From: Lachnospiraceae bacterium MA2020
GTDB taxonomy: Bacteria > Bacillota > Clostridia > Lachnospirales > Lachnospiraceae
DNA: 59,226 bases
Assembly (NCBI GenBank): GCA_000746015.1
Contig: JQKK01000023.1
Location: 1 to 59,226, forward strand
Direction: 5' to 3'
In this document: piece after piece, positions 1 through 59,226 of the stretch
Position numbering within the stretch: position 1 is the stretch's first letter
Layout: every line of letters starts with the position of its first letter
Notes under the pieces: generated by a model
The model's database searches: none
The model's input: only the letters and a program-made list of their open reading frames with translations
Told to the model about the DNA's origin: nothing
Program-made: the position numbers and the translations under genes

Positions 1-95
1 AGGATATACAATGTATATACAGAGGAGGAAATTATTATGCAAGCTCAAGTTAAAATGTGGGGAAATAGTCAGGGAATCAGACTACCTAAAGATAT
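1..95. repeat. Terminal direct repeat marking a circular molecule (copy 1)
   Basis: These 95 bases are identical to 59132-59226. The repeat begins upstream of the MazE-like gene and ends inside its coding region, so the second copy is the same locus read twice. This is the overlap left when a circular contig is opened, and the unique length is about 59,131 bp. Confidence 0.95.
4..18. promoter_or_regulatory. Palindromic operator upstream of the MazE-like antitoxin
   Basis: The palindrome ATATAC-AAT-GTATAT lies directly upstream of the strong ribosome binding site AGAGGAGG of the antitoxin gene. AbrB-fold antitoxins usually bind such palindromes and repress their own operon; that role is inferred from position only. 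Confidence 0.5.
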
Positions 96-276
96 ACTCC
101 AAGAAGCATCTATTTCCGTTAATGATGTTCTCGATGTAAAAGTATCTAACGGCATGATAACGCTTGTTAAGCCGTTTAGGCATAAAACACTAGAAGAACG
201 AGCAGCTGAATATGACGGTAAATTAAATTTGGATGGTGAATTTGACTGGGGTGAACCGACAGGAAGAGAGATTTGA
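37..276 (+). CDS. MazE-like AbrB-fold antitoxin
   Basis: This 79-aa protein has the swapped-hairpin AbrB signature of MazE/PemI antitoxins near its start: V-K-M-W-G-N-S-Q-G-I-R-L-P, then a beta segment (DVLDVKVSNGMITLVK) and an acidic C-terminal tail (residues 45-79) of the kind that normally wraps around the toxin. AGAGGAGG eight bases before the ATG fixes the start. In this family the next gene encodes a MazF endoribonuclease that overlaps the antitoxin stop. Here only a short damaged reading frame follows, so the antitoxin seems to have outlived its toxin. It may still act as an autoregulator or neutralise a chromosomal toxin. Confidence 0.85.
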   Translation: MQAQVKMWGNSQGIRLPKDILQEASISVNDVLDVKVSNGMITLVKPFRHKTLEERAAEYDGKLNLDGEFDWGEPTGREI

Positions 277-277
277 A

Positions 278-400
278 TGCCCTATTTTTGAAGAAGGCGA
301 GGCAGGACCTCTACACATACATATCAAGGCTGAAAAGACTGAAGGCTATGTGCAATGCGAAAAAATCACACTTCTTGATGGGATATTCAAAGATAGATAG
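278..400 (+). pseudogene. Decayed MazF-like toxin remnant
   Basis: Directly after the antitoxin, the frame starting at 278 has no start codon but reads GPLHIHIKAEKTEGYVQCEKI before a stop at 398-400. That resembles the central part of MazF/PemK toxins (a G-Y-V-x-C-E-x-I strand). The N-terminal and C-terminal parts are missing. An alternative ORF at 273-464 (63 aa, TTG start) in another frame resembles nothing known to me. I infer a toxin gene destroyed by deletions and frameshifts; the similarity is short. Confidence 0.45.
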
Positions 401-537
401 GATACATTATCCTGACATAATGAATATCACAGATGCCATTCAAGGAATCTTCGATTATATATAAGTACAGTACTTTTTAATATTTTGTGCTAATATAAAC
501 TATGTAAAAATAACAGCTACTAAGGAGAGTATGAGGA

Positions 538-1599
538 ATGGGTAAATCACTCAAAGCAAGATTATTGATTTTATTGGGTATGGGAATTTTAGTAACATCA
601 GGATGTTCAAAAAGTGATATTTATAATGAAGATGCTGTAAAAAGTTCTTTAGCTACAGAAACAATAGTTACTGAAGTCGCATCGTACGAAGCTGCAAGTA
701 CAGAATCAGAAACTACTGAAAGTCCTTCATCCGAAGTCACAGAAACAGAAGTATTTTCAATAGAAGAAACTAGTTCAGAAGAGAGCCTTGAGGAAGAGAT
801 TTCTACTGAAGCTACTGAGGAAAATCTATCTGATTCCTCTGATGCTGACAACAAAATAATTAGTATGGATCATTCCTGGAAATATGCCGATTTTTCAAAG
901 ATCAATGATGGAACTGCCACACTTTATTATGCTGATCCACCAATAGCTAAAGGTATCACCATATGTATAAATGCAGGTCATGGAACTAAAGGAGGAACAG
1001 ATGTTAAAACACAGTGTCATCCTGATGGTTCTGCTAAAGTAACAGGTGGATCAACAGCTGAAGGAAGCACTATGGCTACTGCAGTATCTACCGGTACAAC
1101 TATGCTTGATGGAACACCAGAAGCTACTGTAACGCTTAAAGCATCACTTGCCGCCAAGAAGGCGCTTCTAGAAGCAGGTTACAATGTTTTGATGATAAGG
1201 GAAAGCGATGATGTTCAGCTGGATAATATAGCCAGGACTGTAATTGCCAACAATATTGCTGATTGTCATATTGCAATACATTATGATTCATCCGAAAATA
1301 ATAAGGGAGTATTTTTCTGTGGTGTTCCTGACAATAAAGCTTATCGAAGTATGGAACCGGTAGCAACACACTGGCAAGATCATGAAAGATTGGGAAAATG
1401 CTTAATTGACGGACTTAGATCTAATAGCTTAAAAATAAATGGAAACGGAGAAATCCCAATAGATCTGACGCAGACATCTTACTCAACAATTCCTTCTATA
1501 GATTTGGAAATCGGTGATAGAGCCTCTGATTATTCTGATGCTACTTTATCTACTACCAGTGCAGGTATTGTTGACGGTATTAATGCTTTCTTTCAATAA
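538..1599 (+). CDS. Lipoprotein N-acetylmuramoyl-L-alanine amidase (Amidase_3)
   Basis: Predicted surface enzyme cleaving the bond between MurNAc and the stem peptide of peptidoglycan. Residues 1-22 form a lipoprotein signal ending in the lipobox V-T-S-G-C23. Residues 25-110 are a Ser/Thr/Glu-rich linker, probably spanning the wall. The catalytic domain fills the rest, with the zinc-binding motif CINAGHG, a second-ligand glutamate in P-E-A-T-V-T-L-K, the histidine of HIAIHYDSS and the catalytic glutamate in D-L-E-I-G-D. All the hallmarks of the amidase_3 fold are present. The gene is monocistronic and AAGGAGAG precedes the ATG. The extended parS palindrome lies just past the stop and may also end the transcript. 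Confidence 0.88.
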   Translation: MGKSLKARLLILLGMGILVTSGCSKSDIYNEDAVKSSLATETIVTEVASYEAASTESETTESPSSEVTETEVFSIEETSSEESLEEEISTEATEENLSDSSDADNKIISMDHSWKYADFSKINDGTATLYYADPPIAKGITICINAGHGTKGGTDVKTQCHPDGSAKVTGGSTAEGSTMATAVSTGTTMLDGTPEATVTLKASLAAKKALLEAGYNVLMIRESDDVQLDNIARTVIANNIADCHIAIHYDSSENNKGVFFCGVPDNKAYRSMEPVATHWQDHERLGKCLIDGLRSNSLKINGNGEIPIDLTQTSYSTIPSIDLEIGDRASDYSDATLSTTSAGIVDGINAFFQ

Positions 1600-1612
1600 T
1601 TACTCACAAAAA

Positions 1613-1639
1613 ATGTCGTCCTCACCGTGAGGACGACAT
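1613..1639. promoter_or_regulatory. Putative parS site 1 (extended palindrome)
   Basis: The core TCCTCACCGTGAGGA (1619-1633) sits in a perfect palindrome with 13-bp arms around a single C, lying between two convergent genes. The core recurs seven times between about 59.06 kb and 19.13 kb around parAB and rep, and nowhere else. I infer a ParB-binding centromere site. The hairpin could also act as a two-way transcription terminator. Confidence 0.8.
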
Positions 1640-2197
1640 CTTCATGTATCTATTTTCTAATTTATCGAGGATTTCAAGGTATTTAGTTCTCTCTAATACA
1701 GACTCTTCCTTTTCCTCAAATCTATGGCATTCATCATCAATCTCAGTCTTTACATCATCTTTCAAAGCACGCTCAGCATAAGTATATACTGCGTTATTTT
1801 CCTTTTCGGTATGTGCTTCGAGCAAATTAGCATATGCCATTGCTGACGTAATTATATCCAGCTTATGATCTGTTATTTGATTTTCCTTATACTGATTCAA
1901 TGCAGTTTCCAATGCCATTACATAGCTTCGGCCAAGATTATGTTCAACAAGCATACCATGTGTTATAAGGTTATCTGCAACTTTTCCTAACTTCATAACC
2001 ATTTCTGGAAATAAGAACTTCTCTTCTTTTCCATGGTGATACGCATCAGCATAATTACGGATAAAGTCTATGACATCTCTAAAGTCAGTATCACAAACTT
2101 CCTGTCCTTCTAAAATACCAATACACATTTTACGGACTACTTTCAGCATGCGGCAAATATTAGCATGCTCTTCTACCATTATTTCTATACTATACAT
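1622..2197 (-). CDS. Hemerythrin-like HHE domain protein
   Basis: A 191-aa soluble helical protein expected to bind a di-iron site that senses or stores O2, NO or iron. The ligand pattern is visible: E-E-H near the N-terminus, H-H-G-K-E-E-K-F-L-F in the middle, then H-N-L-G-R and H-T-E-K-E-N-N. I place the start at the ATG (MYSIEIM), with GTGGTGA at the right distance before it, rather than at the upstream GTG. The gene is coupled to the gene before it: that stop codon lies just ahead of this start. Roles in oxygen or nitrosative stress are typical for HHE proteins of anaerobes but are not shown here. Confidence 0.85.
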   Translation of the reverse strand: MYSIEIMVEEHANICRMLKVVRKMCIGILEGQEVCDTDFRDVIDFIRNYADAYHHGKEEKFLFPEMVMKLGKVADNLITHGMLVEHNLGRSYVMALETALNQYKENQITDHKLDIITSAMAYANLLEAHTEKENNAVYTYAERALKDDVKTEIDDECHRFEEKEESVLERTKYLEILDKLENRYMKMSSSR

Positions 2198-2198
2198 A

Positions 2199-2804
2199 TT
2201 ATTCACCACATTTCACTATTTTCCATGTCATAGGTTCACTATATGATATGGTAAGTCCACTATCCTCAAGCATTCCCTCCATTACAGTAGTACGAAGCTT
2301 ATAATAATTGGCAACATTACCACCAGCACTATTCCAAAATGTCTTATGAATATCCTCACGCTGCTTCCAGCTATACGAATTTTCGTCACTTATGATTTGC
2401 TCATTAACTCTGTCACATGGCATTCCATTTAGGAAAAAGTCGTCAAATTTTTTATATGCTTCTTCAGGTGTAGCTCCTGCCTTAACCTTATTTTTATGCC
2501 CAAGTTCTCTAGCCACAGACTCTAACTGCTCTATATATTCCGGAGATTCCTTAAGAACTCTGGTCACAAGCAAAGCATATCTTTCTTCCGCATTATATAT
2601 TCTTCCTTGAAGCCATGTATGTATATTTTCTTCGTCAATCACGGACTCCAATGGCGGCAAACTACCAAACACATAGTTTGATTTCTCATAATCCGTGATC
2701 CATCCGTTTTTTACTGCAAGCTCTGCTATATTATTTGTTAATTCTTCCTGCAAGGCAATCTTGCCATAAAGCCAGAAATGAATAGGTCCTAAAAAACTGC
2801 TCAT
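2199..2804 (-). CDS. Conserved hypothetical protein coupled to hemerythrin
   Basis: A 201-aa soluble protein starting MSSFLGPIHFWLYGKIALQ. I cannot assign a family. It is rich in Glu, Lys and aromatics and largely helical by pattern, with several His and Trp residues that could bind metal or haem. The ATG is chosen because GGTGG lies six bases upstream; an in-frame TTG four codons earlier is too close to the AAGGAAA. Its stop overlaps the start region of the hemerythrin gene, so the two are made together and probably work together, perhaps as sensor and partner in an oxygen or NO response. Confidence 0.75.
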   Translation of the reverse strand: MSSFLGPIHFWLYGKIALQEELTNNIAELAVKNGWITDYEKSNYVFGSLPPLESVIDEENIHTWLQGRIYNAEERYALLVTRVLKESPEYIEQLESVARELGHKNKVKAGATPEEAYKKFDDFFLNGMPCDRVNEQIISDENSYSWKQREDIHKTFWNSAGGNVANYYKLRTTVMEGMLEDSGLTISYSEPMTWKIVKCGE

Positions 2805-2972
2805 TATTACCACCAATTTCCTTTTCTATTTAATTCGACTTTATACTTATAGCACAAGATTGTTTGAAATTGCGGTATCATATGTTACGTTGATTTATTC
2901 TATATTCATATACTCTATCCCTATCTCTTTCAAATTAATTAATCACTATAATAAAACTTTTCTTCATTTTCG

Positions 2973-2987
2973 TCCTCACCGTGAGGA
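2973..2987. promoter_or_regulatory. Putative parS site 2
   Basis: Exact copy of the 15-bp core TCCTCACCGTGAGGA in the 370-bp intergenic region between the divergent hypothetical/hemerythrin and ZinT-like genes. There are no extended arms here. Confidence 0.78.
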
Positions 2988-3064
2988 TATTAATAATTCT
3001 AAGCCCACTTTTATATTATAGAATGTTGATACAATTTTAGTACATAATTTCAGGAATATTCACA

Positions 3065-3138
3065 TTGACAAGCTAGCCTCAGCTAACTATAATGTTAGTC
3101 GCAGCTAACTTGTATTTTGTCAGTTAGCCAATGGTAAT
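3065..3138 (+). promoter_or_regulatory. Iron-type promoter with three GTTAG-N6-CTAAC boxes
   Basis: A consensus sigma-A promoter is visible: TTGACA (3065-3070), a 17-bp spacer, TATAAT (3088-3093). Palindromic boxes fill it: GCTAGCCTCAGCTAAC (3072-3087) occupies the spacer, GTTAGTCGCAGCTAAC (3094-3109) follows the -10 and covers the transcription start, and the degenerate GTTAGCCAATGGTAAT lies at 3123-3138. A protein bound here would block polymerase. The same box occurs at four other promoters in this replicon, one of them the DtxR operon. Confidence 0.8.
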
Positions 3139-3176
3139 ATTTGTATCAATATATCTTAGTGCGAAGGGAGAGCATT

Positions 3177-3941
3177 ATGAAAAAGAGCATTGCATTATTA
3201 CTAACATTATCCTTGACTGCATCACTTTATGGATGTGGTTCTACAAGCAGCAATCAGCAGCATGCCAAAGCAGCAAATGTAACTTCAACAGAAAGCAGCA
3301 CTTTAGTTGAAGACGCTAGCAATTCCAATTCTGGCCTTTCATCGTTGGAGGGAACATATATTGAGTTGTTTCCTGAATTTATGAGAGAAGAGTACAAAGA
3401 CTGGTGGGTTGAGTGCATAAAAGCATATGAAACAGACGATGAAACTATTGAGAATTACTATAAGATGCTTACAGAAACATATATAGGAAAAATAACCGGA
3501 CAAAAAGCTGTTGATACATATTCTCAGGATTCTTATTTGTTTGATTGTTATTTTGAGAATGACCTAAAAACCATCACAATAAACGGGAACACCATTTCCG
3601 GCAAGGATGCTAACGGGAAAGAAATCTTTAGCCACAGCTATACCTACCTCGAAGATATAAATGGCCTTCATGGTGATTCAGTAATGGACAACTACTTCCA
3701 TGTATATGAAACCAAGGATGAGGGTGCTGGTCAGTTTAAATATTTCGTATTTACAGATGATACTCCTTCCGGTGAATATCACATTGAATTTAGATATGGT
3801 GAAAATCTTGATGATCTGGGTACCTTTATTGATGGAGACTATGCATACTGGATGGCTTCCGGAATACCACAAGATTACGATGAAGAACTTATTCATAACT
3901 GCATAAAATTATTCGTTGATGAAAATGTCGGTGGTAAATAA
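3177..3941 (+). CDS. ZinT/YodA-like metal-binding lipoprotein
   Basis: A 254-aa lipoprotein with signal peptide and lipobox L-Y-G-C19, followed by a low-complexity Ser/Asn linker and a C-terminal lipocalin-like domain. The stretch FKYFVFTDDTPSGEYHIEF, then YG, then YWMASGIP near the C-terminus, resembles the ZinT/AdcA C-terminal domain (in ZinT: HFHI followed by a G-D motif, ending Y-Y-P). Only the last of the classical His ligands is obvious, so metal choice is open. The true start is the ATG at 3177 after AAGGGAG, not the upstream in-frame start at 3141. Control by the GTTAG boxes suggests induction when iron, or the metal sensed by the DtxR protein, is scarce. Confidence 0.7.
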   Translation: MKKSIALLLTLSLTASLYGCGSTSSNQQHAKAANVTSTESSTLVEDASNSNSGLSSLEGTYIELFPEFMREEYKDWWVECIKAYETDDETIENYYKMLTETYIGKITGQKAVDTYSQDSYLFDCYFENDLKTITINGNTISGKDANGKEIFSHSYTYLEDINGLHGDSVMDNYFHVYETKDEGAGQFKYFVFTDDTPSGEYHIEFRYGENLDDLGTFIDGDYAYWMASGIPQDYDEELIHNCIKLFVDENVGGK

Positions 3942-3970
3942 GCTTTTCACAATTCGCAAATAAAAAAGAT

Positions 3971-3999
3971 AGTGTCGTCCTCACGGTGAGGACGACACT
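3971..3999. promoter_or_regulatory. Putative parS site 3 within a two-way terminator
   Basis: The core TCCTCACGGTGAGGA (3978-3992) is extended to a perfect palindrome with 14-bp arms (AGTGTCGTCCTCAC, G, then its complement). It lies between convergent genes with an A-run before and a T-run after, so as RNA it would be a bidirectional intrinsic terminator, and as DNA a ParB site. Confidence 0.8.
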
Positions 4000-4037
4000 T
4001 TTTCATCACTATGGTTTAGAAGTTATTTGTGTAATCT

Positions 4038-4805
4038 TTAACCTAATCCTACATCCAAAGCCATCATTAGTATAAATCCCAGTGCAAAGGAGATTGTTCC
4101 GATATTCGAATGTTCACCCTCCGACATCTCCGGGATAAGTTCCTCTACTACAACGTATATCATGGCTCCTGCTGCAAAACTCAATAGATATGGCATCATT
4201 GGAATAAAAAATCCTGACGCAGCAATAACCAAAAGTGCACCTATGGGTTCAACAATTCCAGACAAAACACCATAAAGGAACGTCTTTCCTTTTGGAACGC
4301 CCTCCCCTAAAAGCGGCATGGAAACAATTGCCCCCTCAGGGAAGTTCTGTATTGCAATACCGATTGCCAGGGCAAGTGCTCCTGTAAAAGAGATTGTGCT
4401 GTTCCCGTAAAGCCAGCCTGCACATACTATTCCAACTGCCATTCCTTCAGGAAGATTATGGAGAGTGACTGCCAGAACAAGCTTTGTTGTTCTCTTTAGC
4501 CCGCTCCTTGGACCTTCCTCATTTTTATCCAGATGCATGTGAGGCGTTATCATATCCATTACCAGAAGGAAAAGCATTCCTATCCCGAACCCAACAGATA
4601 CAGGAAGAAACCCAAGTTTTCCCATGTCCACTGTCTGGTCAAGCGCAGGAAGCAAAAGGCTGAAAAAAGATGCTGACACCATCACTCCCGAAGCAAAGCC
4701 TGTCAGGGCTCGCTGAGTCTTCTGCCCCATCTCTTTTTTAAACAAAAATACACTGGCCGCGCCAAGCGCCGTTCCCAGGAACGGAATGATGATTATATTC
4801 CACAT
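4038..4805 (-). CDS. ZIP family divalent metal transporter
   Basis: A 255-aa integral membrane protein with about eight hydrophobic segments. The two signature metal-site helices are intact: H-N-L-P-E-G-M-A-V-G in TM4 and Q-N-F-P-E-G-A-I-V-S in TM5. The short His-containing loop (PHMHLDKNEEG) between TM3 and TM4 is typical. The family imports Zn2+, Fe2+ or Mn2+ and the bacterial branch has broad specificity. It stands alone, convergent with the ZinT-like lipoprotein. GGAGCTACAAGCT before the ATG supports the start. No GTTAG box is visible upstream. Confidence 0.9.
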   Translation of the reverse strand: MWNIIIIPFLGTALGAASVFLFKKEMGQKTQRALTGFASGVMVSASFFSLLLPALDQTVDMGKLGFLPVSVGFGIGMLFLLVMDMITPHMHLDKNEEGPRSGLKRTTKLVLAVTLHNLPEGMAVGIVCAGWLYGNSTISFTGALALAIGIAIQNFPEGAIVSMPLLGEGVPKGKTFLYGVLSGIVEPIGALLVIAASGFFIPMMPYLLSFAAGAMIYVVVEELIPEMSEGEHSNIGTISFALGFILMMALDVGLG

Positions 4806-4885
4806 AGCTTGTAGCTCCTTTACTTTAGTAATATCTTATTTAAGGCATATCAGACCTACTGCTCTGTCAAAAATTCTTTTTTAAA

Positions 4886-5221
4886 TCAAGAAAAATACTT
4901 CTTCATATTCTTTGCATTTATAACATCATCAATAAACAGTTTTATCGCACAACTTACGGATATTCCACTTCTTTCGCACAGTTCTTTGAACTTTAGCTTT
5001 CTTTCCTTATCAATCCTAAATATTATTACAGTATCCAACTTATTTTTAGAAATATCCTCATATTTTTCCAAATCCAAGTCAATTTCATTTTTTTCAATGC
5101 AATAAGTCATAAAACGTACAAAAGCCTTAGAATATTTAATTCCAACTCTCCTGCACACTTCTATAAAATTCTCTTTCATTTCTCTATTTATCTTTAAGGT
5201 CTGATAAGAATCCTTAGTCAT
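4886..5221 (-). CDS. Tandem ribbon-helix-helix protein 2 of the par operon
   Basis: A 111-aa basic protein that reads as two ribbon-helix-helix units in a row. Unit 1 has the strand YQTLKI, helix A NREMKENFIEVCRR and helix B SKAFVRFMTYCIEKN. Unit 2 has the strand VIIFRI, helix A DKERKLKFKELCERSG and helix B VSCAIKLFIDDVI. One chain could thus mimic an RHH dimer. The start is the ATG at 5221 (MTKDSYQ), preceded by GAGGAAA; the longer frame to 5284 would overlap the upstream gene by 47 bp. It lies 16 bp after that gene and is last in the parA-parB operon. A role in partition or operon autoregulation is inferred. Confidence 0.72.
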   Translation of the reverse strand: MTKDSYQTLKINREMKENFIEVCRRVGIKYSKAFVRFMTYCIEKNEIDLDLEKYEDISKNKLDTVIIFRIDKERKLKFKELCERSGISVSCAIKLFIDDVINAKNMKKYFS

Positions 5222-5237
5222 GCCAAATTTCCTCGAT

Positions 5238-5597
5238 TTATACAGTTTTTTCAAATGAATATGGTAGTTTAGGCCTATGTACAATACAATAAACCATATA
5301 TGCCTTTATCACTCCTGCCATACTTAAGCAAAATTTATCCTCACATATGCTTTGAAACTTATCACGCTTATTTCTAGACATATATAAAGACTTTCTCGCT
5401 TGAGAGTCACTATATTTTATATTATTTTCGATTGACTCTCCTAAGGTAAATGGAATGTTATTATTTTTAATGCATTCATCAACAAAAAGTTCCATAGCAA
5501 AAGTAATTGAAAGCTCCCTTGATTTACAATATATTTTGAAGTCGTCGTATAATGCCTTACTTAACCTTACTCCTATATAATCCGTACTTTTTTCCAT
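5238..5597 (-). CDS. Tandem ribbon-helix-helix protein 1 of the par operon
   Basis: A 119-aa protein with two RHH-like units. Unit 1 (residues 5-45) has the strand YIGVRL, helix A SKALYDDFKIYCKSRE, the L-S turn and helix B ITFAMELFVDECI. Unit 2 (about 70-112) has the strand KSLYMS, helix A RNKRDKFQSICEDKF and helix B MAGVIKAYMVYCI. RHH proteins such as ParG, CopG and Arc bind DNA as dimers through the strand; two units in one polypeptide are unusual. The gene follows parB by 40 bp, and a parS core lies in that gap, overlapping the purine-rich region before its start. It is similar in layout to the next gene, so the pair probably arose by duplication. Confidence 0.72.
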   Translation of the reverse strand: MEKSTDYIGVRLSKALYDDFKIYCKSRELSITFAMELFVDECIKNNNIPFTLGESIENNIKYSDSQARKSLYMSRNKRDKFQSICEDKFCLSMAGVIKAYMVYCIVHRPKLPYSFEKTV

Positions 5598-5612
5598 CTG
5601 TATAAAAAACCT

Positions 5613-5627
5613 TCCTCACCGTGAGGA
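5613..5627. promoter_or_regulatory. Putative parS site 4, inside the par operon
   Basis: Core TCCTCACCGTGAGGA between the parB stop and the first tandem-RHH gene. In the mRNA its GTGAGGA half runs directly into AAGG, the likely Shine-Dalgarno region of the RHH gene, so hairpin formation or ParB binding could both affect RHH expression. Confidence 0.82.
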
Positions 5628-5637
5628 CAAAAAGCTA

Positions 5638-6801
5638 TTAATCCTTTAACGGATTGATTATATTAGCATTAATGCTATCAATAGCATTCCTTGCAATCTC
5701 TATGACTGCCGAAGCATCCTCAAAATCAATCTTTTCATCATGAAACTCATCTAACAACGCTGTAAGTTTTCTTAACTGCTTTATCAGATTGTTGGCATTC
5801 CTTCTGTTATCAGAAGTATCTATACTGTCATTTTCCTCATGCTGATTACTTGCACTATCATCTTCATCGGCAATAGGAGCAGTCTCTCGAGGTATTTCTT
5901 CGTCCTCTTTTTGAAACTCAACAGCTGGACGCTCTTCATAAGATGGCACACTTTCAACTGTAGCACTAGTAACCGTAGGAGCTGTTATATTCATATGAGC
6001 TTTTATAGAGTCCCAGGTATCGTTATTATCCTTAAAGAGCTTAACGATTTTAGGCATTAACGTTCTTGTAATATTAACGTCCTCATTTACTGCATCCATC
6101 ATGATTTCATAAAGTTTTTTCTGGTCTTCTTCAGCAAAAGGAGCACAATAAACAGCTGTAGACAATCCTAACAATTCACTTGAAATCATCTGCTTTATCT
6201 CAGGAATACACTTGCTGAGCTGCTTATATCTATCTGCCTGCTGTACAGATATACCCATTCTCTCAGCAATCTTTTCACGAATATTACCTTCAAACCCAAT
6301 GTCTTTGAGATACTTTTCATGCTCAATATATCTGTTAACCAAAAGAAGAGGATCCTTAGCAGAATCTCTCTGTGAATTAGCCATCAGCACATAATTTTTA
6401 ACATCTTCTTCCGTCTTAAATTTTGACGCATCAACAACAATGCACTTAACCGGCTGCTTACCATCATGTAAAGTGGTCCAGGCCTTAAACCTTCTATGAC
6501 CTGAAAGGATCATATATCTGCCATTACTACATCCATAATTTGTAACTTCAATAGGATCAGTAAAACCATTTTCTCTCATAGATTCCAACAGATCATCTAT
6601 ATGAGAAACATCTTCATTGTTATCACTATATGCATCTATAAGATCTGATGATATAACTTTTATTTCATCTGCTTTAGCCATTATACTTTCTGTAGCCTTT
6701 GCATTTAAAAAAGCATTTCTGCTCTTAGTCTTAAAATTCTTAGACAAAATATCTAACCTCATTCTTTCTGCTGATAAGAAAATATCTTCATTGATAATCA
6801 C
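5638..6801 (-). CDS. parB: Plasmid partition protein ParB
   Basis: A 387-aa centromere-binding protein. The ParB/Srx CTPase domain has the phosphate-contact motif L-S-G-H-R-R-F-K-A around residues 99-107 (G-E-R-R in chromosomal ParB). A helix-turn-helix region follows (IREKIAERMGISVQQADRYK), then an acidic low-complexity linker (about 290-340) and a C-terminal helical dimerisation region. It starts six bases after parA and follows it in one operon. Its likely target is the TCCTCACSGTGAGGA palindrome, which unlike Spo0J parS (TGTTTCACGTGAAACA) is specific to this replicon. The N-terminal 50 residues, which should contact ParA, are basic. Confidence 0.9.
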   Translation of the reverse strand: MIINEDIFLSAERMRLDILSKNFKTKSRNAFLNAKATESIMAKADEIKVISSDLIDAYSDNNEDVSHIDDLLESMRENGFTDPIEVTNYGCSNGRYMILSGHRRFKAWTTLHDGKQPVKCIVVDASKFKTEEDVKNYVLMANSQRDSAKDPLLLVNRYIEHEKYLKDIGFEGNIREKIAERMGISVQQADRYKQLSKCIPEIKQMISSELLGLSTAVYCAPFAEEDQKKLYEIMMDAVNEDVNITRTLMPKIVKLFKDNNDTWDSIKAHMNITAPTVTSATVESVPSYEERPAVEFQKEDEEIPRETAPIADEDDSASNQHEENDSIDTSDNRRNANNLIKQLRKLTALLDEFHDEKIDFEDASAVIEIARNAIDSINANIINPLKD

Positions 6802-6807
6802 TTTTAT

Positions 6808-7620
6808 TTAGTAATCCATTTTTATTCTCTTATCGATTTCTTTTACGATCATTCTATATGCTTCGCTGCCCTTTGAATTTGACTTATAAAAACAAACCGG
6901 TCTTCCAAAATATGTCGACTCAGCAATTGCAGCCTCATAAGGAACAGAGCAGATATATGAATCAAGTTCTGCCATATCCTCTTCAAGAGCTTTATGCATT
7001 CCAAATCTAGAATCCCTTTTAGCCATGAATGAACCAATAACTCTTACCGAAGGATTAACTTCTCTGGCATCTGCCATGTCATTCATGATCTGACTATATC
7101 CAGATGCCGAATAAGCATCCGGTGAAAAAGGTATTAAAGCATAATCAGCCAAATACTTAAAGCAAAAATCATTTATAACCTTAGATGAAGGAGGCATATC
7201 TACTAACACCCAATCATAGCCCCTCTCATTAATATACTCATTAATTCTCTTACCTGCGTTCATTATCTGTTCTTCAGGAATCGCAACAATTCCCTCAGAT
7301 GAATCAATCGCAGCATCACCACACAGAACATCCACACCATAATTCGTGTAATTCCGCAAGCCTTTTCCCTGCCAAAGAACACCACAAACAGCGTCCTCAA
7401 CATCAACGCCATGTAATACATCCATTACTGTTTTGTATGAATCAGCATCATCAACATACATTGTCATTGTACTTGTTGTATTGCATTGGGCATCAAGGTC
7501 TATTGCTAAAACCTTCTGATTCATTTCACCAGCTAAAACACCGGCAATCGAAAACAAAGACGTTGTTTTCCCACACCCGCCTTTTCTGTTTACCAATGCA
7601 ACTTTCTTAATCTTGCTCAT
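6808..7620 (-). CDS. parA: Plasmid partition ATPase ParA
   Basis: A 270-aa Walker ATPase of the ParA/Soj/MinD group. The deviant Walker A motif N-R-K-G-G-C-G-K-T-T-S lies at residues 11-21, followed by A-I-D-L-D-A-Q (Walker A') and V-L-V-D-M-P-P (Walker B). There is no N-terminal DNA-binding domain, so it is the short type-Ib/Soj-like form and probably does not itself repress the operon. It positions replicon copies on the nucleoid with ParB at parS. The ATG is preceded by GGAGGTTTAA. It is the first gene of parA-parB-rhh1-rhh2. Confidence 0.93.
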   Translation of the reverse strand: MSKIKKVALVNRKGGCGKTTSLFSIAGVLAGEMNQKVLAIDLDAQCNTTSTMTMYVDDADSYKTVMDVLHGVDVEDAVCGVLWQGKGLRNYTNYGVDVLCGDAAIDSSEGIVAIPEEQIMNAGKRINEYINERGYDWVLVDMPPSSKVINDFCFKYLADYALIPFSPDAYSASGYSQIMNDMADAREVNPSVRVIGSFMAKRDSRFGMHKALEEDMAELDSYICSVPYEAAIAESTYFGRPVCFYKSNSKGSEAYRMIVKEIDKRIKMDY

Positions 7621-7694
7621 TTAAACCTCCAACCCTAATGACGATTCCCTTCACAACGATAATTGTAGTTCACAGTATATACAAAGTCAACATT

Positions 7695-8228
7695 TTATGT
7701 TTCTACCAAATATTTTCTTTTACCTACTTTCATCATTAAAATAACAGGTACTATATATTCAAGCAGAGGGAAGAATGATAGAACGCCAAGTATTATTGCA
7801 CTTCCGCCATTAAGCTTCCCAGCTTTCCTGATCCTTCTGCATGCCAAGGCTAATACTACAGAGCTGCTAATATATACTATTGCCATGTGTAACCATAAAA
7901 AAATCGACATAAATATTCCCATAGGAGCTATCATGACACCAATCGAATATAAACCTAGAATTAATCCCGGAAGAATCTGAGGGAACTTGACAAACATTGA
8001 AACTTTTGCTGCAAAATATTCGTCAAAGCTCTCGTCTTTAACCATCTTTACAAGACCTATAATATAAGCTATAAGACTTATGCCCAGCCACAAAAACATT
8101 ACCGCGCTTGAAATATAATCATCCACAGGCTTAGGAACTACATTTGAAATTCCATATATTGCAAACATCAGACCAAGCCATATATAGTAATTCAATGCCA
8201 GTGGTGTAAATAACAGATACTTTTTCAT
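7695..8228 (-). CDS. Four-helix integral membrane protein of unknown function
   Basis: A 177-aa hydrophobic protein with four to five predicted membrane segments (near residues 10-28, 38-62, 85-125 and 145-170) and a basic cytoplasmic loop (CRRIRKAGKL). I recognise no family. I prefer the ATG at 8228 because GAGG is seven bases upstream; the upstream in-frame TTG overlaps that site. It lies between parA and a flotillin gene on the same strand but is separated from flotillin by a terminator, so it is probably transcribed alone. Confidence 0.7.
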   Translation of the reverse strand: MKKYLLFTPLALNYYIWLGLMFAIYGISNVVPKPVDDYISSAVMFLWLGISLIAYIIGLVKMVKDESFDEYFAAKVSMFVKFPQILPGLILGLYSIGVMIAPMGIFMSIFLWLHMAIVYISSSVVLALACRRIRKAGKLNGGSAIILGVLSFFPLLEYIVPVILMMKVGKRKYLVET

Positions 8229-8330
8229 AGACAAACCTCACTCTTTTTACATACTTTCTCCATCTAAAAAATTATAACTATAACTTTTCAATTATACCAA
8301 AGGACTACTTATTAAAACATTCAAAAATGT

Positions 8331-8369
8331 AAAAAACGGTCATAAATAACACTATGCTATCTATGACCG
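8331..8369 (-). terminator. Intrinsic terminator of the flotillin gene
   Basis: On the minus strand CGGTCATA and TATGACCG form an 8-bp stem followed by six T, twelve bases past the flotillin stop codon. Confidence 0.8.
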
Positions 8370-8381
8370 CTTCGACATTAT

Positions 8382-9938
8382 TTAATTATCACTATCAGTT
8401 ACTGCCTTTTCTGTTTTAGCAGCTGCGTCATTATGCAACTCAACCTTTATTGCATCTCCAGTAAGATTGACATTCTTATTTACCTTTGCATCATAAGTTC
8501 CAGCCTTAACTATTTCAGAAAAATCAACACCTGTAGCTTCTGACATGGTATCAAACACCTGCTTCATCACAACCGGCATATTTCCGCTTATCTGTGAAGC
8601 ACCACCTTTTCCATCACCTGTATCATAGATGTTTATCTTATCTATAGACGCTAATGGCTTTGCAATTTCTGCTGCCATAGATGGGAGTATCTTTATCATC
8701 ATTTCAGCTACAGCCGCACCATTATACTTCTTATAGGCTTCAGCTTTCTTCTCCATTGCAGCAGCCTCAGCTTCACCCTTTGCCCTTATTGCATCAGCTT
8801 CTGCCTTACCTTTAGCAGCAATACCTGCAGCTTCTGCTTCATATTTTGCCTTGATACCGGCAGCTTCCTGCTCGGCAGCATATTTAAGTGCTTCTGCCTC
8901 TTTCTGTTTCTTTACAAAATCAGCTTCTGCAGCATACTTCAAAGCTTCTGCTTCTTTCTGCTTCTGTACAAGTTCTGCCTCTGCTATTCTTTCAGTCTGG
9001 TACTTATTTGCATCTGCCTGCTTTTCAATAGTTGCCGCAAGCTCCTGCTCTTTTACCAGAACTTCCTTCTGTTTAAGCTCTGCTTCTCTCTCAGCCTTTG
9101 CAATCTGAGCATTAACTGTTGCTGTCTGTATGGACTTTTGCTGTTCCTGCATCTGTATTTCATATGCTGCATCTGCGACAGCCTTTGCAGTATCAGCCTT
9201 CTGCTTAAGCTCAGCCTGCTTAATTGACAAAGCCGTATTCTTTTCTGCTATCTCAGTCTGAGACTGTACCCTGGCATCATTTGCAAGTTTATCAGCCTCA
9301 GCCTTTGCTACAGCTATATCTCTTTCTGCTTCAGCCTTTGCAATAGCTGCATCTTTCTTAATCTTTGATGTATTATCCATTCCGAGATCAGTTATAAGAC
9401 CATTCTCATCTGTAACATTCTGGATATTACATGAAAGGATCTCTATGCCAAGCTTCTGCATATCTCTGGAAGCCTTTTCCATTACCTGATCAGAAAAACT
9501 GTCTCTATCAGTATTTATGGCCTTAAGAGAAAGTGTTCCAATGATCTCACGAAGATTTCCCTGTAAAGAATCCTGAAGGTCTACCGTAATGGACTCTGGA
9601 TTTCTATTAAGAAAGTTCTTTGCTGCAAGCTGTATGGACTCATGATCCGGAGCTATACGAACCTTTGCTACTGCATCAACATTTACATTGATGAAATCGT
9701 TTGTAGGAACAGATAATCCTGTTTTAATATCTACTGTCATCTGTCCTAAATAAAGCTTATCCACTCTTTCCAAAAACGGGATCTTAATTCCGGCTCTACC
9801 AATAAGTATTCTTGGATTTTTGTGCATTCCGGATATGATAAATGCCCTGTCTGGCGGAGCCTTTACGTATCCTGAAGCCAAAATAGCTAAAACTGCAATT
9901 ACTGCGATTGCAATAATTCCATAAAATACAAGTTCCAT
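8382..9938 (-). CDS. Flotillin-like SPFH/Band-7 membrane scaffold protein
   Basis: A 518-aa protein with one N-terminal membrane segment (residues 2-24), an SPFH domain (about 25-200; APPDRAFIISG, DSLQGNLREIIGTLS) and a long Ala/Glu/Lys coiled-coil region with repeats such as QKEAEALKYAAEADFVKK, ending in a C-terminal assembly segment. Flotillins form membrane microdomain scaffolds and affect membrane fluidity and signalling. I start at the ATG at 9938 behind AGGAGGG; the 20 upstream in-frame codons lack a site. The coiled coil contains a near-exact internal duplication (VQKQKEAEALKYAAE / VKKQKEAEALKYAAE). No NfeD partner gene is adjacent, which is unusual for bacterial flotillins. Confidence 0.9.
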   Translation of the reverse strand: MELVFYGIIAIAVIAVLAILASGYVKAPPDRAFIISGMHKNPRILIGRAGIKIPFLERVDKLYLGQMTVDIKTGLSVPTNDFINVNVDAVAKVRIAPDHESIQLAAKNFLNRNPESITVDLQDSLQGNLREIIGTLSLKAINTDRDSFSDQVMEKASRDMQKLGIEILSCNIQNVTDENGLITDLGMDNTSKIKKDAAIAKAEAERDIAVAKAEADKLANDARVQSQTEIAEKNTALSIKQAELKQKADTAKAVADAAYEIQMQEQQKSIQTATVNAQIAKAEREAELKQKEVLVKEQELAATIEKQADANKYQTERIAEAELVQKQKEAEALKYAAEADFVKKQKEAEALKYAAEQEAAGIKAKYEAEAAGIAAKGKAEADAIRAKGEAEAAAMEKKAEAYKKYNGAAVAEMMIKILPSMAAEIAKPLASIDKINIYDTGDGKGGASQISGNMPVVMKQVFDTMSEATGVDFSEIVKAGTYDAKVNKNVNLTGDAIKVELHNDAAAKTEKAVTDSDN

Positions 9939-10133
9939 TTTCCCTCCTCTTGCGATTAAGCAATTTAATTGTTCTAATATTGATACATTATATAACATTT
10001 AAACCGCTTGTTTTCCGTTGTATACATTAAGTTTTTCTTAATTTTTACACCTTCCGTCAGTATGGTAAATACATTTGATTTATGGTAGACTTTTCTAGTA
10101 TTTATTTATTTTTTAGAAGAAAGAAGGAATACT

Positions 10134-10796
10134 ATGACTCGTGAAACAATGGCAAAAATGATAGACCACACCCTGCTTAAGCAGAATGCATCTGAAGATC
10201 AGATCAAAAAACTGTGTGCAGAAGCAAAAGAATATGGATTTTGGTCTGTCTGCATAAATCCATGCTATGTTGCACTCTGTGCTGAAGAGCTTAAAGATTC
10301 AGATGTAAAAGTATGTACTGTAGTAGGTTTTCCTCTCGGAGCTTCCACAACCGAGACAACTGTATTTCAGTCTGTAGAAGCGATTAAAAATGGGGCTTCT
10401 GAGATTGATATGGTAATAAATGTTGGTGCTATAAAATCCGGAAATTGGGATTTTGTATATAACGATATCAAAGCTGTCGCTGACGCAGTAAAGGCTAATG
10501 GCGGACTTCTCAAGGTAATTATTGAAACATGCCTTCTTTCAGATGATGAAAAGGTTAAGGCCTGTGAAATTTCTAAAAAAGCTGGTGCAGACTTTGTAAA
10601 GACCTCTACCGGATTTTCTACAGGTGGGGCAACTGTTGATGATATAAAACTTATGCGCAATACTGTAGGTCCTGATATGGGTGTAAAGGCATCTGGTGGA
10701 ATACATAACGCAAAAGAAGCTCTTGCAATGGCTGAAGCCGGAGCATCACGTATCGGAGCAAGTGCAGGTATTGAGATACTAAATGGACTAAATTAA
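10134..10796 (+). CDS. deoC: Deoxyribose-phosphate aldolase
   Basis: Cytosolic class I aldolase that splits 2-deoxyribose 5-phosphate into glyceraldehyde 3-phosphate and acetaldehyde in nucleoside salvage. The 220-aa length is normal. The Schiff-base lysine is in F-V-K-T-S-T-G-F and the second active-site lysine in G-V-K-A-S-G-G-I; the N-terminal I-D-H-T-L-L is the family signature. AGAAGGAAT precedes the ATG and a TTGATT-17-TAGTAT promoter lies near 10076-10104. It is followed after 20 bp by a malic enzyme gene, so the operon feeds C3 and C2 units into central metabolism. Confidence 0.95.
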
Positions 10797-10816
10797 AAAA
10801 GGAGACAGAATTAAAA

Positions 10817-11992
10817 ATGGATTACGCAAAGGAATCACTTAAGCTCCACGAACAATGGAAAGGAAAGATTGAAGTAATTGCAACTGTACCTGTAGAGACA
10901 AAGGATGATCTTTCATTGGCATATACTCCTGGTGTTGCACAGCCTTGTCTTGAAATACAGAAAGACATTGATAAAAGCTATGAGCTTACCCGCAGACACA
11001 ACCTCTGTGCTGTAATCACTGATGGAACTGCAGTACTCGGCCTTGGAGACATTGGTCCTGAAGCAGGTATGCCTGTAATGGAAGGCAAATGTGTTCTTTT
11101 CAAATCTTTTGCAGGTGTTGATGCCTTTCCTCTCTGCGTAAAGACCAAAGATGTCGATGAATTTGTAAATACTGTATACAATATTTCAGGTTCATTCGGC
11201 GGAATCAATCTCGAAGATATTTCAGCTCCACGATGCTTCGAAATCGAAAGAAAGCTTAAGGAAAAATGTGATATTCCGATTTTCCACGATGATCAGCATG
11301 GAACCGCAATTATCACACTTGCAGGTCTTACAAATGCATTAAAGGTAGTGGGCAAGAATAAAAAGGATGTCAGGATCGTTACATCCGGTGCCGGTGCCGC
11401 AGCAATTTCAGTCGTTAAGCTTCTTCTTTCTGCCGGTTTTGAAAACATTACTATGTGTGATCGAAACGGCGCTATCTATGAAGGCCGTGAAAACGGTATG
11501 AACTGGATAAAAACTGAAATGGCTCAGCTTACCAATAAAGAGAAAAAACAGGGTTCTCTTGCCGATATGCTCGTTGGTGCTGATGTATTTATCGGAGTTT
11601 CTGCACCGGGACTTGTTACTCCTGAAATGGTAGAAACAATGAACCATGATGCAATAATATTTGCATGCGCAAATCCTACTCCGGAAATTTTCCCTGAGGA
11701 TGCTAAAAAAGCTGGTGCAAGAGTCATTGCAACAGGAAGAAGTGATTTTCCTAACCAGATAAATAACGTTTTAGCTTTCCCTGGTGTGTTCAGAGGTACT
11801 TTTGATGTAAGAGCAAAGGATATCAATGAGGAAATGAAGATGGCGGCTGCTGAGGCCCTTTCCAGCCTCATTTCGGACGATGAACTGAGTGAGGACTATA
11901 TTATACCAAAAGCATTCGATAAACGCGTTGGTGAGGCTGTAGCAAAGGCTGTAGCCGACGCCGCAATCCGAAGTGGTGTTGCCAGAATATAA
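10817..11992 (+). CDS. NAD(P)-dependent malic enzyme
   Basis: A 391-aa short bacterial malic enzyme, oxidatively decarboxylating malate to pyruvate and CO2. The active-site tyrosine is in L-A-Y-T-P-G-V-A, the catalytic lysine region is CVLFKSFAGVDAFPL, and the metal ligands are in FHDDQHGTA. The Rossmann motif is T-S-G-A-G-A-A-A. The protein lacks the C-terminal phosphotransacetylase-like domain of MaeB and so is the minimal form. It has its own site (AAGGAGACAG) and is second in the deoC operon. No clear terminator hairpin follows, only a T-rich stretch at about 12019. Confidence 0.94.
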   Translation: MDYAKESLKLHEQWKGKIEVIATVPVETKDDLSLAYTPGVAQPCLEIQKDIDKSYELTRRHNLCAVITDGTAVLGLGDIGPEAGMPVMEGKCVLFKSFAGVDAFPLCVKTKDVDEFVNTVYNISGSFGGINLEDISAPRCFEIERKLKEKCDIPIFHDDQHGTAIITLAGLTNALKVVGKNKKDVRIVTSGAGAAAISVVKLLLSAGFENITMCDRNGAIYEGRENGMNWIKTEMAQLTNKEKKQGSLADMLVGADVFIGVSAPGLVTPEMVETMNHDAIIFACANPTPEIFPEDAKKAGARVIATGRSDFPNQINNVLAFPGVFRGTFDVRAKDINEEMKMAAAEALSSLISDDELSEDYIIPKAFDKRVGEAVAKAVADAAIRSGVARI

Positions 11993-12115
11993 AAGAACAC
12001 AAAACTTTCATCTTTTTTACTAATATCTATAAATAATTTTATATATTATTTAGGTTAGACTGTCATAATTATACTTGGCATATTTCTAATTCAATAAGGT
12101 AGAGAGGTTGAAAAA

Positions 12116-12976
12116 ATGATACGAAAAAAAACATTATCACTTATTATTGCTGTTTCAATGATCTTTAGTACCGGCAATATAGTTTTTGCAAATGAAAACA
12201 CAGCAGAAACATATGATGTATCATCTGCTTATACTGTCGATGATACGGTTGACTCAGAAGCACAGATTTCTGACAATGCCGCATCAGCCAATGCTAAAGC
12301 CCAGTCAACTAATATCAAGGTTGTAGGAATCGGTGGTAAGAAAGATCTTGTAGTCGAGTATAAGGCTGCAGCAGTATATACCGGAAAGAAAATAAAAGCC
12401 TCCGATCTGGAAGTTACCGTTAGTATCAACGGATATCTTGTAGATGCTAAGGCAATAAAAATAACCGGTAACAACAAAGACGTTTCCACAGGAAATACTT
12501 TTAAGATTACTTCTGTTGCATCAAGCTACAAGAATATCCGTTATGCAAACAGCTATAACGGTGCCTATGTATATGATAAAAATGGATCACTGGCAGCAAA
12601 ATCCGCATTGAGAAATTTACGTGCAGATTTTAATTCTTATTTGAAAAAATCTGATGCTAACAAGTTTTCATTTGAAATTGATCCTATCTACATCAAAGAT
12701 GCCGTGACATATAGCTCACTTAAATCAGTTTCAAAAAATGCATTGGTAACATATGATCCAGAATATAAAAATACAGCAGTTGTAACCATAAAGAATGGTT
12801 CTATTAAGAAAGTACAGGTACTTGTCAAAGGTGCCAAGAGAAATAATGGTACATACAAGACTAAGAAATATACTTTAAAGAAAAACACCGACTATACAAT
12901 TAATGGAACAACAATAACATTTACCGGTTCAAACGTTGCTTATACAACAGCTATAGATATTTCCAAGATCAATTAA
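12116..12976 (+). CDS. Secreted protein of unknown function
   Basis: A 286-aa protein with a typical Sec signal peptide (residues 1-26, A-N-A-like cleavage after V-F-A) and a beta-rich, Lys/Thr/Asn-rich mature part resembling repeated immunoglobulin-like strands (KIKASDLEVTVSINGYLV; VVTIKNGSIKKVQVLVKG). There is no sortase motif, repeat anchor or catalytic motif, so it is probably released or loosely cell-wall-bound. I cannot assign a family. AGAGAGG precedes the ATG and a strong terminator follows, so it is monocistronic. Confidence 0.8.
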   Translation: MIRKKTLSLIIAVSMIFSTGNIVFANENTAETYDVSSAYTVDDTVDSEAQISDNAASANAKAQSTNIKVVGIGGKKDLVVEYKAAAVYTGKKIKASDLEVTVSINGYLVDAKAIKITGNNKDVSTGNTFKITSVASSYKNIRYANSYNGAYVYDKNGSLAAKSALRNLRADFNSYLKKSDANKFSFEIDPIYIKDAVTYSSLKSVSKNALVTYDPEYKNTAVVTIKNGSIKKVQVLVKGAKRNNGTYKTKKYTLKKNTDYTINGTTITFTGSNVAYTTAIDISKIN

Positions 12977-12980
12977 TGCA

Positions 12981-13014
12981 AAAATTCCCTGGCAATTTCT
13001 GCCAGGGAATTTTT
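12981..13014 (+). terminator. Intrinsic terminator after the secreted protein gene
   Basis: TTCCCTGGCA, a 5-base loop and TGCCAGGGAA form a perfect 10-bp stem with an A-run before and a T-run after. Confidence 0.92.
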
Positions 13015-13048
13015 AATGCGATAAAATCTTATATTAATTTTTTACTCG

Positions 13049-13063
13049 TCCTCACCGTGAGGA
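13049..13063. promoter_or_regulatory. Putative parS site 5
   Basis: Core TCCTCACCGTGAGGA between the convergent secreted-protein gene and the histidine kinase gene, followed by an A-rich tract. Confidence 0.78.
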
Positions 13064-13074
13064 AAAAATATAAA

Positions 13075-14310
13075 CTATGTAGTTGGTAAAACTACGGTAA
13101 AAATAATCCTGCCTTTTTTCCAATCCACAGAAAGCTTTCCTTTCATCATTGATACTATTTCCTGTGCCATTGAAAGTCCTATACCATATCCACCCTTTTG
13201 TGAATTATGTGAGGCATCTGCCCTGTAAAATCGCTCAAAAAACATCTTATAATCTATATTTGCACCATCTAAATAGTCATTCGATACGATTAACTTTATA
13301 TTCCTTACTCCTCTTGCAAGAGTTATATCTATTGTTCCATTCTCATCACAATACTTTACAGCATTATCCAGAAAGATTGAAATCAGTTCCTGAAGAAAAT
13401 TCTTATCAGCCTGTATATGGATATTATCCGTTATATTCCTTGTAAGTTTCTTTCCTTCATTATTCACAAGGGCAACAAACGCAGTAGCCTGCTCATTGGT
13501 AAGGTTTGTAAAATCGACGTCTTCTATCACAAGATTATCGCGATTTTCCTCCATTCTTGCCATCCTTATAAATGAATTAACAAGCTCTGTCATACGCTTT
13601 GTCTGATGAATCGTGCTCTGTGTCCATTCACTTTCACCACTTATCATTTCGATAACTTCCGTATTTGCGGATATTATAGCAAGTGGAGTCTTTAATTCAT
13701 GACCTGCATTAGTAATGAATTGCTTTTGCCTTTCAAAATTTTTTATTACCGGCTGGACTACATGCTTTGAAGATATACATACCAGGATAAATACAGCTAT
13801 ATAACTTATCAGTCCTATTATCGTACATAATATTATAAAGTTATGTGCTGTTTGTACTTCTGCCGTACAATCCAAAAATATTATAAAAGTACTGTTTCTT
13901 TCCTTCTTTGAGATCTGATATGCATAAGTATGCTTCTCTGTAGAAATCCTGCCGTATTGTGCCGTTTTTGTAAGAACCTTTCCTGCCAGTAAGGCTGCTT
14001 CTTCTCTGTCTATAGCAGCAATATGCTCTAGGCTGATATCTTCTATTTTTCCTTTTTCAGCTATTTTAATACTAAAATATCTTGTTTCATAAGGAAACTC
14101 ATCGCTTATAAACTTTACTTTTTTGCGTATAGAGTTTTTACTTACTTCCATTTTTCCGTCCGTACCGCTCAAAAAAGTGAGTTTAGTATAGACTTCTGAA
14201 GTAATGTTATAAAGATTAACAAAGTTTATAGTTCCAAACACTATAAGCATTACTAAAAGCAAAGAGCCCATCGCTACTGCAATAAACTGATATTGCAGTT
14301 TTTTAATCAT
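13075..14310 (-). CDS. Sensor histidine kinase, third gene of the rep operon
   Basis: A 411-aa membrane kinase: TM1 at about residues 9-31, an extracytoplasmic sensor of about 120 residues, TM2 at about 158-180, then HisKA with the phosphoacceptor H204 in NAGHELKTPLA and an HATPase_c domain (N-box DNAVKY, G-box GGYGIGLS). It lies 20 bp after the response regulator gene, which lies 22 bp after rep, so all three are probably one transcript. The sensor domain has no recognised ligand motif. Linkage of a two-component system to a replication initiator is uncommon; it may regulate copy number or simply ride with the replicon. Confidence 0.9.
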   Translation of the reverse strand: MIKKLQYQFIAVAMGSLLLVMLIVFGTINFVNLYNITSEVYTKLTFLSGTDGKMEVSKNSIRKKVKFISDEFPYETRYFSIKIAEKGKIEDISLEHIAAIDREEAALLAGKVLTKTAQYGRISTEKHTYAYQISKKERNSTFIIFLDCTAEVQTAHNFIILCTIIGLISYIAVFILVCISSKHVVQPVIKNFERQKQFITNAGHELKTPLAIISANTEVIEMISGESEWTQSTIHQTKRMTELVNSFIRMARMEENRDNLVIEDVDFTNLTNEQATAFVALVNNEGKKLTRNITDNIHIQADKNFLQELISIFLDNAVKYCDENGTIDITLARGVRNIKLIVSNDYLDGANIDYKMFFERFYRADASHNSQKGGYGIGLSMAQEIVSMMKGKLSVDWKKGRIIFTVVLPTT

Positions 14311-14330
14311 AAAAAAATCCTTTCCTGAAT

Positions 14331-15011
14331 TTACTCAATAAGCTTCAATACAAAACTTCCATCCTTTTCACCCTCTATAGTACTATCTGCATTTACTGAA
14401 TCCAGCTTCTTTCTCAAAAAAGATATATATACCCAGACTATTTCTTTATCAGCATCCTTATCATTTAGCCACACATGATCAAAAATGCATTCCGTAGAAA
14501 GCGTTTTTCCTGCATTATGAATCATATATTCCAATAATTCTGCCTCTTTGTTTGCAAGCCTTATTGAATTTACTGATGAAAGCTCTAAGGTATTTGTATC
14601 AAATACAGTATTTCCAAACTTGAGTTTATCAGGTGAATACTGCTCACGCCTTCTGGTCATTGATCTTAATCTTGCAAGAAGCTCTTTCATAGCAAATGGC
14701 TTTGTAAGATAATCATCTGCACCAGCATCAAGGCCGTCTACCCTGTTTTCTATCTCAGCCTTCGCAGTAAGCATTAATACAGGCGTTATATCACCATTGC
14801 TCCTCATTTCCTTAAGAACAGTAATACCGTCTTTCTTTGGCATCATTATATCCAATACAGCTGCATCATATACATTATTCTTTGCAAAATTACTTGCCTC
14901 TTCACCATCATATGCTGCATCAATGTCGTAACCTTCATGTTTCAATACAGCCTGCAGAGCTCTTGAAAGTTCTTTTTCGTCTTCTGCAAGCAATATCTTT
15001 AAATTATTCAT
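14331..15011 (-). CDS. OmpR-family response regulator, second gene of the rep operon
   Basis: A 226-aa regulator with a receiver domain (acidic pocket E-D-E at 10-12, phosphoacceptor D54 in AVLDIMMPKKDG, conserved T-A-K and K-P-F) and a winged-helix Trans_reg_C DNA-binding domain (about 130-225). It pairs with the kinase directly downstream. GAGAGGC precedes the ATG. The DNA-binding domain is a little shorter than in PhoB-type proteins and has the recognition-helix region VWVYISFLRKKLD. The target is unknown. Confidence 0.93.
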   Translation of the reverse strand: MNNLKILLAEDEKELSRALQAVLKHEGYDIDAAYDGEEASNFAKNNVYDAAVLDIMMPKKDGITVLKEMRSNGDITPVLMLTAKAEIENRVDGLDAGADDYLTKPFAMKELLARLRSMTRRREQYSPDKLKFGNTVFDTNTLELSSVNSIRLANKEAELLEYMIHNAGKTLSTECIFDHVWLNDKDADKEIVWVYISFLRKKLDSVNADSTIEGEKDGSFVLKLIE

Positions 15012-15033
15012 AGCAATAAGCCTCTCAATATAA

Positions 15034-16308
15034 TCAAACCCTGTTTTTTACAAATCTTTTTTCAAGCTCATCATAGTCATATGTTCTTTGTTCAAAGTTA
15101 GTAAATGAATCTTCCTTTCCCATCTCAACAGGTACTTCATAATCTTCACGTATTGCCTTTATTATAAAACCAACAACATTTTTAACATGATTGGTCTTTT
15201 TTGCTACTTCATAAGCCTTTTTTACCTTTTCTACATCATATCCGGCTACTTCAGCTATCGTCTTTATATCTGAAGATGGTATTTTTAGCTTTGAAAGTAA
15301 CATGGCAATATCTATAAGAGCCATTGATGGATCTATAACTACATTATCGGATTCCCTCAGCTCTTCTACCTCATTATTATCATTTAAGTAGATTTCATTT
15401 TCCTCAGATACCTGATCTTCCGGTTCAGAAATTACAGCTATTTCCTTATCATCTATATGAAATACGATCTCTTTTACCTTGGCTCCCCTTCCACCTTTAA
15501 TTACATCATAGGTAACTTCCAATGGAGTATATTCATTAACTTCCTTAATAGCCTTATCAAGGATCCTTCTCTTGAAATTACTGAATAGAGGATACTTTAA
15601 TGTATTATTTTCTTTTGCAAGATTTATAATCCTGTCATAATCAGGCTTTTCTTTTCCCAATTCTTTTAATATGCTCGGCGTATCTTCAGGATTCAGTACA
15701 CCAAGCCTATATTGAAACTCAACTAAATTTATCTTCCAGTCTATACTTCCTGATTTTTTTCTTTTAATGGCCCTTCCATAATCCAGCTGTGACTTTGCAA
15801 GCTCATAAAATCTAAATGAATATGCCGATTGCATTTTAGCGGTATCGCGCAGATCAAACGTTGTATAGTTTGATTTCATACCTACCAGATTATCTGTAAG
15901 ATCGCTATTATATCTAACAGTCAGAACACCACTCTTATATTCAGCCGTCTGTATGACATTAACGCCTAAGAATTTTTTCTGCTCTTTATCCTCAATAACG
16001 ATTCTCCAGTCCAGCAATGATCTTTTCTTACCTTTTGGATCCCTTACAGTAGCTTCATACACTTCATTGTACAGAGAATTCACCGTCGCTCTATCGGTAA
16101 ACTTAATCAGATCCTTTATTGGAATTACAGAAACTACACTATTTGTTTTCTCATCTATGTTTGCATACTTTATTGATAATGCAAACAAGCGCAATGACAT
16201 TATTGAAGCTCTGCCCTTTGCATTTATTACCACATTCGATTTTTGGTACTGATATAAAAGATTACTGTCAATAGATAGTAATTCTTTCTTTTCTTTTTTC
16301 TTTCTCAT
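15034..16308 (-). CDS. rep: Rep_3 superfamily replication initiator
   Basis: A 424-aa initiator of the RepE/RepA/Rep_3 family. The N-terminal winged helix starts LLYQYQKSNVVINAKGRAS; the second has YSFRFYELAKSQLDYG, where F-R-x-Y-E-L is the family hallmark, followed by a winged-helix segment LVEFQYRLGV. An acidic linker (about 300-330) and a C-terminal helical extension (residues 330-424) make it longer than typical plasmid Rep_3 proteins (about 250-350 aa). The protein would bind the 22-bp iterons just upstream of its own gene, opening the origin and repressing itself. AGGTAATGAC precedes the ATG. Confidence 0.93.
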   Translation of the reverse strand: MRKKKEKKELLSIDSNLLYQYQKSNVVINAKGRASIMSLRLFALSIKYANIDEKTNSVVSVIPIKDLIKFTDRATVNSLYNEVYEATVRDPKGKKRSLLDWRIVIEDKEQKKFLGVNVIQTAEYKSGVLTVRYNSDLTDNLVGMKSNYTTFDLRDTAKMQSAYSFRFYELAKSQLDYGRAIKRKKSGSIDWKINLVEFQYRLGVLNPEDTPSILKELGKEKPDYDRIINLAKENNTLKYPLFSNFKRRILDKAIKEVNEYTPLEVTYDVIKGGRGAKVKEIVFHIDDKEIAVISEPEDQVSEENEIYLNDNNEVEELRESDNVVIDPSMALIDIAMLLSKLKIPSSDIKTIAEVAGYDVEKVKKAYEVAKKTNHVKNVVGFIIKAIREDYEVPVEMGKEDSFTNFEQRTYDYDELEKRFVKNRV

Positions 16309-16339
16309 GTCATTACCTGTTATTTTGGATTTATGTAGA

Positions 16340-16874
16340 TTTTACCAGATATGTACGCAAAATAAGTGTTTTTTACCGATAAAGTACACATCTTCATCTA
16401 TTATATAAACTATAAAATCAATAGTCAAACCAATTTTTACCGATGATGTACACATCTTTATCTTATTACCAAAACTGTACATATCTAACTTCAACTATAT
16501 AATTACCACAGAAAATGTTACTTCATTTTTTTACCATAAAAGTACACATCTTTCGAAACGAAAAATAAATTTACGGTTTCTGTACACTTCTTTATTTTTT
16601 ACTTACACCTATAAATCCCATAAATTAGGGGTTTTTAAGCTATTTTTACCGATGATGTACACATATTTATTTTATTACCAAAACTGTACATATCTAGTAC
16701 GGAAACTGTACATATCTTCCGCGATATTTTACCAAAACTGTACACATCTTTCGATGTATTTTTTTACCAAAAGTGTACGCATCTAGTACCGAAAATGTAC
16801 ACATCTAGTACCATAAATGTACACATCTAGTACCGAAAGTGTACACATCTAGTACCATAAATGTACACATCTTT
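16340..16874. repeat. Iteron array and origin of replication (oriV)
   Basis: About fifteen copies of a repeat with consensus TACCNNAANTGTACACATCT lie in the 715-bp gene-free region upstream of rep. The last four begin at 16787, 16809, 16831 and 16853, an exact 22-bp period and two helical turns. Copies further left (near 16370, 16437, 16466, 16531, 16648, 16676, 16699, 16731 and 16765) are more diverged and irregularly spaced. The AT-rich stretch at about 16875-16945 beside the array could be the unwinding element. Together with the adjacent Rep_3 gene this is the origin. I saw no clear DnaA box. Confidence 0.93.
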
Positions 16875-16981
16875 CTTTAAAATTTGGCTTAAATACTGGG
16901 TTTGCGGGGCCTCTAATTTAAATTTAAATAGAATATAAATGTTGTTGTCTATTTAAAAACAACAACAATACTATTTTTTAC

Positions 16982-17016
16982 AAAAAAACAGACCCTCTCC
17001 ATAATCGGATTGGGCC
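16982..17016 (-). terminator. Terminator of the kinase-aldolase operon
   Basis: On the minus strand GGCCC and GGGTC form a short stem with a run of seven T, just past the aldolase stop. The stem is short, so it may be leaky towards the origin. Confidence 0.55.
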
Positions 17017-17023
17017 TTTAAAA

Positions 17024-17869
17024 TCACGCTTTTCCTATCGAACCAAAAAGTCTCATCTTTTCTTTTACAACAGCCTTCATTTCTTCTATCTCGTAAGGCA
17101 TTAACTCCATCATGGTTTTAGCACCAGCTTGAAGTCCTTTTTCTATTCCACGTTTACCAGCCTTATCTATGTCTGTAAATATGTTTATCTTGCTTATACC
17201 AAGCTTTACTGCAGTCTCAAAATCCGTATCAGAAAGACCTGATCCTCCGTGAAGAACAAGAGGTATACCTGTCCTTTGTGAAATGATATCTATCCTGTCA
17301 AAATCAAGCTTTGGCGGAAATGCATAGTCACCATGGGCATTTCCAACTGCAACTGCCAGTGCATCTATTTCTGTTCTATTCACAAAATCAACTGCCATAT
17401 CAGGATCAGTGTAATAATCACTAGGATTTTCCAGCTTTCCACTTCCGGCATTGTCACCAACATGTCCAAGTTCACCTTCAACTGTCACATTCATTCCATG
17501 ACAGATCCTAACCATTTCCGCAACCTTTTCAAGATTATCCTCATATCCAAGTGTAGAGCAGTCATACATAATAGAAGTAAATCCAAGTCGTAATGCTTCC
17601 ATGCACTTTTCAAAAGTTAGTCCATGGTCATAATGAACAGCTATTGGTACAGAAGCCTCTTTAGCCATAGGTATGAGATATTTTGCTACATCATCAAGAT
17701 TCATTGCAGGAAGCAGTACTTCGGCAGTTCCAACTATTACAGGTGCCTTAAGTTCTTCAGCAGTTTCAATTATTGATCTTGCCATCTCCATGTTTACAGC
17801 ATTGAAAAAACTTACCCCATAATGACCGTTTTTTGCTTTATTAAGCATTTCTTTCATATTGACCAGCAT
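17024..17869 (-). CDS. Class II (zinc) ketose-bisphosphate aldolase
   Basis: A 281-aa aldolase of the FbaA/GatY/IolJ family. Zinc and catalytic residues are visible in AVHYDHG, EGELGHVGD, VGNAHGDY and LVLHGGSG. It cleaves a ketose 1,6-bisphosphate or a phosphorylated sugar acid into dihydroxyacetone phosphate and an aldehyde. The gene follows a PfkB-family kinase by 26 bp in one operon (AAGGGAGA before the ATG), so the kinase probably makes the aldolase substrate, as in tagatose or inositol catabolism. The substrate cannot be read from sequence; GatY or IolJ-type activity is as likely as glycolytic aldolase. Confidence 0.9.
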   Translation of the reverse strand: MLVNMKEMLNKAKNGHYGVSFFNAVNMEMARSIIETAEELKAPVIVGTAEVLLPAMNLDDVAKYLIPMAKEASVPIAVHYDHGLTFEKCMEALRLGFTSIMYDCSTLGYEDNLEKVAEMVRICHGMNVTVEGELGHVGDNAGSGKLENPSDYYTDPDMAVDFVNRTEIDALAVAVGNAHGDYAFPPKLDFDRIDIISQRTGIPLVLHGGSGLSDTDFETAVKLGISKINIFTDIDKAGKRGIEKGLQAGAKTMMELMPYEIEEMKAVVKEKMRLFGSIGKA

Positions 17870-17895
17870 CTTTAGTCTCCCTTCTCAATAAATTC

Positions 17896-19020
17896 TTAAA
17901 CATCTATTTTTTCCCAACCATCAGATATTCTCTTTTTTAGTTCTGAAAGAGGCTTGATACCTGAAAGTGCGTCATAGGCTGAAACACAGCAAGCACCTGT
18001 AGCAGCAGCCATCTTTACGCATTCTTCGGGTGTATTACCTTCCAACATCGCTGTAAGAAATGCTGCAATACATGTATCTCCTGCACCTGTACCGGATAGA
18101 ACAGTATCGGGCTTGTAGGATCGTTCAAAGCTTTCTTTATCTTTCCATGCATTTATATCTAATTCGAGTTTTGGCGATATTTTTTCAAAAGTATGGCTAT
18201 CTGCTGTTCTGTAATATATTCCTGGAGCGCCACATTTTAAGAGCAGTACCTTGCATCCCAGATTCATACATTTATCTGCAAGTGGTCGTATATCATTGTT
18301 TAAATCAAGTATTTTAGTTATATCGTCATTTGCTGCACGTTTTTGCCAGGACATATATCTGTCTTTATCAATCATATAGCAGATTTCTTCTATACTTGGA
18401 ACAAAGAAATCAACATATGGTATAACATTTGAGAGTATATGCTCCCAGTCTTTTTTGCCTGCTTCAGAGTCAGGATCAACGGCAGCAAGATCCAGTGAGA
18501 CAGCACATCCAAGTGATTGAGCTCTTTTGAATAGTTCAACTAATTGATCACCGTCATCTTCGTACATTCTTTTCATTAATGGTGGATATCCAAAATGCAG
18601 AAGAGCAGATTCTTCTAATACTTTATCCGGTATATCACTAGCTTCAAATGTACTGTTTGTTCCTGGACAGTGTAAAAACATTCTATCTATTCCCGGAATT
18701 GCTAATACGACAGAATATGATGATGCTTCTCCTGCAGCTCTTATCATATCCTTCTCTGCGCCATACTTACTTAGTATGCTGCAGATCATTTCACCAAATT
18801 CATCATCGCCGACTTTCCCCATGAGTCTGGCATCAGCTCCTAGAAGCTTCATGGCAAGTCCTGTATTGGCTACAGCACCTCCGGTGGCCACAGAAGCAGC
18901 TTTAGTTTCTACAAGCTTTCCGGGCATCAGAATATCGTCAATTTTTTTCCTTGCAGTCTTAGGGAAAACAGGGGTTATATCAAGGCAGATATGCCCTGCC
19001 ACAATAACCTTCTTATTCAT
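17896..19020 (-). CDS. PfkB-family carbohydrate kinase
   Basis: A 374-aa cytosolic ribokinase-fold kinase. The N-terminal signature GGAVANTGLAMKLLGA and the C-terminal ATP/anion-hole motif G-T-G-A-G-D-T with the catalytic Asp are intact. It is longer than ribokinase (about 310 aa), with an insert around residues 240-300 (SWQKRAANDDITKIL). The start is the ATG at 19020 after GGGAGG; the 13 in-frame codons upstream have no binding site. It is the first gene of a two-gene operon with a class II aldolase and so is likely a ketose-phosphate or inositol-derivative kinase. Confidence 0.9.
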   Translation of the reverse strand: MNKKVIVAGHICLDITPVFPKTARKKIDDILMPGKLVETKAASVATGGAVANTGLAMKLLGADARLMGKVGDDEFGEMICSILSKYGAEKDMIRAAGEASSYSVVLAIPGIDRMFLHCPGTNSTFEASDIPDKVLEESALLHFGYPPLMKRMYEDDGDQLVELFKRAQSLGCAVSLDLAAVDPDSEAGKKDWEHILSNVIPYVDFFVPSIEEICYMIDKDRYMSWQKRAANDDITKILDLNNDIRPLADKCMNLGCKVLLLKCGAPGIYYRTADSHTFEKISPKLELDINAWKDKESFERSYKPDTVLSGTGAGDTCIAAFLTAMLEGNTPEECVKMAAATGACCVSAYDALSGIKPLSELKKRISDGWEKIDV

Positions 19021-19119
19021 TTTACAAATACCTCCCAATAAAATACCCTTCCATATCACAATTATAACTAATTAAAAAATAGCAAACAATCAGTTTTTGT
19101 GATTTATGAAGTCCTCACT

Positions 19120-19134
19120 TCCTCACGGTGAGGA
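19120..19134. promoter_or_regulatory. Putative parS site 6
   Basis: Core TCCTCACGGTGAGGA in the divergent intergenic region between the PfkB kinase and hsp20. A partial extra left half (GTCCTCACT) stands directly before it. It is the rightmost copy; none is found from here to 59.06 kb. Confidence 0.78.
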
Positions 19135-19224
19135 TAATATTATACAGTGCAGTTGCGTGACATATTTGGGCAAAAACACAGATAAATCAGTCTATTACAG
19201 CGACATAAATATTTTTGTAAAAAA

Positions 19225-19267
19225 TTAGCACTCACCTATTGACAGTGCTAATAATTGGGTGTATAAC
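19225..19267 (+). promoter_or_regulatory. CIRCE operator and promoter of hsp20
   Basis: TTAGCACTC, nine bases, CAGTGCTAA (19225-19251) matches the CIRCE element TTAGCACTC-N9-GAGTGCTAA except for one base. It overlaps a TTGACA (19239-19244), 17-bp spacer, TATAAC (19262-19267) promoter. HrcA, presumably chromosomal, would repress this promoter until heat shock titrates it. Confidence 0.9.
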
Positions 19268-19326
19268 ATACTTGTAAATAAAAAAACAACGCCAAAGGCG
19301 CCGGATATATTAAGGAGGTAACAATT

Positions 19327-19758
19327 ATGTTGATGCCAAGTATTTTTCAGGATAACTTTTTTGATGATATGTTTGATTCATTTCTTTCACTTCCTACAAC
19401 AAAAAGCGGTAATTTTGCAGGCATGATGCAGACTGATGTTAAGGATAATGGAAATTCTTATGAGCTTGAGATCGCACTTCCTGGATATAAGAAGGAAGAT
19501 CTGCGTGCAGAGCTTAAGGACGGTTATCTTACTATTAATGCGGAGCATGCAGAGGATAAGGAGGAAAAGGGCAAGAACGGCAAGTATATCCGCAAGGAAA
19601 GGTATACAGGCCATTGTTCAAGGAGCTTCTATGTTGGTGAGGATCTTAAGCAGGAAGATATCAAGGCTAAGTTTGAGAACGGATTATTGCTGCTTGAGTT
19701 CCCGAAGGAAGTAAAGAAACCAGAATTACCTGAGAAGCAGCTTATATCGATCGCTTAA
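19327..19758 (+). CDS. hsp20: Hsp20 small heat-shock protein
   Basis: A 143-aa alpha-crystallin-domain chaperone that holds unfolding proteins for refolding by DnaK/ClpB. The domain runs from about residue 35 (TDVKDNGNSYELEIALPGYK) to F-E-N-G-L-L-L-L-E-F-P-K, where the G-x-L-x-x-x-x-P-like motif is visible. It has the C-terminal I-S-I motif needed for oligomer assembly. TAAGGAGG precedes the ATG and a CIRCE-controlled promoter drives it. It is monocistronic with a strong terminator. Heat-shock control by a host regulator shows the replicon is wired into host circuits. Confidence 0.95.
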   Translation: MLMPSIFQDNFFDDMFDSFLSLPTTKSGNFAGMMQTDVKDNGNSYELEIALPGYKKEDLRAELKDGYLTINAEHAEDKEEKGKNGKYIRKERYTGHCSRSFYVGEDLKQEDIKAKFENGLLLLEFPKEVKKPELPEKQLISIA

Positions 19759-19850
19759 ATGCAATTAAGTGTCAAGCAACGATATTGTGTATGTTAATTG
19801 CATGATATCCTGCTTAGATTAACAAAGATGTCATAAATAATAAAAAATAG

Positions 19851-19891
19851 AACGGAGGTTGTGTACATTTTGTATACAACCTCCGTTTTTT
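19851..19891. terminator. Terminator downstream of hsp20
   Basis: AACGGAGGTTGT and ACAACCTCCGTT form a 12-bp stem followed by six T, about 90 bp after hsp20. The rest of the 380-bp gap up to 20141 holds the promoter of the next gene and nothing else that I can recognise. Confidence 0.88.
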
Positions 19892-20047
19892 GTTTCAATA
19901 TACATTATGCGAATTTAGGACATTTATTCTTAATATATGTTAAAAACTCAATTGTGCTATGTGTCGAAATGCAAAGAGAAAGTGAGATTTTCGAAACATG
20001 AATAGTCACAAATTTACACAAATAGTTAAATACTTAGTAATAAAATA

Positions 20048-20106
20048 TTGAAATTTTAGTGAACGAATGATATAGTAGCAACATTGCGTTGTATACATAA
20101 TACAAC
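20048..20106 (+). promoter_or_regulatory. Promoter with inverted repeat at the mRNA 5' end
   Basis: TTGAAA (20048-20053), 17 bp, TATAGT (20071-20076) forms a promoter. The inverted repeat GTTGTAT-ACATA-ATACAAC (20088-20106) would lie at the very start of the transcript and could be an operator or an mRNA 5' stem-loop. Confidence 0.55.
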
Positions 20107-20140
20107 ATGCAAAAAATAGATATTGAGGAGATTTCTTTGT

Positions 20141-21031
20141 ATGAACATTAAAGAAATAATTAATGCCTTAAAAAAGATATCTAAGAATATGCAACTGGGT
20201 AAAGACGGAAATGATATTGAACTCTCTGCATTGATAAGAGAACTTAGAGATGATGTGGAGAAAGAAGGCACTGTTGCTGCTGCACAGAAAGTTACAAGCG
20301 TAATGTGCGAGATCTTAAACCAGATTGGTAAGGATAAAAACTTATTGAAATACTTCTACGAAAAGCATTCTTTTACTGATTTTGCAAGAGAACTTGCTGT
20401 ATTGAAACTTCCAAATGAGGAAATTATACTGATTGCAGAGCAATTGGAGTATTTTATCAATAATAGCAGCCGTGAAGATATCGACATGGTATTGAGCGTG
20501 GCTTGCTCCGTTAATAGGATGTGCAAGGAACTTATCAGAAGACAGTTGAAGATAAAATTCTATGATAATCTGAAGGATTTGAATTCTTCTACTATTTATT
20601 TTGTGCTGTTGAGCGGATCAATTGATAGAATTGATGAAAGAGTAATGGAAAGACTCTATGAATTATGTTCTGATAAGAAAAATGCTATGGACGAATCTGC
20701 TATTATGAATAATCCTGTCTATGCTATTTTGAAATTATATCAATTGAGATATATAAGGACTATGGATAGGTTTGAAGAAGTCCTTAAAGATAATGGATTA
20801 TTCAGAATGTTATGCAATACAGAATATTTTGAAGGCGAAGAATTTAATCCTGAATGGTGGGATCTGTTAAGGGATTCTGATTTACAGGAGAAGTTGGCTC
20901 AGGACGTCTTAAGAGCCAGAAAGATAAATAGGAAGCTGGAAGAGTACGGACAGTATCATGCAATCAGGAGCAGGGCTTTCTGGGACATAATAGAAGGCAT
21001 AGACGCCTTTTCTATGCAGGCAATGCGATAA
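20141..21031 (+). CDS. Hypothetical all-helical protein
   Basis: A 296-aa soluble protein without signal peptide, membrane segment or recognisable catalytic motif. The sequence pattern (IKEIINALKKISKN, LSALIRELRDDVEKEG, NEEIILIAEQLEYFINN) suggests a helical-repeat or coiled-coil fold for protein binding. The start is the ATG at 20141 after TGAGGAG, not the in-frame codon 18 bp upstream. The gene is flanked by terminators, so it is monocistronic. Its leader has a potential stem-loop. I do not recognise the family. Confidence 0.75.
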   Translation: MNIKEIINALKKISKNMQLGKDGNDIELSALIRELRDDVEKEGTVAAAQKVTSVMCEILNQIGKDKNLLKYFYEKHSFTDFARELAVLKLPNEEIILIAEQLEYFINNSSREDIDMVLSVACSVNRMCKELIRRQLKIKFYDNLKDLNSSTIYFVLLSGSIDRIDERVMERLYELCSDKKNAMDESAIMNNPVYAILKLYQLRYIRTMDRFEEVLKDNGLFRMLCNTEYFEGEEFNPEWWDLLRDSDLQEKLAQDVLRARKINRKLEEYGQYHAIRSRAFWDIIEGIDAFSMQAMR

Positions 21032-21037
21032 AAATAA

Positions 21038-21071
21038 TTAAGGCATAGCGATGATTTACGCTATGCCTTAA
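21038..21071. terminator. Two-way terminator between convergent genes
   Basis: TTAAGGCATAGCG, 8-base loop, CGCTATGCCTTAA form a 13-bp perfect stem between the hypothetical gene and the alarmone synthetase gene. Confidence 0.85.
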
Positions 21072-21076
21072 TCATT

Positions 21077-21700
21077 TTAGTCCTTGCTGGAAATGATAAG
21101 ATCTCGGATCGTTTGCATGGAAACGTCTGTAGAAGCCATTTCATCAGCGCATCTTTTAAGTTCAGAAACAATTATATCAGTATTAGGTATATTTTTTTTA
21201 TATTTGAGGTGGTGCTCCAGGGAAGCCCAGGAATCCATGGCAATAGTTCTAAGCTGTACCTCTACGTAAAAATGTCCCGGATTGTCACCTTCGATATCCT
21301 CAAAGGGTTCCTCTACAGATAAGATCATATGATAGCTTCGATATCCGTTAGGTTTTGCATGCTTAATATAATCTTTTTCACAGATGACAGTACATCCTGA
21401 TAGCTGTTTTATCTTTTCTACATTGGTATAGACATCATCAATAAAGCCGCAGACTATTCTTAGACCTATAGCATCTGTCAATTCCCTTAAAGCTGAATAT
21501 GGGGTTGGATCGAGTCCACGACGCCTGCATTTTTCAAGCATACTCTCTTCTGATTTGATTCGCGCCACTATATGTTCTGCGAGATTTATTCCGCTTTTTT
21601 CCCTTTCCTCTCGGCAGTATTGTTGTATTCTTTCTTGTATATCAGCTATAGTTGCCTCTAATGCAGTTTTATAATTTCCATATATATTCTTAGTATCCAT
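21077..21700 (-). CDS. Small alarmone synthetase (RelA/SpoT domain)
   Basis: A 207-aa stand-alone (p)ppGpp synthetase of the RelP/RelQ group. It transfers pyrophosphate from ATP to GTP or GDP without the hydrolase, TGS and ACT domains of Rel. Visible motifs are ARIKSEESMLEKCRRRG, the catalytic strand D-A-I-G-L-R-I-V-C, K-P-N-G-Y-R-S-Y-H and the glutamate of VEVQLRTIAMDSWASLEHHL. The final helices could form the tetramer interface. It diverges from the flavodoxin operon; a Fur-type box lies between and might also act here. No hydrolase partner is adjacent. Confidence 0.9.
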   Translation of the reverse strand: MDTKNIYGNYKTALEATIADIQERIQQYCREEREKSGINLAEHIVARIKSEESMLEKCRRRGLDPTPYSALRELTDAIGLRIVCGFIDDVYTNVEKIKQLSGCTVICEKDYIKHAKPNGYRSYHMILSVEEPFEDIEGDNPGHFYVEVQLRTIAMDSWASLEHHLKYKKNIPNTDIIVSELKRCADEMASTDVSMQTIRDLIISSKD

Positions 21701-21776
21701 ATCCTACATCTTAACATTAAATTATGCCTAAAAAGTATCTTATTTATTATAATTTTCGAAAAAAGTTTGAAATAGA

Positions 21777-21795
21777 GATAATGATAATCATTTTC
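21777..21795. promoter_or_regulatory. Fur-box-like 19-mer
   Basis: GATAATGATAATCATTTTC matches the classical 19-bp Fur consensus GATAATGATAATCATTATC at 18 of 19 positions. It sits just upstream of the flavodoxin -35 and 77 bp from the start of the divergent alarmone synthetase gene, so it could act on either. Confidence 0.72.
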
Positions 21796-21805
21796 AATAT
21801 TACTA

Positions 21806-21857
21806 TTGAATTTCGTTAGGCTAGGTGTTAACATTACAATTGTTAGCAAAAACTAAC
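21806..21857 (+). promoter_or_regulatory. Flavodoxin promoter with GTTAG-type boxes
   Basis: TTGAAT (21806-21811), 17 bp, TAACAT (21829-21834) is the promoter. A degenerate box ending in GTTAAC overlaps the -10, and the good match GTTAGCAAAAACTAAC (21842-21857) covers the expected start site, the same arrangement as at four other promoters here. Confidence 0.78.
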
Positions 21858-21880
21858 TAAAATAGAAAGGAAAATATACG

Positions 21881-22312
21881 ATGTCAGATATTAAGATAGT
21901 TTTTTGGAGTGGAACAGGTAACACACAGGCAATGGCTGAAGCTGTAGCAAATGGAGTAAAAGCTGCAGGACAGACACCTAATATGCTTCAGTTTAGCGAT
22001 ATTACAGCTGATGCATTAGCAGCAGATGATCGTTTTGCACTTGGATGCCCTGCAATGGGCGCAGAGCAGCTTGAAGAAGGTGAAGTTGAACCTTTCTTCA
22101 CTGAACTCGAGGGAAAACTTGGCGGAAAGAAAGTTGCCCTTTTTGGTTCATATGGCTGGGGAAGCGGAGAATGGATGGATTCATGGGTTGACAGAGTTAC
22201 TTCTGCCGGTGCTACAGTAGTTACAGGAGCAGGTGTTATGGCAAATAATGCTCCTGATGATGCTGCAATTTCTGAGTGTGAGGAATTGGGCAGATCACTT
22301 GTAAATGCATAA
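21881..22312 (+). CDS. Flavodoxin (short-chain)
   Basis: A 143-aa FMN electron carrier that replaces ferredoxin when iron is limiting. The phosphate-binding loop W-S-G-T-G-N-T-Q is at residues 9-16, the FMN-stacking region is GCPAMGAEQLEEGEVEPFF and the second loop GSYGWGSGEWMDSW. The length is that of short-chain clostridial flavodoxins. AGAAAGGA precedes the ATG. The promoter has both a Fur-like box and GTTAG boxes, matching known iron control of flavodoxin. A DUF3793 gene follows after 3 bp and is surely cotranscribed. Confidence 0.95.
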   Translation: MSDIKIVFWSGTGNTQAMAEAVANGVKAAGQTPNMLQFSDITADALAADDRFALGCPAMGAEQLEEGEVEPFFTELEGKLGGKKVALFGSYGWGSGEWMDSWVDRVTSAGATVVTGAGVMANNAPDDAAISECEELGRSLVNA

Positions 22313-22315
22313 ATT

Positions 22316-22903
22316 ATGAGTAAGGATCTTTATGATGTTATAAATTTTAATGTGTTAAGTCATACATTTATTTATCAGTGTGCTCCTGTTTTAGCTGGTC
22401 TTAAGGTATCCAATTTGCTCATAGTGAAAAAGTCCTATGCTATCCAGGCACAAAACATGATAAATGAATGTGGGCTTGCTGCTTTTGTTCTCTATATTTC
22501 AGAGCAGAAGATCACTTTTCTTGTTTATAATAGTGAAAAACTATCCGCTTACATTAATTCGTCAGAATGTGCTGAATTTATGAAGTTGAATGGTCATTCA
22601 GATCTTTCAATAAAGGCTGTGCTGTATGAAATATCGATAAGATACAGACTACACATGAGGATGTTGGGGAATTTTCCTCACGAGCTTGGAATTATACTAG
22701 GATATCCTATTGAAGATGTTGTGGGTTATATAGAACATGAGGGTAATGATTATCTTTATAATGGATATTGGAAAGTCTATTCAAATGTTGAAGAAACTAA
22801 GGATAGATTCAAGAAATTCGATGAAGCAACAGAGTATATGCTTAGAATGATGCTGAATGGCGAGGATTTAAGCACATTAGCAAAAAAGGTAAAAGTCGCA
22901 TAA
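22316..22903 (+). CDS. DUF3793 family protein cotranscribed with flavodoxin
   Basis: A 195-aa soluble protein with the family core F-P-H-E-L-G-I-I-L-G-Y-P-I-E-D-V-V-G and the later Y-W-K-V-Y-S. DUF3793 genes of Clostridia commonly sit next to flavodoxin or feo genes and are thought to belong to the iron-limitation response; the biochemical role is unknown. It starts three bases after the flavodoxin stop without a strong site of its own, so translation is likely coupled. A terminator follows. Confidence 0.85.
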   Translation: MSKDLYDVINFNVLSHTFIYQCAPVLAGLKVSNLLIVKKSYAIQAQNMINECGLAAFVLYISEQKITFLVYNSEKLSAYINSSECAEFMKLNGHSDLSIKAVLYEISIRYRLHMRMLGNFPHELGIILGYPIEDVVGYIEHEGNDYLYNGYWKVYSNVEETKDRFKKFDEATEYMLRMMLNGEDLSTLAKKVKVA

Positions 22904-22910
22904 ACAGTTG

Positions 22911-22933
22911 AAAGCCGCCTAATGGCGGCTTTT
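22911..22933 (+). terminator. Terminator of the flavodoxin operon
   Basis: AAAGCCGCC-TAAT-GGCGGCTTTT: 9-bp stem with a 4-base loop and T-run, overlapping the stop codon of the convergent SGNH gene. Confidence 0.88.
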
Positions 22934-23627
22934 ACGATTTCTGATTGGTATTCGTGGCTAAGGCGATTTCTTCTGCTGTCTTTTTTTCGTTTGATATATT
23001 TTTCAAGATATATTGATATATGGAAAAATATGTACTGTCTGTATAATGGAGACCATCAGGAGCTGACATTATTTTCTTCGTGTAAGTATTGGTGTCTATA
23101 TAACATATACTGTCGCAGTTTTCAAAGCTTGATTCAAACAGATAATTTGCATTTTCTATATCGGCATTTTTTATTCCCTTACATTTGCTTTCATCTACCG
23201 GATTTACTGAGATTACATACATTTTTACGGATCTGCCGGATTTTGATGTAAGTTTTTCCATTAGCTTTTTATATGTATCCACGTATTTTGGTGCATTTTC
23301 GAGGTCGTTTACACCAAGGTTAGTAACAATGGTCCAATCATCGATATTTGAATGGGATGAGATCGTATTTTTTATACCATCTAATCCAGTGTTTTTAAGC
23401 CATGTGTAACCTTCACCGGCTTCAGCAATAAAAAATTCATTGTCTTTATCAATACATTTGTAGATTGCTGTTTTCATTCCGACGGTTCTGCTGTCACCTA
23501 CAAATACCACAGCGCTTTTGACTGATTGTGACTTTAAGGATTCGATTTCTGCCTTATATGAAACGGTAGAGGTCCCTGTTAAAGTTGCGAGTGCAAGTAA
23601 ATAAGTAAATATAGCCGTTTTTATCAT
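22932..23627 (-). CDS. Secreted SGNH-hydrolase-like protein
   Basis: A 231-aa exported protein with N-terminal hydrophobic segment (MIKTAIFTYLLALATLTG). The GDSL/SGNH blocks are present: block I F-V-G-D-S-R-T-V-G-M with the nucleophile serine, block III L-G-V-N-D-L and block V D-G-L-H-Y-T with the catalytic Asp and His. Families with GDSR rather than GDSL often deacylate cell-wall or polysaccharide substrates; the substrate here is unknown. I use the ATG at 23627, preceded by GGAGAGCGA, rather than the TTG four codons earlier. Confidence 0.82.
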   Translation of the reverse strand: MIKTAIFTYLLALATLTGTSTVSYKAEIESLKSQSVKSAVVFVGDSRTVGMKTAIYKCIDKDNEFFIAEAGEGYTWLKNTGLDGIKNTISSHSNIDDWTIVTNLGVNDLENAPKYVDTYKKLMEKLTSKSGRSVKMYVISVNPVDESKCKGIKNADIENANYLFESSFENCDSICYIDTNTYTKKIMSAPDGLHYTDSTYFSIYQYILKNISNEKKTAEEIALATNTNQKS

Positions 23628-23718
23628 TTCGCTCTCCAATCTCCATATTTTTGTATAGTAGAGTTTTTAGTATTTTTATGCAGTAGAAAAGCTATGTAAT
23701 GTTTACTTTTAATAACTG

Positions 23719-23745
23719 CTAACTATAATTATAAATTATAGTTAG
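23719..23745. promoter_or_regulatory. Perfect 12-bp inverted repeat between divergent genes
   Basis: CTAACTATAATT, ATA, AATTATAGTTAG: perfect arms around three bases. The right arm recurs at about 24513-24524, upstream of the small membrane ORF. It ends in CTAAC/GTTAG but has another spacing than the 16-bp boxes. It could be an operator of the SGNH gene or a second type of metal-regulator site. Confidence 0.5.
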
Positions 23746-23814
23746 ATCGCTTACAATGTATGTTTTGATTTTAGTGCATTACGTGTTATAATTATAAACT
23801 TGCGTATACCGGTG

Positions 23815-23843
23815 TTGTAAAGTAAGTTAGTTTGTGCTAACAT
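23815..23843 (+). promoter_or_regulatory. GTTAG-box promoter of the FeoB-associated/DtxR operon
   Basis: TTGTAA (23815-23820), 17 bp, TAACAT (23838-23843). The box GTTAGTTTGTGCTAAC (23826-23841) overlaps the spacer and -10. As the operon encodes a DtxR-type repressor, this would be an autoregulatory site. Confidence 0.75.
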
Positions 23844-23874
23844 ATATTGTATACTGAGAATTGGAGAAACATAT

Positions 23875-24072
23875 ATGATAGACATTATTATAATCATGGC
23901 ACTTGCTTTAATCTGTACTCTTATAATAAAATACCTTTATAAAGAGCATAAGAGTGGACATTGTATAGGGTGCAGTGCCGGAAAATGCGGCTGTGGCGGT
24001 TCATGTGAGAATGCCAGAAAAGAGATGGAAGCTCTGAAAAAAATACGCGATGTAAATTCAAAAAATAAGTGA
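23875..24072 (+). CDS. FeoB-associated Cys-rich membrane protein
   Basis: A 65-aa protein with one N-terminal membrane helix (residues 2-19) and a Cys-rich tail: C-I-G-C, C-G-C-G-G-S-C. It matches the small family usually encoded after feoA-feoB, whose cysteines may bind iron near the FeoB pore. No feoA or feoB exists on this replicon, so the partner must be chromosomal or the gene has been split off. TTGGAGAAAC precedes the ATG. The regulator gene follows after 30 bp. Confidence 0.88.
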   Translation: MIDIIIIMALALICTLIIKYLYKEHKSGHCIGCSAGKCGCGGSCENARKEMEALKKIRDVNSKNK

Positions 24073-24102
24073 TCGTATCGTTTTAACAGGAGGGACAGAT
24101 TA

Positions 24103-24489
24103 TTGTACGAATCTGGAGAAGATTATATTGAAACTATATACAGACTTAAGAGAAAGAATGGATCTGTAAGGTCGATAGATGTAGCTAAAGAGCTTGGATT
24201 TAGCCGTCCTAGTGTAAGCAGGGCTGTAAGTATCTTAAAGAAAGATGGATACATAGTTGTTGATGATACAGGGAATCTTGAGCTGACTGATAAGGGCAAG
24301 AAAAAGGCAACAGGTGTATACGACAGACACAGAACACTTACAAAATTTTTGATAGAAACAGCTGGGGTTTCTGAAAAAACGGCAGAAGCAGATGCCTGTC
24401 GTATTGAACATATCATAAGCGAATCAACCTTCAGAGGAATTAAAAAGTTTATGAAAACCCAGAAAGATGCGGAAAATCAGGCTGATTGA
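24103..24489 (+). CDS. DtxR/MntR-family metal-dependent repressor
   Basis: A 128-aa two-domain regulator. Residues 1-60 form a winged helix with recognition helix F-S-R-P-S-V-S-R-A-V, and residues 65-125 the metal-binding and dimerisation helices with E-T-A-G-V-S-E, D-A-C-R-I-E-H and the H of residue 110 region. Metal-loaded DtxR proteins (Fe2+ or Mn2+) repress uptake and iron-sparing genes. It starts with TTG behind AGGAGGG. Lacking the SH3-like domain, it is the short MntR-like type. It is the most likely reader of the GTTAGYNNNNGCTAAC boxes, one of which is in its own promoter. Confidence 0.9.
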   Translation: MYESGEDYIETIYRLKRKNGSVRSIDVAKELGFSRPSVSRAVSILKKDGYIVVDDTGNLELTDKGKKKATGVYDRHRTLTKFLIETAGVSEKTAEADACRIEHIISESTFRGIKKFMKTQKDAENQAD

Positions 24490-24515
24490 CAAATTTGCCT
24501 AATATTTAGTAAAAT
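24486..24515 (+). promoter_or_regulatory. Promoter of the small membrane ORF
   Basis: TTGACA (24486-24491) overlaps the stop of the DtxR gene and TAAAAT follows after 18 bp. Downstream lies AATTATAGTTAG, a copy of one arm of the inverted repeat at 23719-23745, and two short hairpins (GAAGTT...AACTTC and GGCAGATTGTTGCC). Confidence 0.5.
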
Positions 24516-24593
24516 TATAGTTAGAAGTTTGTATTGCTGAACTTCGATGAGGCAGATTGTTGCCGCACCATTTAGGAGGAAAAATAGAATATA

Positions 24594-24740
24594 ATGGACA
24601 GTATTGCTGACGCGGCCCTATCGGGCATAGGAATTGTAGTTTTTAATTTTTGCTTGGTTCTTGGTGCCGAGAAAATCCGTTGGATTTATGCAAAGTTCAA
24701 ACAAAATAAGCGAAGAGCAGAAAGAGGAAATTGGAGTTGA
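24594..24740 (+). CDS. Small single-helix membrane protein
   Basis: A 48-aa ORF: short acidic start, one hydrophobic helix (ALSGIGIVVFNFCLVLGAEK) and a strongly basic tail (KFKQNKRRAERGN), the layout of a small inner-membrane regulator or subunit with the basic end in the cytoplasm. TAGGAGG lies 14 bases before the ATG, somewhat far. Its stop falls inside the loop of a terminator hairpin. It follows the DtxR gene and has its own promoter, so a link to metal homeostasis is possible. I find no known family. Confidence 0.6.
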   Translation: MDSIADAALSGIGIVVFNFCLVLGAEKIRWIYAKFKQNKRRAERGNWS

Positions 24741-24758
24741 TCCAATTTCCTCTTTTTT
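24722..24758 (+). terminator. Terminator of the FeoB-associated/DtxR region
   Basis: AAGAGGAAATTGGA, GTTGA, TCCAATTTCCTCTT followed by T6: a 14-bp stem overlapping the end of the small ORF. Confidence 0.92.
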
Positions 24759-24759
24759 G

Positions 24760-24785
24760 ACAGAACCGCTAAGAAGCGGTTCTGT
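24760..24785 (-). terminator. Terminator of pyrG
   Basis: AGAACCGCT and AGCGGTTCT form a 9-bp stem just past the pyrG stop on the minus strand. The T-run is weak but the neighbouring hairpin reinforces it. Confidence 0.6.
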
Positions 24786-24793
24786 TCAGTATA

Positions 24794-26401
24794 TTATTTT
24801 TCCATGTGCTTGATAGAAGCCTCAATGAAACCTCTAAAGAGTGGATGTGGTCTTGTAGGTCTTGACTTGAACTCTGGGTGTGCCTGAGTTGCAATAAACC
24901 AAGGATGATCAGGAAGCTCTATCATCTCAACAATGTGTCCGTCAGGAGACTGTCCTGAGAGCTTCATTCCTGCATTTACAAGATCCTTTCTGTAGTAGTT
25001 ATTTACTTCATATCTATGACGGTGACGCTCATGTATTGTCTCTTCACCATAGAGCTGATAAGCCTTTGAAGTCTTGTCAAGTACACATGGGTATGAGCCA
25101 AGTCTTAATGTTCCGCCGATATCCTCAATACCATCTTTATCAGGCATGATATGAATAAGAGGATGTGATGTCTGTGCATCCTGCTCTGTACTGTTGGCAT
25201 CTCTGTAGCCAAGAACATGCTTTGCATATTCTACTATAGATAACTGCATTCCAAGGCAGATTCCAAAGAATGGAAGGCTGTTTTCTCTTGCATACTGGAT
25301 TGCTGTGAGCATTCCGTCTATTCCGCGGTTTCCAAATCCACCTGGAACAATAAGTCCATCTACATCGCCCAAGAGCTCAGCAACGTTATCAGCTGTGATA
25401 TCTTCTGAAGAGATCCACTTGATATCAGTATCAGCATCATTTGCGATAGCTCCATGACGAAGAGCTTCTACTACGCTTATGTATGCATCGTGTAATGTGA
25501 TGTACTTTCCAACAAGGGCAATACGAACTGTCTTCTTAGGATGAAGAAGCTTATTGACCATGGTAGACCATTCTGTAAGGTCAGGGGTCTTGTTTTCAAG
25601 GTGAAGAGCTTCACATACATCATCTGCAAGATGCTCATTTTCAAGAGCGATAGGAGCAGCATATACTGTTGGAAGATTGAGGTTCTGTATAACGTTCTTT
25701 CTAGGAACATTACAGAAGAGAGCAATCTTATCTCTTACATCTTCATTAAGCTCCTGCTCTGTACGGCAAACTACGATATCAGGCTGGATTCCAAGTCCCA
25801 TAAGGTCACGTACACTTGCCTGGGTTGGCTTGGTCTTAAGCTCCTCAGATGCTGTAAGATAAGGAATAAGTGTTACGTGGATGAGTATGGCATTCTCATG
25901 TCCTACTTCATGCTGGAACTGTCTGATAGACTCTATGAAAGGCTGGCTTTCGATATCTCCGACTGTACCACCTACTTCGATGATAGCTATATGCATATCA
26001 TCAGAAACGTCATTTCTGTAGAAGCGGCTCTTAATTTCGTTTGTGATGTGCGGGATTACCTGTACTGTACCACCGCCGTAATCTCCACGACGCTCCTTTG
26101 AAAGTACAGACCAATATACTTTACCGGTTGTAACATTGGAATTTTTATCAAGACATTCATCTATGAAACGCTCATAGTGTCCAAGATCAAGATCTGTTTC
26201 TGTTCCATCCTCAGTTACGAAAACTTCACCATGCTGAACAGGGTTCATTGTTCCCGGATCGATGTTGATATAAGGATCAAATTTCTGCATAGTTACCTTG
26301 TATCCACGCTCTTTAAGCAATCTTCCTAAAGATGCTGCCGTGATACCTTTTCCAAGACCTGAAACTACGCCACCTGTTACGAATACGTACTTTACTGCCA
26401 T
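24794..26401 (-). CDS. pyrG: CTP synthase
   Basis: A 535-aa enzyme that aminates UTP to CTP with glutamine and ATP, normally essential. The N-terminal synthetase domain has [12 protein letters not shown] and Q-K-F-D-P-Y-I-N. The C-terminal glutamine amidotransferase domain has the oxyanion loop V-P-G-G-F-G-N-R-G, the nucleophile Cys in F-F-G-I-C-L-G-M-Q and the His/Glu pair in THPEF-like AQAHPEF. Full length, no defects. It is transcribed alone from a TTGACT-17-TATAAT promoter through a leader with a terminator-like hairpin. Presence of such a gene supports chromid status. Confidence 0.98.
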
Positions 26402-26542
26402 GCCGCTTACCTTTCTTTTAAAAACTCAAAAAGCGTCGGTGAATTCAACCTAAAGGTGCTTCACAGGCGCTATTGCCATGCTTTTAATAGTAACAAATTT
26501 TGTTCACGTTACGATTATAGTGAGGATAGTAATATAAGTCAA
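26402..26542 (-). promoter_or_regulatory. pyrG promoter and leader with attenuator-like hairpin
   Basis: On the minus strand TTGACT, 17 bp, TATAAT (plus 26514-26542) starts a leader of about 105 nt. It contains a hairpin (plus 26433-26470; arms GCG..C.GTGAA and TTCAC.G..CGC with inner stem ACCT/AGGT) followed by TTTTTGAGTTTTT, then AAAGG and the ATG. pyrG of Bacillus is attenuated by CTP through reiterative G addition at a GGGC start; such a start is not visible here, so any sensing must differ. Confidence 0.65.
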
Positions 26543-26607
26543 TGACTTGAAGGTATTAAATTTTATAAAATATGAGAAAAATGGAAATATATTGTGCTCG
26601 TTCTTCC

Positions 26608-26687
26608 TTGACAACATCACATCTACAGAATATACTTTCAAAGAAAGGGCAAAGAGGCTTTTTATAGGTCTTTTTATGCCCTTTTTT
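26608..26687 (+). promoter_or_regulatory. dapF operon promoter and leader hairpin
   Basis: TTGACA (26608-26613), 17 bp, TATACT (26631-26636) predicts transcription from about 26643. A terminator-like hairpin starts at once: AAAGGGCA (26644-26651) pairs with TGCCCTTT (26677-26684), followed by a T-run, 43 bp before the dapF ATG. Readthrough would be needed to express the operon, which suggests attenuation. Confidence 0.6.
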
Positions 26688-26729
26688 CTTTTATACGGCA
26701 AATTTTAATGAAAAGGAGTTCTATATATT

Positions 26730-27602
26730 ATGAAATTTACCAAGATGCATGGCTGTGGAAATGATTATGTATATATCAATGGTTTTGCGGAAAATATAGA
26801 CGATCATAAAGAAGCAGCGATTATGCTCAGTAACAGACATTTTGGAGTTGGATCAGACGGACTGATATTCATCAATCCTTCTAATAAGGCTGATTTTGAA
26901 ATGGAAATGTACAACGCAGATGGTTCCAGAGCTGAGATGTGTGGAAATGGAATACGTTGTGTTGGAAAGTATGTTTATGATCACGGTCTTACAGATAAGA
27001 CAGAAATAACAGTAGATACTCTTGCGGGCGTAAAAAAGCTCAATCTGACTGTTACTGATGGAAAAGTTACTGAAGTTACTGTAAATATGGGAGCTCCTAT
27101 TTTGGTTCCTGCAGAAATCCCGGTTTCGGATAATTTTGCGGAAAATGATGAAATGGTTGTCAATAAGCCTCTTATTATAGATGGTAAGGAATATTTGATA
27201 ACATGCGTATCTATGGGAAATCCTCACGCAGTCGTATTTATTGATTATGATGAAAAAGAGCTGCCTATAGAAAAAATAGGACCTCTTTTCGAGAATAATG
27301 AGATTTTTCCAAAGCGTACAAATACAGAGTTTATACGAATAAAGGATAGAAAGCATGTAGACATGCGAGTTTGGGAAAGAGGATCAGGTGAAACTTTCGC
27401 ATGCGGTACAGGTGCATGTGCTTCAGCAGTAGCATGCGTATTAAATGGATACACTGATGACGAGATAGAATTACAGCTTCAGGGCGGAGTTCTGAAGGTA
27501 AAGTGGGACAGAGAGAGCAATCAGGTATTCATGACAGGACCTGCAGTAACTGTTTTTGAAGGTGAAATTACTGATCTTAGAAAGCCACAGCAGGCATTTT
27601 AA
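26730..27602 (+). CDS. dapF: Diaminopimelate epimerase
   Basis: A 290-aa racemase converting LL- to meso-diaminopimelate for lysine and peptidoglycan. The start M-H-G-C-G-N-D-Y and the two catalytic cysteines, in EMCGNGIRC and in FACGTGACA, are intact. AAGGAG lies nine bases before the ATG. It is followed by dapL after 18 bp, so both LL-DAP aminotransferase and epimerase steps are encoded together. Confidence 0.97.
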   Translation: MKFTKMHGCGNDYVYINGFAENIDDHKEAAIMLSNRHFGVGSDGLIFINPSNKADFEMEMYNADGSRAEMCGNGIRCVGKYVYDHGLTDKTEITVDTLAGVKKLNLTVTDGKVTEVTVNMGAPILVPAEIPVSDNFAENDEMVVNKPLIIDGKEYLITCVSMGNPHAVVFIDYDEKELPIEKIGPLFENNEIFPKRTNTEFIRIKDRKHVDMRVWERGSGETFACGTGACASAVACVLNGYTDDEIELQLQGGVLKVKWDRESNQVFMTGPAVTVFEGEITDLRKPQQAF

Positions 27603-27620
27603 TAATCGAACGGAGGAAAT

Positions 27621-28838
27621 ATGTTAAGAGTAAATCCTAATTATCTTAAGTTAAGAGGTTCCTATCTTTTTTCTAATATAGCTAAAAAGGTTAATGAATA
27701 TTCAGCAAATCACCCGGATGCACAGATAATAAGGCTTGGAATAGGTGATGTTACACAGCCGCTTACTCCAACTGTTATAAAGGCCCTTCATGATGCAACT
27801 GATGAGATGGCTGACAAGAATACATTTAGAGGATACGCTCCGGATCTTGGATACGATTTTCTCAGAAATACTATCGTAGAGCATGAATATAAGTCCAGAG
27901 GCTGTGAGATCGCTGCTGATGAGATCTTTATCTCAGATGGTGCTAAAAGTGATTCTGGAAATATCCAGGAGATTTTTTCATCTGAGTGCAAGATCGCTGT
28001 AACAGATCCTGTTTATCCTGTATACGTTGATTCCAATGTAATGGCTGGCAGAGCGGGTGAGTTTGTAGAGCAGAAAGAGCAGTGGAGCAATATCATATAC
28101 ATGCCTTGTACAGAAGAAAACGGATTTACTCCTGCTTTCCCAGAGGAAGTACCGGATATCATATATATCTGTTCTCCAAATAATCCTACAGGTACAGCAT
28201 TAAAGAAAGATGCTTTGCAAAAATGGGTAGATTATGCAAATGAACATAAGGCGGTAATACTTTTTGACGCTGCTTATGAAGCATATATCTCAGAAGATGA
28301 TGTTCCACATTCAATATACGAATGTGAAGGAGCAAGAAGCTGCGCTATCGAAATGAGATCATTTTCAAAAAATGCTGGTTTCACAGGTGTACGACTTGGA
28401 TATACCGTTGTTCCAAAGGATATTAAGGATGTTGATGGAAATCAGGTTCATCCTATGTGGGCAAGAAGGCATGGAACCAAATTTAATGGTGCTCCATATA
28501 TTCAGCAAAGAGCCGGAGAAGCGGTTTATTCTGCTGAAGGACAGAAGGAGATCAGGGGACTTGTCAATTATTATATGGAAAATGCAAAGATCATACGTGA
28601 GGGTCTTAAGGATGCAGGCTATACAGTATATGGAGGCGTAAATGCTCCTTATATATGGCTTAAGACACCAGATAATATGACAAGCTGGCAGTTTTTTGAT
28701 CATCTTTTGGAAACAGTTAATATCGTAGGTACACCGGGATCAGGATTTGGTCCTTCAGGTGAAGGATTTTTCAGACTTACAGCGTTCGGCAGTCACGAAA
28801 ACACAAAGGCGGCTATAGAACGTATAAAACATATTTGA
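27621..28838 (+). CDS. dapL: LL-diaminopimelate aminotransferase
   Basis: A 405-aa PLP fold-type I enzyme making LL-diaminopimelate directly from tetrahydrodipicolinate and glutamate, which bypasses the DapD/DapC/DapE steps. Visible are the N-terminal YLFSNIAKKV, the substrate loop T-F-R-G-Y-A-P-D-L-G-Y, C-S-P-N-N-P-T-G-T-A and the PLP-lysine in R-S-F-S-K-N-A-G-F-T-G. CGGAGG precedes the ATG. It is the second gene of the dapF-dapL-asnB-aminopeptidase operon. Confidence 0.97.
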   Translation: MLRVNPNYLKLRGSYLFSNIAKKVNEYSANHPDAQIIRLGIGDVTQPLTPTVIKALHDATDEMADKNTFRGYAPDLGYDFLRNTIVEHEYKSRGCEIAADEIFISDGAKSDSGNIQEIFSSECKIAVTDPVYPVYVDSNVMAGRAGEFVEQKEQWSNIIYMPCTEENGFTPAFPEEVPDIIYICSPNNPTGTALKKDALQKWVDYANEHKAVILFDAAYEAYISEDDVPHSIYECEGARSCAIEMRSFSKNAGFTGVRLGYTVVPKDIKDVDGNQVHPMWARRHGTKFNGAPYIQQRAGEAVYSAEGQKEIRGLVNYYMENAKIIREGLKDAGYTVYGGVNAPYIWLKTPDNMTSWQFFDHLLETVNIVGTPGSGFGPSGEGFFRLTAFGSHENTKAAIERIKHI

Positions 28839-28859
28839 TATATCAAGGAGAAAGAGAAG

Positions 28860-30446
28860 ATGTGTTCTATTATTGGATTTGAAAAAAGAAGTATTGAAGA
28901 AGATAAAGCTCGTAAATGTCTTGAGATAACAACTTCAAGAGGTCCGGATATGACAAGATTTGAGACAGCAGGTGATGGATGGCTCGGATTTAACCGTCTT
29001 GCTATCATGGGACTGTCTGAAATGGGAATGCAGCCATTCCACCAGGGAAATGACATGGTTGTCTGCAATGGTGAGCTTTACGGATTCAGAAAGCAGAGAA
29101 TGAAGCTTGTAGAAGCAGGATATCGTTTTAAGAGTGATTCTGACTGTGAAGTAATTCTTCCAATGTATCATCAGTATGGTACAGCAATGTTTGGCATGTT
29201 GGATGCTGAATTTGCGATGATCATCTACGATAGCCGTACAAACAGCTTCGTTGCTGCAAGAGATCCAATCGGAATACGTCCACTTTTCTATGGCTATCTT
29301 TCTGATGGTTCGATCGTTTTTGCAAGTGAGGCAAAGAACATTGTCAGCATTTGTGATGATGTAAAGCCTTTCCCACCAGGATGCTTCTGGATCGATGGAA
29401 ATTTCCAGAGATATGCTGATCCTGCTGCAGTAACAAACGTACGCTATGATGATGCTGACAAGGCTGCAGAGCATATCAGAAAGTATCTTGTAAGTGGAAT
29501 CGAAAAGAGACTTGATTCTGACGCACCTTTGGGATTTTTGCTTTCAGGCGGACTTGATTCAAGCCTTGTATGTGCGATCGCAGCACGTCTTATGCCAAGA
29601 AAGAAGATCCGCACATTCGCTATCGGAATGGATATAGATGCAATTGACCTTAAGTATGCAAGAGAGGTTGCTGATTATCTTGGTGCTGAGCATACAGAAG
29701 TGATCATCACAAAGGATGATGTTATCAACGCTCTTGAGCCGGTAATACAGGCACTTGGAACCTATGACATAACAACTATCAGAGCAAGTATCGGAATGTA
29801 CCTCGTTTGTAAGTACATTCATGAAAATACAGATATCCGAGTTCTTTTGACAGGTGAAATATCTGATGAGATGTTTGGCTACAAATATACTGATTTTGCA
29901 CCTAATGCAATGGAATTCCAGAAGGAAGCTGAGAAGAGGATCAGAGAGCTTCATTATTACGATGTACTCAGAGCTGACAGATGCATTTCTGTAAACTCAC
30001 TTGAGGCAAGAGTTCCATTTGGTGATCTTGCATTGGTAGAGTATGTAATGAGCCTTGATCCATCTGTTAAGATGAACGTTTACAACAAGGGTAAGTATCT
30101 TCTCAGACATGCATTTGAGAATAGTGACTGGCTTCCTGAGGATATTCTTCAGAGAGAAAAGGCTGCTTTTTCTGATGCAGTAGGACATTCTATGGTAAAT
30201 GACTTGAAGGATTATGCTGAAAAGTATTATACTGACGAAGAGTTTAAAGAAAAAATAGAAAAGTACACCCATGCAAAGCCTTTTACCAAGGAAAGTCTGT
30301 TATATAGAGAAATCTTTGAAAAATACTACAGTGGACTGTCTGAAATGGTACCAGATTTCTGGATGCCTAATAAGACATGGCCAGGCTGTAATGTGGACGA
30401 TCCTTCCGCAAGAGTGCTTTCAAATTACGGTGCCAGTGGAGTTTAA
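28860..30446 (+). CDS. asnB: Asparagine synthetase (glutamine-hydrolysing)
   Basis: A 528-aa enzyme making asparagine from aspartate, ATP and glutamine. Cys2 is the glutaminase nucleophile (M-C-S-I-I-G-F) with R-G-P-D and C-N-G-E-L-Y in the Ntn domain. The ATP pyrophosphatase loop S-G-G-L-D-S-S and downstream G-E-I-S-D-E-M-F-G and EARVPFGD are present. The length is near that of E. coli AsnB. AAGGAGAAAG precedes the ATG, 21 bp after dapL. Aspartate-family amino acid genes are thus grouped. Confidence 0.96.
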   Translation: MCSIIGFEKRSIEEDKARKCLEITTSRGPDMTRFETAGDGWLGFNRLAIMGLSEMGMQPFHQGNDMVVCNGELYGFRKQRMKLVEAGYRFKSDSDCEVILPMYHQYGTAMFGMLDAEFAMIIYDSRTNSFVAARDPIGIRPLFYGYLSDGSIVFASEAKNIVSICDDVKPFPPGCFWIDGNFQRYADPAAVTNVRYDDADKAAEHIRKYLVSGIEKRLDSDAPLGFLLSGGLDSSLVCAIAARLMPRKKIRTFAIGMDIDAIDLKYAREVADYLGAEHTEVIITKDDVINALEPVIQALGTYDITTIRASIGMYLVCKYIHENTDIRVLLTGEISDEMFGYKYTDFAPNAMEFQKEAEKRIRELHYYDVLRADRCISVNSLEARVPFGDLALVEYVMSLDPSVKMNVYNKGKYLLRHAFENSDWLPEDILQREKAAFSDAVGHSMVNDLKDYAEKYYTDEEFKEKIEKYTHAKPFTKESLLYREIFEKYYSGLSEMVPDFWMPNKTWPGCNVDDPSARVLSNYGASGV

Positions 30447-30448
30447 TT

Positions 30449-31750
30449 ATGAATTCAAGTGTAAACCGCCTGTTTGACTTTTTAAGGCATTGTCCAACAT
30501 GTTACCATGTAATTGACCAGATACGTTCTGAAATGGCTCAGAAAGGCTATAAAGAGCTTTTTGAGGCAGATGAGTGGACATTAGAAAGTGGCGGAAAGTA
30601 TTTTGTTGTAAGAAACGAGTCTTCTGTGATCGCATTCAGAATCCCATCAGGTGCTCCTGACGGATTTATGATCACTGCTTCGCACAGCGATTCTCCATCA
30701 TTTAAAATCAAGGAGAATCCTGAGATAGCAGTAGAGAAGGCTTATGTGAAGCTCAATGTTGAGAAGTATGGTGGAATGTTGATGTTCCCATGGTTTGACA
30801 GACCGCTTTCTGTGGCAGGAAGAGTGATCGTCCGTGATGGCGAGTGCGGATTCAACACAAAACTTATCGATATCGATAAGAATCTGTGTATGATACCAAG
30901 TCTTGCAATCCACATGGATAGAAATGTGAATGATGGAAGAGCTCTTAATCCACAGAATGACATGCTTCCAATAATTGGTGATTTTTCTGCAAAGGATACT
31001 TTTGAGGATATCATAGCTGATGCAGCTGATGTCGATAAAAAGGATATAATCGGAAAAGATCTGTTCCTGTACTGTAAAAATGAGCCTTCTGTATGGGGCG
31101 CTAATGATGAATTTATTTCTGCAGGTCATCTTGATGATCTTGAGTGTGTCTTTGGATGCATGAATGGATTCTTTGATGCAGAAGCATCTGATGCAGTTCC
31201 GGTTTTTGCTGTATTTGACAATGAAGAAGTAGGAAGCAGTACAAAGCAGGGTGCTGATTCAACATTCCTTGGCGACACACTTGAAAGAGTGGCAGAAGGT
31301 GTTGGAAAGTCATATAAGCAGATGATAGCTTCAAGCTTTATGGTTTCTGCAGATAATGCACATGCTGTTCATGCAAATTATACTGATAAGGCAGATCCTG
31401 TAAACAGACCATATATGAACGGTGGTATTGTAATAAAGTACAATGCTAATCAGAAATATACAACCGATGCAGTATCACAGGCTGTATTTACACGTATTTG
31501 TGAAATGGCAGAAGTTCCAGTACAGCACTTTACAAATCGTTCGGATATAGCCGGAGGTTCTACACTTGGAAATATCTCAAATACACATGTATCATTAAAT
31601 ACTGTTGATATCGGACTTGCGCAGCTTGCAATGCATTCTCCTTATGAGACTGCAGGTGCTGCTGACGTAGACTATCTTATAAAGGCAATGAGTAAGTTCT
31701 ATTCTCTGTCATTTGTAAATGATGGCTGCGGAAAGTTCCAACTCAAGTAA
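30449..31750 (+). CDS. apeB: M18 family aminopeptidase
   Basis: A 433-aa zinc aminopeptidase of the M18 (aspartyl aminopeptidase) family. Metal ligands are in [23 protein letters not shown] and at the C-terminal H-V-S-L region. It starts two bases after the asnB stop, so translation is coupled. It releases N-terminal Asp/Glu or neutral residues from peptides and may supply aspartate to AsnB and the DAP pathway. A strong terminator follows. Confidence 0.93.
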
Positions 31751-31761
31751 TAAAGACACTA

Positions 31762-31797
31762 AAAAGGGGCTAATCCTAAATATGGGATTAGCCCTTT
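31762..31797. terminator. Two-way terminator after the dapF-apeB operon
   Basis: AAGGGGCTAATCC, 7-8-base loop, GGATTAGCCCTTT with an A-run before and short T-run after, between convergent genes. Confidence 0.9.
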
Positions 31798-31809
31798 GAC
31801 ATGTGAAAA

Positions 31810-32679
31810 TTACTTTGCAAGTCGCTTTTTATCGATATATCCTACGGCAGAAAGAGCAGCTATATTGCCTTCACCTGCAGATTTTATATACTGGTATGGA
31901 AGTCCTACTATATCTCCGCAGGCAAAACATCCATTTATGCTTGTAGCCATGTTTCGGTCAACTACTATATGAGCACCTTCGGTTTTGAGTCCCGGAACGA
32001 GCTGTCCGGGAGATATAGCATCTCTAAGAACAAAGATACCATCTGCTTCATAAGTATTTCCTTCAGCATCAACTACGATGTTCTTGTCACCAACATGTTT
32101 TATTTCAGATGGTCTGCTCTGCACGATCTTTATGCTTTCCGGTAAGTGTGTCTCACCTTTATAAACCTGGAAATAAGTAACGCTGTTGGTTACCTCGCTT
32201 AAAAATCTTGCCTCTTCTTCCTCTTTTTGACTGTATCCTATAACGATTACGTCTTTGCCTCTGTAAAGAGGAGCATCGCAGGTAGCACAGTAGCTGACTC
32301 CGCGGCCTACCAGCTCACTTTCACCATTTATAGGCTTTCCTGCCACAACTCCTGTCGCAAGTATGACAGAATCAGCTTCGATCATATCCTGACCTACCTG
32401 AACAGAGAAATAATCTCCCATTGAATATACAGCAGATACTCTATCTTCATGAATAGAAATATTTAAATTCTCCAGATGCTTTTTTAATGCATTTCCAAAA
32501 TCAGCGCCTGCAATTGAAGGAAGTCCAGGATAATTCTCTATAGTATGTCCCTGAGCTATCTTACTACTCAGATCTTTTGATCCGATAAGCATTATCTTTT
32601 TGTTGCGAATGGTTGCCGTAATTGCTGCAGATACACCTGCAGGTCCGGTACCAATTATGATAATATCGTATCTCTCCAT
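31810..32679 (-). CDS. Thioredoxin reductase-like flavoprotein lacking the NAD(P)H motif
   Basis: A 289-aa protein with the FAD-binding I-G-T-G-P-A-G motif (residues 9-15), the redox-active C-A-T-C at 131-134 and the C-terminal C-G-D. In NADPH-dependent TrxB the second nucleotide site reads GGGDSA followed by an H-R-R motif. Here it is I-G-Y-S-Q-K-E-E-E-E-A (147-157) and the HRR arginines are gone. That pattern is known from clostridial ferredoxin-dependent flavin thioredoxin reductases (FFTR), which take electrons from ferredoxin and not from NADPH. I therefore expect ferredoxin or flavodoxin as donor. GGAGGCGTTT precedes the ATG. Confidence 0.85.
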   Translation of the reverse strand: MERYDIIIIGTGPAGVSAAITATIRNKKIMLIGSKDLSSKIAQGHTIENYPGLPSIAGADFGNALKKHLENLNISIHEDRVSAVYSMGDYFSVQVGQDMIEADSVILATGVVAGKPINGESELVGRGVSYCATCDAPLYRGKDVIVIGYSQKEEEEARFLSEVTNSVTYFQVYKGETHLPESIKIVQSRPSEIKHVGDKNIVVDAEGNTYEADGIFVLRDAISPGQLVPGLKTEGAHIVVDRNMATSINGCFACGDIVGLPYQYIKSAGEGNIAALSAVGYIDKKRLAK

Positions 32680-32828
32680 AAACGCCTCCGTTCAAAAATA
32701 TACAAATTGAAAACGATTGGATTGTATCAAATCGAATTTGTTTTGTCAATAATTTTCTGTAATTAAAACTATTATTGTTGTAAAATATACCTATATACAT
32801 GATTGTACATATTAGAGGGGGAATGTCT

Positions 32829-32927
32829 ATGAATAATCGAAATTTTTTCCAAAAATATAAATTTTTAATATTATATTGCGTGGTAGTACTGTTTTACTAT
32901 GTAGTAAAATACATTATTTTAAAATAA
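32829..32927 (+). CDS. Small hydrophobic peptide, 32 aa
   Basis: A 32-codon ORF behind the strong site AGAGGGGG: MNNRNFFQKYKF, then LILYCVVVLFYYVVKYIIL, a single membrane helix with a basic N-terminus. A TG-TAAAATATACC promoter-like stretch lies about 50 bp upstream. It stands between the divergent thioredoxin reductase-like gene and a GTTAG-box promoter that begins five bases after its stop. Too small for family assignment; it may be a small membrane regulator or a type I toxin-like peptide. Confidence 0.5.
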   Translation: MNNRNFFQKYKFLILYCVVVLFYYVVKYIILK

Positions 32928-32931
32928 TATA

Positions 32932-32985
32932 TTGACAAAGTGTGTTAGCAAGTGGTAACATTACAAGCAGTTAGCAACCACTAAC
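32932..32985 (+). promoter_or_regulatory. GTTAG-box promoter of candidate sRNA 1
   Basis: TTGACA (32932-32937), 18 bp, TAACAT (32956-32961). Boxes GTTAGCAAGTGGTAAC (32944-32959) and GTTAGCAACCACTAAC (32970-32985) cover the spacer/-10 and the start site. Confidence 0.78.
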
Positions 32986-33084
32986 TACAGCAAATACGAC
33001 ATTAGCAATGCACATGTATAATGTTCGTGATTCAGATTCCTCTTACCGACTCGTTACTCATTTATGGAGAGTAACGAGTTTTTA
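32968..33084 (+). ncRNA. Candidate iron-regulated small RNA 1
   Basis: The box-controlled promoter is followed after only about 80 bp by an intrinsic terminator (ACTCGTTACTC at 33049-33059, GAGTAACGAGT at 33069-33079, then T5). No ORF with a ribosome binding site fits between. The predicted RNA is about 115 nt. Just before the terminator stem it has an unpaired pyrimidine stretch ATTCCTCTTACC, complementary to AAGAGG/AGGAA-type Shine-Dalgarno sequences, like the C-rich seeds of iron-sparing RNAs (FsrA, IsrR). The alternative is a leader of the ECF gene at 33208 ended by an attenuator. Confidence 0.6.
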
Positions 33085-33207
33085 CTGTTTAAAAATAATC
33101 TGGATATAAAAAATAAATTAAAACTGGCATTTTTAATATATCCAGATAAGTGATATATTGTCTTATCAAGAAAGATAATACTAAAAGCATACGGGAGTGG
33201 AGGAATT

Positions 33208-33795
33208 ATGAAAAACGAAAAGATCACTAAAATTAGCTATGCCGGTCTTATGGCAGCTCTTTGCTTTGTTGGTTATGAGCTTTTCCCTGCAATTAATGCA
33301 TCAGGCACAAAGGTTCATATTGGTAATGCTTTTGTTGTACTTGGCGCTTTATTGCTTGGAGGACTTTATGGTGGACTTGCCGGAGCAGTAGGACTTTCAA
33401 TTGCAGATATTGTTTCAGGATATGCAGCTTCAGCGCCAAGAACGTTCATCTGCAAGCTTGTGATAGGGCTTATAGTAGGTCTTGTGGCTAATAAAATTGC
33501 AAATAATTCAAATGACAATCAAAAGGGATATGTGCTTAAATGGTCAGCTATTGCAGCTTTTGCGGGACTTGGATTTAACTGCATATTCGAGCCTTCATTA
33601 AAATATTTATGGTATACCATACTTATTCCAAATTCAGAAAAGGCCGCTTCTGCGATCAATGCTCTTGTGGCTGTTACAACATATGCTACTATAATCAATG
33701 CAGTTATAAATTCAGTTATCGCTATAGTTCTTTATAATGCACTCAGACCGGCGTTGTTCAAGGCTAATATTCTACCGGAATCACTGCAGCATTAA
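33208..33795 (+). CDS. ECF transporter S component
   Basis: A 195-aa membrane protein with about six helices and the S-component pattern: N-terminal A-L-M-A-A-L-C-F-V-like segment, V-H-I-G-N-A-F-V-V-L-G-A-L-L-L-G-G-L-Y-G-G (substrate-site loop) and F-I-C-K-L-V-I-G. It would bind a vitamin or precursor outside and dock on the shared EcfAAT module, which is not encoded here and must be chromosomal. The subfamily (near ECF-ribofla_trS/DUF1393) does not tell the ligand. GGAGG precedes the ATG. A hairpin (CTGGATATA...TATATCCAG, about 33099-33148) lies upstream; I recognise no riboswitch class in it. Confidence 0.85.
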   Translation: MKNEKITKISYAGLMAALCFVGYELFPAINASGTKVHIGNAFVVLGALLLGGLYGGLAGAVGLSIADIVSGYAASAPRTFICKLVIGLIVGLVANKIANNSNDNQKGYVLKWSAIAAFAGLGFNCIFEPSLKYLWYTILIPNSEKAASAINALVAVTTYATIINAVINSVIAIVLYNALRPALFKANILPESLQH

Positions 33796-33868
33796 CTAAT
33801 TCTTATGATAATAAATAGCCAGAAACAGATTGTACTGATAAAAATACAATTTATTTCTGGCTATTATA

Positions 33869-33919
33869 TTGCGTTTTTTGTTAGCATGTGCTAATATTAC
33901 ATCGTTAGCAAAAGCTAAC
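33869..33919 (+). promoter_or_regulatory. GTTAG-box promoter of candidate sRNA 2
   Basis: TTGCGT (33869-33874), 17 bp, TAATAT (33892-33897). Boxes GTTAGCATGTGCTAAT (33880-33895) and the perfect palindrome-type GTTAGCAAAAGCTAAC (33904-33919) cover spacer/-10 and start site, as at the first sRNA. Confidence 0.8.
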
Positions 33920-33990
33920 CGACATACAACTTTTAGATTTCTCCTATTCAGAGCCAGTTACGATAGAGCCAGTCGTAACTGGCATTTTCA
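33904..33990 (+). ncRNA. Candidate iron-regulated small RNA 2
   Basis: Transcription from the box-controlled promoter would end at the hairpin GCCAGTTACGA (33953-33963), 9-base loop, TCGTAACTGGC (33973-33983), ATTTT. The RNA is about 85 nt with no ORF. An unpaired TTTCTCCTATTC (33938-33949) before the terminator is complementary to AGGAGAAA-type ribosome binding sites. Layout and C/U-rich seed match candidate 1, 950 bp away, though the sequences are otherwise different. The rest of the 487-bp gap up to 34283 holds another terminator and the next promoter. Confidence 0.62.
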
Positions 33991-34023
33991 TGTTTAAACG
34001 AGTTTTGTGGTTTAAAAGAGAGG

Positions 34024-34053
34024 AAGCCGCGACACTTTCAATCGCGGCTTTTT
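34024..34053 (+). terminator. Second terminator downstream of candidate sRNA 2
   Basis: AAGCCGCGA, 9-base loop, TCGCGGCTT, T5. It backs up the hairpin 40 bp upstream, or ends an extended form of the RNA. Confidence 0.85.
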
Positions 34054-34225
34054 GAGGGAGTATGAAAAAGGGTTTATATAATAAAAGCTAAATCTGGATG
34101 TGTACTTCCAGATGTCCTTGCTTTTGATGAGTATATAATAGCATCTGTATATGAACAAAATTCGACGTCAAGATAAATTGTTCATAAAAAAGTTCTTAAT
34201 AAAACTTTATAATTGAAAAATGTGA

Positions 34226-34255
34226 TATAATACAAAATACATCGCGTCACGCGAT
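34226..34255 (+). promoter_or_regulatory. Extended -10 promoter and 5' stem-loop
   Basis: TGTGA-TATAAT (-10 at 34226-34231) is an extended -10. The predicted mRNA starts near the perfect stem ATCGCG-TCA-CGCGAT (34241-34255), a 5' stem-loop that may protect the transcript or bind a regulator. Confidence 0.5.
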
Positions 34256-34282
34256 ATTATGTTACGAAGGGGATAGTAAACA

Positions 34283-35134
34283 ATGACAGGAAGAGAACTA
34301 TATTTAAAACTTAGGGATATGCAGAATATTCCTAACTCACATGAGAATTGGGCAGAGTACAGGGAAAAGGTTACTGATTATCTGATACGTCATTCAGATA
34401 ATGATAGATCTATTGCGATTCTTGGGGCAGGTAAGTGTGATGACGTAGATCTTGCAAAGTTGAAGCAGCATTTCTTTTCAATCACGCTCATTGACAGAAA
34501 TGAAGATGCAATGAAGGAAGCTTTGGAGAAATACGGATTAAGCAATGATCCTGATGTTGAGATTGTCGTAAAGGATTTTATTGGAATTACCGATGAAATG
34601 TACAGTGATTATGCTGAAGCTATGATCACCGAGCTTAATAAGAAGGGCAAGGATACAGATGTTGAACAGGCTGCCATTGCTATGATAAATAAGCTTGATG
34701 AGATATTTGATACCATAAAAGACTATAATCCAAATCTTGGAATACAGCAGTATGACTATGTAGCAGCTCTTGGTGTGCACAGCCAGCTTGTAAACATGCT
34801 TATATGGATATGGGCAGTTGGTCTTTCAAATATTGGAAAAAGCGAACGTACTTTGGAAATGCGTGCTAAAAGGGAAGATGCAATGATCGTGCATAAGTTC
34901 AACGATCAGCTGCTTCTTATGGCAAGACGTGGTGTATTCTTAGGCTGTGAAATGAGCCGTGCCGGTATGAGCGGTGGCGTAGAAGGTGCACTGCAGGCTA
35001 TGGGTGATATGCATGGCAGAAATGAGCATAAACAAGTACATCTCGAGGGGGTTGCATCTGTAACATGGCCATTTGATCCTCAGCAGAATATACTGTATCA
35101 GATGTGCCTAATGAATATTAAAACTAACGTGTAA
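34283..35134 (+). CDS. Methyltransferase-like protein of unknown function
   Basis: A 283-aa soluble protein. Residues 40-80 (SIAILGAGKCDDVDL ... ITLIDRNEDAMKEALEKYG) have a Rossmann glycine motif and the acidic residue after strand 2 as in class I SAM-dependent methyltransferases. The remainder (DAMIVHKFNDQLLLMARRG, C-terminal GVASVTWPFDPQQNILYQ) does not match a family I know. AAGGGGATAG precedes the ATG. It overlaps in transcription with a Cof-type phosphatase gene 11 bp downstream. A methyltransferase role is inferred from the fold motif alone. Confidence 0.7.
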   Translation: MTGRELYLKLRDMQNIPNSHENWAEYREKVTDYLIRHSDNDRSIAILGAGKCDDVDLAKLKQHFFSITLIDRNEDAMKEALEKYGLSNDPDVEIVVKDFIGITDEMYSDYAEAMITELNKKGKDTDVEQAAIAMINKLDEIFDTIKDYNPNLGIQQYDYVAALGVHSQLVNMLIWIWAVGLSNIGKSERTLEMRAKREDAMIVHKFNDQLLLMARRGVFLGCEMSRAGMSGGVEGALQAMGDMHGRNEHKQVHLEGVASVTWPFDPQQNILYQMCLMNIKTNV

Positions 35135-35145
35135 AGGTATATTGA

Positions 35146-35931
35146 ATGTCTAAAATTGTTTTTTTTGATCTGGATCGCACAACATGGGATGACCATATGA
35201 ATGTTCCGGAAAGTACTATTAAAGCTATAAGTGAATTGCATGATAATGGACATCTTGCATTCATATGTACAGGCAGAGCTCGCGCTAATGTAGCCGATGA
35301 AAGAATTGAAGAGATCGGTTTTGATGGTGTAGTGGCTGCCTGTGGAAATCATATAGAATTTAATGGTAAGGTTTTATATGAAAATATTTTATCAGAAAAG
35401 CTTGTTGATAAGGCCTTGAAGCTTTTTAAGAATAATAACTTACCGGTTATTATTGAAGGCCCTCATTATCATTGGTTTGATTCGAAAGGATTCAGCCAGG
35501 AAAAGTTTGTAAAAATGCTCAAGGATGAAATGGGAGACAAAGCTAAGGAAATGGACGATTTTTCAACAGACGAGAAGGTTAATAAATTTACAGTTAATAT
35601 CCTGCCTCAGTCTGATGTTGATACCGTTGTCAAGGAACTTGATGATGACTTGGACTTTATTGTTCACTACAATAAGGCCATTGAATTTATTCCAAAGGGA
35701 TCTTCGAAGGCTACTGGGATAGAGCGCGTATGTAACATCTTTAATATTGACCATGAGGATGTTTACGCGATCGGTGACGGTCCAAACGATATCGATATGC
35801 TTAACTATGTTAAACATAGTATCGTAATGGGTAACGGCACAGATGATGCCAAGGCTGCTGCGGAATATGTAACAACAGATATCCATGATAATGGTGTGTA
35901 TAATGCCATGAAACATTATGCTCTGATCTAA
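35146..35931 (+). CDS. Cof-type HAD-IIB phosphatase
   Basis: A 261-aa cytosolic phosphatase. Motif I is F-F-D-L-D-R-T (nucleophile and acid Asp), motif II I-C-T-G-R, motif III lysine in G-S-S-K-A-T-G and motif IV G-D-G-P-N-D-I-D-M. Cap type C2B. Such enzymes dephosphorylate sugar phosphates or FMN/PLP-type cofactors; the substrate is unknown. It is the second gene of the operon with the methyltransferase-like gene. The start has only a weak AAAGG, so translation may be coupled. Confidence 0.9.
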   Translation: MSKIVFFDLDRTTWDDHMNVPESTIKAISELHDNGHLAFICTGRARANVADERIEEIGFDGVVAACGNHIEFNGKVLYENILSEKLVDKALKLFKNNNLPVIIEGPHYHWFDSKGFSQEKFVKMLKDEMGDKAKEMDDFSTDEKVNKFTVNILPQSDVDTVVKELDDDLDFIVHYNKAIEFIPKGSSKATGIERVCNIFNIDHEDVYAIGDGPNDIDMLNYVKHSIVMGNGTDDAKAAAEYVTTDIHDNGVYNAMKHYALI

Positions 35932-35937
35932 TTAAGA

Positions 35938-35973
35938 TAGCGCGGATGTACCGTTTTTAGCACATCCGCGCTA
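35938..35973 (+). terminator. Terminator of the methyltransferase-HAD operon
   Basis: TAGCGCGGATGT, 12-base loop, ACATCCGCGCTA: 12-bp GC-rich stem; the T-rich part follows weakly. Confidence 0.8.
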
Positions 35974-36023
35974 ATTGTCTATACATCTCTTTTATGATAC
36001 CATGAAAATAGGGGGAATAGGGG

Positions 36024-38528
36024 ATGAAGACTACACAAGAATTAGAAAATTTCATCATATCAAATTTTGATAATGCTCTTAAAGAGCATCATATAAAGCT
36101 CTATTTTCAGCCTGTGATCCGCACTATATCAAGAAAAGTATGCGGAGCAGAGGTTCTTTCAAGATGGATAGATCCAGAAATCGGTTTTTTAAATCCAGGA
36201 CAGTATATAAAAACTTTAGAGAATAAGCGGCTTATCCATAAATTAGATTCTTATATTATATGGGAAGTGTGTAATGGATATAGAAAGTCTTTAAGTAAGG
36301 ATAAAAATGTACTGCCTATTTCTTTCAATATTTCAAGGATTGATTTTGAAATGTGTGATATGGTTGCTGTTGTGGAAGAAGCCGTCACCCATTTTGAAAT
36401 CCCACGGGAACTAATAAATATTGAAATAACGGAAAGTGCTTTAAATGATAACTCAGATCTTATAAGAAGCAGTATCGAAAGGTTTCAGAGTGCCGGATAC
36501 CATGTCTGGATGGATGATTTTGGTGCCGGATACTCGTCACTTAATGTTCTTAAAGAATATACGTTTGACGAACTGAAAATTGATATGATGTTTCTTATCA
36601 ATTTTGACACAAGAGGTCGAGCTATACTCCGTGCTGTTGTCGATATGGCAAAGGCACTTGGTATACAGACGCTTGCGGAAGGTGTTGAAACAGAAGAGGA
36701 GTATCAATTCCTACTGTCTATCGGATGTGAAAAAGTCCAAGGGTATCTATTTGGAAAGCCTTTACCATACTATGAATTTCTTGAGAATCTTCGGATACAT
36801 GAAATCGATATGGAGATGCAGTGGGAAAGGCACTATTATGACATTATAGGAAGTGTAAATGTTATAAGTCAGTCGCCTTTTATTTTTGAACATTCAGATA
36901 AAACAGAGCTTATTAAAGAAATGAATGCGATTCCACTTGCAATAATCGAACTTGCAAATGACACTGTAAGTTTCCTATATTCCAATGCAGCATTCATAAA
37001 AGAATTAAATATAATCGGGATTGATAATGCAAAAGATGCGCTTCATAAATTTCGTACAGCGCGGATATTATCAGGAAATAAGCTGCTAAAGATATTTAAG
37101 AAAACCAAAATATCCGGGCATGAAAATGTAACCATCACAGAAAATGGTCAGTATTTTGCCATACGGACTCAATTAATAACCAGAGAAAATGAAAGATATG
37201 CCATGCTCATATCTTTTGAAAATCTTTCAAAGACAGATATTAGCCGTAAGGAGCGGCTGGATAAGATATTAAGAAATATATATTCCATGTATGACGGTGT
37301 TTATGTCTTAAATGTCACTGATGGACTTATAGAAACCTTATATCTCACCTATGATTCATATAAATACAATGATCAGATCGACTATGGAGAATTCGTAGAA
37401 AACTTTATCTATCAGAAGATATATATTGACGATAGAGAAATAGTACAAAGATTTCTTGCTGTAGATACGATTTATGACAGAGTATGTGCAAGCGATAACG
37501 GCTTGATCAGTATTCAGATAAGGGTATGCGACATACATAAAAATCACAGTTGGAAGGTACTTATTGCATTAAAGGCTGGAAATAGTGATGTTCTTTTTCT
37601 GCTCAAAGATGCGGACACTGTGACTATTCAAAAAGCATCAGATGAAATCGAAGATAATACGGGTATTTCAGATGCATTATTATGGAAGACCCTTTTGCAA
37701 AACAGTTCACTGGGTATTTTTTGGAAAGACAAGAACCGCAGATTTCTTGGTGCAAACAAGGTGTTTTTAGACTACTACAATATGGAAGGTCCTGAAGTAA
37801 TACTTGGAAAAAATGACGAGGAAGTAGGGTGGCATATTGATCCGGGGCCATATAAAAGCGATGAAGAAAGCGTGATAAATGACGGAAATATAACTAGAGA
37901 TGTTCCAGGAAAATGCATTGTTAACGGAGCTGAAAGAAATATTGCCGCAAGTAAAATGCCGATATACAAAGATGGACAACGTGTAGGGCTATTAGGATAT
38001 TTCAGGGATATTACTGATACATCAGGCATAGCAAATGCAAAAACATCTACAACAGATCATCTGACAGGACTTTTGAATACAAGAGGTATGATGGAGATCA
38101 TGTTCAGATATGTCGATAGTTATGAAATCAATGAGCAGGACTTTTACTGCATGTTGATATCGATAGATAACTTTGATGAGATTATTTATATTCACGGAAA
38201 GCATATGGCTGGAAGCATACTTAAAACAATCTCAAAAGCAATTACAAATTTATGTAAAAATACCTGTAATGTAGGAAGGCTTAGTGGAGACAAAATTATC
38301 ATTTTGGGACAATTTGCTGATCCTTGTGAGCCAGTCAGACTTCAGGAAAGATTAAGAGATACTATATCTTCTATACATTCGGTTGATGGAAGGCCATGTA
38401 CATTCTATCCGGCTTTAGGATTTGCACTATATTCTGAAAATAAAAATATAGATGAATTGATACAGGCTTCAAGAAAAAAGATGTACGAAGATCATAAGAA
38501 ACATATGGATCGTTTTGATTCAACATAA
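36024..38528 (+). CDS. EAL-PAS-GGDEF protein, probable c-di-GMP phosphodiesterase
   Basis: An 834-aa cytosolic protein with an unusual order: EAL first. The EAL domain (about 10-260) has E-V-L at 43-45, F-N-I-S, E-I-T-E-S, D-D-F-G-A-G-Y-S-S, L-K-I-D, L-A-E-G-V-E-T and Q-G-Y-L-F-G-K-P, all residues for c-di-GMP hydrolysis. A middle region (280-540) has weak PAS-like character. A clear PAS domain (about 550-665; LGIFWKDKNRRFLGANK) precedes a GGDEF domain (about 670-830) whose signature is R-L-S-G-D-K-I at 752-758, so cyclase activity is doubtful and a GTP-binding sensory role more likely. Monocistronic. Confidence 0.9.
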   Translation: MKTTQELENFIISNFDNALKEHHIKLYFQPVIRTISRKVCGAEVLSRWIDPEIGFLNPGQYIKTLENKRLIHKLDSYIIWEVCNGYRKSLSKDKNVLPISFNISRIDFEMCDMVAVVEEAVTHFEIPRELINIEITESALNDNSDLIRSSIERFQSAGYHVWMDDFGAGYSSLNVLKEYTFDELKIDMMFLINFDTRGRAILRAVVDMAKALGIQTLAEGVETEEEYQFLLSIGCEKVQGYLFGKPLPYYEFLENLRIHEIDMEMQWERHYYDIIGSVNVISQSPFIFEHSDKTELIKEMNAIPLAIIELANDTVSFLYSNAAFIKELNIIGIDNAKDALHKFRTARILSGNKLLKIFKKTKISGHENVTITENGQYFAIRTQLITRENERYAMLISFENLSKTDISRKERLDKILRNIYSMYDGVYVLNVTDGLIETLYLTYDSYKYNDQIDYGEFVENFIYQKIYIDDREIVQRFLAVDTIYDRVCASDNGLISIQIRVCDIHKNHSWKVLIALKAGNSDVLFLLKDADTVTIQKASDEIEDNTGISDALLWKTLLQNSSLGIFWKDKNRRFLGANKVFLDYYNMEGPEVILGKNDEEVGWHIDPGPYKSDEESVINDGNITRDVPGKCIVNGAERNIAASKMPIYKDGQRVGLLGYFRDITDTSGIANAKTSTTDHLTGLLNTRGMMEIMFRYVDSYEINEQDFYCMLISIDNFDEIIYIHGKHMAGSILKTISKAITNLCKNTCNVGRLSGDKIIILGQFADPCEPVRLQERLRDTISSIHSVDGRPCTFYPALGFALYSENKNIDELIQASRKKMYEDHKKHMDRFDST

Positions 38529-38532
38529 TAAG

Positions 38533-38568
38533 AAAAAGCAGCCAGGATAAGACATTCTGGCTGCTTTG
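38533..38568. terminator. Two-way terminator between EAL and thiT genes
   Basis: AAGCAGCCAG, 11-base loop, CTGGCTGCTT with A-run before and T-run after; serves both convergent genes. Confidence 0.88.
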
Positions 38569-38572
38569 TACA

Positions 38573-39274
38573 TTATCTGATGACTGTTTTTAATCCTGCA
38601 TCATTTTCCTGATCACTATAAACTGTATTTCTTACAATCCTTATGCCGTTTGCAACTGCAGGAACGAATAAAATTGCAGTTGTTGCAACTGCTTCAGGCA
38701 ATATATATGTAAGATTATATCCGAGTGTGTATATCATTGGATTCATGCCCTCCGGAGCATAGGATGCAAAAAATACATAACCGGATATTACATGCATGAT
38801 ATATCTTCCTAAAACTCCCAGTAAATATCCCTTTACAAGACCATTCTGCTTTTTAGCAAAGATACCTGAAAGACCAAGTGCGCCAAAAGCAAGCGGATAA
38901 TCAAGAAGAACCTGGATCGGATGATAAATGTAAGGCTGGATCACAAGCTGAAGAAATCCATAGGCAACGCCTGCAAGTATTCCTACATTTGCACCATAGA
39001 CATATCCAACAAGGCAGATAAAGAACATTGAAAAGAGTGTAACTGATCCGCCAAACGGGAGTGATGTCAGCTTGATGAAAGAAGCTATAACTGCCAATGC
39101 CATTGCCATAGCACAAAAGGCTAATTCCTTGGCAGACATTTTCTTGGAATTGTTCTTATGAACTGCTAGAATCAGCAGAAAAGCGATGATAAGTACCGCT
39201 GTCATTAATACATAACCCAAAGATGTAGGAATGTATTCGTAAGCATCAGGTGACCAATTGAAAAAAAGTGACAT
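38573..39274 (-). CDS. thiT: Thiamine-specific ECF transporter S component ThiT
   Basis: A 233-aa membrane protein. After one extra N-terminal helix (residues 15-40) comes the six-helix ThiT core with K-E-L-A-F-C-A-M-A-M-A-L-A, GGSVTLFSMFFICLVGYVYG and the thiamine-site Y-P-L-A-F-G-A-L-G-L-S-G. It binds thiamine outside and needs the host EcfA/A'/T module. It is preceded by a TPP riboswitch, which confirms the ligand. The AAGGAGG site is within the riboswitch expression platform. Confidence 0.93.
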   Translation of the reverse strand: MSLFFNWSPDAYEYIPTSLGYVLMTAVLIIAFLLILAVHKNNSKKMSAKELAFCAMAMALAVIASFIKLTSLPFGGSVTLFSMFFICLVGYVYGANVGILAGVAYGFLQLVIQPYIYHPIQVLLDYPLAFGALGLSGIFAKKQNGLVKGYLLGVLGRYIMHVISGYVFFASYAPEGMNPMIYTLGYNLTYILPEAVATTAILFVPAVANGIRIVRNTVYSDQENDAGLKTVIR

Positions 39275-39279
39275 AAAAA

Positions 39280-39405
39280 AACCTCCTTAAGGTAGGAGGG
39301 GAGCGCAAAAACGCTTATTGCCTTCCTACGCTGGTATTATCCAGTTCAGGTGTTGAGGGTATTCGACTTAAATGTCGGAAATCTCAGCTAAAGCTCCCCT
39401 GGCAT
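39280..39405 (-). ncRNA. TPP riboswitch controlling thiT
   Basis: Read on the minus strand, the conserved TPP aptamer blocks occur in order: GGGGAGC, GCTGAGA, ACCC, ACCTGA-CTGGATAATACCAG and CGTAGGAAG (plus 39320-39402). The expression platform is CCTCC-taccttaa-GGAGG followed by T7, running straight into the ATG. It is at once a terminator and a Shine-Dalgarno sequestor. A GCTCCCC just before it (plus 39298-39304) can instead pair with the aptamer's GGGGAGC, freeing the site when TPP is low. Confidence 0.96.
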
Positions 39406-39463
39406 GATTGGTATAATATTAACGATTTGATTGTAAACTTTTAAATTTCTGCTGTCAATACAG

Positions 39464-42082
39464 TTAATCTATGAGAGACTCGATTTCTCTTTCAAAAGCC
39501 TTCACTCGTTCATAAAAATTCAGTGCTGACAGCCTCTGCGCGCCGGCACCAAAGATTATTACCTGCTCAATAGCATCGCTTGTAGCAACGGTTACATCGT
39601 ATTTACGGGTAAGCTCATGCGCTGCCTGTTCTATATAAAGATCTGCTGTCTCTGCTTCTTTGGTAAATATAACATCGAGATTATTATATCTGTATATATG
39701 ACGCTGTCCTCCAGGTACCTTGTAAGCATCAAATACGACGATTATCTCTTCGTCTACAAATCCTGCATAGTTTGACACGATATCCAACAACTTGTCACGC
39801 GCCGCCTTCAGATCCGAGGCCGCAAGCTTTTTCAGCTCATCCCATGCAAAAATCATATTATATCCATCTATAAGAAGATATTTTTTCGTATTCTTCTGCT
39901 TTGCAGGTTTATATACATAATTATCATCATGTCGTCCCCTGCTGCCTGTATAAGGTTTATCATTTGCTTCAGATGTTCTTGACTTTATCGGACCGTAAGT
40001 GCGCTCGAATATTTCCATAAGCTCAGCATCTGCAGCCATTCTGTCACGTTCTTTTTCTTTAAATGTTCTGTTATCCTTTACAAGATCTTCTTTTTTACGG
40101 GCCTGGAAGGTATTTTCAGTATCGTAAGTATCATTTTCGGAATCTGTGTCTTTTCCAATACCGGTATCTATATGCATATACTCACGTACCTTGTCCCATG
40201 GGATAATAGTTCCGGCTCCGTGCGAGCAAAATACTGAGGAAGCTGTGTTCTCTGTGTCAAGTTCAGCAATATATCCCTTTGATTCTATGACTTCTTCAGC
40301 ATTTGCACATGGCTCATAACCATCAAATTCAAGTATTATCTGTCCCTCTCCCTTAGTATATGAATTCAGTTCTCGTGGGTATTCACTTACCTTTTCTGCC
40401 GGAACTTTACCGGTAAGAGTTGCAGAACCATTTTTTATGTCCGGTGCAGAGAATTCCCCTCCAAAGTTTGAAATGTCATTCATTGCACGTCCAATATTCT
40501 GCTCGGGAACAGTCAGAGAAAACTTCATAATCGGCTCTAACAGTATGTTTTCTGCCATCATCAGGCCTTGGCGAAGTGCCCTGTAAGTCGCTTCCCTAAA
40601 GTCTCCGCCTTCTGTATGCTTCTCATGAGATCTTCCAGCGATCAAGGTGATCTTTATATCTGTGATCTCGGAATTTGTCAGTACTCCTGTGAACCGTTTT
40701 TCCTGAAGGTGTGACAGAATGAGCTTTTGATAGTTTCTTGAAAGCATGTCATTCGGACATTTATTATCAAGCACTATGCCACTTCCCGGAGGTGCAGGCT
40801 CCAGAAGTAAATGTACTTCCGCATAATGGCGCAAAGGCTCAAAATGACCAACGCCTTCTACTGTGTTCTTAATGGTCTCTTTATAGACGATCTCAGGTGT
40901 TCCAAATTCTATGTGGTATGAAAATCTCTCAGAAACCAGATTTTTAAGGATTTCCTCCTGAACTTCACCCATGATTTCTACAGATAATTTACCTGTTTGA
41001 GAATTATAAACTGTCCTTAGGGTAGGCTCCTCTTCTTCCAGCTGTTTCAAGTCTTTGAACACTATCATTGAGTCTATTTCATCAGGTATTTCTACGCTGC
41101 ATCTCAGTACCGGCTGCAGCATTTTAGAGTAATTATAATCGTCTTCACCAAGTACATCACCGATACGAGATTCGGTAAGTCCTGTTACAGCACATATTTC
41201 TCCGGCCATAACCTCTTTTACGGTTGTAAATTTCTCGCCCGAATAAATACGTACCTCATCTATTTTTTCATCTGTATCATGGATATTGATAACTGACTTT
41301 GCTTTAAGACTTCCTCCTGTTATCTTCATCCATGTAAGACGCTTATTATTATCACGGGTTATCTTAAATATCCTTGCCGAGAAATTATCCTTATATACCG
41401 GCTCTGAAATATAGTTATCGATAGTTTCAACAAGCTGTGAAATATTAGTATGCTTGAGCGCGGAACCAAAACATACAGGCATCAGAAGCTGCTTTGAAAT
41501 AAGAGTCTTGATATCTTCTTGTGTTATGCGCTCTCCTTCAAGAAATTTTTCCATCAGTTTTTCATCAAGTACGGCTATATTTTCCTGCTCTTCTGCAGAA
41601 TTGAATCCATTTTCAACATCCAGGATTCCCGGCTTGAATTCTGCTCTGATCTCTGAAAGTATTTTTTCTCTGTCAGCCCCATCCTGATCCATCTTGTTGA
41701 CGAAAATTATAGTAGGGATGTGATAGTATGACAGTAATCTTATTAAGATTTTAACCTGCCCCGTTATACCATCAGCTGCACTGATAACAAGTATCGCGGC
41801 ATCAAGTATATTAAGTGTTCTTTCCATCTCCGATGAAAAGTCAGCATGTCCAGGTGTATCTATAAGTGTTACATTAAAATTTTCAGTTTCAAATTTTGCC
41901 TGCTTGGAAAAGATTGTTATCCCGCGTTCTTTTTCAAGATGATAAGTGTCAAGAAAGGTGTCTTTATGATCAACTCTTCCAACCTTCCTTATCACTCCCT
42001 GCATATATAAAATTGCTTCGGAAAGACTGGTCTTTCCTGCATCAACATGAGCAAGTATGCCCAAAACTAAATTTTTCTTCAT
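39464..42082 (-). CDS. TetM-like translational GTPase fused to a Rae1/YacP NYN ribonuclease domain
   Basis: An 872-aa fusion. Residues 1-640 form a ribosomal-protection-type EF-G paralogue: G1 A-H-V-D-A-G-K-T-S, G2 R-G-I-T-I-F, G3 D-T-P-G-H-A-D-F, G4 N-K-M-D, domain IV G-G-D-F-R-E-A. After an acidic linker (about 640-730) residues 733-872 match the NYN nuclease Rae1/YacP: I-D-G-Y-N-M-I, V-V-F-D-A, V-I-F-T-K-E-A-E-T-A-D, V-A-T-S-D-x-x-E-Q and I-F-G-A-G-A-Q-R. Rae1 cleaves mRNA in the ribosomal A site, where TetM-type factors also bind. The gene may therefore encode a ribosome-rescue or surveillance factor and not simple tetracycline resistance. It follows GH25 and sprT on the same strand. Confidence 0.9.
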   Translation of the reverse strand: MKKNLVLGILAHVDAGKTSLSEAILYMQGVIRKVGRVDHKDTFLDTYHLEKERGITIFSKQAKFETENFNVTLIDTPGHADFSSEMERTLNILDAAILVISAADGITGQVKILIRLLSYYHIPTIIFVNKMDQDGADREKILSEIRAEFKPGILDVENGFNSAEEQENIAVLDEKLMEKFLEGERITQEDIKTLISKQLLMPVCFGSALKHTNISQLVETIDNYISEPVYKDNFSARIFKITRDNNKRLTWMKITGGSLKAKSVINIHDTDEKIDEVRIYSGEKFTTVKEVMAGEICAVTGLTESRIGDVLGEDDYNYSKMLQPVLRCSVEIPDEIDSMIVFKDLKQLEEEEPTLRTVYNSQTGKLSVEIMGEVQEEILKNLVSERFSYHIEFGTPEIVYKETIKNTVEGVGHFEPLRHYAEVHLLLEPAPPGSGIVLDNKCPNDMLSRNYQKLILSHLQEKRFTGVLTNSEITDIKITLIAGRSHEKHTEGGDFREATYRALRQGLMMAENILLEPIMKFSLTVPEQNIGRAMNDISNFGGEFSAPDIKNGSATLTGKVPAEKVSEYPRELNSYTKGEGQIILEFDGYEPCANAEEVIESKGYIAELDTENTASSVFCSHGAGTIIPWDKVREYMHIDTGIGKDTDSENDTYDTENTFQARKKEDLVKDNRTFKEKERDRMAADAELMEIFERTYGPIKSRTSEANDKPYTGSRGRHDDNYVYKPAKQKNTKKYLLIDGYNMIFAWDELKKLAASDLKAARDKLLDIVSNYAGFVDEEIIVVFDAYKVPGGQRHIYRYNNLDVIFTKEAETADLYIEQAAHELTRKYDVTVATSDAIEQVIIFGAGAQRLSALNFYERVKAFEREIESLID

Positions 42083-42125
42083 GGTGTATTCTCTATTCTG
42101 TAAGATAATCTATTGTCTACTGGTG

Positions 42126-42659
42126 TCATTGATCCTTATGTGAACATTCAGCAATACTCCTTCGTGACCAATCTGCAGCGCCGCATCTGGCACAACAATA
42201 TCTTCTGTAATTTCGTGTAAACTTACTTTCTCTTTTTCTATAGATAACGATTCCACAGTTGCGGCATGTAAACATATACTTAGGCATGATTCCGGAAGAA
42301 ATATGTTCTTCTATTCCTTTTTCGCTGCTGCTGGTTGTCCTCTTTATATTATAACCATAAGCTGCATTTATTCTTTCAGCAAAAATTTTCCATTTGCCCG
42401 TATGCTTCATGCAGCCTTCACACGTATGAAGAATTTCATGTATTATTGTTTCCTTGCATGAATCATCCGATACTCGGTCATCCTTGAGCAGCCGTTCTGA
42501 AATTTGTATTTCAAATGTTCCATCAGACTTTGCCTTACACTGTCCCCATCGTGTTTTAGCTCTGCTGTTGATTAACACATCAGATATTTTTCCAGGTTTC
42601 ATTCCCAACGCAACTATTTCTTTAATACATTCATCTGTAAGGTTTTGTAAATCCTTCAT
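42126..42659 (-). CDS. SprT-like zinc metalloprotease
   Basis: A 177-aa protein of the SprT/WSS family. The zinc-protease helix H-E-I-L-H-T-C-E-G-C with a third ligand in K-H-T-G-K-W is followed by a C-terminal zinc ribbon (C-R-N-C ... C-C-A-R-C-G). The domain starts LTDECIKEIVALG. I favour the ATG at 42659 behind AGTAGGGA; an ATG at 42725 overlapping the end of the GH25 gene is possible. Eukaryotic relatives cut DNA-protein crosslinks; the bacterial role is unclear. It lies between GH25 and the TetM-Rae1 gene in a likely operon. Confidence 0.85.
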   Translation of the reverse strand: MKDLQNLTDECIKEIVALGMKPGKISDVLINSRAKTRWGQCKAKSDGTFEIQISERLLKDDRVSDDSCKETIIHEILHTCEGCMKHTGKWKIFAERINAAYGYNIKRTTSSSEKGIEEHISSGIMPKYMFTCRNCGIVIYRKRESKFTRNYRRYCCARCGAADWSRRSIAECSHKDQ

Positions 42660-42711
42660 GTTGTCCCTACTTCTAATTTCAAAACTGGCTACGCACTCTT
42701 CGAGTGCTACA

Positions 42712-43428
42712 TCACTGATAAGCATAGAATTCTTCTTCGCTACCACAATACACATTCATATCAATGTAGCGTTCAATTCCACAGTATCCTGACAGCACAT
42801 GTCGGTTTGAATACTGCCAAAAGGTCCAGTCAAGTGATGGGCTCGGCTTACTATACACATCTCTGATCCACAGGTTATAATCATTAAACTCTTCTTGTAA
42901 CATCGACCACCATTTTTCAGTGGTATATATAACCGGTCTCACTCCGTAGAAAGACTCAATACTTTTTAAATAAGCATTCAGTTCAGTGATCATTTTTTCC
43001 TGATCAATTTGTTCAACGTCATTGTATTTTCCATAGGGCTCAATGTCTACTACTGGTGGAAGCATACCATCAACAACAGTTACGGTACTACAAAAATTTT
43101 CAGCTTGATCTGTTCCTGAAGAGTCAAGACTGAAAAAATGATAAGCACCTATTCTTAATGATCTGCCCTGAGCCTCTTGCCAGTTTTTGTCAAACTGTTC
43201 ATCTTTAGATCGTGACCCTTCGGTCGCTTTTATATATGCAAACTGAATATTTTCTTCTTGTAACTGATCCCAGTCTATCTCACCTTGGTAATGAGAGACA
43301 TCAACTCCTCGTATCGGATATTTTTTCTTTGAAGGATTATTTATATGAATCACGCCTGTATACAAAAAAATCATTGCCATACATGCTAAGAAGAATAATG
43401 CAAGTGTTATTAATATTTTTCTTTTCAT
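42712..43428 (-). CDS. Membrane-anchored GH25 lysozyme
   Basis: A 238-aa muramidase with an uncleaved N-terminal membrane anchor (residues 5-26) and a GH25 barrel: R-G-V-D-V-S-H-Y-Q-G-E-I-D-W, F-A-Y-I-K-A-T-E-G, Y-H-F-F, the catalytic V-D-I-E-P pair and W-Q-Y-S. It hydrolyses the MurNAc-GlcNAc bond of peptidoglycan outside the membrane. No binding repeats, so this is the minimal form. AGGTTGT precedes the ATG weakly. It is first in a minus-strand cluster with sprT and the TetM-Rae1 fusion. Confidence 0.92.
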   Translation of the reverse strand: MKRKILITLALFFLACMAMIFLYTGVIHINNPSKKKYPIRGVDVSHYQGEIDWDQLQEENIQFAYIKATEGSRSKDEQFDKNWQEAQGRSLRIGAYHFFSLDSSGTDQAENFCSTVTVVDGMLPPVVDIEPYGKYNDVEQIDQEKMITELNAYLKSIESFYGVRPVIYTTEKWWSMLQEEFNDYNLWIRDVYSKPSPSLDWTFWQYSNRHVLSGYCGIERYIDMNVYCGSEEEFYAYQ

Positions 43429-43739
43429 ACAACCTCTGATTTAATTAAGTTTCAAGTTCTTTGGAAATCATCCCCACAAGTTTCCAAATTATTGATTGCT
43501 TATTCTAAAAATATTACCACATCACAGATGTGAACTCCAAGTTTTTATTTAATGGAGCACCTCGAATATAGGTGCTTAGAGATTTTTCTTAATTGTAGTG
43601 TGCAATATTTAATTGCTCTTTTGCAAAGACATGACATCAGGATATAAAGCCTGTCAGATAAAAAGTCGATAAATAAATGAAAGGCTTTTTTATAGACTTA
43701 ACTCGATAACCGTCATCTTTACAAAAGGGGGTATTTAGT
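43429..43739. other. Gene-free region with two hairpins
   Basis: The divergent 311-bp gap holds AGCACCT-cgaatat-AGGTGCT followed by a T-rich stretch (about 43554-43590) and AAAGCCT...AGGCTTTTTT (about 43647-43687), both terminator-like on the plus strand. No ORF with a binding site is apparent. They may end an unrecognised short RNA or be attenuators of the gene at 43740. Confidence 0.4.
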
Positions 43740-44216
43740 ATGGAAATGATTGAAGTATTGTTGGAAATGATGCTTGCCGGATTGGCACTTTACATGACTA
43801 TCAGTCTGATTTGGTACATCATAATTGTTATTGCTGACTGGAGGATATTTACAAAAGCCGGGGAGGCAGGCTGGAAATCTTTGATTCCAATACTCAATAC
43901 GTATGTGACATTTAAGATTGCATGGAACCGTAAGATGTTTTGGATCATGGTAGCAACGCTCACATTGGGAAGTGTCTTTACAAGTATAGCGGGTGAAGAC
44001 AGAGTATTCCTAGCAATTATCGGAGCCGTTTTTGCATTAGCCAGCTGTATTATAAACATTATCTGCCTTCATAAGCTTTCAAAGGCCTTTGGTCATGGAA
44101 TCTTATTTACTTTAGGTCTTCTTTTCCTAAATCCATTATTTACATTAATATTGGGATTAGGAAAGTCTGAGTATATCGGACCAGATGGTGAAGCGATTCA
44201 GTCAGATGATTTTTAA
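43740..44216 (+). CDS. DUF5684 family membrane protein
   Basis: A 158-aa protein with four hydrophobic helices and the family core F-T-K-A-G-E-A-G-W-K-S-L-I-P-I-L-N. That motif is shared with signal-peptidase-associated and other small membrane proteins of Firmicutes; the function is unknown. AAAGGGGG lies ten bases before the ATG. A strong terminator follows, so it is monocistronic. Confidence 0.85.
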   Translation: MEMIEVLLEMMLAGLALYMTISLIWYIIIVIADWRIFTKAGEAGWKSLIPILNTYVTFKIAWNRKMFWIMVATLTLGSVFTSIAGEDRVFLAIIGAVFALASCIINIICLHKLSKAFGHGILFTLGLLFLNPLFTLILGLGKSEYIGPDGEAIQSDDF

Positions 44217-44241
44217 ACTATTAAAAAAACAAATCTCAGTA

Positions 44242-44277
44242 AATTCCAGGTGTTTGACCGCACCTGGAAATTTTTTT
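44242..44277 (+). terminator. Terminator after the DUF5684 gene
   Basis: TTCCAGGTG, 8-base loop, CACCTGGAA, T7. Confidence 0.93.
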
Positions 44278-44287
44278 GAAAAAATTA

Positions 44288-44359
44288 GATGTAACTATTG
44301 ACATTACATCAAAGCAATGATATATTGTGTTTATGTGATGTAACTGAAATAATTACATC
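44288..44359 (+). promoter_or_regulatory. Promoter with two Rrf2-type operators
   Basis: Two copies of GATGTAA-N9-TTACATC lie at 44288-44310 and 44337-44359, each followed by AAAGCAA. The first overlaps the -35 of TTGACA (44298-44303), 17 bp, TATATT (44321-44326). The Rrf2-family gene at 45035 is the likely binder, by position. Confidence 0.75.
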
Positions 44360-44383
44360 AAAGCAACTTTCATAGCATTTGAT

Positions 44384-44884
44384 GTGTTCCACTTTAATTC
44401 AGACGGTCTTATCGATGAGCATTGGGACAACCTTCAGGACGTAGCTGGTAAAAATCCTTCAGGACATACACAAATAGATGGAACACTTGAAAAGAAAGAT
44501 GTGGATAGGGAAGAAACAAGAAAGATAGTTTCTGGTTTTGTAGGTGATGTTCTTCGTGGAGAGAATCCTGATAAGATTGCTAGATACTATGATGGAGATA
44601 AGTATATCCAGCACAATACGGGTATTGCAGATGGACTATCGGGACTTGGAGCCGCTCTTGAAGCAATGGGCAAGCAGGGGATTACAATGGTCTATAACAA
44701 GACTCATTTTGTTCTCGCAGATGGAGACTATGCTCTTGCAGCTAGTGAAGGAACCTTTGGAGGAAAAGATACTACTTACTATGATCTTTTCAGAGTAGAG
44801 AATGGTTATATTGCAGAGCACTGGGATGTAATGGAGACTTTAGCTGATAAGTCTACATGGCAAAACCAGAATGGTAAGTTCTGA
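44384..44884 (+). CDS. SnoaL-like (NTF2-fold) protein, N-terminally truncated
   Basis: A 166-aa ORF starting at a GTG without binding site. It opens in the middle of a domain (VFHFNSDGLIDEHWDNLQ), the usual end of a SnoaL repeat, and then carries one complete SnoaL domain (about residues 45-155; GFVGDVLRGENPDKIARYY, LFRVENGYIAEHWDVME). Relatives have two such repeats, so the first half seems deleted up to the operator-promoter region. The reading frame runs back to about 44366 without a good start. The remaining domain could still fold. Adjacent Rrf2 gene and operators suggest inducible control. Confidence 0.75.
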   Translation: MFHFNSDGLIDEHWDNLQDVAGKNPSGHTQIDGTLEKKDVDREETRKIVSGFVGDVLRGENPDKIARYYDGDKYIQHNTGIADGLSGLGAALEAMGKQGITMVYNKTHFVLADGDYALAASEGTFGGKDTTYYDLFRVENGYIAEHWDVMETLADKSTWQNQNGKF

Positions 44885-45034
44885 CTAAGTGTAAGCACTT
44901 CTCTGCGATGAAACTAAAGATTCATCGATTAAAAGTAATGTAACCGTTGAAGATACAACGGTTAAGTATTATAATTCAACTAAGGTCACTCATTGGATGT
45001 GGTCTTACGAATTATGATATGAGAGGTTTTAGTG

Positions 45035-45475
45035 ATGCAGATTTCAAGCAGATTTACAGTGGCATTGCACATATTTACATGTGTTGAAGTTTTTAAGGAT
45101 GAACATAAGGTTACTAGCGATTTCCTTGCCAGCAGTATAAATACCAATCCTGTAATAATTAGGAAGATCCTTGGACAGCTTAAGAGCGCAGGATTAATAG
45201 AAGTACAGCGTGGCACAGGTGGAATAATTGTAACTAGACCATTATCTGATATCACTTTTCTAGATGTTTATAGAGCGATAGAACCGGTTGAAGGTGGAGA
45301 TCTTTTCCGTTTCCATGAATCTCCTAATCCTCAGTGTCCTGTGGGAAGAAATATTCATGGTCTGTTAGATGGCAAGCTTTCTGCTATCCAGAATGCAATG
45401 GAAACAGAAATGATGAAGTATACACTTGATGATCTCAAAACAGGAATAGATGAGCTTTTGAAAAAAGAAGCCTGA
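45035..45475 (+). CDS. Rrf2-family transcriptional regulator
   Basis: A 146-aa winged-helix repressor: M-Q-I-S-S-R-F-T-V-A-L-H start, recognition region N-P-V-I-I-R-K-I-L-G-Q-L-K-S-A-G-L-I and wing R-G-T-G-G. It lacks the C-x5-7-C-x3-C cluster of IscR/NsrR; one Cys in P-Q-C-P-V-G remains, as in YwnA-type redox sensors. AGAGG precedes the ATG at 45035. Upstream, AACCGTTG...CAACGGTT forms an inverted repeat (about 44942-44972). It probably controls the SnoaL gene before it. Confidence 0.88.
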   Translation: MQISSRFTVALHIFTCVEVFKDEHKVTSDFLASSINTNPVIIRKILGQLKSAGLIEVQRGTGGIIVTRPLSDITFLDVYRAIEPVEGGDLFRFHESPNPQCPVGRNIHGLLDGKLSAIQNAMETEMMKYTLDDLKTGIDELLKKEA

Positions 45476-45495
45476 CATAAACTACTCATGAACCC

Positions 45496-45531
45496 GAGCT
45501 CTATGGATTTTGATTTCCATGGAGCTTTTTT
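45496..45531 (+). terminator. Terminator after the Rrf2 gene
   Basis: GAGCTC-ATGGA and TCCAT-GAGC arms with an 8-base loop and T6. Confidence 0.85.
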
Positions 45532-45567
45532 GAAAGGAGCTTTCCACCTGGCAAAGAGATATAGCAA

Positions 45568-46077
45568 ATGGCACACTCAAAAGGAGTTGATTTTGATAGT
45601 GTTGATCCTGAGATTCCTAACACCTTCGATAATGAAGAAATTGTCATGAAAATGATGGAAGACCAAGGCTTTGTGAAGAATTCAGAGGGTATATTTGAAG
45701 TCCCTAGGGATGGCAGAATCAAGATGGAGATTTCATCTAATCTTATACCGATATGCCCAGATGATGGCAAAAAGATGACTACGAATCTTAGAGCAGATGA
45801 CAGTTTTGTTGAGGATGCAGGCTGGCATGCAGCTAATCAGAGGTACAATGAGTTCTGCAACAGTCATGAGGGTAAGCATGTCCTCTATTTTGAGCTTGGT
45901 GTAGGAATGAATACCCCTATAATTATCAAATTTCCGTTTTGGAAGGCTGTAGAGCACAATAAAAAGGCATTTTACGTTTGCATAAACTATGGAGATGCAG
46001 GCTGTGACAAGGCTATAGCTGATAGAAGCATATGTATGGATGAGGATATAGCTAAGGTGTTGAATGACTTGAGTTGA
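45568..46077 (+). pseudogene. C-terminal fragment of a Sir2-family protein
   Basis: A 169-aa ORF matching only the C-terminal half of the Firmicutes SIR2-like deacetylase family: D-D-S-F-V-E-D-A-G-W-H-A-A-N-Q-R-Y, V-L-Y-F-E-L-G-V-G-M-N-T-P and C-I-N-Y-G-D-A. The N-terminal NAD-binding Rossmann part (GAGxSxxSGIP) and catalytic His are absent. The region before it is the terminator of the Rrf2 gene. A possible start at 45568 has AGAGATA nearby but the product cannot be an active sirtuin. With the truncated SnoaL gene this marks a deletion-prone stretch. Confidence 0.75.
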
Positions 46078-46175
46078 AGCGAAAAATCTGAAGATAATCC
46101 GTTCGACTCTACTTTCCGTAGGTACATTATTTTGGGGCGTTGATTTACAATTTGTACATGGAGGTGATAACGAAT

Positions 46176-46847
46176 ATGAACCAATATGTTACAGGCGCAG
46201 TTATTAAGGAACTGAGGGAAAAGAATAAGATGACCCAGCTTCAGCTTGCGGAAAAGCTGGGAGTGAGTGATAAAAGCGTGTCTAAATGGGAAACTGCCAA
46301 AGGCTTTCCAGACATTACTCTTTTGGAGCCGATTGCTGAGGCGTTCAGCATTTCGGTGATGGAGCTGATATCAGGCAATACTATTCATAATGCGAATGTA
46401 TCCGCAAATATGCTGCGGTCAAAGTTTTATGTCTGCCCGGTCTGCGGGAATGTGATACACAGCATAGGTGAGGCGGCAATCCATTGTCATGGAATCCAGC
46501 TTATACCTTTAGAGGCAGAACCTTCAGATGAACGACACATGGTTTTTATCGAGCGTGTGGAGGATGAGTATTATGTGCGGATTGATCACAGCATGACGAA
46601 GGAGCATTACATTTCGTTTGTGTCGGCGGTGTCATCCGATGATATGCAGATGGTAAAACTCTATCCGGAAGGTAATGCTGAAGCACGGTTTAAGATCAGG
46701 GGAGTCAGAAGAATCTTCTATTACTGCAACCGGGATGGTCTGTTTTCAATTGATCCGATAAAGGGCATTGATGACAAGGAAAAAGGCTATGACGATTCGC
46801 AGGAAAGAAGAGAACTGGAAAAGGCGGCGGATATGCTGTTTGGATAG
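46176..46847 (+). CDS. XRE regulator with desulfoferrodoxin-like C-terminal domain
   Basis: A 223-aa regulator. Residues 5-62 form a Cro/C1 helix-turn-helix (MTQLQLAEKLGVSDKSVSKW). Residues about 80-195 resemble desulfoferrodoxin/neelaredoxin: C-P-V-C-G-N-V-I-H, I-D-H-S-M-T-K-E-H-Y-I and, at the end, C-N-R-D-G-L-F, where active enzymes have C-N-x-H-G-L-W. The final iron-ligand His is thus Asp. Likely a sensor of superoxide or redox state built on a superoxide-reductase fold. Start: ATG at 46176 after GGAGGTGAT. Its codons look somewhat more GC-rich than the neighbours, hinting at separate origin. Confidence 0.85.
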   Translation: MNQYVTGAVIKELREKNKMTQLQLAEKLGVSDKSVSKWETAKGFPDITLLEPIAEAFSISVMELISGNTIHNANVSANMLRSKFYVCPVCGNVIHSIGEAAIHCHGIQLIPLEAEPSDERHMVFIERVEDEYYVRIDHSMTKEHYISFVSAVSSDDMQMVKLYPEGNAEARFKIRGVRRIFYYCNRDGLFSIDPIKGIDDKEKGYDDSQERRELEKAADMLFG

Positions 46848-46882
46848 GCGACAGTCGGTTATGGACAAAAATCTCTATACTT

Positions 46883-46916
46883 GACCGGATGTCATTTCAT
46901 ATAGCAGTATCCGGTC
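46883..46916 (+). terminator. Possible terminator after the XRE gene
   Basis: GACCGGAT and ATCCGGTC form an 8-bp stem with an 18-base loop; the T-run is weak. Confidence 0.45.
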
Positions 46917-47002
46917 TCCTTCATTAATAGAATTACATGAATATGCAAAATAGCCTGAACTGTAAATGTGGTTTAGGCTATTTTTGGTTACATGAACGTT
47001 TA

Positions 47003-47050
47003 TTGACATATGTCAATATCGATGATAACATATATGCTGACATATGTCAG
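47003..47050 (+). promoter_or_regulatory. Promoter with two TGACATATGTCA operators
   Basis: TTGACA (47003-47008), 17 bp, TAACAT (47026-47031). Perfect palindromes TTGACATATGTCAA (47003-47016) and CTGACATATGTCAG (47037-47050) cover the -35 and the start site. The DUF134 protein encoded directly downstream is the likely autorepressor. Confidence 0.85.
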
Positions 47051-47062
47051 AAAGGATGGAAT

Positions 47063-47800
47063 ATGCCTAAGCTTACAAAATGCAGAAAAATAGCGGGCCT
47101 TCCCGGGCAGTTTGGATTTTGCCCGACAGAGAGTATCGAAGGAGAAGCCATACAGCTAACCTTTGATGAGTTTGAAACAATCCGTTTGTTGGACAGGGAA
47201 GGAATGACTCAGGAACAGTGCGCCAGAGAAATGGGAGTCGCCAGGACAACTGTAACAGCCATGTATGAGAGCGCACGCAAAAAGATTGCTGAGATGCTGG
47301 TAGAAGGACGGAGCCTTACTATTTCAGGCGGGAATGTCAGATTTAATATTCTGCAGAGTGAGAAGTTTAAGAACCTTAGAGTAAAAGGAGAAAACGATAT
47401 GAGAATTGCAGTAACATATGATAATGGTGAGATTTTTCAGCACTTTGGACATACAGAGAAGTTCAAGGTTTATGATGTGGTAGATGAAAAGATCGTTAAT
47501 GAAGAGATAGTAGATACAAACGGCCAGGGACATGGTGCACTTGCTGGATTTCTCATGGGCGGAAAAGTTGATACTCTCATATGCGGGGGAATCGGTGGTG
47601 GTGCCCAGGTAGCACTTAGAGAAGCTGGAATCAAACTATATGGTGGCGTATCAGGTAATGCAGATGAAGCAGTAAAGGCATTCCTTGATGGGGCACTGGA
47701 TTATAATCCGGACGTTAAATGCAATCATCACGGAGAAGAACATAAATGTGGAGATCACCACGAAGAAGATCATCACTGCGGAGGTCACTGTGGCCATTGA
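47063..47800 (+). CDS. DUF134 DNA-binding domain fused to a NifX/NifB-type domain
   Basis: A 245-aa fusion. Residues 1-95 are the DUF134 helix-turn-helix (MPKLTKCRKIAGLPG ... EQCAREMGVARTTVTAMYESARKK). Residues about 110-215 are a dinitrogenase iron-molybdenum cofactor domain (IAVTYDNGEIFQHFGHTEKF), which binds Fe-S or FeMo-type clusters. A His/Cys-rich tail (HHGEEHKCGDHHEEDHHCGGHCGH from residue about 222) could bind metal. Start: ATG at 47063 behind AAAGGATGGA; the upstream in-frame region to 46937 contains the operators. It is probably a metal or Fe-S-cluster sensing autoregulator. The usual MRP/ApbC neighbours are missing. Confidence 0.9.
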   Translation: MPKLTKCRKIAGLPGQFGFCPTESIEGEAIQLTFDEFETIRLLDREGMTQEQCAREMGVARTTVTAMYESARKKIAEMLVEGRSLTISGGNVRFNILQSEKFKNLRVKGENDMRIAVTYDNGEIFQHFGHTEKFKVYDVVDEKIVNEEIVDTNGQGHGALAGFLMGGKVDTLICGGIGGGAQVALREAGIKLYGGVSGNADEAVKAFLDGALDYNPDVKCNHHGEEHKCGDHHEEDHHCGGHCGH

Positions 47801-47931
47801 GCTGTTTCTTGACAGCTTTCTTGAAATAGCATAGATAGCCAGCGCATTTGAAGGAATAAAATAAACCGGTAATGATCATGCTGAAGGGACTGTTAAATTC
47901 AATTATTTATATTCAAAAAGAAATAAATTTG

Positions 47932-47985
47932 TTGACAATAATCCGAAATCGGACTATCATATCAATAGTCTGATTTCGGATTATT
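47932..47985 (+). promoter_or_regulatory. marR-MATE promoter with long inverted-repeat operator
   Basis: TTGACA (47932-47937), 17 bp, TATCAT (47955-47960). Arms of 21 bp at 47937-47957 and 47965-47985 match with one mismatch around a 7-base loop; each contains a smaller near-palindrome TCCGAAATCGGA or TCTGATTTCGGA. It fits a MarR dimer-of-dimers site placed over the promoter. Confidence 0.88.
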
Positions 47986-48003
47986 TTATGTTGGAGGAAA
48001 AAA

Positions 48004-48441
48004 ATGCTAAATGAAAATAATGATAATCTAGCCAAATTTATAAATCTGGACAAGGAACTGGGCAGCATTTATCAGAGGCAATCCAAGAAGTTTGAGCTAT
48101 CAGAGTCAACAATTGCAATCCTGTATGCTATAAGAACATCAGAAACCGGAGTTACCCAGAAGGAGATAATTGAAGAATTTCTTTTACCTAAACAGACTGT
48201 GAATTCAGCTATGAAAAAGCTTCTTGAAGAAGGAAAGGTTTTTGTTTCAGAGAAGAATGGGCGTGAAAAGAAATTTCTTTTGACCAAAGAGGGAATACAG
48301 ATGGCAGCAAAAAGTGCAGATCTTATTCTTGAAGCTGAGAGAAAGGCGTTTTTCTCGTTTACGGATAAAGAACAGGAAACAATTATAGAACTTCTAGAAA
48401 AGTACAACAAAAGGCTTGACGATGAAATGAATAAATTTTGA
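48004..48441 (+). CDS. MarR-family transcriptional regulator
   Basis: A 145-aa winged-helix regulator with recognition segment L-P-K-Q-T-V-N-S-A-M-K-K-L, wing E-K-N-G-R-E-K-K and long dimerisation helices at both ends. TTGGAGG precedes the ATG. It is cotranscribed with a MATE efflux gene whose start lies 9 bp on, so it most likely represses that pump until a ligand (drug, phenolic or metabolite) releases it from the inverted-repeat operator upstream. Confidence 0.93.
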   Translation: MLNENNDNLAKFINLDKELGSIYQRQSKKFELSESTIAILYAIRTSETGVTQKEIIEEFLLPKQTVNSAMKKLLEEGKVFVSEKNGREKKFLLTKEGIQMAAKSADLILEAERKAFFSFTDKEQETIIELLEKYNKRLDDEMNKF

Positions 48442-48449
48442 GGTTATAC

Positions 48450-49808
48450 ATGTTTTTAAGAAAGGAAAAAGATGTGATCCAGCTTTCGGATCATTTTGAT
48501 TATAAAAGATTATTAAGATACTGTTTTCCATCAATGACAATGGTGGTGTTCACATCAATTTATGGAGTTGTGGACGGCCTGTTTGTATCAAATTTTGCAG
48601 GGAAGAATGCGTTCGCAGCAATAAACATAATAATGCCTGCACTTATGATATTGGGAGCCCTTGGGCTTATGTTTGGAGCAGGTGGAACTGCCCTTGTGGC
48701 TAAGACACTTGGTGAAAAGAAAAATGACCTCGCCAATAAATATTTCTCAATGATGATTGAGGTTGCCATGATTCTTGGAACATTTTCTATGGTTGTAGGA
48801 TTTATCTTTTTACCGCAGATAGTGGATCTTCTAGGTGCATCTAAGGTAATAAGAGGTGATGCAGTTCTCTATGGACGCATTGTACTGATATTTACTGTTG
48901 CAGCAGATTTACAGTATGTTTTCCAGAGTTTTATGACTGCGGCGGAGAAACCCAAACTTGGACTTATTATAACTGTGGCTGCAGGTATTACAAATATGGT
49001 TCTTGATGCGCTGCTTGTTGGCGCATTTAAATGGGGTGTAGCAGGGGCTGCCATAGCAACCGGAATCAGCCAGATAGTAGGAGGATTTCTCCCACTTATT
49101 TACTTTTCAAGAGAAAACACCAGTCTTTTGAGGTTTTCTTTTACCAGAATAGATATGAATGTTGTAGGAAAAGCGGCATTTAACGGCATGTCAGAACTTA
49201 TGGCAAATATAGCATCTTCTCTTGTCAGCATGGTCTATAACAAGCAACTCATGACATATGCGCAGGAAAATGGCGTAGCAGCGTATGGAGTAGTCATGTA
49301 TGTGCAGTTCGTGTTCCTTGGCATGCTGTTTGGATATACATTTGGATCATCTCCTATAATCAGCTATCATTATGGTGCAGGAAATACTAAGGAACTCAAC
49401 AACCTGATGAAGAGAAGTTTTACACTGGAATATGCAGGTGGAATTCTAATGTTTGTTATTGCGCAAGTACTTGCCAGACCAATAGCCAGCATCTTTGTAG
49501 GATATGATGCACAGCTGACGGATATGACAGTAGGTGCCTTCAGGATATTCCTGTTTGCATTTATATTGGCTGGAGGAAATATATTTGCATCATCATTTTT
49601 TACAGCGCTTAATAATGGTCCGATTTCTGCCGTGATCTCATTTATGAGAACTCTGGTGTTTGAAATGTTGTCAGTAATCCTGCTTCCGATGATATTTGGA
49701 GTTAGGGGAATATGGGGAGCTGTTGCAGTCGCGGAAGTGGCATCCTTTATATTATCGTGGGGGTTCCTTATAACTCAGAATAAGAAATATCATTATCTTA
49801 ATATGTGA
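48450..49808 (+). CDS. MATE family efflux transporter
   Basis: A 452-aa antiporter with twelve membrane helices in two MatE repeats (Y-C-F-P-S-M-T-M near the start; second half beginning KAAFNGMSELMANIASS). It exports cationic drugs or metabolites using Na+ or H+. The sequence resembles the multidrug DinF/NorM-type proteins of Clostridia. I start at the ATG at 48450, seven bases after GAGG; the frame reaches back to 48438. Second gene of the marR operon. Confidence 0.93.
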   Translation: MFLRKEKDVIQLSDHFDYKRLLRYCFPSMTMVVFTSIYGVVDGLFVSNFAGKNAFAAINIIMPALMILGALGLMFGAGGTALVAKTLGEKKNDLANKYFSMMIEVAMILGTFSMVVGFIFLPQIVDLLGASKVIRGDAVLYGRIVLIFTVAADLQYVFQSFMTAAEKPKLGLIITVAAGITNMVLDALLVGAFKWGVAGAAIATGISQIVGGFLPLIYFSRENTSLLRFSFTRIDMNVVGKAAFNGMSELMANIASSLVSMVYNKQLMTYAQENGVAAYGVVMYVQFVFLGMLFGYTFGSSPIISYHYGAGNTKELNNLMKRSFTLEYAGGILMFVIAQVLARPIASIFVGYDAQLTDMTVGAFRIFLFAFILAGGNIFASSFFTALNNGPISAVISFMRTLVFEMLSVILLPMIFGVRGIWGAVAVAEVASFILSWGFLITQNKKYHYLNM

Positions 49809-49812
49809 TGTA

Positions 49813-49884
49813 TATGTCTTCAATAAAAGACATAGCAAAAGAGCTTTCAGTATCTGAAAGTAAGGTGGAGATGAGGCTAAATTG
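49813..49884 (+). pseudogene. Possible remnant of a sigma-factor or HTH gene
   Basis: A 23-codon frame, MSSIKDIAKELSVSESKVEM then RLN and stop, looks like a region-4/HTH helix pair (I-A-x-x-L-x-V-S-E-S-K-V). It has no ribosome binding site and follows the MATE stop directly. It may be the scar of a lost ECF sigma factor gene. The similarity is short. Confidence 0.3.
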
Positions 49885-49886
49885 AA

Positions 49887-50546
49887 ATGAAAATTGATAA
49901 CAAAACAGTAACCATATATGGTAAAGAAAATAATGGATCCCCTTTGATAATATTAAACACTTTCAATGGAAATGGATCTTCAGTTTATAAACAACTGTGC
50001 AATATCGTTGATAAACCATTTACGCTGGCTGTAATTGGAGATATAAAATGGGACTTGGAAATGACTCCGTGGGAAGCACCGCCAGCATTTAAGGGTGAAA
50101 CACCGTATCTTGGCGGTGCAGATACTTATATAGAAAAACTTGAAAAAATATTTATTCCTAAAATACTTAATGAACTTAGTATTAAACCTGAATATCTGGC
50201 TATAGCTGGATATTCGCTTGGAGGGTTGTTTGCTATCTATAGCATGTATAAAACTGATATGTTCAGCAGAGCAGCCAGTGCATCAGGTTCTATGTGGTTT
50301 CCGGGATTTGCTGATTTTATAGAAAATAATGAACCTGTAAGAATGCCAGATAGACTTTATTTTTCATTAGGCGATAAAGAATCAAAAACTAAAAATGAAT
50401 TTCTTAAATCAGTAGATGAAAACACCATCAGGATAGTGGAATACTTTAGGAGAATAGGTATAGAAACTGCCTATGAAAGCAATCCCGGTAATCATTTTAA
50501 GGATGCAGACTTGAGGATGGCTAAAGCCATAGCAGGTATCCTCTGA
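49887..50546 (+). CDS. Alpha/beta hydrolase, putative esterase
   Basis: A 219-aa cytosolic esterase of the esterase-D/Fes-like group: nucleophile elbow A-G-Y-S-L-G-G-L-F-A-I-Y, oxyanion region L-N-T-F-N-G-N-G, C-terminal acid near G-D-K-E-S and the His in N-P-G-N-H-F-K-D. Relatives include siderophore esterases and S-formylglutathione hydrolase-like enzymes; the substrate is not determined. GGTGGAGATGAGG lies upstream. The 258 bp up to the next convergent gene show only fragments of coding-like sequence (about 50640-50700). Confidence 0.82.
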   Translation: MKIDNKTVTIYGKENNGSPLIILNTFNGNGSSVYKQLCNIVDKPFTLAVIGDIKWDLEMTPWEAPPAFKGETPYLGGADTYIEKLEKIFIPKILNELSIKPEYLAIAGYSLGGLFAIYSMYKTDMFSRAASASGSMWFPGFADFIENNEPVRMPDRLYFSLGDKESKTKNEFLKSVDENTIRIVEYFRRIGIETAYESNPGNHFKDADLRMAKAIAGIL

Positions 50547-50745
50547 ATTTTGAATATTTTTGTTTTCATGTGACCTTCTGGTTACTTTTTCTGTGTATAT
50601 AGATGAAAAGAAAAAAAATCTGTAATATTCAGAAAAATGGAGGATATTGAAGGAAATGCTACTATTCAGGAGTTTTCTGACATAGAGCTTGGATGGAATT
50701 AAATGTCAGGTCATGGAGAATATAAAATGCTGGATGCTAGGACAA

Positions 50746-50786
50746 AAGAAAGCCTCATCAGTCTTACGACTTCTGGGGCTTTCTGG
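50746..50786 (-). terminator. Terminator of the CMD-cupin gene
   Basis: On the minus strand AGAAAGCCCCAGAAGTC and GACT..GGCTTTCT pair imperfectly, followed by TTTTG. Confidence 0.6.
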
Positions 50787-50803
50787 TTGCTTAGTTTCTG
50801 GAT

Positions 50804-51541
50804 TTAATCTATTACTGCCTCGAGCCATTCAGTTGAGGCTTCTTCTCCTTGGATTTCTATTGCCAAGTGTGAAAACCATGAATCTTCTGCCGCTCCGTGC
50901 CAATGTTTCACGTTTGCTGGAATATTGATTACCTTACCCGGAGTCATTTCAACTGCATCTTTACCATCTTCCTGATAAAAACCTCTTCCTCCGACACAGA
51001 TCAGCATCTGACCACCACCTGATTTTGCATGATGGATATGCCAATGATTTCTGCAACCAGGTTCAAAAGTAACATTATGGATAGCGATCTGCTCCTCAGA
51101 GACTGATGCAAGATAACTCTGTCCTTCAAAATACTTAGCATATGCATCATTAGGCGCTCCAATAGGGAAAAATATCGTGTTCTGATACTTGTCCTTATCA
51201 GTTAATTCCTCGATTTTCTCAGAATATACTTCTTTTGCAAGATTAAATACCGCCCATGCTTTTGGCCAGCCCGCATAAAAAGCCACATGTGTGATAATCG
51301 CAGCCATCTCTTTCTGTGTAACACCATGATTTTTGGCATTTTGAATGTGATATTTTAAGCTACTGTCTGTAATACCCTGTGACATCAATGCCACAACAGT
51401 GATGATGCTTCTGGTCTTTACATCAATATCCTGATTATTCCAGTTTTCACCAAAAAGAACATCGTCGTTAAAGTGTGCAAACTCAGGAGCAAACTCACCA
51501 AGCTGCTGTCTCCCCGCTGTTTGAACTATTTTTTCTTCCAT
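50804..51541 (-). CDS. Carboxymuconolactone decarboxylase-like/cupin fusion
   Basis: A 245-aa fusion. Residues about 15-115 form an AhpD/CMD-like helical domain (TRSIITVVALMSQG, H-I-Q-N-A-K-N-H-G-V-T-Q-K-E) without the AhpD C-x-x-C pair. Residues about 145-235 form a cupin with metal-ligand pattern H-W-H-I-H-H ... Q-M-L ... H-W-H-G. The combination is common in Firmicutes redox or aldehyde-response clusters. AGAGGTCT precedes the ATG. It is the downstream neighbour of a DXS-like gene on the same strand. Confidence 0.88.
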   Translation of the reverse strand: MEEKIVQTAGRQQLGEFAPEFAHFNDDVLFGENWNNQDIDVKTRSIITVVALMSQGITDSSLKYHIQNAKNHGVTQKEMAAIITHVAFYAGWPKAWAVFNLAKEVYSEKIEELTDKDKYQNTIFFPIGAPNDAYAKYFEGQSYLASVSEEQIAIHNVTFEPGCRNHWHIHHAKSGGGQMLICVGGRGFYQEDGKDAVEMTPGKVINIPANVKHWHGAAEDSWFSHLAIEIQGEEASTEWLEAVID

Positions 51542-51570
51542 ATTATAAAAGACCTCTCCATTTTAAATTA

Positions 51571-53331
51571 TTAATCAAGTATTTCTTTAATATCTGCAAG
51601 AATCTGCTCAGTTGTCATACCGACTTTTTTCAACAATTCTTCCGGATTGTAACGGTCATAGAATTCCTTATTCAGTCCGTAATTCTTTACTTTCATGCCA
51701 GTAGGACCATAGTAGGAAGCAATCTTTTCACCAAAACCGCCGCTCAGTATTCCGTCTTCTAAAGTTATAACAAGATTATGGTTTGCTTTAAGCTCATCAA
51801 GAACCTCTGCATCTATACCTGATGCAAATCTCGGATTTATAAGTGTTGGCGCAAATCCAAGATTTGCTTTGATACTGTCTGCAAGAGCTTCGCCTCTCTG
51901 ATAGAAGTCGCCAAGTGCAATTACAGCAACCTTTTCACCATTCTGCTCAATTTTGTAGCTGTTAATCTTATCAAAGCTCTTATCAGCGTCCCTATGGCTG
52001 ACCTGATTTCCCGGTATAAGTATCATGACAGGATGCTCTTTCTGATCTACAGACCAGGAAAGCATATTTTTATACTCTTCTGCACTTGTCGGTGCAAGCA
52101 CTATCAGGTTCGGAATATTAGTGAATGCTGCAAGTCCAAATATACCTAAATGTGTAACATCGGTAAGTCCATCAAAATTGCAGAAATTCATAACCATGGT
52201 TACCGGATTATTATTGATGCACAGATCCTGTGAAATCTGGTCATATGCACGCTGAATAAAGGTCATATTTGTGAAAACAAGCGGCTTTGCACCATTCTTT
52301 GCAGCTCCTGAAGCAATTGCTACAGCTGCCTCTTCAGCTATTCCGACATCCATATACTGTGAACCAAGCTTTTCGCGATTTTCCTTTGAAAGTCCTATTG
52401 CTCCCGGCATTGAAGGTGTAATTACCACAAAATCCTTGTCCTGCTCTGCTTTTTCCATTATATAATTGACAGTCATTCCAAGATAATTCTCTCCATCGCC
52501 AAATGAAACTGTAGGTGCTCCACTCTCACGATCAAAAGGAAGTGTCCAGTGCCATGATTCTTTATCCTTTTCAGCAAGTGCATAGCCTTTACCCTTCTGA
52601 GTATGCACATGAACTACTATTGGATGATCAATATTCTTTATCTTTTCAAATAAAGAAATCATAGATTGAATATCATTTCCATTTTCCTCATATATATAGT
52701 CAAGCCCATACGCTCTGAAAAGATTATTTGCAGATTCACCCTTTGTTTCTCTGAGCTCTGCGAGATTCTTGTATATTCCGCCATGGGTCTCGGCAATAGC
52801 CATTTCATTATCATTTACAATGATTATAAAATTAGAATTCATTTCACCGGCAACATTCAATGCCTCCATCGCCTCGCCGCCTGAGAGAGAACCGTCTCCG
52901 ATAATTGCAATTATGTTCTCGGTGTCTCCTTTGAGGTCGCGTGCCTTTGCAAGACCAGCAGCAAGAGCTATTGAAGTAGAAGTATGACCAACATTAAAGA
53001 AATCATGCTCACTTTCATCAGGATTGGTATAGCCTGAATCTTCCGAAAATTTTTCATCATTAATATATCCATCACGTCTGCCTGTGAGAAGCTTATGCGG
53101 ATAGCTCTGGTGTGAAACATCAAACACAAACTTGTCTTTAGGGGAATTAAAGACATAGTGAAGTGCTATTGTTGCTTCAACCATACCAAAGTTTGGTCCG
53201 AAATGTCCGCCTATCTTTGTAAGCCTGTTGAAAAGGGCTTCTCTCATTTCTGTTGCAAGTATATCAAGTTCATCATTATTCAATTCTTTAACATCTTCAG
53301 GGGAATTAATTTTTCTTAAAATCTCGTACAT
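51571..53331 (-). CDS. DXS-like thiamine diphosphate enzyme (divergent)
   Basis: A 586-aa transketolase-type enzyme resembling 1-deoxy-D-xylulose-5-phosphate synthase. The TPP motif G-D-G-S-L-S-G-G-E-A-M-E-A-L-N ... N-D-N-E is present, as are G-G-H-F-G-P-N-F-G and Y-P-H-K-L-L-T-G-R. Deviations from DXS include D-V-S-H-Q-S-Y (for D-V-G-H-Q-A-Y), a shortened internal region and length below the usual 620. I infer a paralogue with changed substrate rather than the housekeeping DXS. GGAAGG precedes the ATG. It sits in a cluster of redox-detoxification genes. Confidence 0.85.
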   Translation of the reverse strand: MYEILRKINSPEDVKELNNDELDILATEMREALFNRLTKIGGHFGPNFGMVEATIALHYVFNSPKDKFVFDVSHQSYPHKLLTGRRDGYINDEKFSEDSGYTNPDESEHDFFNVGHTSTSIALAAGLAKARDLKGDTENIIAIIGDGSLSGGEAMEALNVAGEMNSNFIIIVNDNEMAIAETHGGIYKNLAELRETKGESANNLFRAYGLDYIYEENGNDIQSMISLFEKIKNIDHPIVVHVHTQKGKGYALAEKDKESWHWTLPFDRESGAPTVSFGDGENYLGMTVNYIMEKAEQDKDFVVITPSMPGAIGLSKENREKLGSQYMDVGIAEEAAVAIASGAAKNGAKPLVFTNMTFIQRAYDQISQDLCINNNPVTMVMNFCNFDGLTDVTHLGIFGLAAFTNIPNLIVLAPTSAEEYKNMLSWSVDQKEHPVMILIPGNQVSHRDADKSFDKINSYKIEQNGEKVAVIALGDFYQRGEALADSIKANLGFAPTLINPRFASGIDAEVLDELKANHNLVITLEDGILSGGFGEKIASYYGPTGMKVKNYGLNKEFYDRYNPEELLKKVGMTTEQILADIKEILD

Positions 53332-53496
53332 TCTTTACCTTCCGTCCATATACCGGGGATTTCAATATGATATTGTCATGTCCTCGACTGTGTAGCTTTA
53401 ATTTTACATATTCAAAAACGTTTCTGATGATTAAATGCTACACCCTTGAGTTAACTCCATGTCAATAGGATTCTTCATTTTTTCACTTTTATATGC
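53332..53496. other. Intergenic region with long-range inverted repeat
   Basis: GTGTAGCTTTAAT (53390-53402) and ATTAAATGCTACAC (53430-53443) are complementary except for one bulge, separated by 27 bp. They could be two operator half-sites or an mRNA stem upstream of the DXS-like gene. Confidence 0.4.
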
Positions 53497-53826
53497 CTAT
53501 TTTCTTATAAAATCTGCATCCTTATCCGGCATGGAATCATCTGAAATATATCTTTCCACTGTCATATGAAGATCATATTTTTCCCGAAGTTCCATGATGG
53601 TCTTCATCATAGGAGATGCATGGTGTACATCAATTGACTCCTGATCTTTCCAACTGTCAATTAAAAGAATTGTTTCAGGATCATCAATAGACTGATAGTA
53701 TTCATATCTCAGGTTTCCTGATTCGTTTCTTATAGCTTTAACCGTTCCACTGCTGATCATTTCATCAACAAACTTTTTTGCTGATCCATTCTCGCCTTTA
53801 TACCGAAGATTAACTGTAATGCTCAT
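53497..53826 (-). CDS. ABM-domain putative quinol monooxygenase
   Basis: A 109-aa protein with the dimeric alpha/beta-barrel (ABM) pattern: I-T-V-N-L-R-Y at the start, then R-Y-E-Y-Y-Q-S-I-D-D-P-E-T-I-L-L-I-D-S-W-K-D-Q-E and H-H-A-S-P-M-M as in YgiN-type monooxygenases. These enzymes oxidise quinols or degrade small aromatics without cofactor. AAGGAGAAA precedes the ATG. The neighbours are flavin reductases, in line with quinone or electrophile stress. Confidence 0.9.
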   Translation of the reverse strand: MSITVNLRYKGENGSAKKFVDEMISSGTVKAIRNESGNLRYEYYQSIDDPETILLIDSWKDQESIDVHHASPMMKTIMELREKYDLHMTVERYISDDSMPDKDADFIRK

Positions 53827-53835
53827 TTTTTCTCC

Positions 53836-54136
53836 TTATACATTCTTCCCTGCTTCATAAGCTTCGGTCATAGCTTTTGTGCCTATAACCTCGCCCTTTT
53901 GCCATACACCCTCGCCCCATATGATTCCCTTAATGTCATTTCCAAGGTTTTTAAAGCCCCCTTCCAAGTTCATATGCATCCTTTGGATATCTGCTCCTTG
54001 CAGTCATACCTGGTGTTCCACATCCTCTTCCAAGCACCATTCCCATGTCATCAAAATTTATATATCTGACAAGTGTCTTATAATGTGCCTCCAGCGCATC
54101 AAAAGTCCAGTCATCTGCGTTCCAGGCAACTGTCAA
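53836..54136 (-). pseudogene. Broken NADPH-dependent FMN reductase/flavodoxin-family gene
   Basis: Only the C-terminal third of an FMN-reductase-like protein remains (WTFDALEAHYKTLVRYINF, then GMVLGRGCGTPGM). The frame stops after Y-E-L-G-R-G-L, but reading on after removal of one G from a run of five at about 53960 gives K-N-L-G-N-D-I-K-G-I-I-W-G-E-G-V-W-Q-K-G and a natural end at 53836. The flavin-binding N-terminus is missing, replaced by the terminator of the upstream gene. So it is truncated and frameshifted. Confidence 0.8.
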
Positions 54137-54149
54137 AAGAGCTGATTTT

Positions 54150-54178
54150 AAATGCCTGCGGTCGGGCCGCAGACTTAT
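54150..54178 (-). terminator. Terminator of the flavin reductase gene
   Basis: On the minus strand TCTGCGG-CCCGA-CCGCAGGC forms a 7-bp GC-rich stem followed by ATTTAAAA. Confidence 0.55.
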
Positions 54179-54186
54179 ACAGCTGG

Positions 54187-54729
54187 TTACTTATTCATCT
54201 TAGCGCAGTCTCCGACCTTATTCCCTGTTACGAAGTACTCATAGGTAGGAAACTCAAAAAGCACAGGCTTAAACACATGGTAATCAATCTTGCCGGCTTC
54301 ATTTAATACAGACTCATCTGCATATGTGGCAAGAATCTTTCCTATGAAATTATCAAAATTCTCAAGCTCATAGTTATAATCCATTTCACATTCAATAGAA
54401 ACTTTTGCATCATCAATAATAGGTGCACCATTCTCACCTACTGTAAATTTGAAAGCGTCAGACTTATCTTCCTTGTTCCCTGAAATCACGCCCATTCTGT
54501 CAGCTTCCTTAAGCCATGACTCATCAACTACATTTACAGAAAACATTTTATTTTCACGGATTCCCTTGTTTGTGTAGTGCGCCTGCACCATGGAAACCAT
54601 AAGATGGCTGTGTGCTACTGTTCCTGCGTGTGCCACCAATGTCCAATTAGGTTTTCCATCTACCATTGCTCCAACTACGATTACAGGTGCCGGATATAAT
54701 GCAAGTGTTGCTCCAATATTTTTCTTCAT
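54187..54729 (-). CDS. Flavin reductase-like FMN-binding split-barrel protein
   Basis: A 180-aa protein of the flavoredoxin/FlaRed group: early Y-P-A-P-V-I-V-V-G-A-M-V-D-G-K-P-N-W-T, central H-A-G-T-V and Y-T-N-K-G-I-R-E-N-K-M-F-S-V-N-V, the usual FMN phosphate contacts. It transfers electrons between flavin and ferredoxin- or NAD(P)H-type partners. The start is the ATG at 54729 after AAGGAATT; the longer frame has no site. It follows the TetR gene on the same strand with 68 bp between. Confidence 0.9.
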   Translation of the reverse strand: MKKNIGATLALYPAPVIVVGAMVDGKPNWTLVAHAGTVAHSHLMVSMVQAHYTNKGIRENKMFSVNVVDESWLKEADRMGVISGNKEDKSDAFKFTVGENGAPIIDDAKVSIECEMDYNYELENFDNFIGKILATYADESVLNEAGKIDYHVFKPVLFEFPTYEYFVTGNKVGDCAKMNK

Positions 54730-54797
54730 TTTTAAATTCCTTCTTTTAATCAAACTTTGCAAGCTTCACTAAACTCGAAAAAACTCGCTAAGTTGCT

Positions 54798-55415
54798 CTA
54801 CTCAAAAATCAGTTTCAGAAACTGATAGGTCATTTCATAGATAGTTACATCAACATGAGAGAGTTTAACCTCGTCCATTGCTGATATCTGCTTCTCTGTT
54901 GGATATGAATAGGGATAAATTCCATACATGTAAGGGAAAAAAGCATATCTTATCTGTTCACTTTTCTCATCTGTGATCTTTAGATGCTTTTTCAGGCATT
55001 CATCAAAAAGCTCAATAGTTTCCTTGAAAGCTCGCTTATAATCCACAAGCAATTCATACCTGCTGTTCTCCTCTATCTCGTAGAGGTTCATTGCTGAGAT
55101 TTTAAGAAGTGTCTTTCTCTCTTCCATGGTTTTCGCAATTGCTCTAGCCAGGGCATCCTTATCCATATCCGTATTTCTTTTAATAATGCTTCTTAAGGCA
55201 TCATTCCATTTCATATATTCACGGGTCAGAAGACCTAAAAAGATTTCTTCCTTAGTCTGAAAATAATTGTAAATAGAAGGTCTGGAAAAGCTGGTTTCAG
55301 TGCTTATGTTCTTAATAGTGATACTGTGAAAGCCCATTGTTTCATAAAGCTTTTCACAAGCATCCATAATTTCCTCTCTTCTTCTGTCAATTGTCTCTTT
55401 AAGTTCTACTGCCAT
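54798..55415 (-). CDS. TetR-family transcriptional regulator
   Basis: A 205-aa repressor with N-terminal helix-turn-helix (FHSITIKNISTETSFSRPS, then IYNYFQTKEEIF) and an all-helical ligand domain. I choose the ATG at 55415 after AAGGAG; the in-frame extension to 55472 would include the operator. The 15-bp palindrome TTGACATTGAGTCAA stands upstream and two related ones stand before the aldo/keto reductase gene, so the regulator likely controls itself and that gene. Confidence 0.9.
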   Translation of the reverse strand: MAVELKETIDRRREEIMDACEKLYETMGFHSITIKNISTETSFSRPSIYNYFQTKEEIFLGLLTREYMKWNDALRSIIKRNTDMDKDALARAIAKTMEERKTLLKISAMNLYEIEENSRYELLVDYKRAFKETIELFDECLKKHLKITDEKSEQIRYAFFPYMYGIYPYSYPTEKQISAMDEVKLSHVDVTIYEMTYQFLKLIFE

Positions 55416-55465
55416 TTTTAAACTCCTTAAAACCAAAGTGTATTTGTTAACATAGTAACACTCGG

Positions 55466-55480
55466 TTGACATTGAGTCAA
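55466..55480. promoter_or_regulatory. TetR operator 1
   Basis: TTGACATTGAGTCAA, palindromic apart from one position, between the aldo/keto reductase stop and the tetR start. Consensus with the two other copies: TTGACANNNTGTCAA. Confidence 0.75.
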
Positions 55481-55496
55481 TTTTAGAACAAAAAAA

Positions 55497-56435
55497 TTAT
55501 TCCATCTTCTTTTCCCACATACGGATGAGGTTAAGTTCAAGACTGTCTGCACATCTTTCAAGATCATCTATTTCATCATTTGTTAGACTTACATTGCATG
55601 CCTTAACTGCATCCTCAACGTGATTAACCTTTGTTACACCGATGATAGGAAGTGCTCCCTTTGTTATAGCCCATGCAACCGGAATCTGAGCAGGCGCAAC
55701 ACCGTATTTATCGGCAACTTCCTTAAGCTTTGCATTCATGATCTCAAGTTTATCAAGAACCGGATTATATGTTTCAGCTCTACCGGAACCTGCTGGCATT
55801 GGATTCTTAGTATCATATTTTCCAGAAAGAGCGCCCTGCTCAAGTACCATGTAAGCCCAGAACTGGATGCCATTCTCTTTGCAATAATCTACAATTCCGG
55901 AATCTTCTGACGATCTATTTAAAAGGCTATAGTGGTTCTGCACTGCGCCAAGCTTAAGTCCATGTTCACGAAGTATTCTGTCTGCCTCTTTAATCTCAGC
56001 AAGATTATGGTTAGAAACGCCGATGACCGGAACATTTTCTTTTCCTTCAAAATACTTAGCAACCTCTGTTATCCACTTTGGAGCATCGACAGGATTGTGT
56101 ACCCAGTAGATATCCATGTTATCGATTCCAAGCATTTCATATTCTGTCTTAAGCATATCCTCGACAGGAGTTACTGATGAGTAATCTGCACACTGAGGTG
56201 TAAATTTATCAGAAATGATATAGGAATCTCTTGGAAGCTCCTCTAGAAATGCCCCCAAGGTTTTCTCTGAAGTTCCCATTCCATATACATAAGCCGTATC
56301 CCAAAGGTTAAGCCCCGCCTTCATAGCAGCATCAAATATAGGTCTAAGAGCATCTTCGCTCCAATTATTTCCAAATGTGCCATCATTGCCCCATGCCCAG
56401 GCACCGAGTGCGATCTTTGGTAATGTCTTTGTCAT
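55497..56435 (-). CDS. Aldo/keto reductase
   Basis: A 312-aa NADPH-dependent oxidoreductase: A-L-G-A-W-A-W-G start, catalytic D-T-A-Y-V-Y-G (Asp, Tyr), lysine in I-S-D-K-F-T, histidine in Y-W-V-H-N-P and the C-terminal nucleotide segment P-I-I-G-V-T-K. It reduces aldehydes, quinones or sugars. GAAAGGAG precedes the ATG. Its promoter on the minus strand (TTGACA, 17 bp, TATGAT) overlaps one TetR operator and has another just downstream, so expression is probably induced by the TetR ligand. Confidence 0.93.
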   Translation of the reverse strand: MTKTLPKIALGAWAWGNDGTFGNNWSEDALRPIFDAAMKAGLNLWDTAYVYGMGTSEKTLGAFLEELPRDSYIISDKFTPQCADYSSVTPVEDMLKTEYEMLGIDNMDIYWVHNPVDAPKWITEVAKYFEGKENVPVIGVSNHNLAEIKEADRILREHGLKLGAVQNHYSLLNRSSEDSGIVDYCKENGIQFWAYMVLEQGALSGKYDTKNPMPAGSGRAETYNPVLDKLEIMNAKLKEVADKYGVAPAQIPVAWAITKGALPIIGVTKVNHVEDAVKACNVSLTNDEIDDLERCADSLELNLIRMWEKKME

Positions 56436-56451
56436 ATCCGACTCCTTTCTA

Positions 56452-56506
56452 TTGACATCGTGTCAGGTGATGCTTGAATCATAGCACTTGATTGACACAA
56501 TGTCAA
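56452..56506 (-). promoter_or_regulatory. Aldo/keto reductase promoter with two TetR operators
   Basis: TTGACACAATGTCAA (56492-56506) covers the -35 and TTGACATCGTGTCAG (56452-56466) the region after the start site. The minus-strand promoter is TTGACA (plus 56501-56506), 17 bp, TATGAT (plus 56478-56483). Confidence 0.85.
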
Positions 56507-56588
56507 CAGGTTTTAAAAAAAATTAGAAGCTATTTAAACAAAAGCCTTCTCTTAGAAAATATATATCCTAAGAAAAGGCTAATGTGAA

Positions 56589-56978
56589 TTACAATTCCAT
56601 TATCTCACCATAAATCATAACTGCATTTCTAACACAGTCCTCGCAAGGGCATAGTGGTCTACCATCAGTCACTGTCTTGAGATCTTTACATTTTATGGCA
56701 CCGCATCTCCTTGCAAATTCTTCCTGGATTTGTTTTGTAACACCAAGTGTTCCTTTGCCTTCTGTCTTAAGCCCTGCTATCATTCCGGCACCTATGAGCG
56801 CACCACATGTTGCCTCAAGATTTCCCATTCCGGCGCAGAACCCTGCTGATATCTGCTTAAGCTGTTCCTCCGTAAGCTCTGTCTGATCTGATAATGCTGC
56901 AGTCACCGACTGTGCACAGTTATACATTCCTGAATTCTTTAATTCTACAGCCTTTTCGGCTCTCTCACTTAATGTCAT
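56589..56978 (-). CDS. C_GCAxxG_C_C family redox protein
   Basis: A 129-aa protein with the conserved-cysteine layout of this family: N-C-A-Q-S-V, C-A-G-M-G, A-T-C-G-A-L-I-G and the C-terminal C-P-C-E-D-C. It probably binds a metal or Fe-S cluster and often accompanies electron-transfer genes; the activity is unknown. I use the ATG at 56978 (M-T-L-S-E-R), 6 bp after the stop of the Fe-S membrane protein gene, so it is the third gene of the ferredoxin operon. The longer frame to 57053 would overlap that gene. Confidence 0.85.
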   Translation of the reverse strand: MTLSERAEKAVELKNSGMYNCAQSVTAALSDQTELTEEQLKQISAGFCAGMGNLEATCGALIGAGMIAGLKTEGKGTLGVTKQIQEEFARRCGAIKCKDLKTVTDGRPLCPCEDCVRNAVMIYGEIMEL

Positions 56979-56983
56979 GATTC

Positions 56984-57574
56984 TTATTTTCCTTTCCCTG
57001 CTTTGATTTTGCATATTCCCTGAGTCATTGTTCCCATAGGGCAGAATGAACACCAGGTTCTCTCTTTATATAGCGCCATTACAATAAGTCCTATCAGAGT
57101 GGATGTCAGCATGAGGCTGTAAAAACCAAACCCAAACTGCGCCACCCAGTCTGGAAACACACTTCCATTATAAGCCCATTTCCATGGAACCTTAAATGTC
57201 CAAAAGAGCTTTATCGCCTTCCTAAGTGAATTTGTCCCTGAAAATACAAGATACGTTTGGAACAACATAGTCCCAAACATTGTCAGGAAGAATGCCAGGA
57301 ATCCATATCTGAACCATTTGGATGATATCCATCTTGGCGCAGGTTTGCTGCGAGAACACTTACAGTTTCTCCCAAGCACCCAGAAGAGCTGCCCTCTTCC
57401 GCAGAACTTATTGCAGAACATTTTGTTACCGCCCACAATTGCAAAAATAAGCGGAACTACAAAGTCAATCATCCCAAGCCATGCAAACAGAATATTAAAG
57501 AATCCAAGTGCAAAATAAACTATTGTCCATATCCATAGGTAGTCATACCAGTGCTTTTTCTTATTAGATACCAT
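56984..57574 (-). CDS. NapH/MauN-like Fe-S membrane protein
   Basis: A 196-aa membrane protein with four to five helices and two Cys clusters facing the cytoplasm: C-N-K-F-C-G-R-G ... C-K-C near the middle and C-S-F-C-P-M-G-T-M-T near the C-terminus, the 4Fe-4S binding domain (PF12801-like) of NapH/CcoG relatives. It moves electrons across or along the membrane. Its start overlaps the end of the ferredoxin gene by 11 bp, so the two are coupled. Confidence 0.9.
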   Translation of the reverse strand: MVSNKKKHWYDYLWIWTIVYFALGFFNILFAWLGMIDFVVPLIFAIVGGNKMFCNKFCGRGQLFWVLGRNCKCSRSKPAPRWISSKWFRYGFLAFFLTMFGTMLFQTYLVFSGTNSLRKAIKLFWTFKVPWKWAYNGSVFPDWVAQFGFGFYSLMLTSTLIGLIVMALYKERTWCSFCPMGTMTQGICKIKAGKGK

Positions 57575-57761
57575 TCTGCACCTCCTCTACCTTGATTGAG
57601 CCTGCAGGACATGCTCTTTCGCAAATGCCGCATCCAACACACTTTACAACATCCACTACTGCATAGCAGCCTTTATAGATGTCAATTGCCTCTCTTGGAC
57701 ATTGCATTGCGCAGACACCGCAGGCAACACATCTTTTTATATCATTAGCTGCCTTTTTCAT
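57564..57761 (-). CDS. Two-[4Fe-4S] ferredoxin
   Basis: A 65-aa bacterial-type ferredoxin with two cluster motifs, C-V-A-C-G-V-C-A-M-Q-C-P and C-V-G-C-G-I-C-E-R-A-C-P. It is the first gene of the operon with the NapH-like protein and the C_GCAxxG protein, and presumably feeds electrons to the membrane protein. GGAGAATATT precedes the ATG. The promoter is TTGATA, 16 bp, TATAAT on the minus strand (plus about 57814-57841), next to the divergent HxlR gene. Confidence 0.93.
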   Translation of the reverse strand: MKKAANDIKRCVACGVCAMQCPREAIDIYKGCYAVVDVVKCVGCGICERACPAGSIKVEEVQNGI

Positions 57762-57881
57762 TTAATATTCTCCTTTTTGATCTTTACTACTTGTTTTTCT
57801 CAACTGATGCTTTTATTATAGTTGGTATAGAATTTATATCAAGTACGAAGTTTTTATTTATCTGGTAAGGAAAAGTATACT

Positions 57882-58226
57882 ATGAGAAAACAAGAGATAA
57901 AAGAACCATTATGTGAAGATATTGCAGGAAAAGATTGTGGATTAAAGAGAGTTATAGATACCATTGGTGGCAAATGGAAGATCATGATCCTATGCGTCAT
58001 CGACAAAAATGAGGTGGTCAGGTATGGCGAGATTAATCGCTCCATTCATGGTATCACCAACACAATGCTTGCAAACTCCCTAAAGGAACTTGAAGCCGAT
58101 GGCCTTGTAGAAAGAAAACAGTATGATGAGATGCCTGTTAGGGTTGAGTACAACCTTACTGAAAAAACCAAAAGCCTCATTCCCATTCTTCTTGAACTTA
58201 AAAAATGGGGTGAGGACAATCTGTAA
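57882..58226 (+). CDS. HxlR-family transcriptional regulator
   Basis: A 114-aa winged-helix regulator with the family signature G-G-K-W-K-I-M-I-L, R-Y-G-E-I-N-R-S-I-H-G-I-T-N-T-M-L and wing V-E-Y-N-L-T. It keeps Cys13 and Cys19 (L-C-E-D-I-A-G-K-D-C), like redox- or aldehyde-sensing HxlR proteins. It is divergent from the ferredoxin operon, with only 120 bp between, so it most likely controls that operon and itself. AAGGAAAAG precedes the ATG. Confidence 0.92.
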   Translation: MRKQEIKEPLCEDIAGKDCGLKRVIDTIGGKWKIMILCVIDKNEVVRYGEINRSIHGITNTMLANSLKELEADGLVERKQYDEMPVRVEYNLTEKTKSLIPILLELKKWGEDNL

Positions 58227-58245
58227 TATTCTGATTTTATAGTTC

Positions 58246-58281
58246 AAGCTATGCTCATTTGGCCAAAAATAAGCATAGCTT
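58246..58281. terminator. Two-way hairpin between hxlR and the resolvase gene
   Basis: AAGCTATGCT, 16-base loop, AGCATAGCTT followed by AAAAATAG; inner TTTGGCCAAA. Serves two convergent genes. Confidence 0.7.
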
Positions 58282-58290
58282 AAAAATAGT

Positions 58291-58932
58291 TTAGCTTTTT
58301 CTGGTTTTATATTCCCTCACGTATCTATAATATGTCTCCTGTGGTAACCCCAATTCTCGCATCAATTCTGTCGTCTTTTTTTCACCATCCTCAACTGCCT
58401 TATACCGTTCGGCAAAATCTTCTTTACTCATACGACGTGGTCTGCCATAGTCCTCCCATTCCCCTCTTTTCTTTTTTGCTGCTATCCCTTCCATCTGTCG
58501 CTTTTTCTTACGTTCAAGCTCAGTTGTCGCGAGCAACTGGAATACTGAAATCAATGTATCATTAATAAAGTCATAAATGCGTTTAGTAAATTCATCATCA
58601 CTTTGCACAGCTATATATGTTGTTGGAATATCTACAAAATATACACTAACTCCGATTTTCTTAAAAAACCTTAGCTCATCTACTGTTTCATTTGCTCTTC
58701 CTAATCGATCATATTCTGGAATGACTAGCACATCTCCAGATCGCATAGAGTTTTTCATGGTGATATATTGTTCTCTATTAAAGTTTTTTCCTGTTTGTTT
58801 ATCAGTAAAGATATCCCTATCTTTTATATCAAGACCATGCTCTTTGCAAAATGACTTTATTGTTTCGATACCTCTATCCAGATTTTGTCCTTTGGAACTG
58901 ACTCTTGTGTAACCATATATTCTATTTTCCAT
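58291..58932 (-). CDS. Serine recombinase (resolvase/invertase family)
   Basis: A 213-aa small serine recombinase. The catalytic serine is in Y-G-Y-T-R-V-S-S, the arginine/tyrosine region is I-P-E-Y-D-R-L-G-R-A, and a C-terminal HTH follows (EKKTTELMRELGLPQETYYR). I choose the ATG at 58932 (MENRIYGYTRVS), eight bases after GGGAG. On a circular replicon its likely job is resolving multimers so that ParAB can segregate monomers. A palindromic res-like site lies about 60-125 bp upstream. Confidence 0.92.
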   Translation of the reverse strand: MENRIYGYTRVSSKGQNLDRGIETIKSFCKEHGLDIKDRDIFTDKQTGKNFNREQYITMKNSMRSGDVLVIPEYDRLGRANETVDELRFFKKIGVSVYFVDIPTTYIAVQSDDEFTKRIYDFINDTLISVFQLLATTELERKKKRQMEGIAAKKKRGEWEDYGRPRRMSKEDFAERYKAVEDGEKKTTELMRELGLPQETYYRYVREYKTRKS

Positions 58933-58988
58933 CAAAAATACTCCCAAAATATATATCTATAATTTTAGTACTACCATAATATCTATTA

Positions 58989-59056
58989 TATACTTTTTGA
59001 TAGTTAAATAAAATGGATTTAAGATAACTACTAAAAAGTATACTTTTTGATAGTTA
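58989..59056. promoter_or_regulatory. Candidate res site of the serine recombinase
   Basis: TATACTTTTTGATAGTTA occurs at 58989-59006 and again at 59039-59056; its inverted near-copy TAACTACTAAAAAGTATA is at 59025-59042. The last two form a 32-bp palindrome centred on TATA (59025-59056). Three subsites beside the recombinase gene match the layout of a resolution site. Confidence 0.7.
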
Positions 59057-59060
59057 TTCA

Positions 59061-59075
59061 TCCTCACGGTGAGGA
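59061..59075. promoter_or_regulatory. Putative parS site 7
   Basis: Core TCCTCACGGTGAGGA, with right-arm extension CGACAC as at site 3, five bases after the candidate res site. Multimer resolution and partition sites are thus adjacent. Confidence 0.8.
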
Positions 59076-59131
59076 CGACACAGACTGTAAAAGTTAAGAG
59101 CATTTTGTAGGCATTTGTTTTTTTTACTTCA

Positions 59132-59226
59132 AGGATATACAATGTATATACAGAGGAGGAAATTATTATGCAAGCTCAAGTTAAAATGTGGGGAAATAGT
59201 CAGGGAATCAGACTACCTAAAGATAT
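59132..59226. repeat. Terminal direct repeat marking a circular molecule (copy 2)
   Basis: Identical to 1-95. The MazE-like gene seen to start here at 59168 is the same gene as at 37-276. Confidence 0.95.

Follow-up and report, generated by a model that had tools for sequence, protein, structure and literature searches.

FsrA of Bacillus subtilis is an iron-sparing RNA whose C-rich motif binds the Shine-Dalgarno sequence, with FbpA, FbpB and FbpC as helper proteins. It is described as Fur-regulated (PMC9410917, PMC9294342). In staphylococci, the iron-repressed IsrR carries two regulator boxes and has single-stranded C-rich stretches that pair at the Shine-Dalgarno sequence (PMC9410917). MrsI of M. 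tuberculosis is an iron-sparing sRNA linked to IdeR, being induced by iron starvation and having an IdeR box in its promoter (PMC8628891), and RsaC of S. aureus is listed as an MntR-linked, manganese-responsive sRNA (PMC9294342, table). The same 2022 table gives 'none reported' for sRNAs of iron-DtxR systems, with MrsI omitted (PMC9294342). In the open-access literature searched we found no report of a DtxR-controlled sRNA system in Clostridia or Butyrivibrio. To our knowledge, little is known about iron rationing in FeS-rich obligate anaerobes such as Butyrivibrio, its rumen kin and related gut Clostridia.

The locus analysed here resembles MrsI in the regulator box of its promoter and in its short putative seed. 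MrsI is a single chromosomal RNA of ~100 nt from Actinobacteria, with a six-nucleotide seed, that lowers the transcripts of iron proteins (PMC8628891), whereas the present system has two boxes per promoter, clostridial hosts, a predicted seed directed against the Shine-Dalgarno sequence and a plasmid location. The C-rich anti-Shine-Dalgarno motif and the putative iron-sparing logic are FsrA-like, homology having been compared through Rfam alone. Among the predicted targets of IsrR are MiaB, GltB2 and CitB, which have relatives among the candidate targets described below; it differs in its Fur control, three C-rich regions and three stem-loops (PMC9410917). As with RsaC, the sRNAs would stand under a regulator of the DtxR superfamily, the metal of RsaC being manganese (PMC9294342).

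Our preferred reading, to which we give a probability of about 0.7, is that the plasmid bears a DtxR iron regulon together with two sRNAs that block the translation of iron proteins at low iron. On this reading the DtxR/IdeR-type iron regulator of the cell would reside on the plasmid with a portion of the genes it controls. Iron-loaded DtxR would occupy the GTTAGCNNNNGCTAAC boxes over spacer, -10 and start site and switch transcription off. At low iron it would leave the boxes, so that flavodoxin, the Feo-linked proteins, the lipoprotein at 3177-3941, more DtxR and two RNAs (~85 and ~120 nt) would be derepressed. The CU-rich stretches of these RNAs (AUUUCUCCUA in sRNA2, GAUUCCUCUUA in sRNA1) would then pair with the Shine-Dalgarno sequences of iron-protein mRNAs, blocking their translation and saving iron, as MrsI, FsrA and IsrR do.

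The plasmid and its box-bearing promoters

The window, i.e. the whole stretch of 59,226 nucleotides analysed, is a circular Rep3 plasmid of ~59.13 kb from Lachnospiraceae bacterium MA2020, a rumen-type gut bacterium. Circularity follows from a 95-bp overlap of the contig ends. All the marks of such a plasmid were found, for besides the circular molecule there is a Rep3 replication initiator (15034-16308, reverse strand; Pfam Rep3_N 2.4e-17, Rep3_C 8.4e-14), adjoined by iteron-like repeats of 4 x 60 nt (16364-16696), which bears out the preliminary description of the regulon as replicon-borne.

Exact copies of the box GTTAGYNNNNGCTAAC stand at 5 places in the window (6 strand-matches), and none arose in 100 dinucleotide shuffles. 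Allowing one mismatch raises the number to 16 strand-matches, spread over 8 places, against a shuffle mean of 0.24 (maximum 3), so that the shared palindrome is real, these counts being far in excess of the shuffles. At three mismatches the 43 matches in the window fall below the shuffle mean of 61; therefore the near-exact boxes alone are informative, and the relaxed matching was dropped as noise. The whole genome (3.72 Mb) has the exact box at 9 places, and the 59-kb contig accounts for 5 of these.

Three promoters, all on the forward strand, are clear. The first (3065-3138) has TTGACA at 3065-3070, boxes at 3072-3087 and 3094-3109 with TATAAT (3088-3093) between them, and a third, weaker box at 3123-3138 (scores 14.7, 17.1 and 12.6). 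That of sRNA1 (32932-32985) has TTGACA at 32932-32937, boxes at 32944-32959 and 32970-32985 and the -10 TAACAT at 32956-32961, and that of sRNA2 (33869-33919) has TTGCGT at 33869-33874, a box at 33880-33895, the -10 TAATAT at 33892-33897 and a second box at 33904-33919, at the likely start site. Box 1 thus occupies the 17-18 nt spacer behind TTGACA or TTGCGT and reaches or enters the -10, and box 2 starts 22-26 nt after box 1. Since two clear boxes (at most one mismatch) are present at 3 of the 5 promoters (3072/3094, 32944/32970, 33880/33904), while the flavodoxin promoter has a degenerate box 1 with a box at 21842 and the dtxR operon promoter one box with a 2-mismatch site (at 23708), the earlier wording that a second box is mostly present is fair.

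The first promoter precedes a lipoprotein of 254 aa (3177-3941, forward strand), called by eye and left without family assignment by profile searches. It had been described as ZinT-like, which we could not confirm: no ZinT/YodA match was found in Pfam (E to 0.1), NCBIfam (E to 0.01) or the PDB sequences, where the single, irrelevant match has E 0.14. The flavodoxin promoter (21777-21857, forward) comprises GATAATGATAATCATTTTC at 21777-21795, which resembles a Fur box, the degenerate box at 21815-21832, which by eye covers the -10, and the box at 21842-21857; in its counterpart on the replicon of G023 both boxes are clear, at a spacing of 22 nt. Downstream on the same strand lie a short flavodoxin (21881-22312; Pfam Flavodoxin_1 2.9e-16, TIGR01753 above cut-off) and a DUF3793 protein (22316-22903; PF12672 1.3e-49). 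The dtxR operon has its box at 23826-23841 (forward) and begins with a FeoB-associated Cys-rich membrane protein (23875-24072, forward), whose PF12669 match (E 2e-4, 22 bits) is below the Pfam cut-off of 27.

The regulator, and boxes elsewhere

The protein at 24103-24489 (forward strand, 128 aa) is a DtxR/IdeR-type metalloregulator, as had been proposed, with a DNA-binding N-terminal domain (PF01325 4.2e-12) and a metal-binding/dimerisation C-terminal domain (PF02742 6.5e-17), both above the Pfam cut-off. No other protein of the genome matches the DtxR N-terminal domain above cut-off, and the best PDB match of this one is M. tuberculosis IdeR (1b1b). Cys is present at the IdeR 'EACRWEH' position (here DACRIEH), the pattern Cys-Arg-x-Glu-His being retained, and Asp stands at the position of the DtxR/IdeR Met (Met10). 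The iron-type ligand set is Cys102, Glu105, His106 and Met10, and Asp at the last of these positions is as in MntR. Among 11 dtxR orthologues of >70% identity (own included), 7 have a box 257-295 nt upstream of dtxR. The boxes fit the repressor encoded beside them, which would be their binder, and iron rather than manganese is probably its metal.

It had been expected that feoAB promoters should score, and this held in part: on another contig, the interval from feoA to feoB contains a box (C17:54046), and none was found at the second feoB, on C7. Another box is upstream of a Cys-rich protein of 122 aa, part of which resembles a heavy-metal domain in matches that stay below cut-off. Taken together, the overall interpretation as an iron/DtxR regulon is supported. 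Further one-mismatch boxes occur upstream of genes on C1 and C9, and on C14, and those at C16, C5, C2 and C4:19259 were set aside as by eye they have no promoter-like context.

The two putative RNA units

Both ORF-less units follow one plan: a promoter with two boxes leads into a short predicted RNA, which has a CU-rich stretch complementary to Shine-Dalgarno sequences and ends in a hairpin resembling a terminator. The predicted sRNA2 (33902-33988, forward strand; fold z -6.3) has AUUUCUCCUA at 33937-33946 and a terminator hairpin at 33953-33983 that is called by the terminator scan. The predicted sRNA1 (32968-33086, forward; fold z -3.1) has a hairpin at 32997-33027, an exposed GAUUCCUCUUA around 33035-33045 and a terminator-like hairpin at 33049-33079 followed by a T run, the latter being absent from the terminator scan because of its loop of 9. 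Only two relatives of sRNA1 were found, in G022 and G023, both with boxes.

Of the 48 genomes of the genus, 16 contain sRNA2, the one studied here among them (15 by blastn with a query that included the boxes, and G002 by an RNA model run on only two genus genomes). It was not found in 23 of the 39 genus genomes that have a DtxR relative, many of the genomes being incomplete. In the sRNA2 hairpin, 8 of the 11 pairs show covariation, and AUUUCUCCUA is invariant in the 15 copies found by blastn, the stretch in G002 ending in AUUUCUCCUU. The conservation of the terminator loop suggests another interaction site. The Rfam 15 covariance models gave no family match over 32800-34120, with a single chance-level hit (MIR8562, E 0.68). 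When an RNA-only sRNA2 model without boxes was run over 299 genomes of the family, 7 non-self matches were obtained at E <=0.01; two of these, L081 (the best outside the genus) and L083, have two boxes in place, and the other five (L082, L084, L085, L086 and L087, one at E 7.8e-5) were taken as chance as the boxes are absent.

A composite pattern of box, box and CUCCU picked out 53 loci, which belong to Butyrivibrio and to further Firmicutes; in Butyrivibrio the flank of the RNA is different. A -35, which is absent from the query, is present at 53 of 53 loci as against 46 of 1060 random places, and the outer G of both boxes and the inner G of box 1, left unspecified in the pattern, are likewise found at all 53. 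In 16 cases dtxR, flavodoxin or DUF3793 lies on the same stretch (up to 8 kb), dtxR itself in 9. It may be noted that the boxes of the 15 blastn genomes and of these 53 loci are not independent evidence because the queries contained boxes.

Candidate targets of sRNA2

Iron proteins make up 13 of the 65 clusters with the complementary Shine-Dalgarno sequence AGGAGAAAT and 1 of the 56 with the control AGGAGAATA (p = 0.0013), where the iron calls were not blind, the Pfam scan covering 20 of 65 target representatives (picked for their iron-related look) and 10 of 56 control representatives, and the others being judged by eye. The set comprises the aconitase/LeuC family, Fe-ADH, FeFe-hydrogenase, NifH, hybrid-cluster protein, rubrerythrin, MiaB, Fer2, Fer4, GltD-like, GltB, PurF and DHODB-type proteins, of which PurF and GltB are counted as iron proteins on biochemical grounds. 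With SufB scored as iron and PurF dropped, the counts become 12 of 65 vs 2 of 56 (p = 0.0095). Annotation-free cysteine measures gave no significant separation of targets from controls (p 0.10, 0.065 and 0.21). In raw counts, the 9-mer is retained in at least 2 genomes in 8 of 15 iron clusters (including C_GCAxxG and a Cys-rich flavoprotein) vs 10 of 49 others. After removing four identical transposon genes from the target set, the 9-mer is followed by C in 27 of 89 target ORFs as against 9 of 70 controls, and by CT in 10 as against 5, which for a longer pairing is suggestive only.

Discussion

The strongest competitor, which we consider doubtful, accepts a DtxR iron regulon and has the RNAs act elsewhere, or be sponges or leader fragments, the enrichment then being an annotation artefact. 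The weakness of the annotation-free measures speaks for it, as do the commonness of AGGAGA as a Shine-Dalgarno sequence and the conserved terminator loop with its hint of a different contact. It does not sit well with the retention of the 9-mer among iron clusters, or with the invariance of AUUUCUCCUA in the blastn copies, though the G002 copy departs from it at its end. That the regulon is instead of the MntR type, with RNAs devoted to manganese economy in the manner of S. aureus RsaC, seems unlikely to us. The nearest NCBIfam models by score are indeed MntR, far below the cut-off (94 vs 153 bits), and the Asp replacing Met at one ligand position would agree with them; the best solved relatives are IdeR/DtxR, the Cys is at the iron-type position, the partners of the boxes are feoB, FeoB-associated and flavodoxin genes, and it is for iron proteins that the complementary mRNAs are enriched.

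We regard it as improbable that the iron control of these units lies mainly with Fur, not DtxR, and that the GTTAGC palindromes serve some other purpose. Fur-box-like sequences upstream of flavodoxin and of some sRNA2 relatives (L068, L073, L078) would be explained in this way, but they were noticed by eye in few loci only, whereas the position of the palindromes between -35 and start is constant in every one of the 53 composite loci, nine of which have dtxR nearby. Least probable of all is that the units encode very short iron-regulated peptides. An ATG frame (MHMYNVRDSDSSY...) does span sRNA1 in the window, with the same start in G022; the four differing codons of the shared stretch all alter the amino acid and no Shine-Dalgarno sequence precedes the ATG, and the sRNA1 peptide was dropped. 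In the window copy of sRNA2, no ATG stands ahead of the terminator hairpin, and that hairpin covaries.

Returning to DtxR-controlled RNAs that pair with Shine-Dalgarno sequences, we lean slightly towards the wider proposal that they form an as yet unnamed family, on which Clostridia of gut and rumen (Lachnospiraceae, Oscillospiraceae and relatives) rely as a main way of sparing iron, and that in one genus regulator and sRNAs ride together on a plasmid, which would thereby set the iron economy of the chromosome. The sRNA is conserved and recognisable and has a strict promoter signature, which makes it directly testable, and the box-box-CUCCU signature locates such RNAs from their sequence. If the proposal is true, iron sparing by anti-Shine-Dalgarno sRNAs would have arisen under DtxR as well as under Fur, and a plasmid could own the iron switch.

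Boxes, promoters and regulator

It had been proposed in the preliminary description that five promoters of the window share one palindrome (hereafter box), a putative site of the DtxR regulator encoded at 24103..24489. The palindrome does lie at the described positions and is far beyond chance, with 6 exact matches in the window versus 0 in 100 shuffles, and 16 matches with one mismatch allowed versus a shuffle mean of 0.24; the exact box is found at 9 places across the 3.72-Mb genome, 5 of them on this contig. The described geometry was also borne out, namely a -35 element, a first box within the spacer that reaches or enters the -10, and a second box beginning 22-26 nt past the first. That the second box is mostly present is a fair description: the promoters precede a lipoprotein, flavodoxin-DUF3793, the FeoB-associated/dtxR operon and two candidate small RNAs, sRNA1 (32968..33086, +) and sRNA2 (33902..33988, +), and two clear boxes were seen at 3 of the 5, while the flavodoxin first box is degenerate and the dtxR operon has a single box. 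By eye, and judged against the Fur consensus, a Fur-box-like sequence adjoins the DtxR-type boxes at 21777-21795, and others lie 5′ of the sRNA boxes at three sRNA2 relatives (L068, L073, L078); such neighbouring sites would make double iron control possible.

The feoAB promoters of the host had been expected to score. A box was found between feoA (identified by eye) and feoB on contig C17, while a second feoB on C7 is without one. Boxes also lie 5′ of a Cys-rich, partly heavy-metal-domain-like protein (C28), a methyltransferase-like gene (C21) and a 125-aa ORF (C23), with family matches below the cut-off. It may be noted that an exact box (C4:174089-174104) precedes a gene reading as enolase, where the usual promoter geometry is absent by eye.

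The 128-aa regulator has both DtxR domains and is the sole match above the cut-off in a genome search with the DtxR N-terminal domain. Its nearest solved structure is IdeR, and it still has the Cys that marks the IdeR-type motif; the N-terminal Met, Met10 in that family, is replaced by Asp, as in MntR. A DtxR relative was matched in 39 of 48 genus genomes (own included), among them all 16 having sRNA2; in the other 23 no sRNA2 was found. Among the 30 loci from the matches listed that were scanned upstream of dtxR, 11 (the window's own counted) exceed 70% identity, and in 7 of these a box lies 257-295 nt 5′ of the gene; none of the 19 more distant loci has a box with at most one mismatch on the stretch scanned.

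The first 95 bases of the contig equal its last 95, and it carries a Rep3 initiator adjoined by iteron-like repeats, because of which we take it as a circular plasmid of ~59,131 bp. In a relative, G023 (3 contigs), dtxR, flavodoxin/DUF3793 and both RNAs, each boxed, share one 43.9-kb contig, on which an end overlap was looked for and not found. Other genes of the window include one reading as CTP synthase (24794-26401; protein 92% identical on the G023 replicon) and a DXP-synthase-like gene (51571-53331), both usually chromosomal, and a YacP-like NYN domain fused to an EF-G-type GTPase (39464-42082).

Conservation of the candidate small RNAs

A blastn search, with a query that itself contained the boxes, located sRNA2 in 15 genomes among the 48 of the genus, the host's own counted, and two boxes stand at all 15 copies. 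A model restricted to the RNA part, run over 299 family genomes (few from the genus), added the sRNA2 of G002, giving 16 genomes. Of its 7 non-self matches, that of G002 and L081, the best from another genus, are boxed; the other 5 lack boxes and look like chance. In the sRNA2 hairpin 8 of 11 pairs show covariation, and AUUUCUCCUA is unchanged across the 15 blastn-found copies, G002 carrying AUUUCUCCUU in its place. Relatives of sRNA1 were found only in G022 and G023, where they follow a promoter of like type and lie ~0.2 kb from sRNA2. Neither RNA is present in Rfam 15.

More widely, the pattern box-AT-box-TCTCCT was scanned over 84,980 species genomes and gave 53 stretches. A -35-like element, absent from the search pattern, stands at the expected place in 53 of 53 versus 46 of 1060 random places. 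A downstream hairpin of -10 kcal/mol or stronger follows in 50 of 53, which by itself is weak evidence for an RNA because 106 of 265 random places have one too. The RNA is least certain at the three remaining loci, from an Erysipelotrichaceae MAG (L105, -9.9), Beduini (L112, -7.2) and a Clostridia MAG (L123, -3.5). Further hosts are Butyrivibrio (including B. proteoclasticus P18 and B. hungatei), Lachnospiraceae NK4A144, MC2017, KH1P17 and AC3007, and Oscillospiraceae and Enterenecus MAGs. At 16 of the 53 loci the stretch covered, 8 kb at most, also includes dtxR, flavodoxin or DUF3793. From 26 Butyrivibrio-type RNAs, chosen by CTCCTAC and a nearby motif (both thus fixed by construction), 24 were aligned, leaving out two near-copies of L093. 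Their terminator stem has two-sided changes at 5 of 7 pairs, and the small hairpin 5′ of the CU-rich anti-Shine-Dalgarno stretch at none. The terminator loop motif UCNUGCCAA occurs in all 24 (positions 68-76 in L089), and the sRNA2 loop of the window reads AGAGCCA (33965-33971); this conserved single-stranded motif is perhaps a second interaction site. The Oscillospiraceae/Enterenecus form (L094, L100, L102, L110, L116, L135) has a near-invariant CCTCCAATGTAATCTCCTTCCATGTTTTGAACCAGGG stretch.

Candidate targets and proposed mechanism

The 9-nt complement AGGAGAAAT was searched directly 5′ of ATG in the own genome and four relatives (G001, G004, G023, G030), with the permuted AGGAGAATA as control in the same five. 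Target versus control gave 131 versus 91 matches (127 versus 88 places after merging overlaps), 93 versus 70 ORFs of at least 60 aa, and 65 versus 56 clusters; some of the ORFs, target and control alike, probably do not represent genes. Iron proteins are enriched, making up 13 of 65 target clusters versus 1 of 56 control clusters (Fisher p = 0.0013) by calls that were not blind, and 12 versus 2 (p = 0.0095) on a stricter count. Pfam was applied to 30 of the 121 cluster representatives, 20 of which were targets picked for looking iron-related. Three cysteine-based measures comparing targets with controls (p 0.10, 0.065 and 0.21) count against enrichment. The iron clusters include the aconitase/LeuC family, Fe-ADH, FeFe-hydrogenase, NifH, hybrid-cluster protein, rubrerythrin, MiaB, and 2Fe-2S and 4Fe-4S proteins. 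They recur in at least two genomes in 8 of 15 cases, where the 15 take in a Cys-rich flavoprotein and C_GCAxxG, versus 10 of 49 other clusters. Four identical G023 genes, transposase-like by reading (L259, L261, L265, L275), have the Shine-Dalgarno AGGAGAAATCTGCATG, which complements sRNA2 past the core.

The analysis shows the anatomy of the sequence, its conservation, hairpin covariation and the enrichment among candidate targets; we infer that DtxR would bind the boxes with iron as its signal, and that the sRNAs would be transcribed, pair with mRNAs and repress them. This proposed regulatory logic is in common with RyhB-like RNAs. The nearest known case by regulator is MrsI under IdeR (PMC8628891), and by pairing FsrA and IsrR (PMC9410917); the predicted targets of IsrR, MiaB, GltB2 and CitB among them (PMC9410917), resemble the candidate set of sRNA2. 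In the table of a 2022 review (PMC9294342) no sRNA is entered for iron-DtxR, MrsI notwithstanding. What we call new here is DtxR in place of Fur, the twin boxes, the clostridial hosts, the plasmid location and an RNA outside Rfam.
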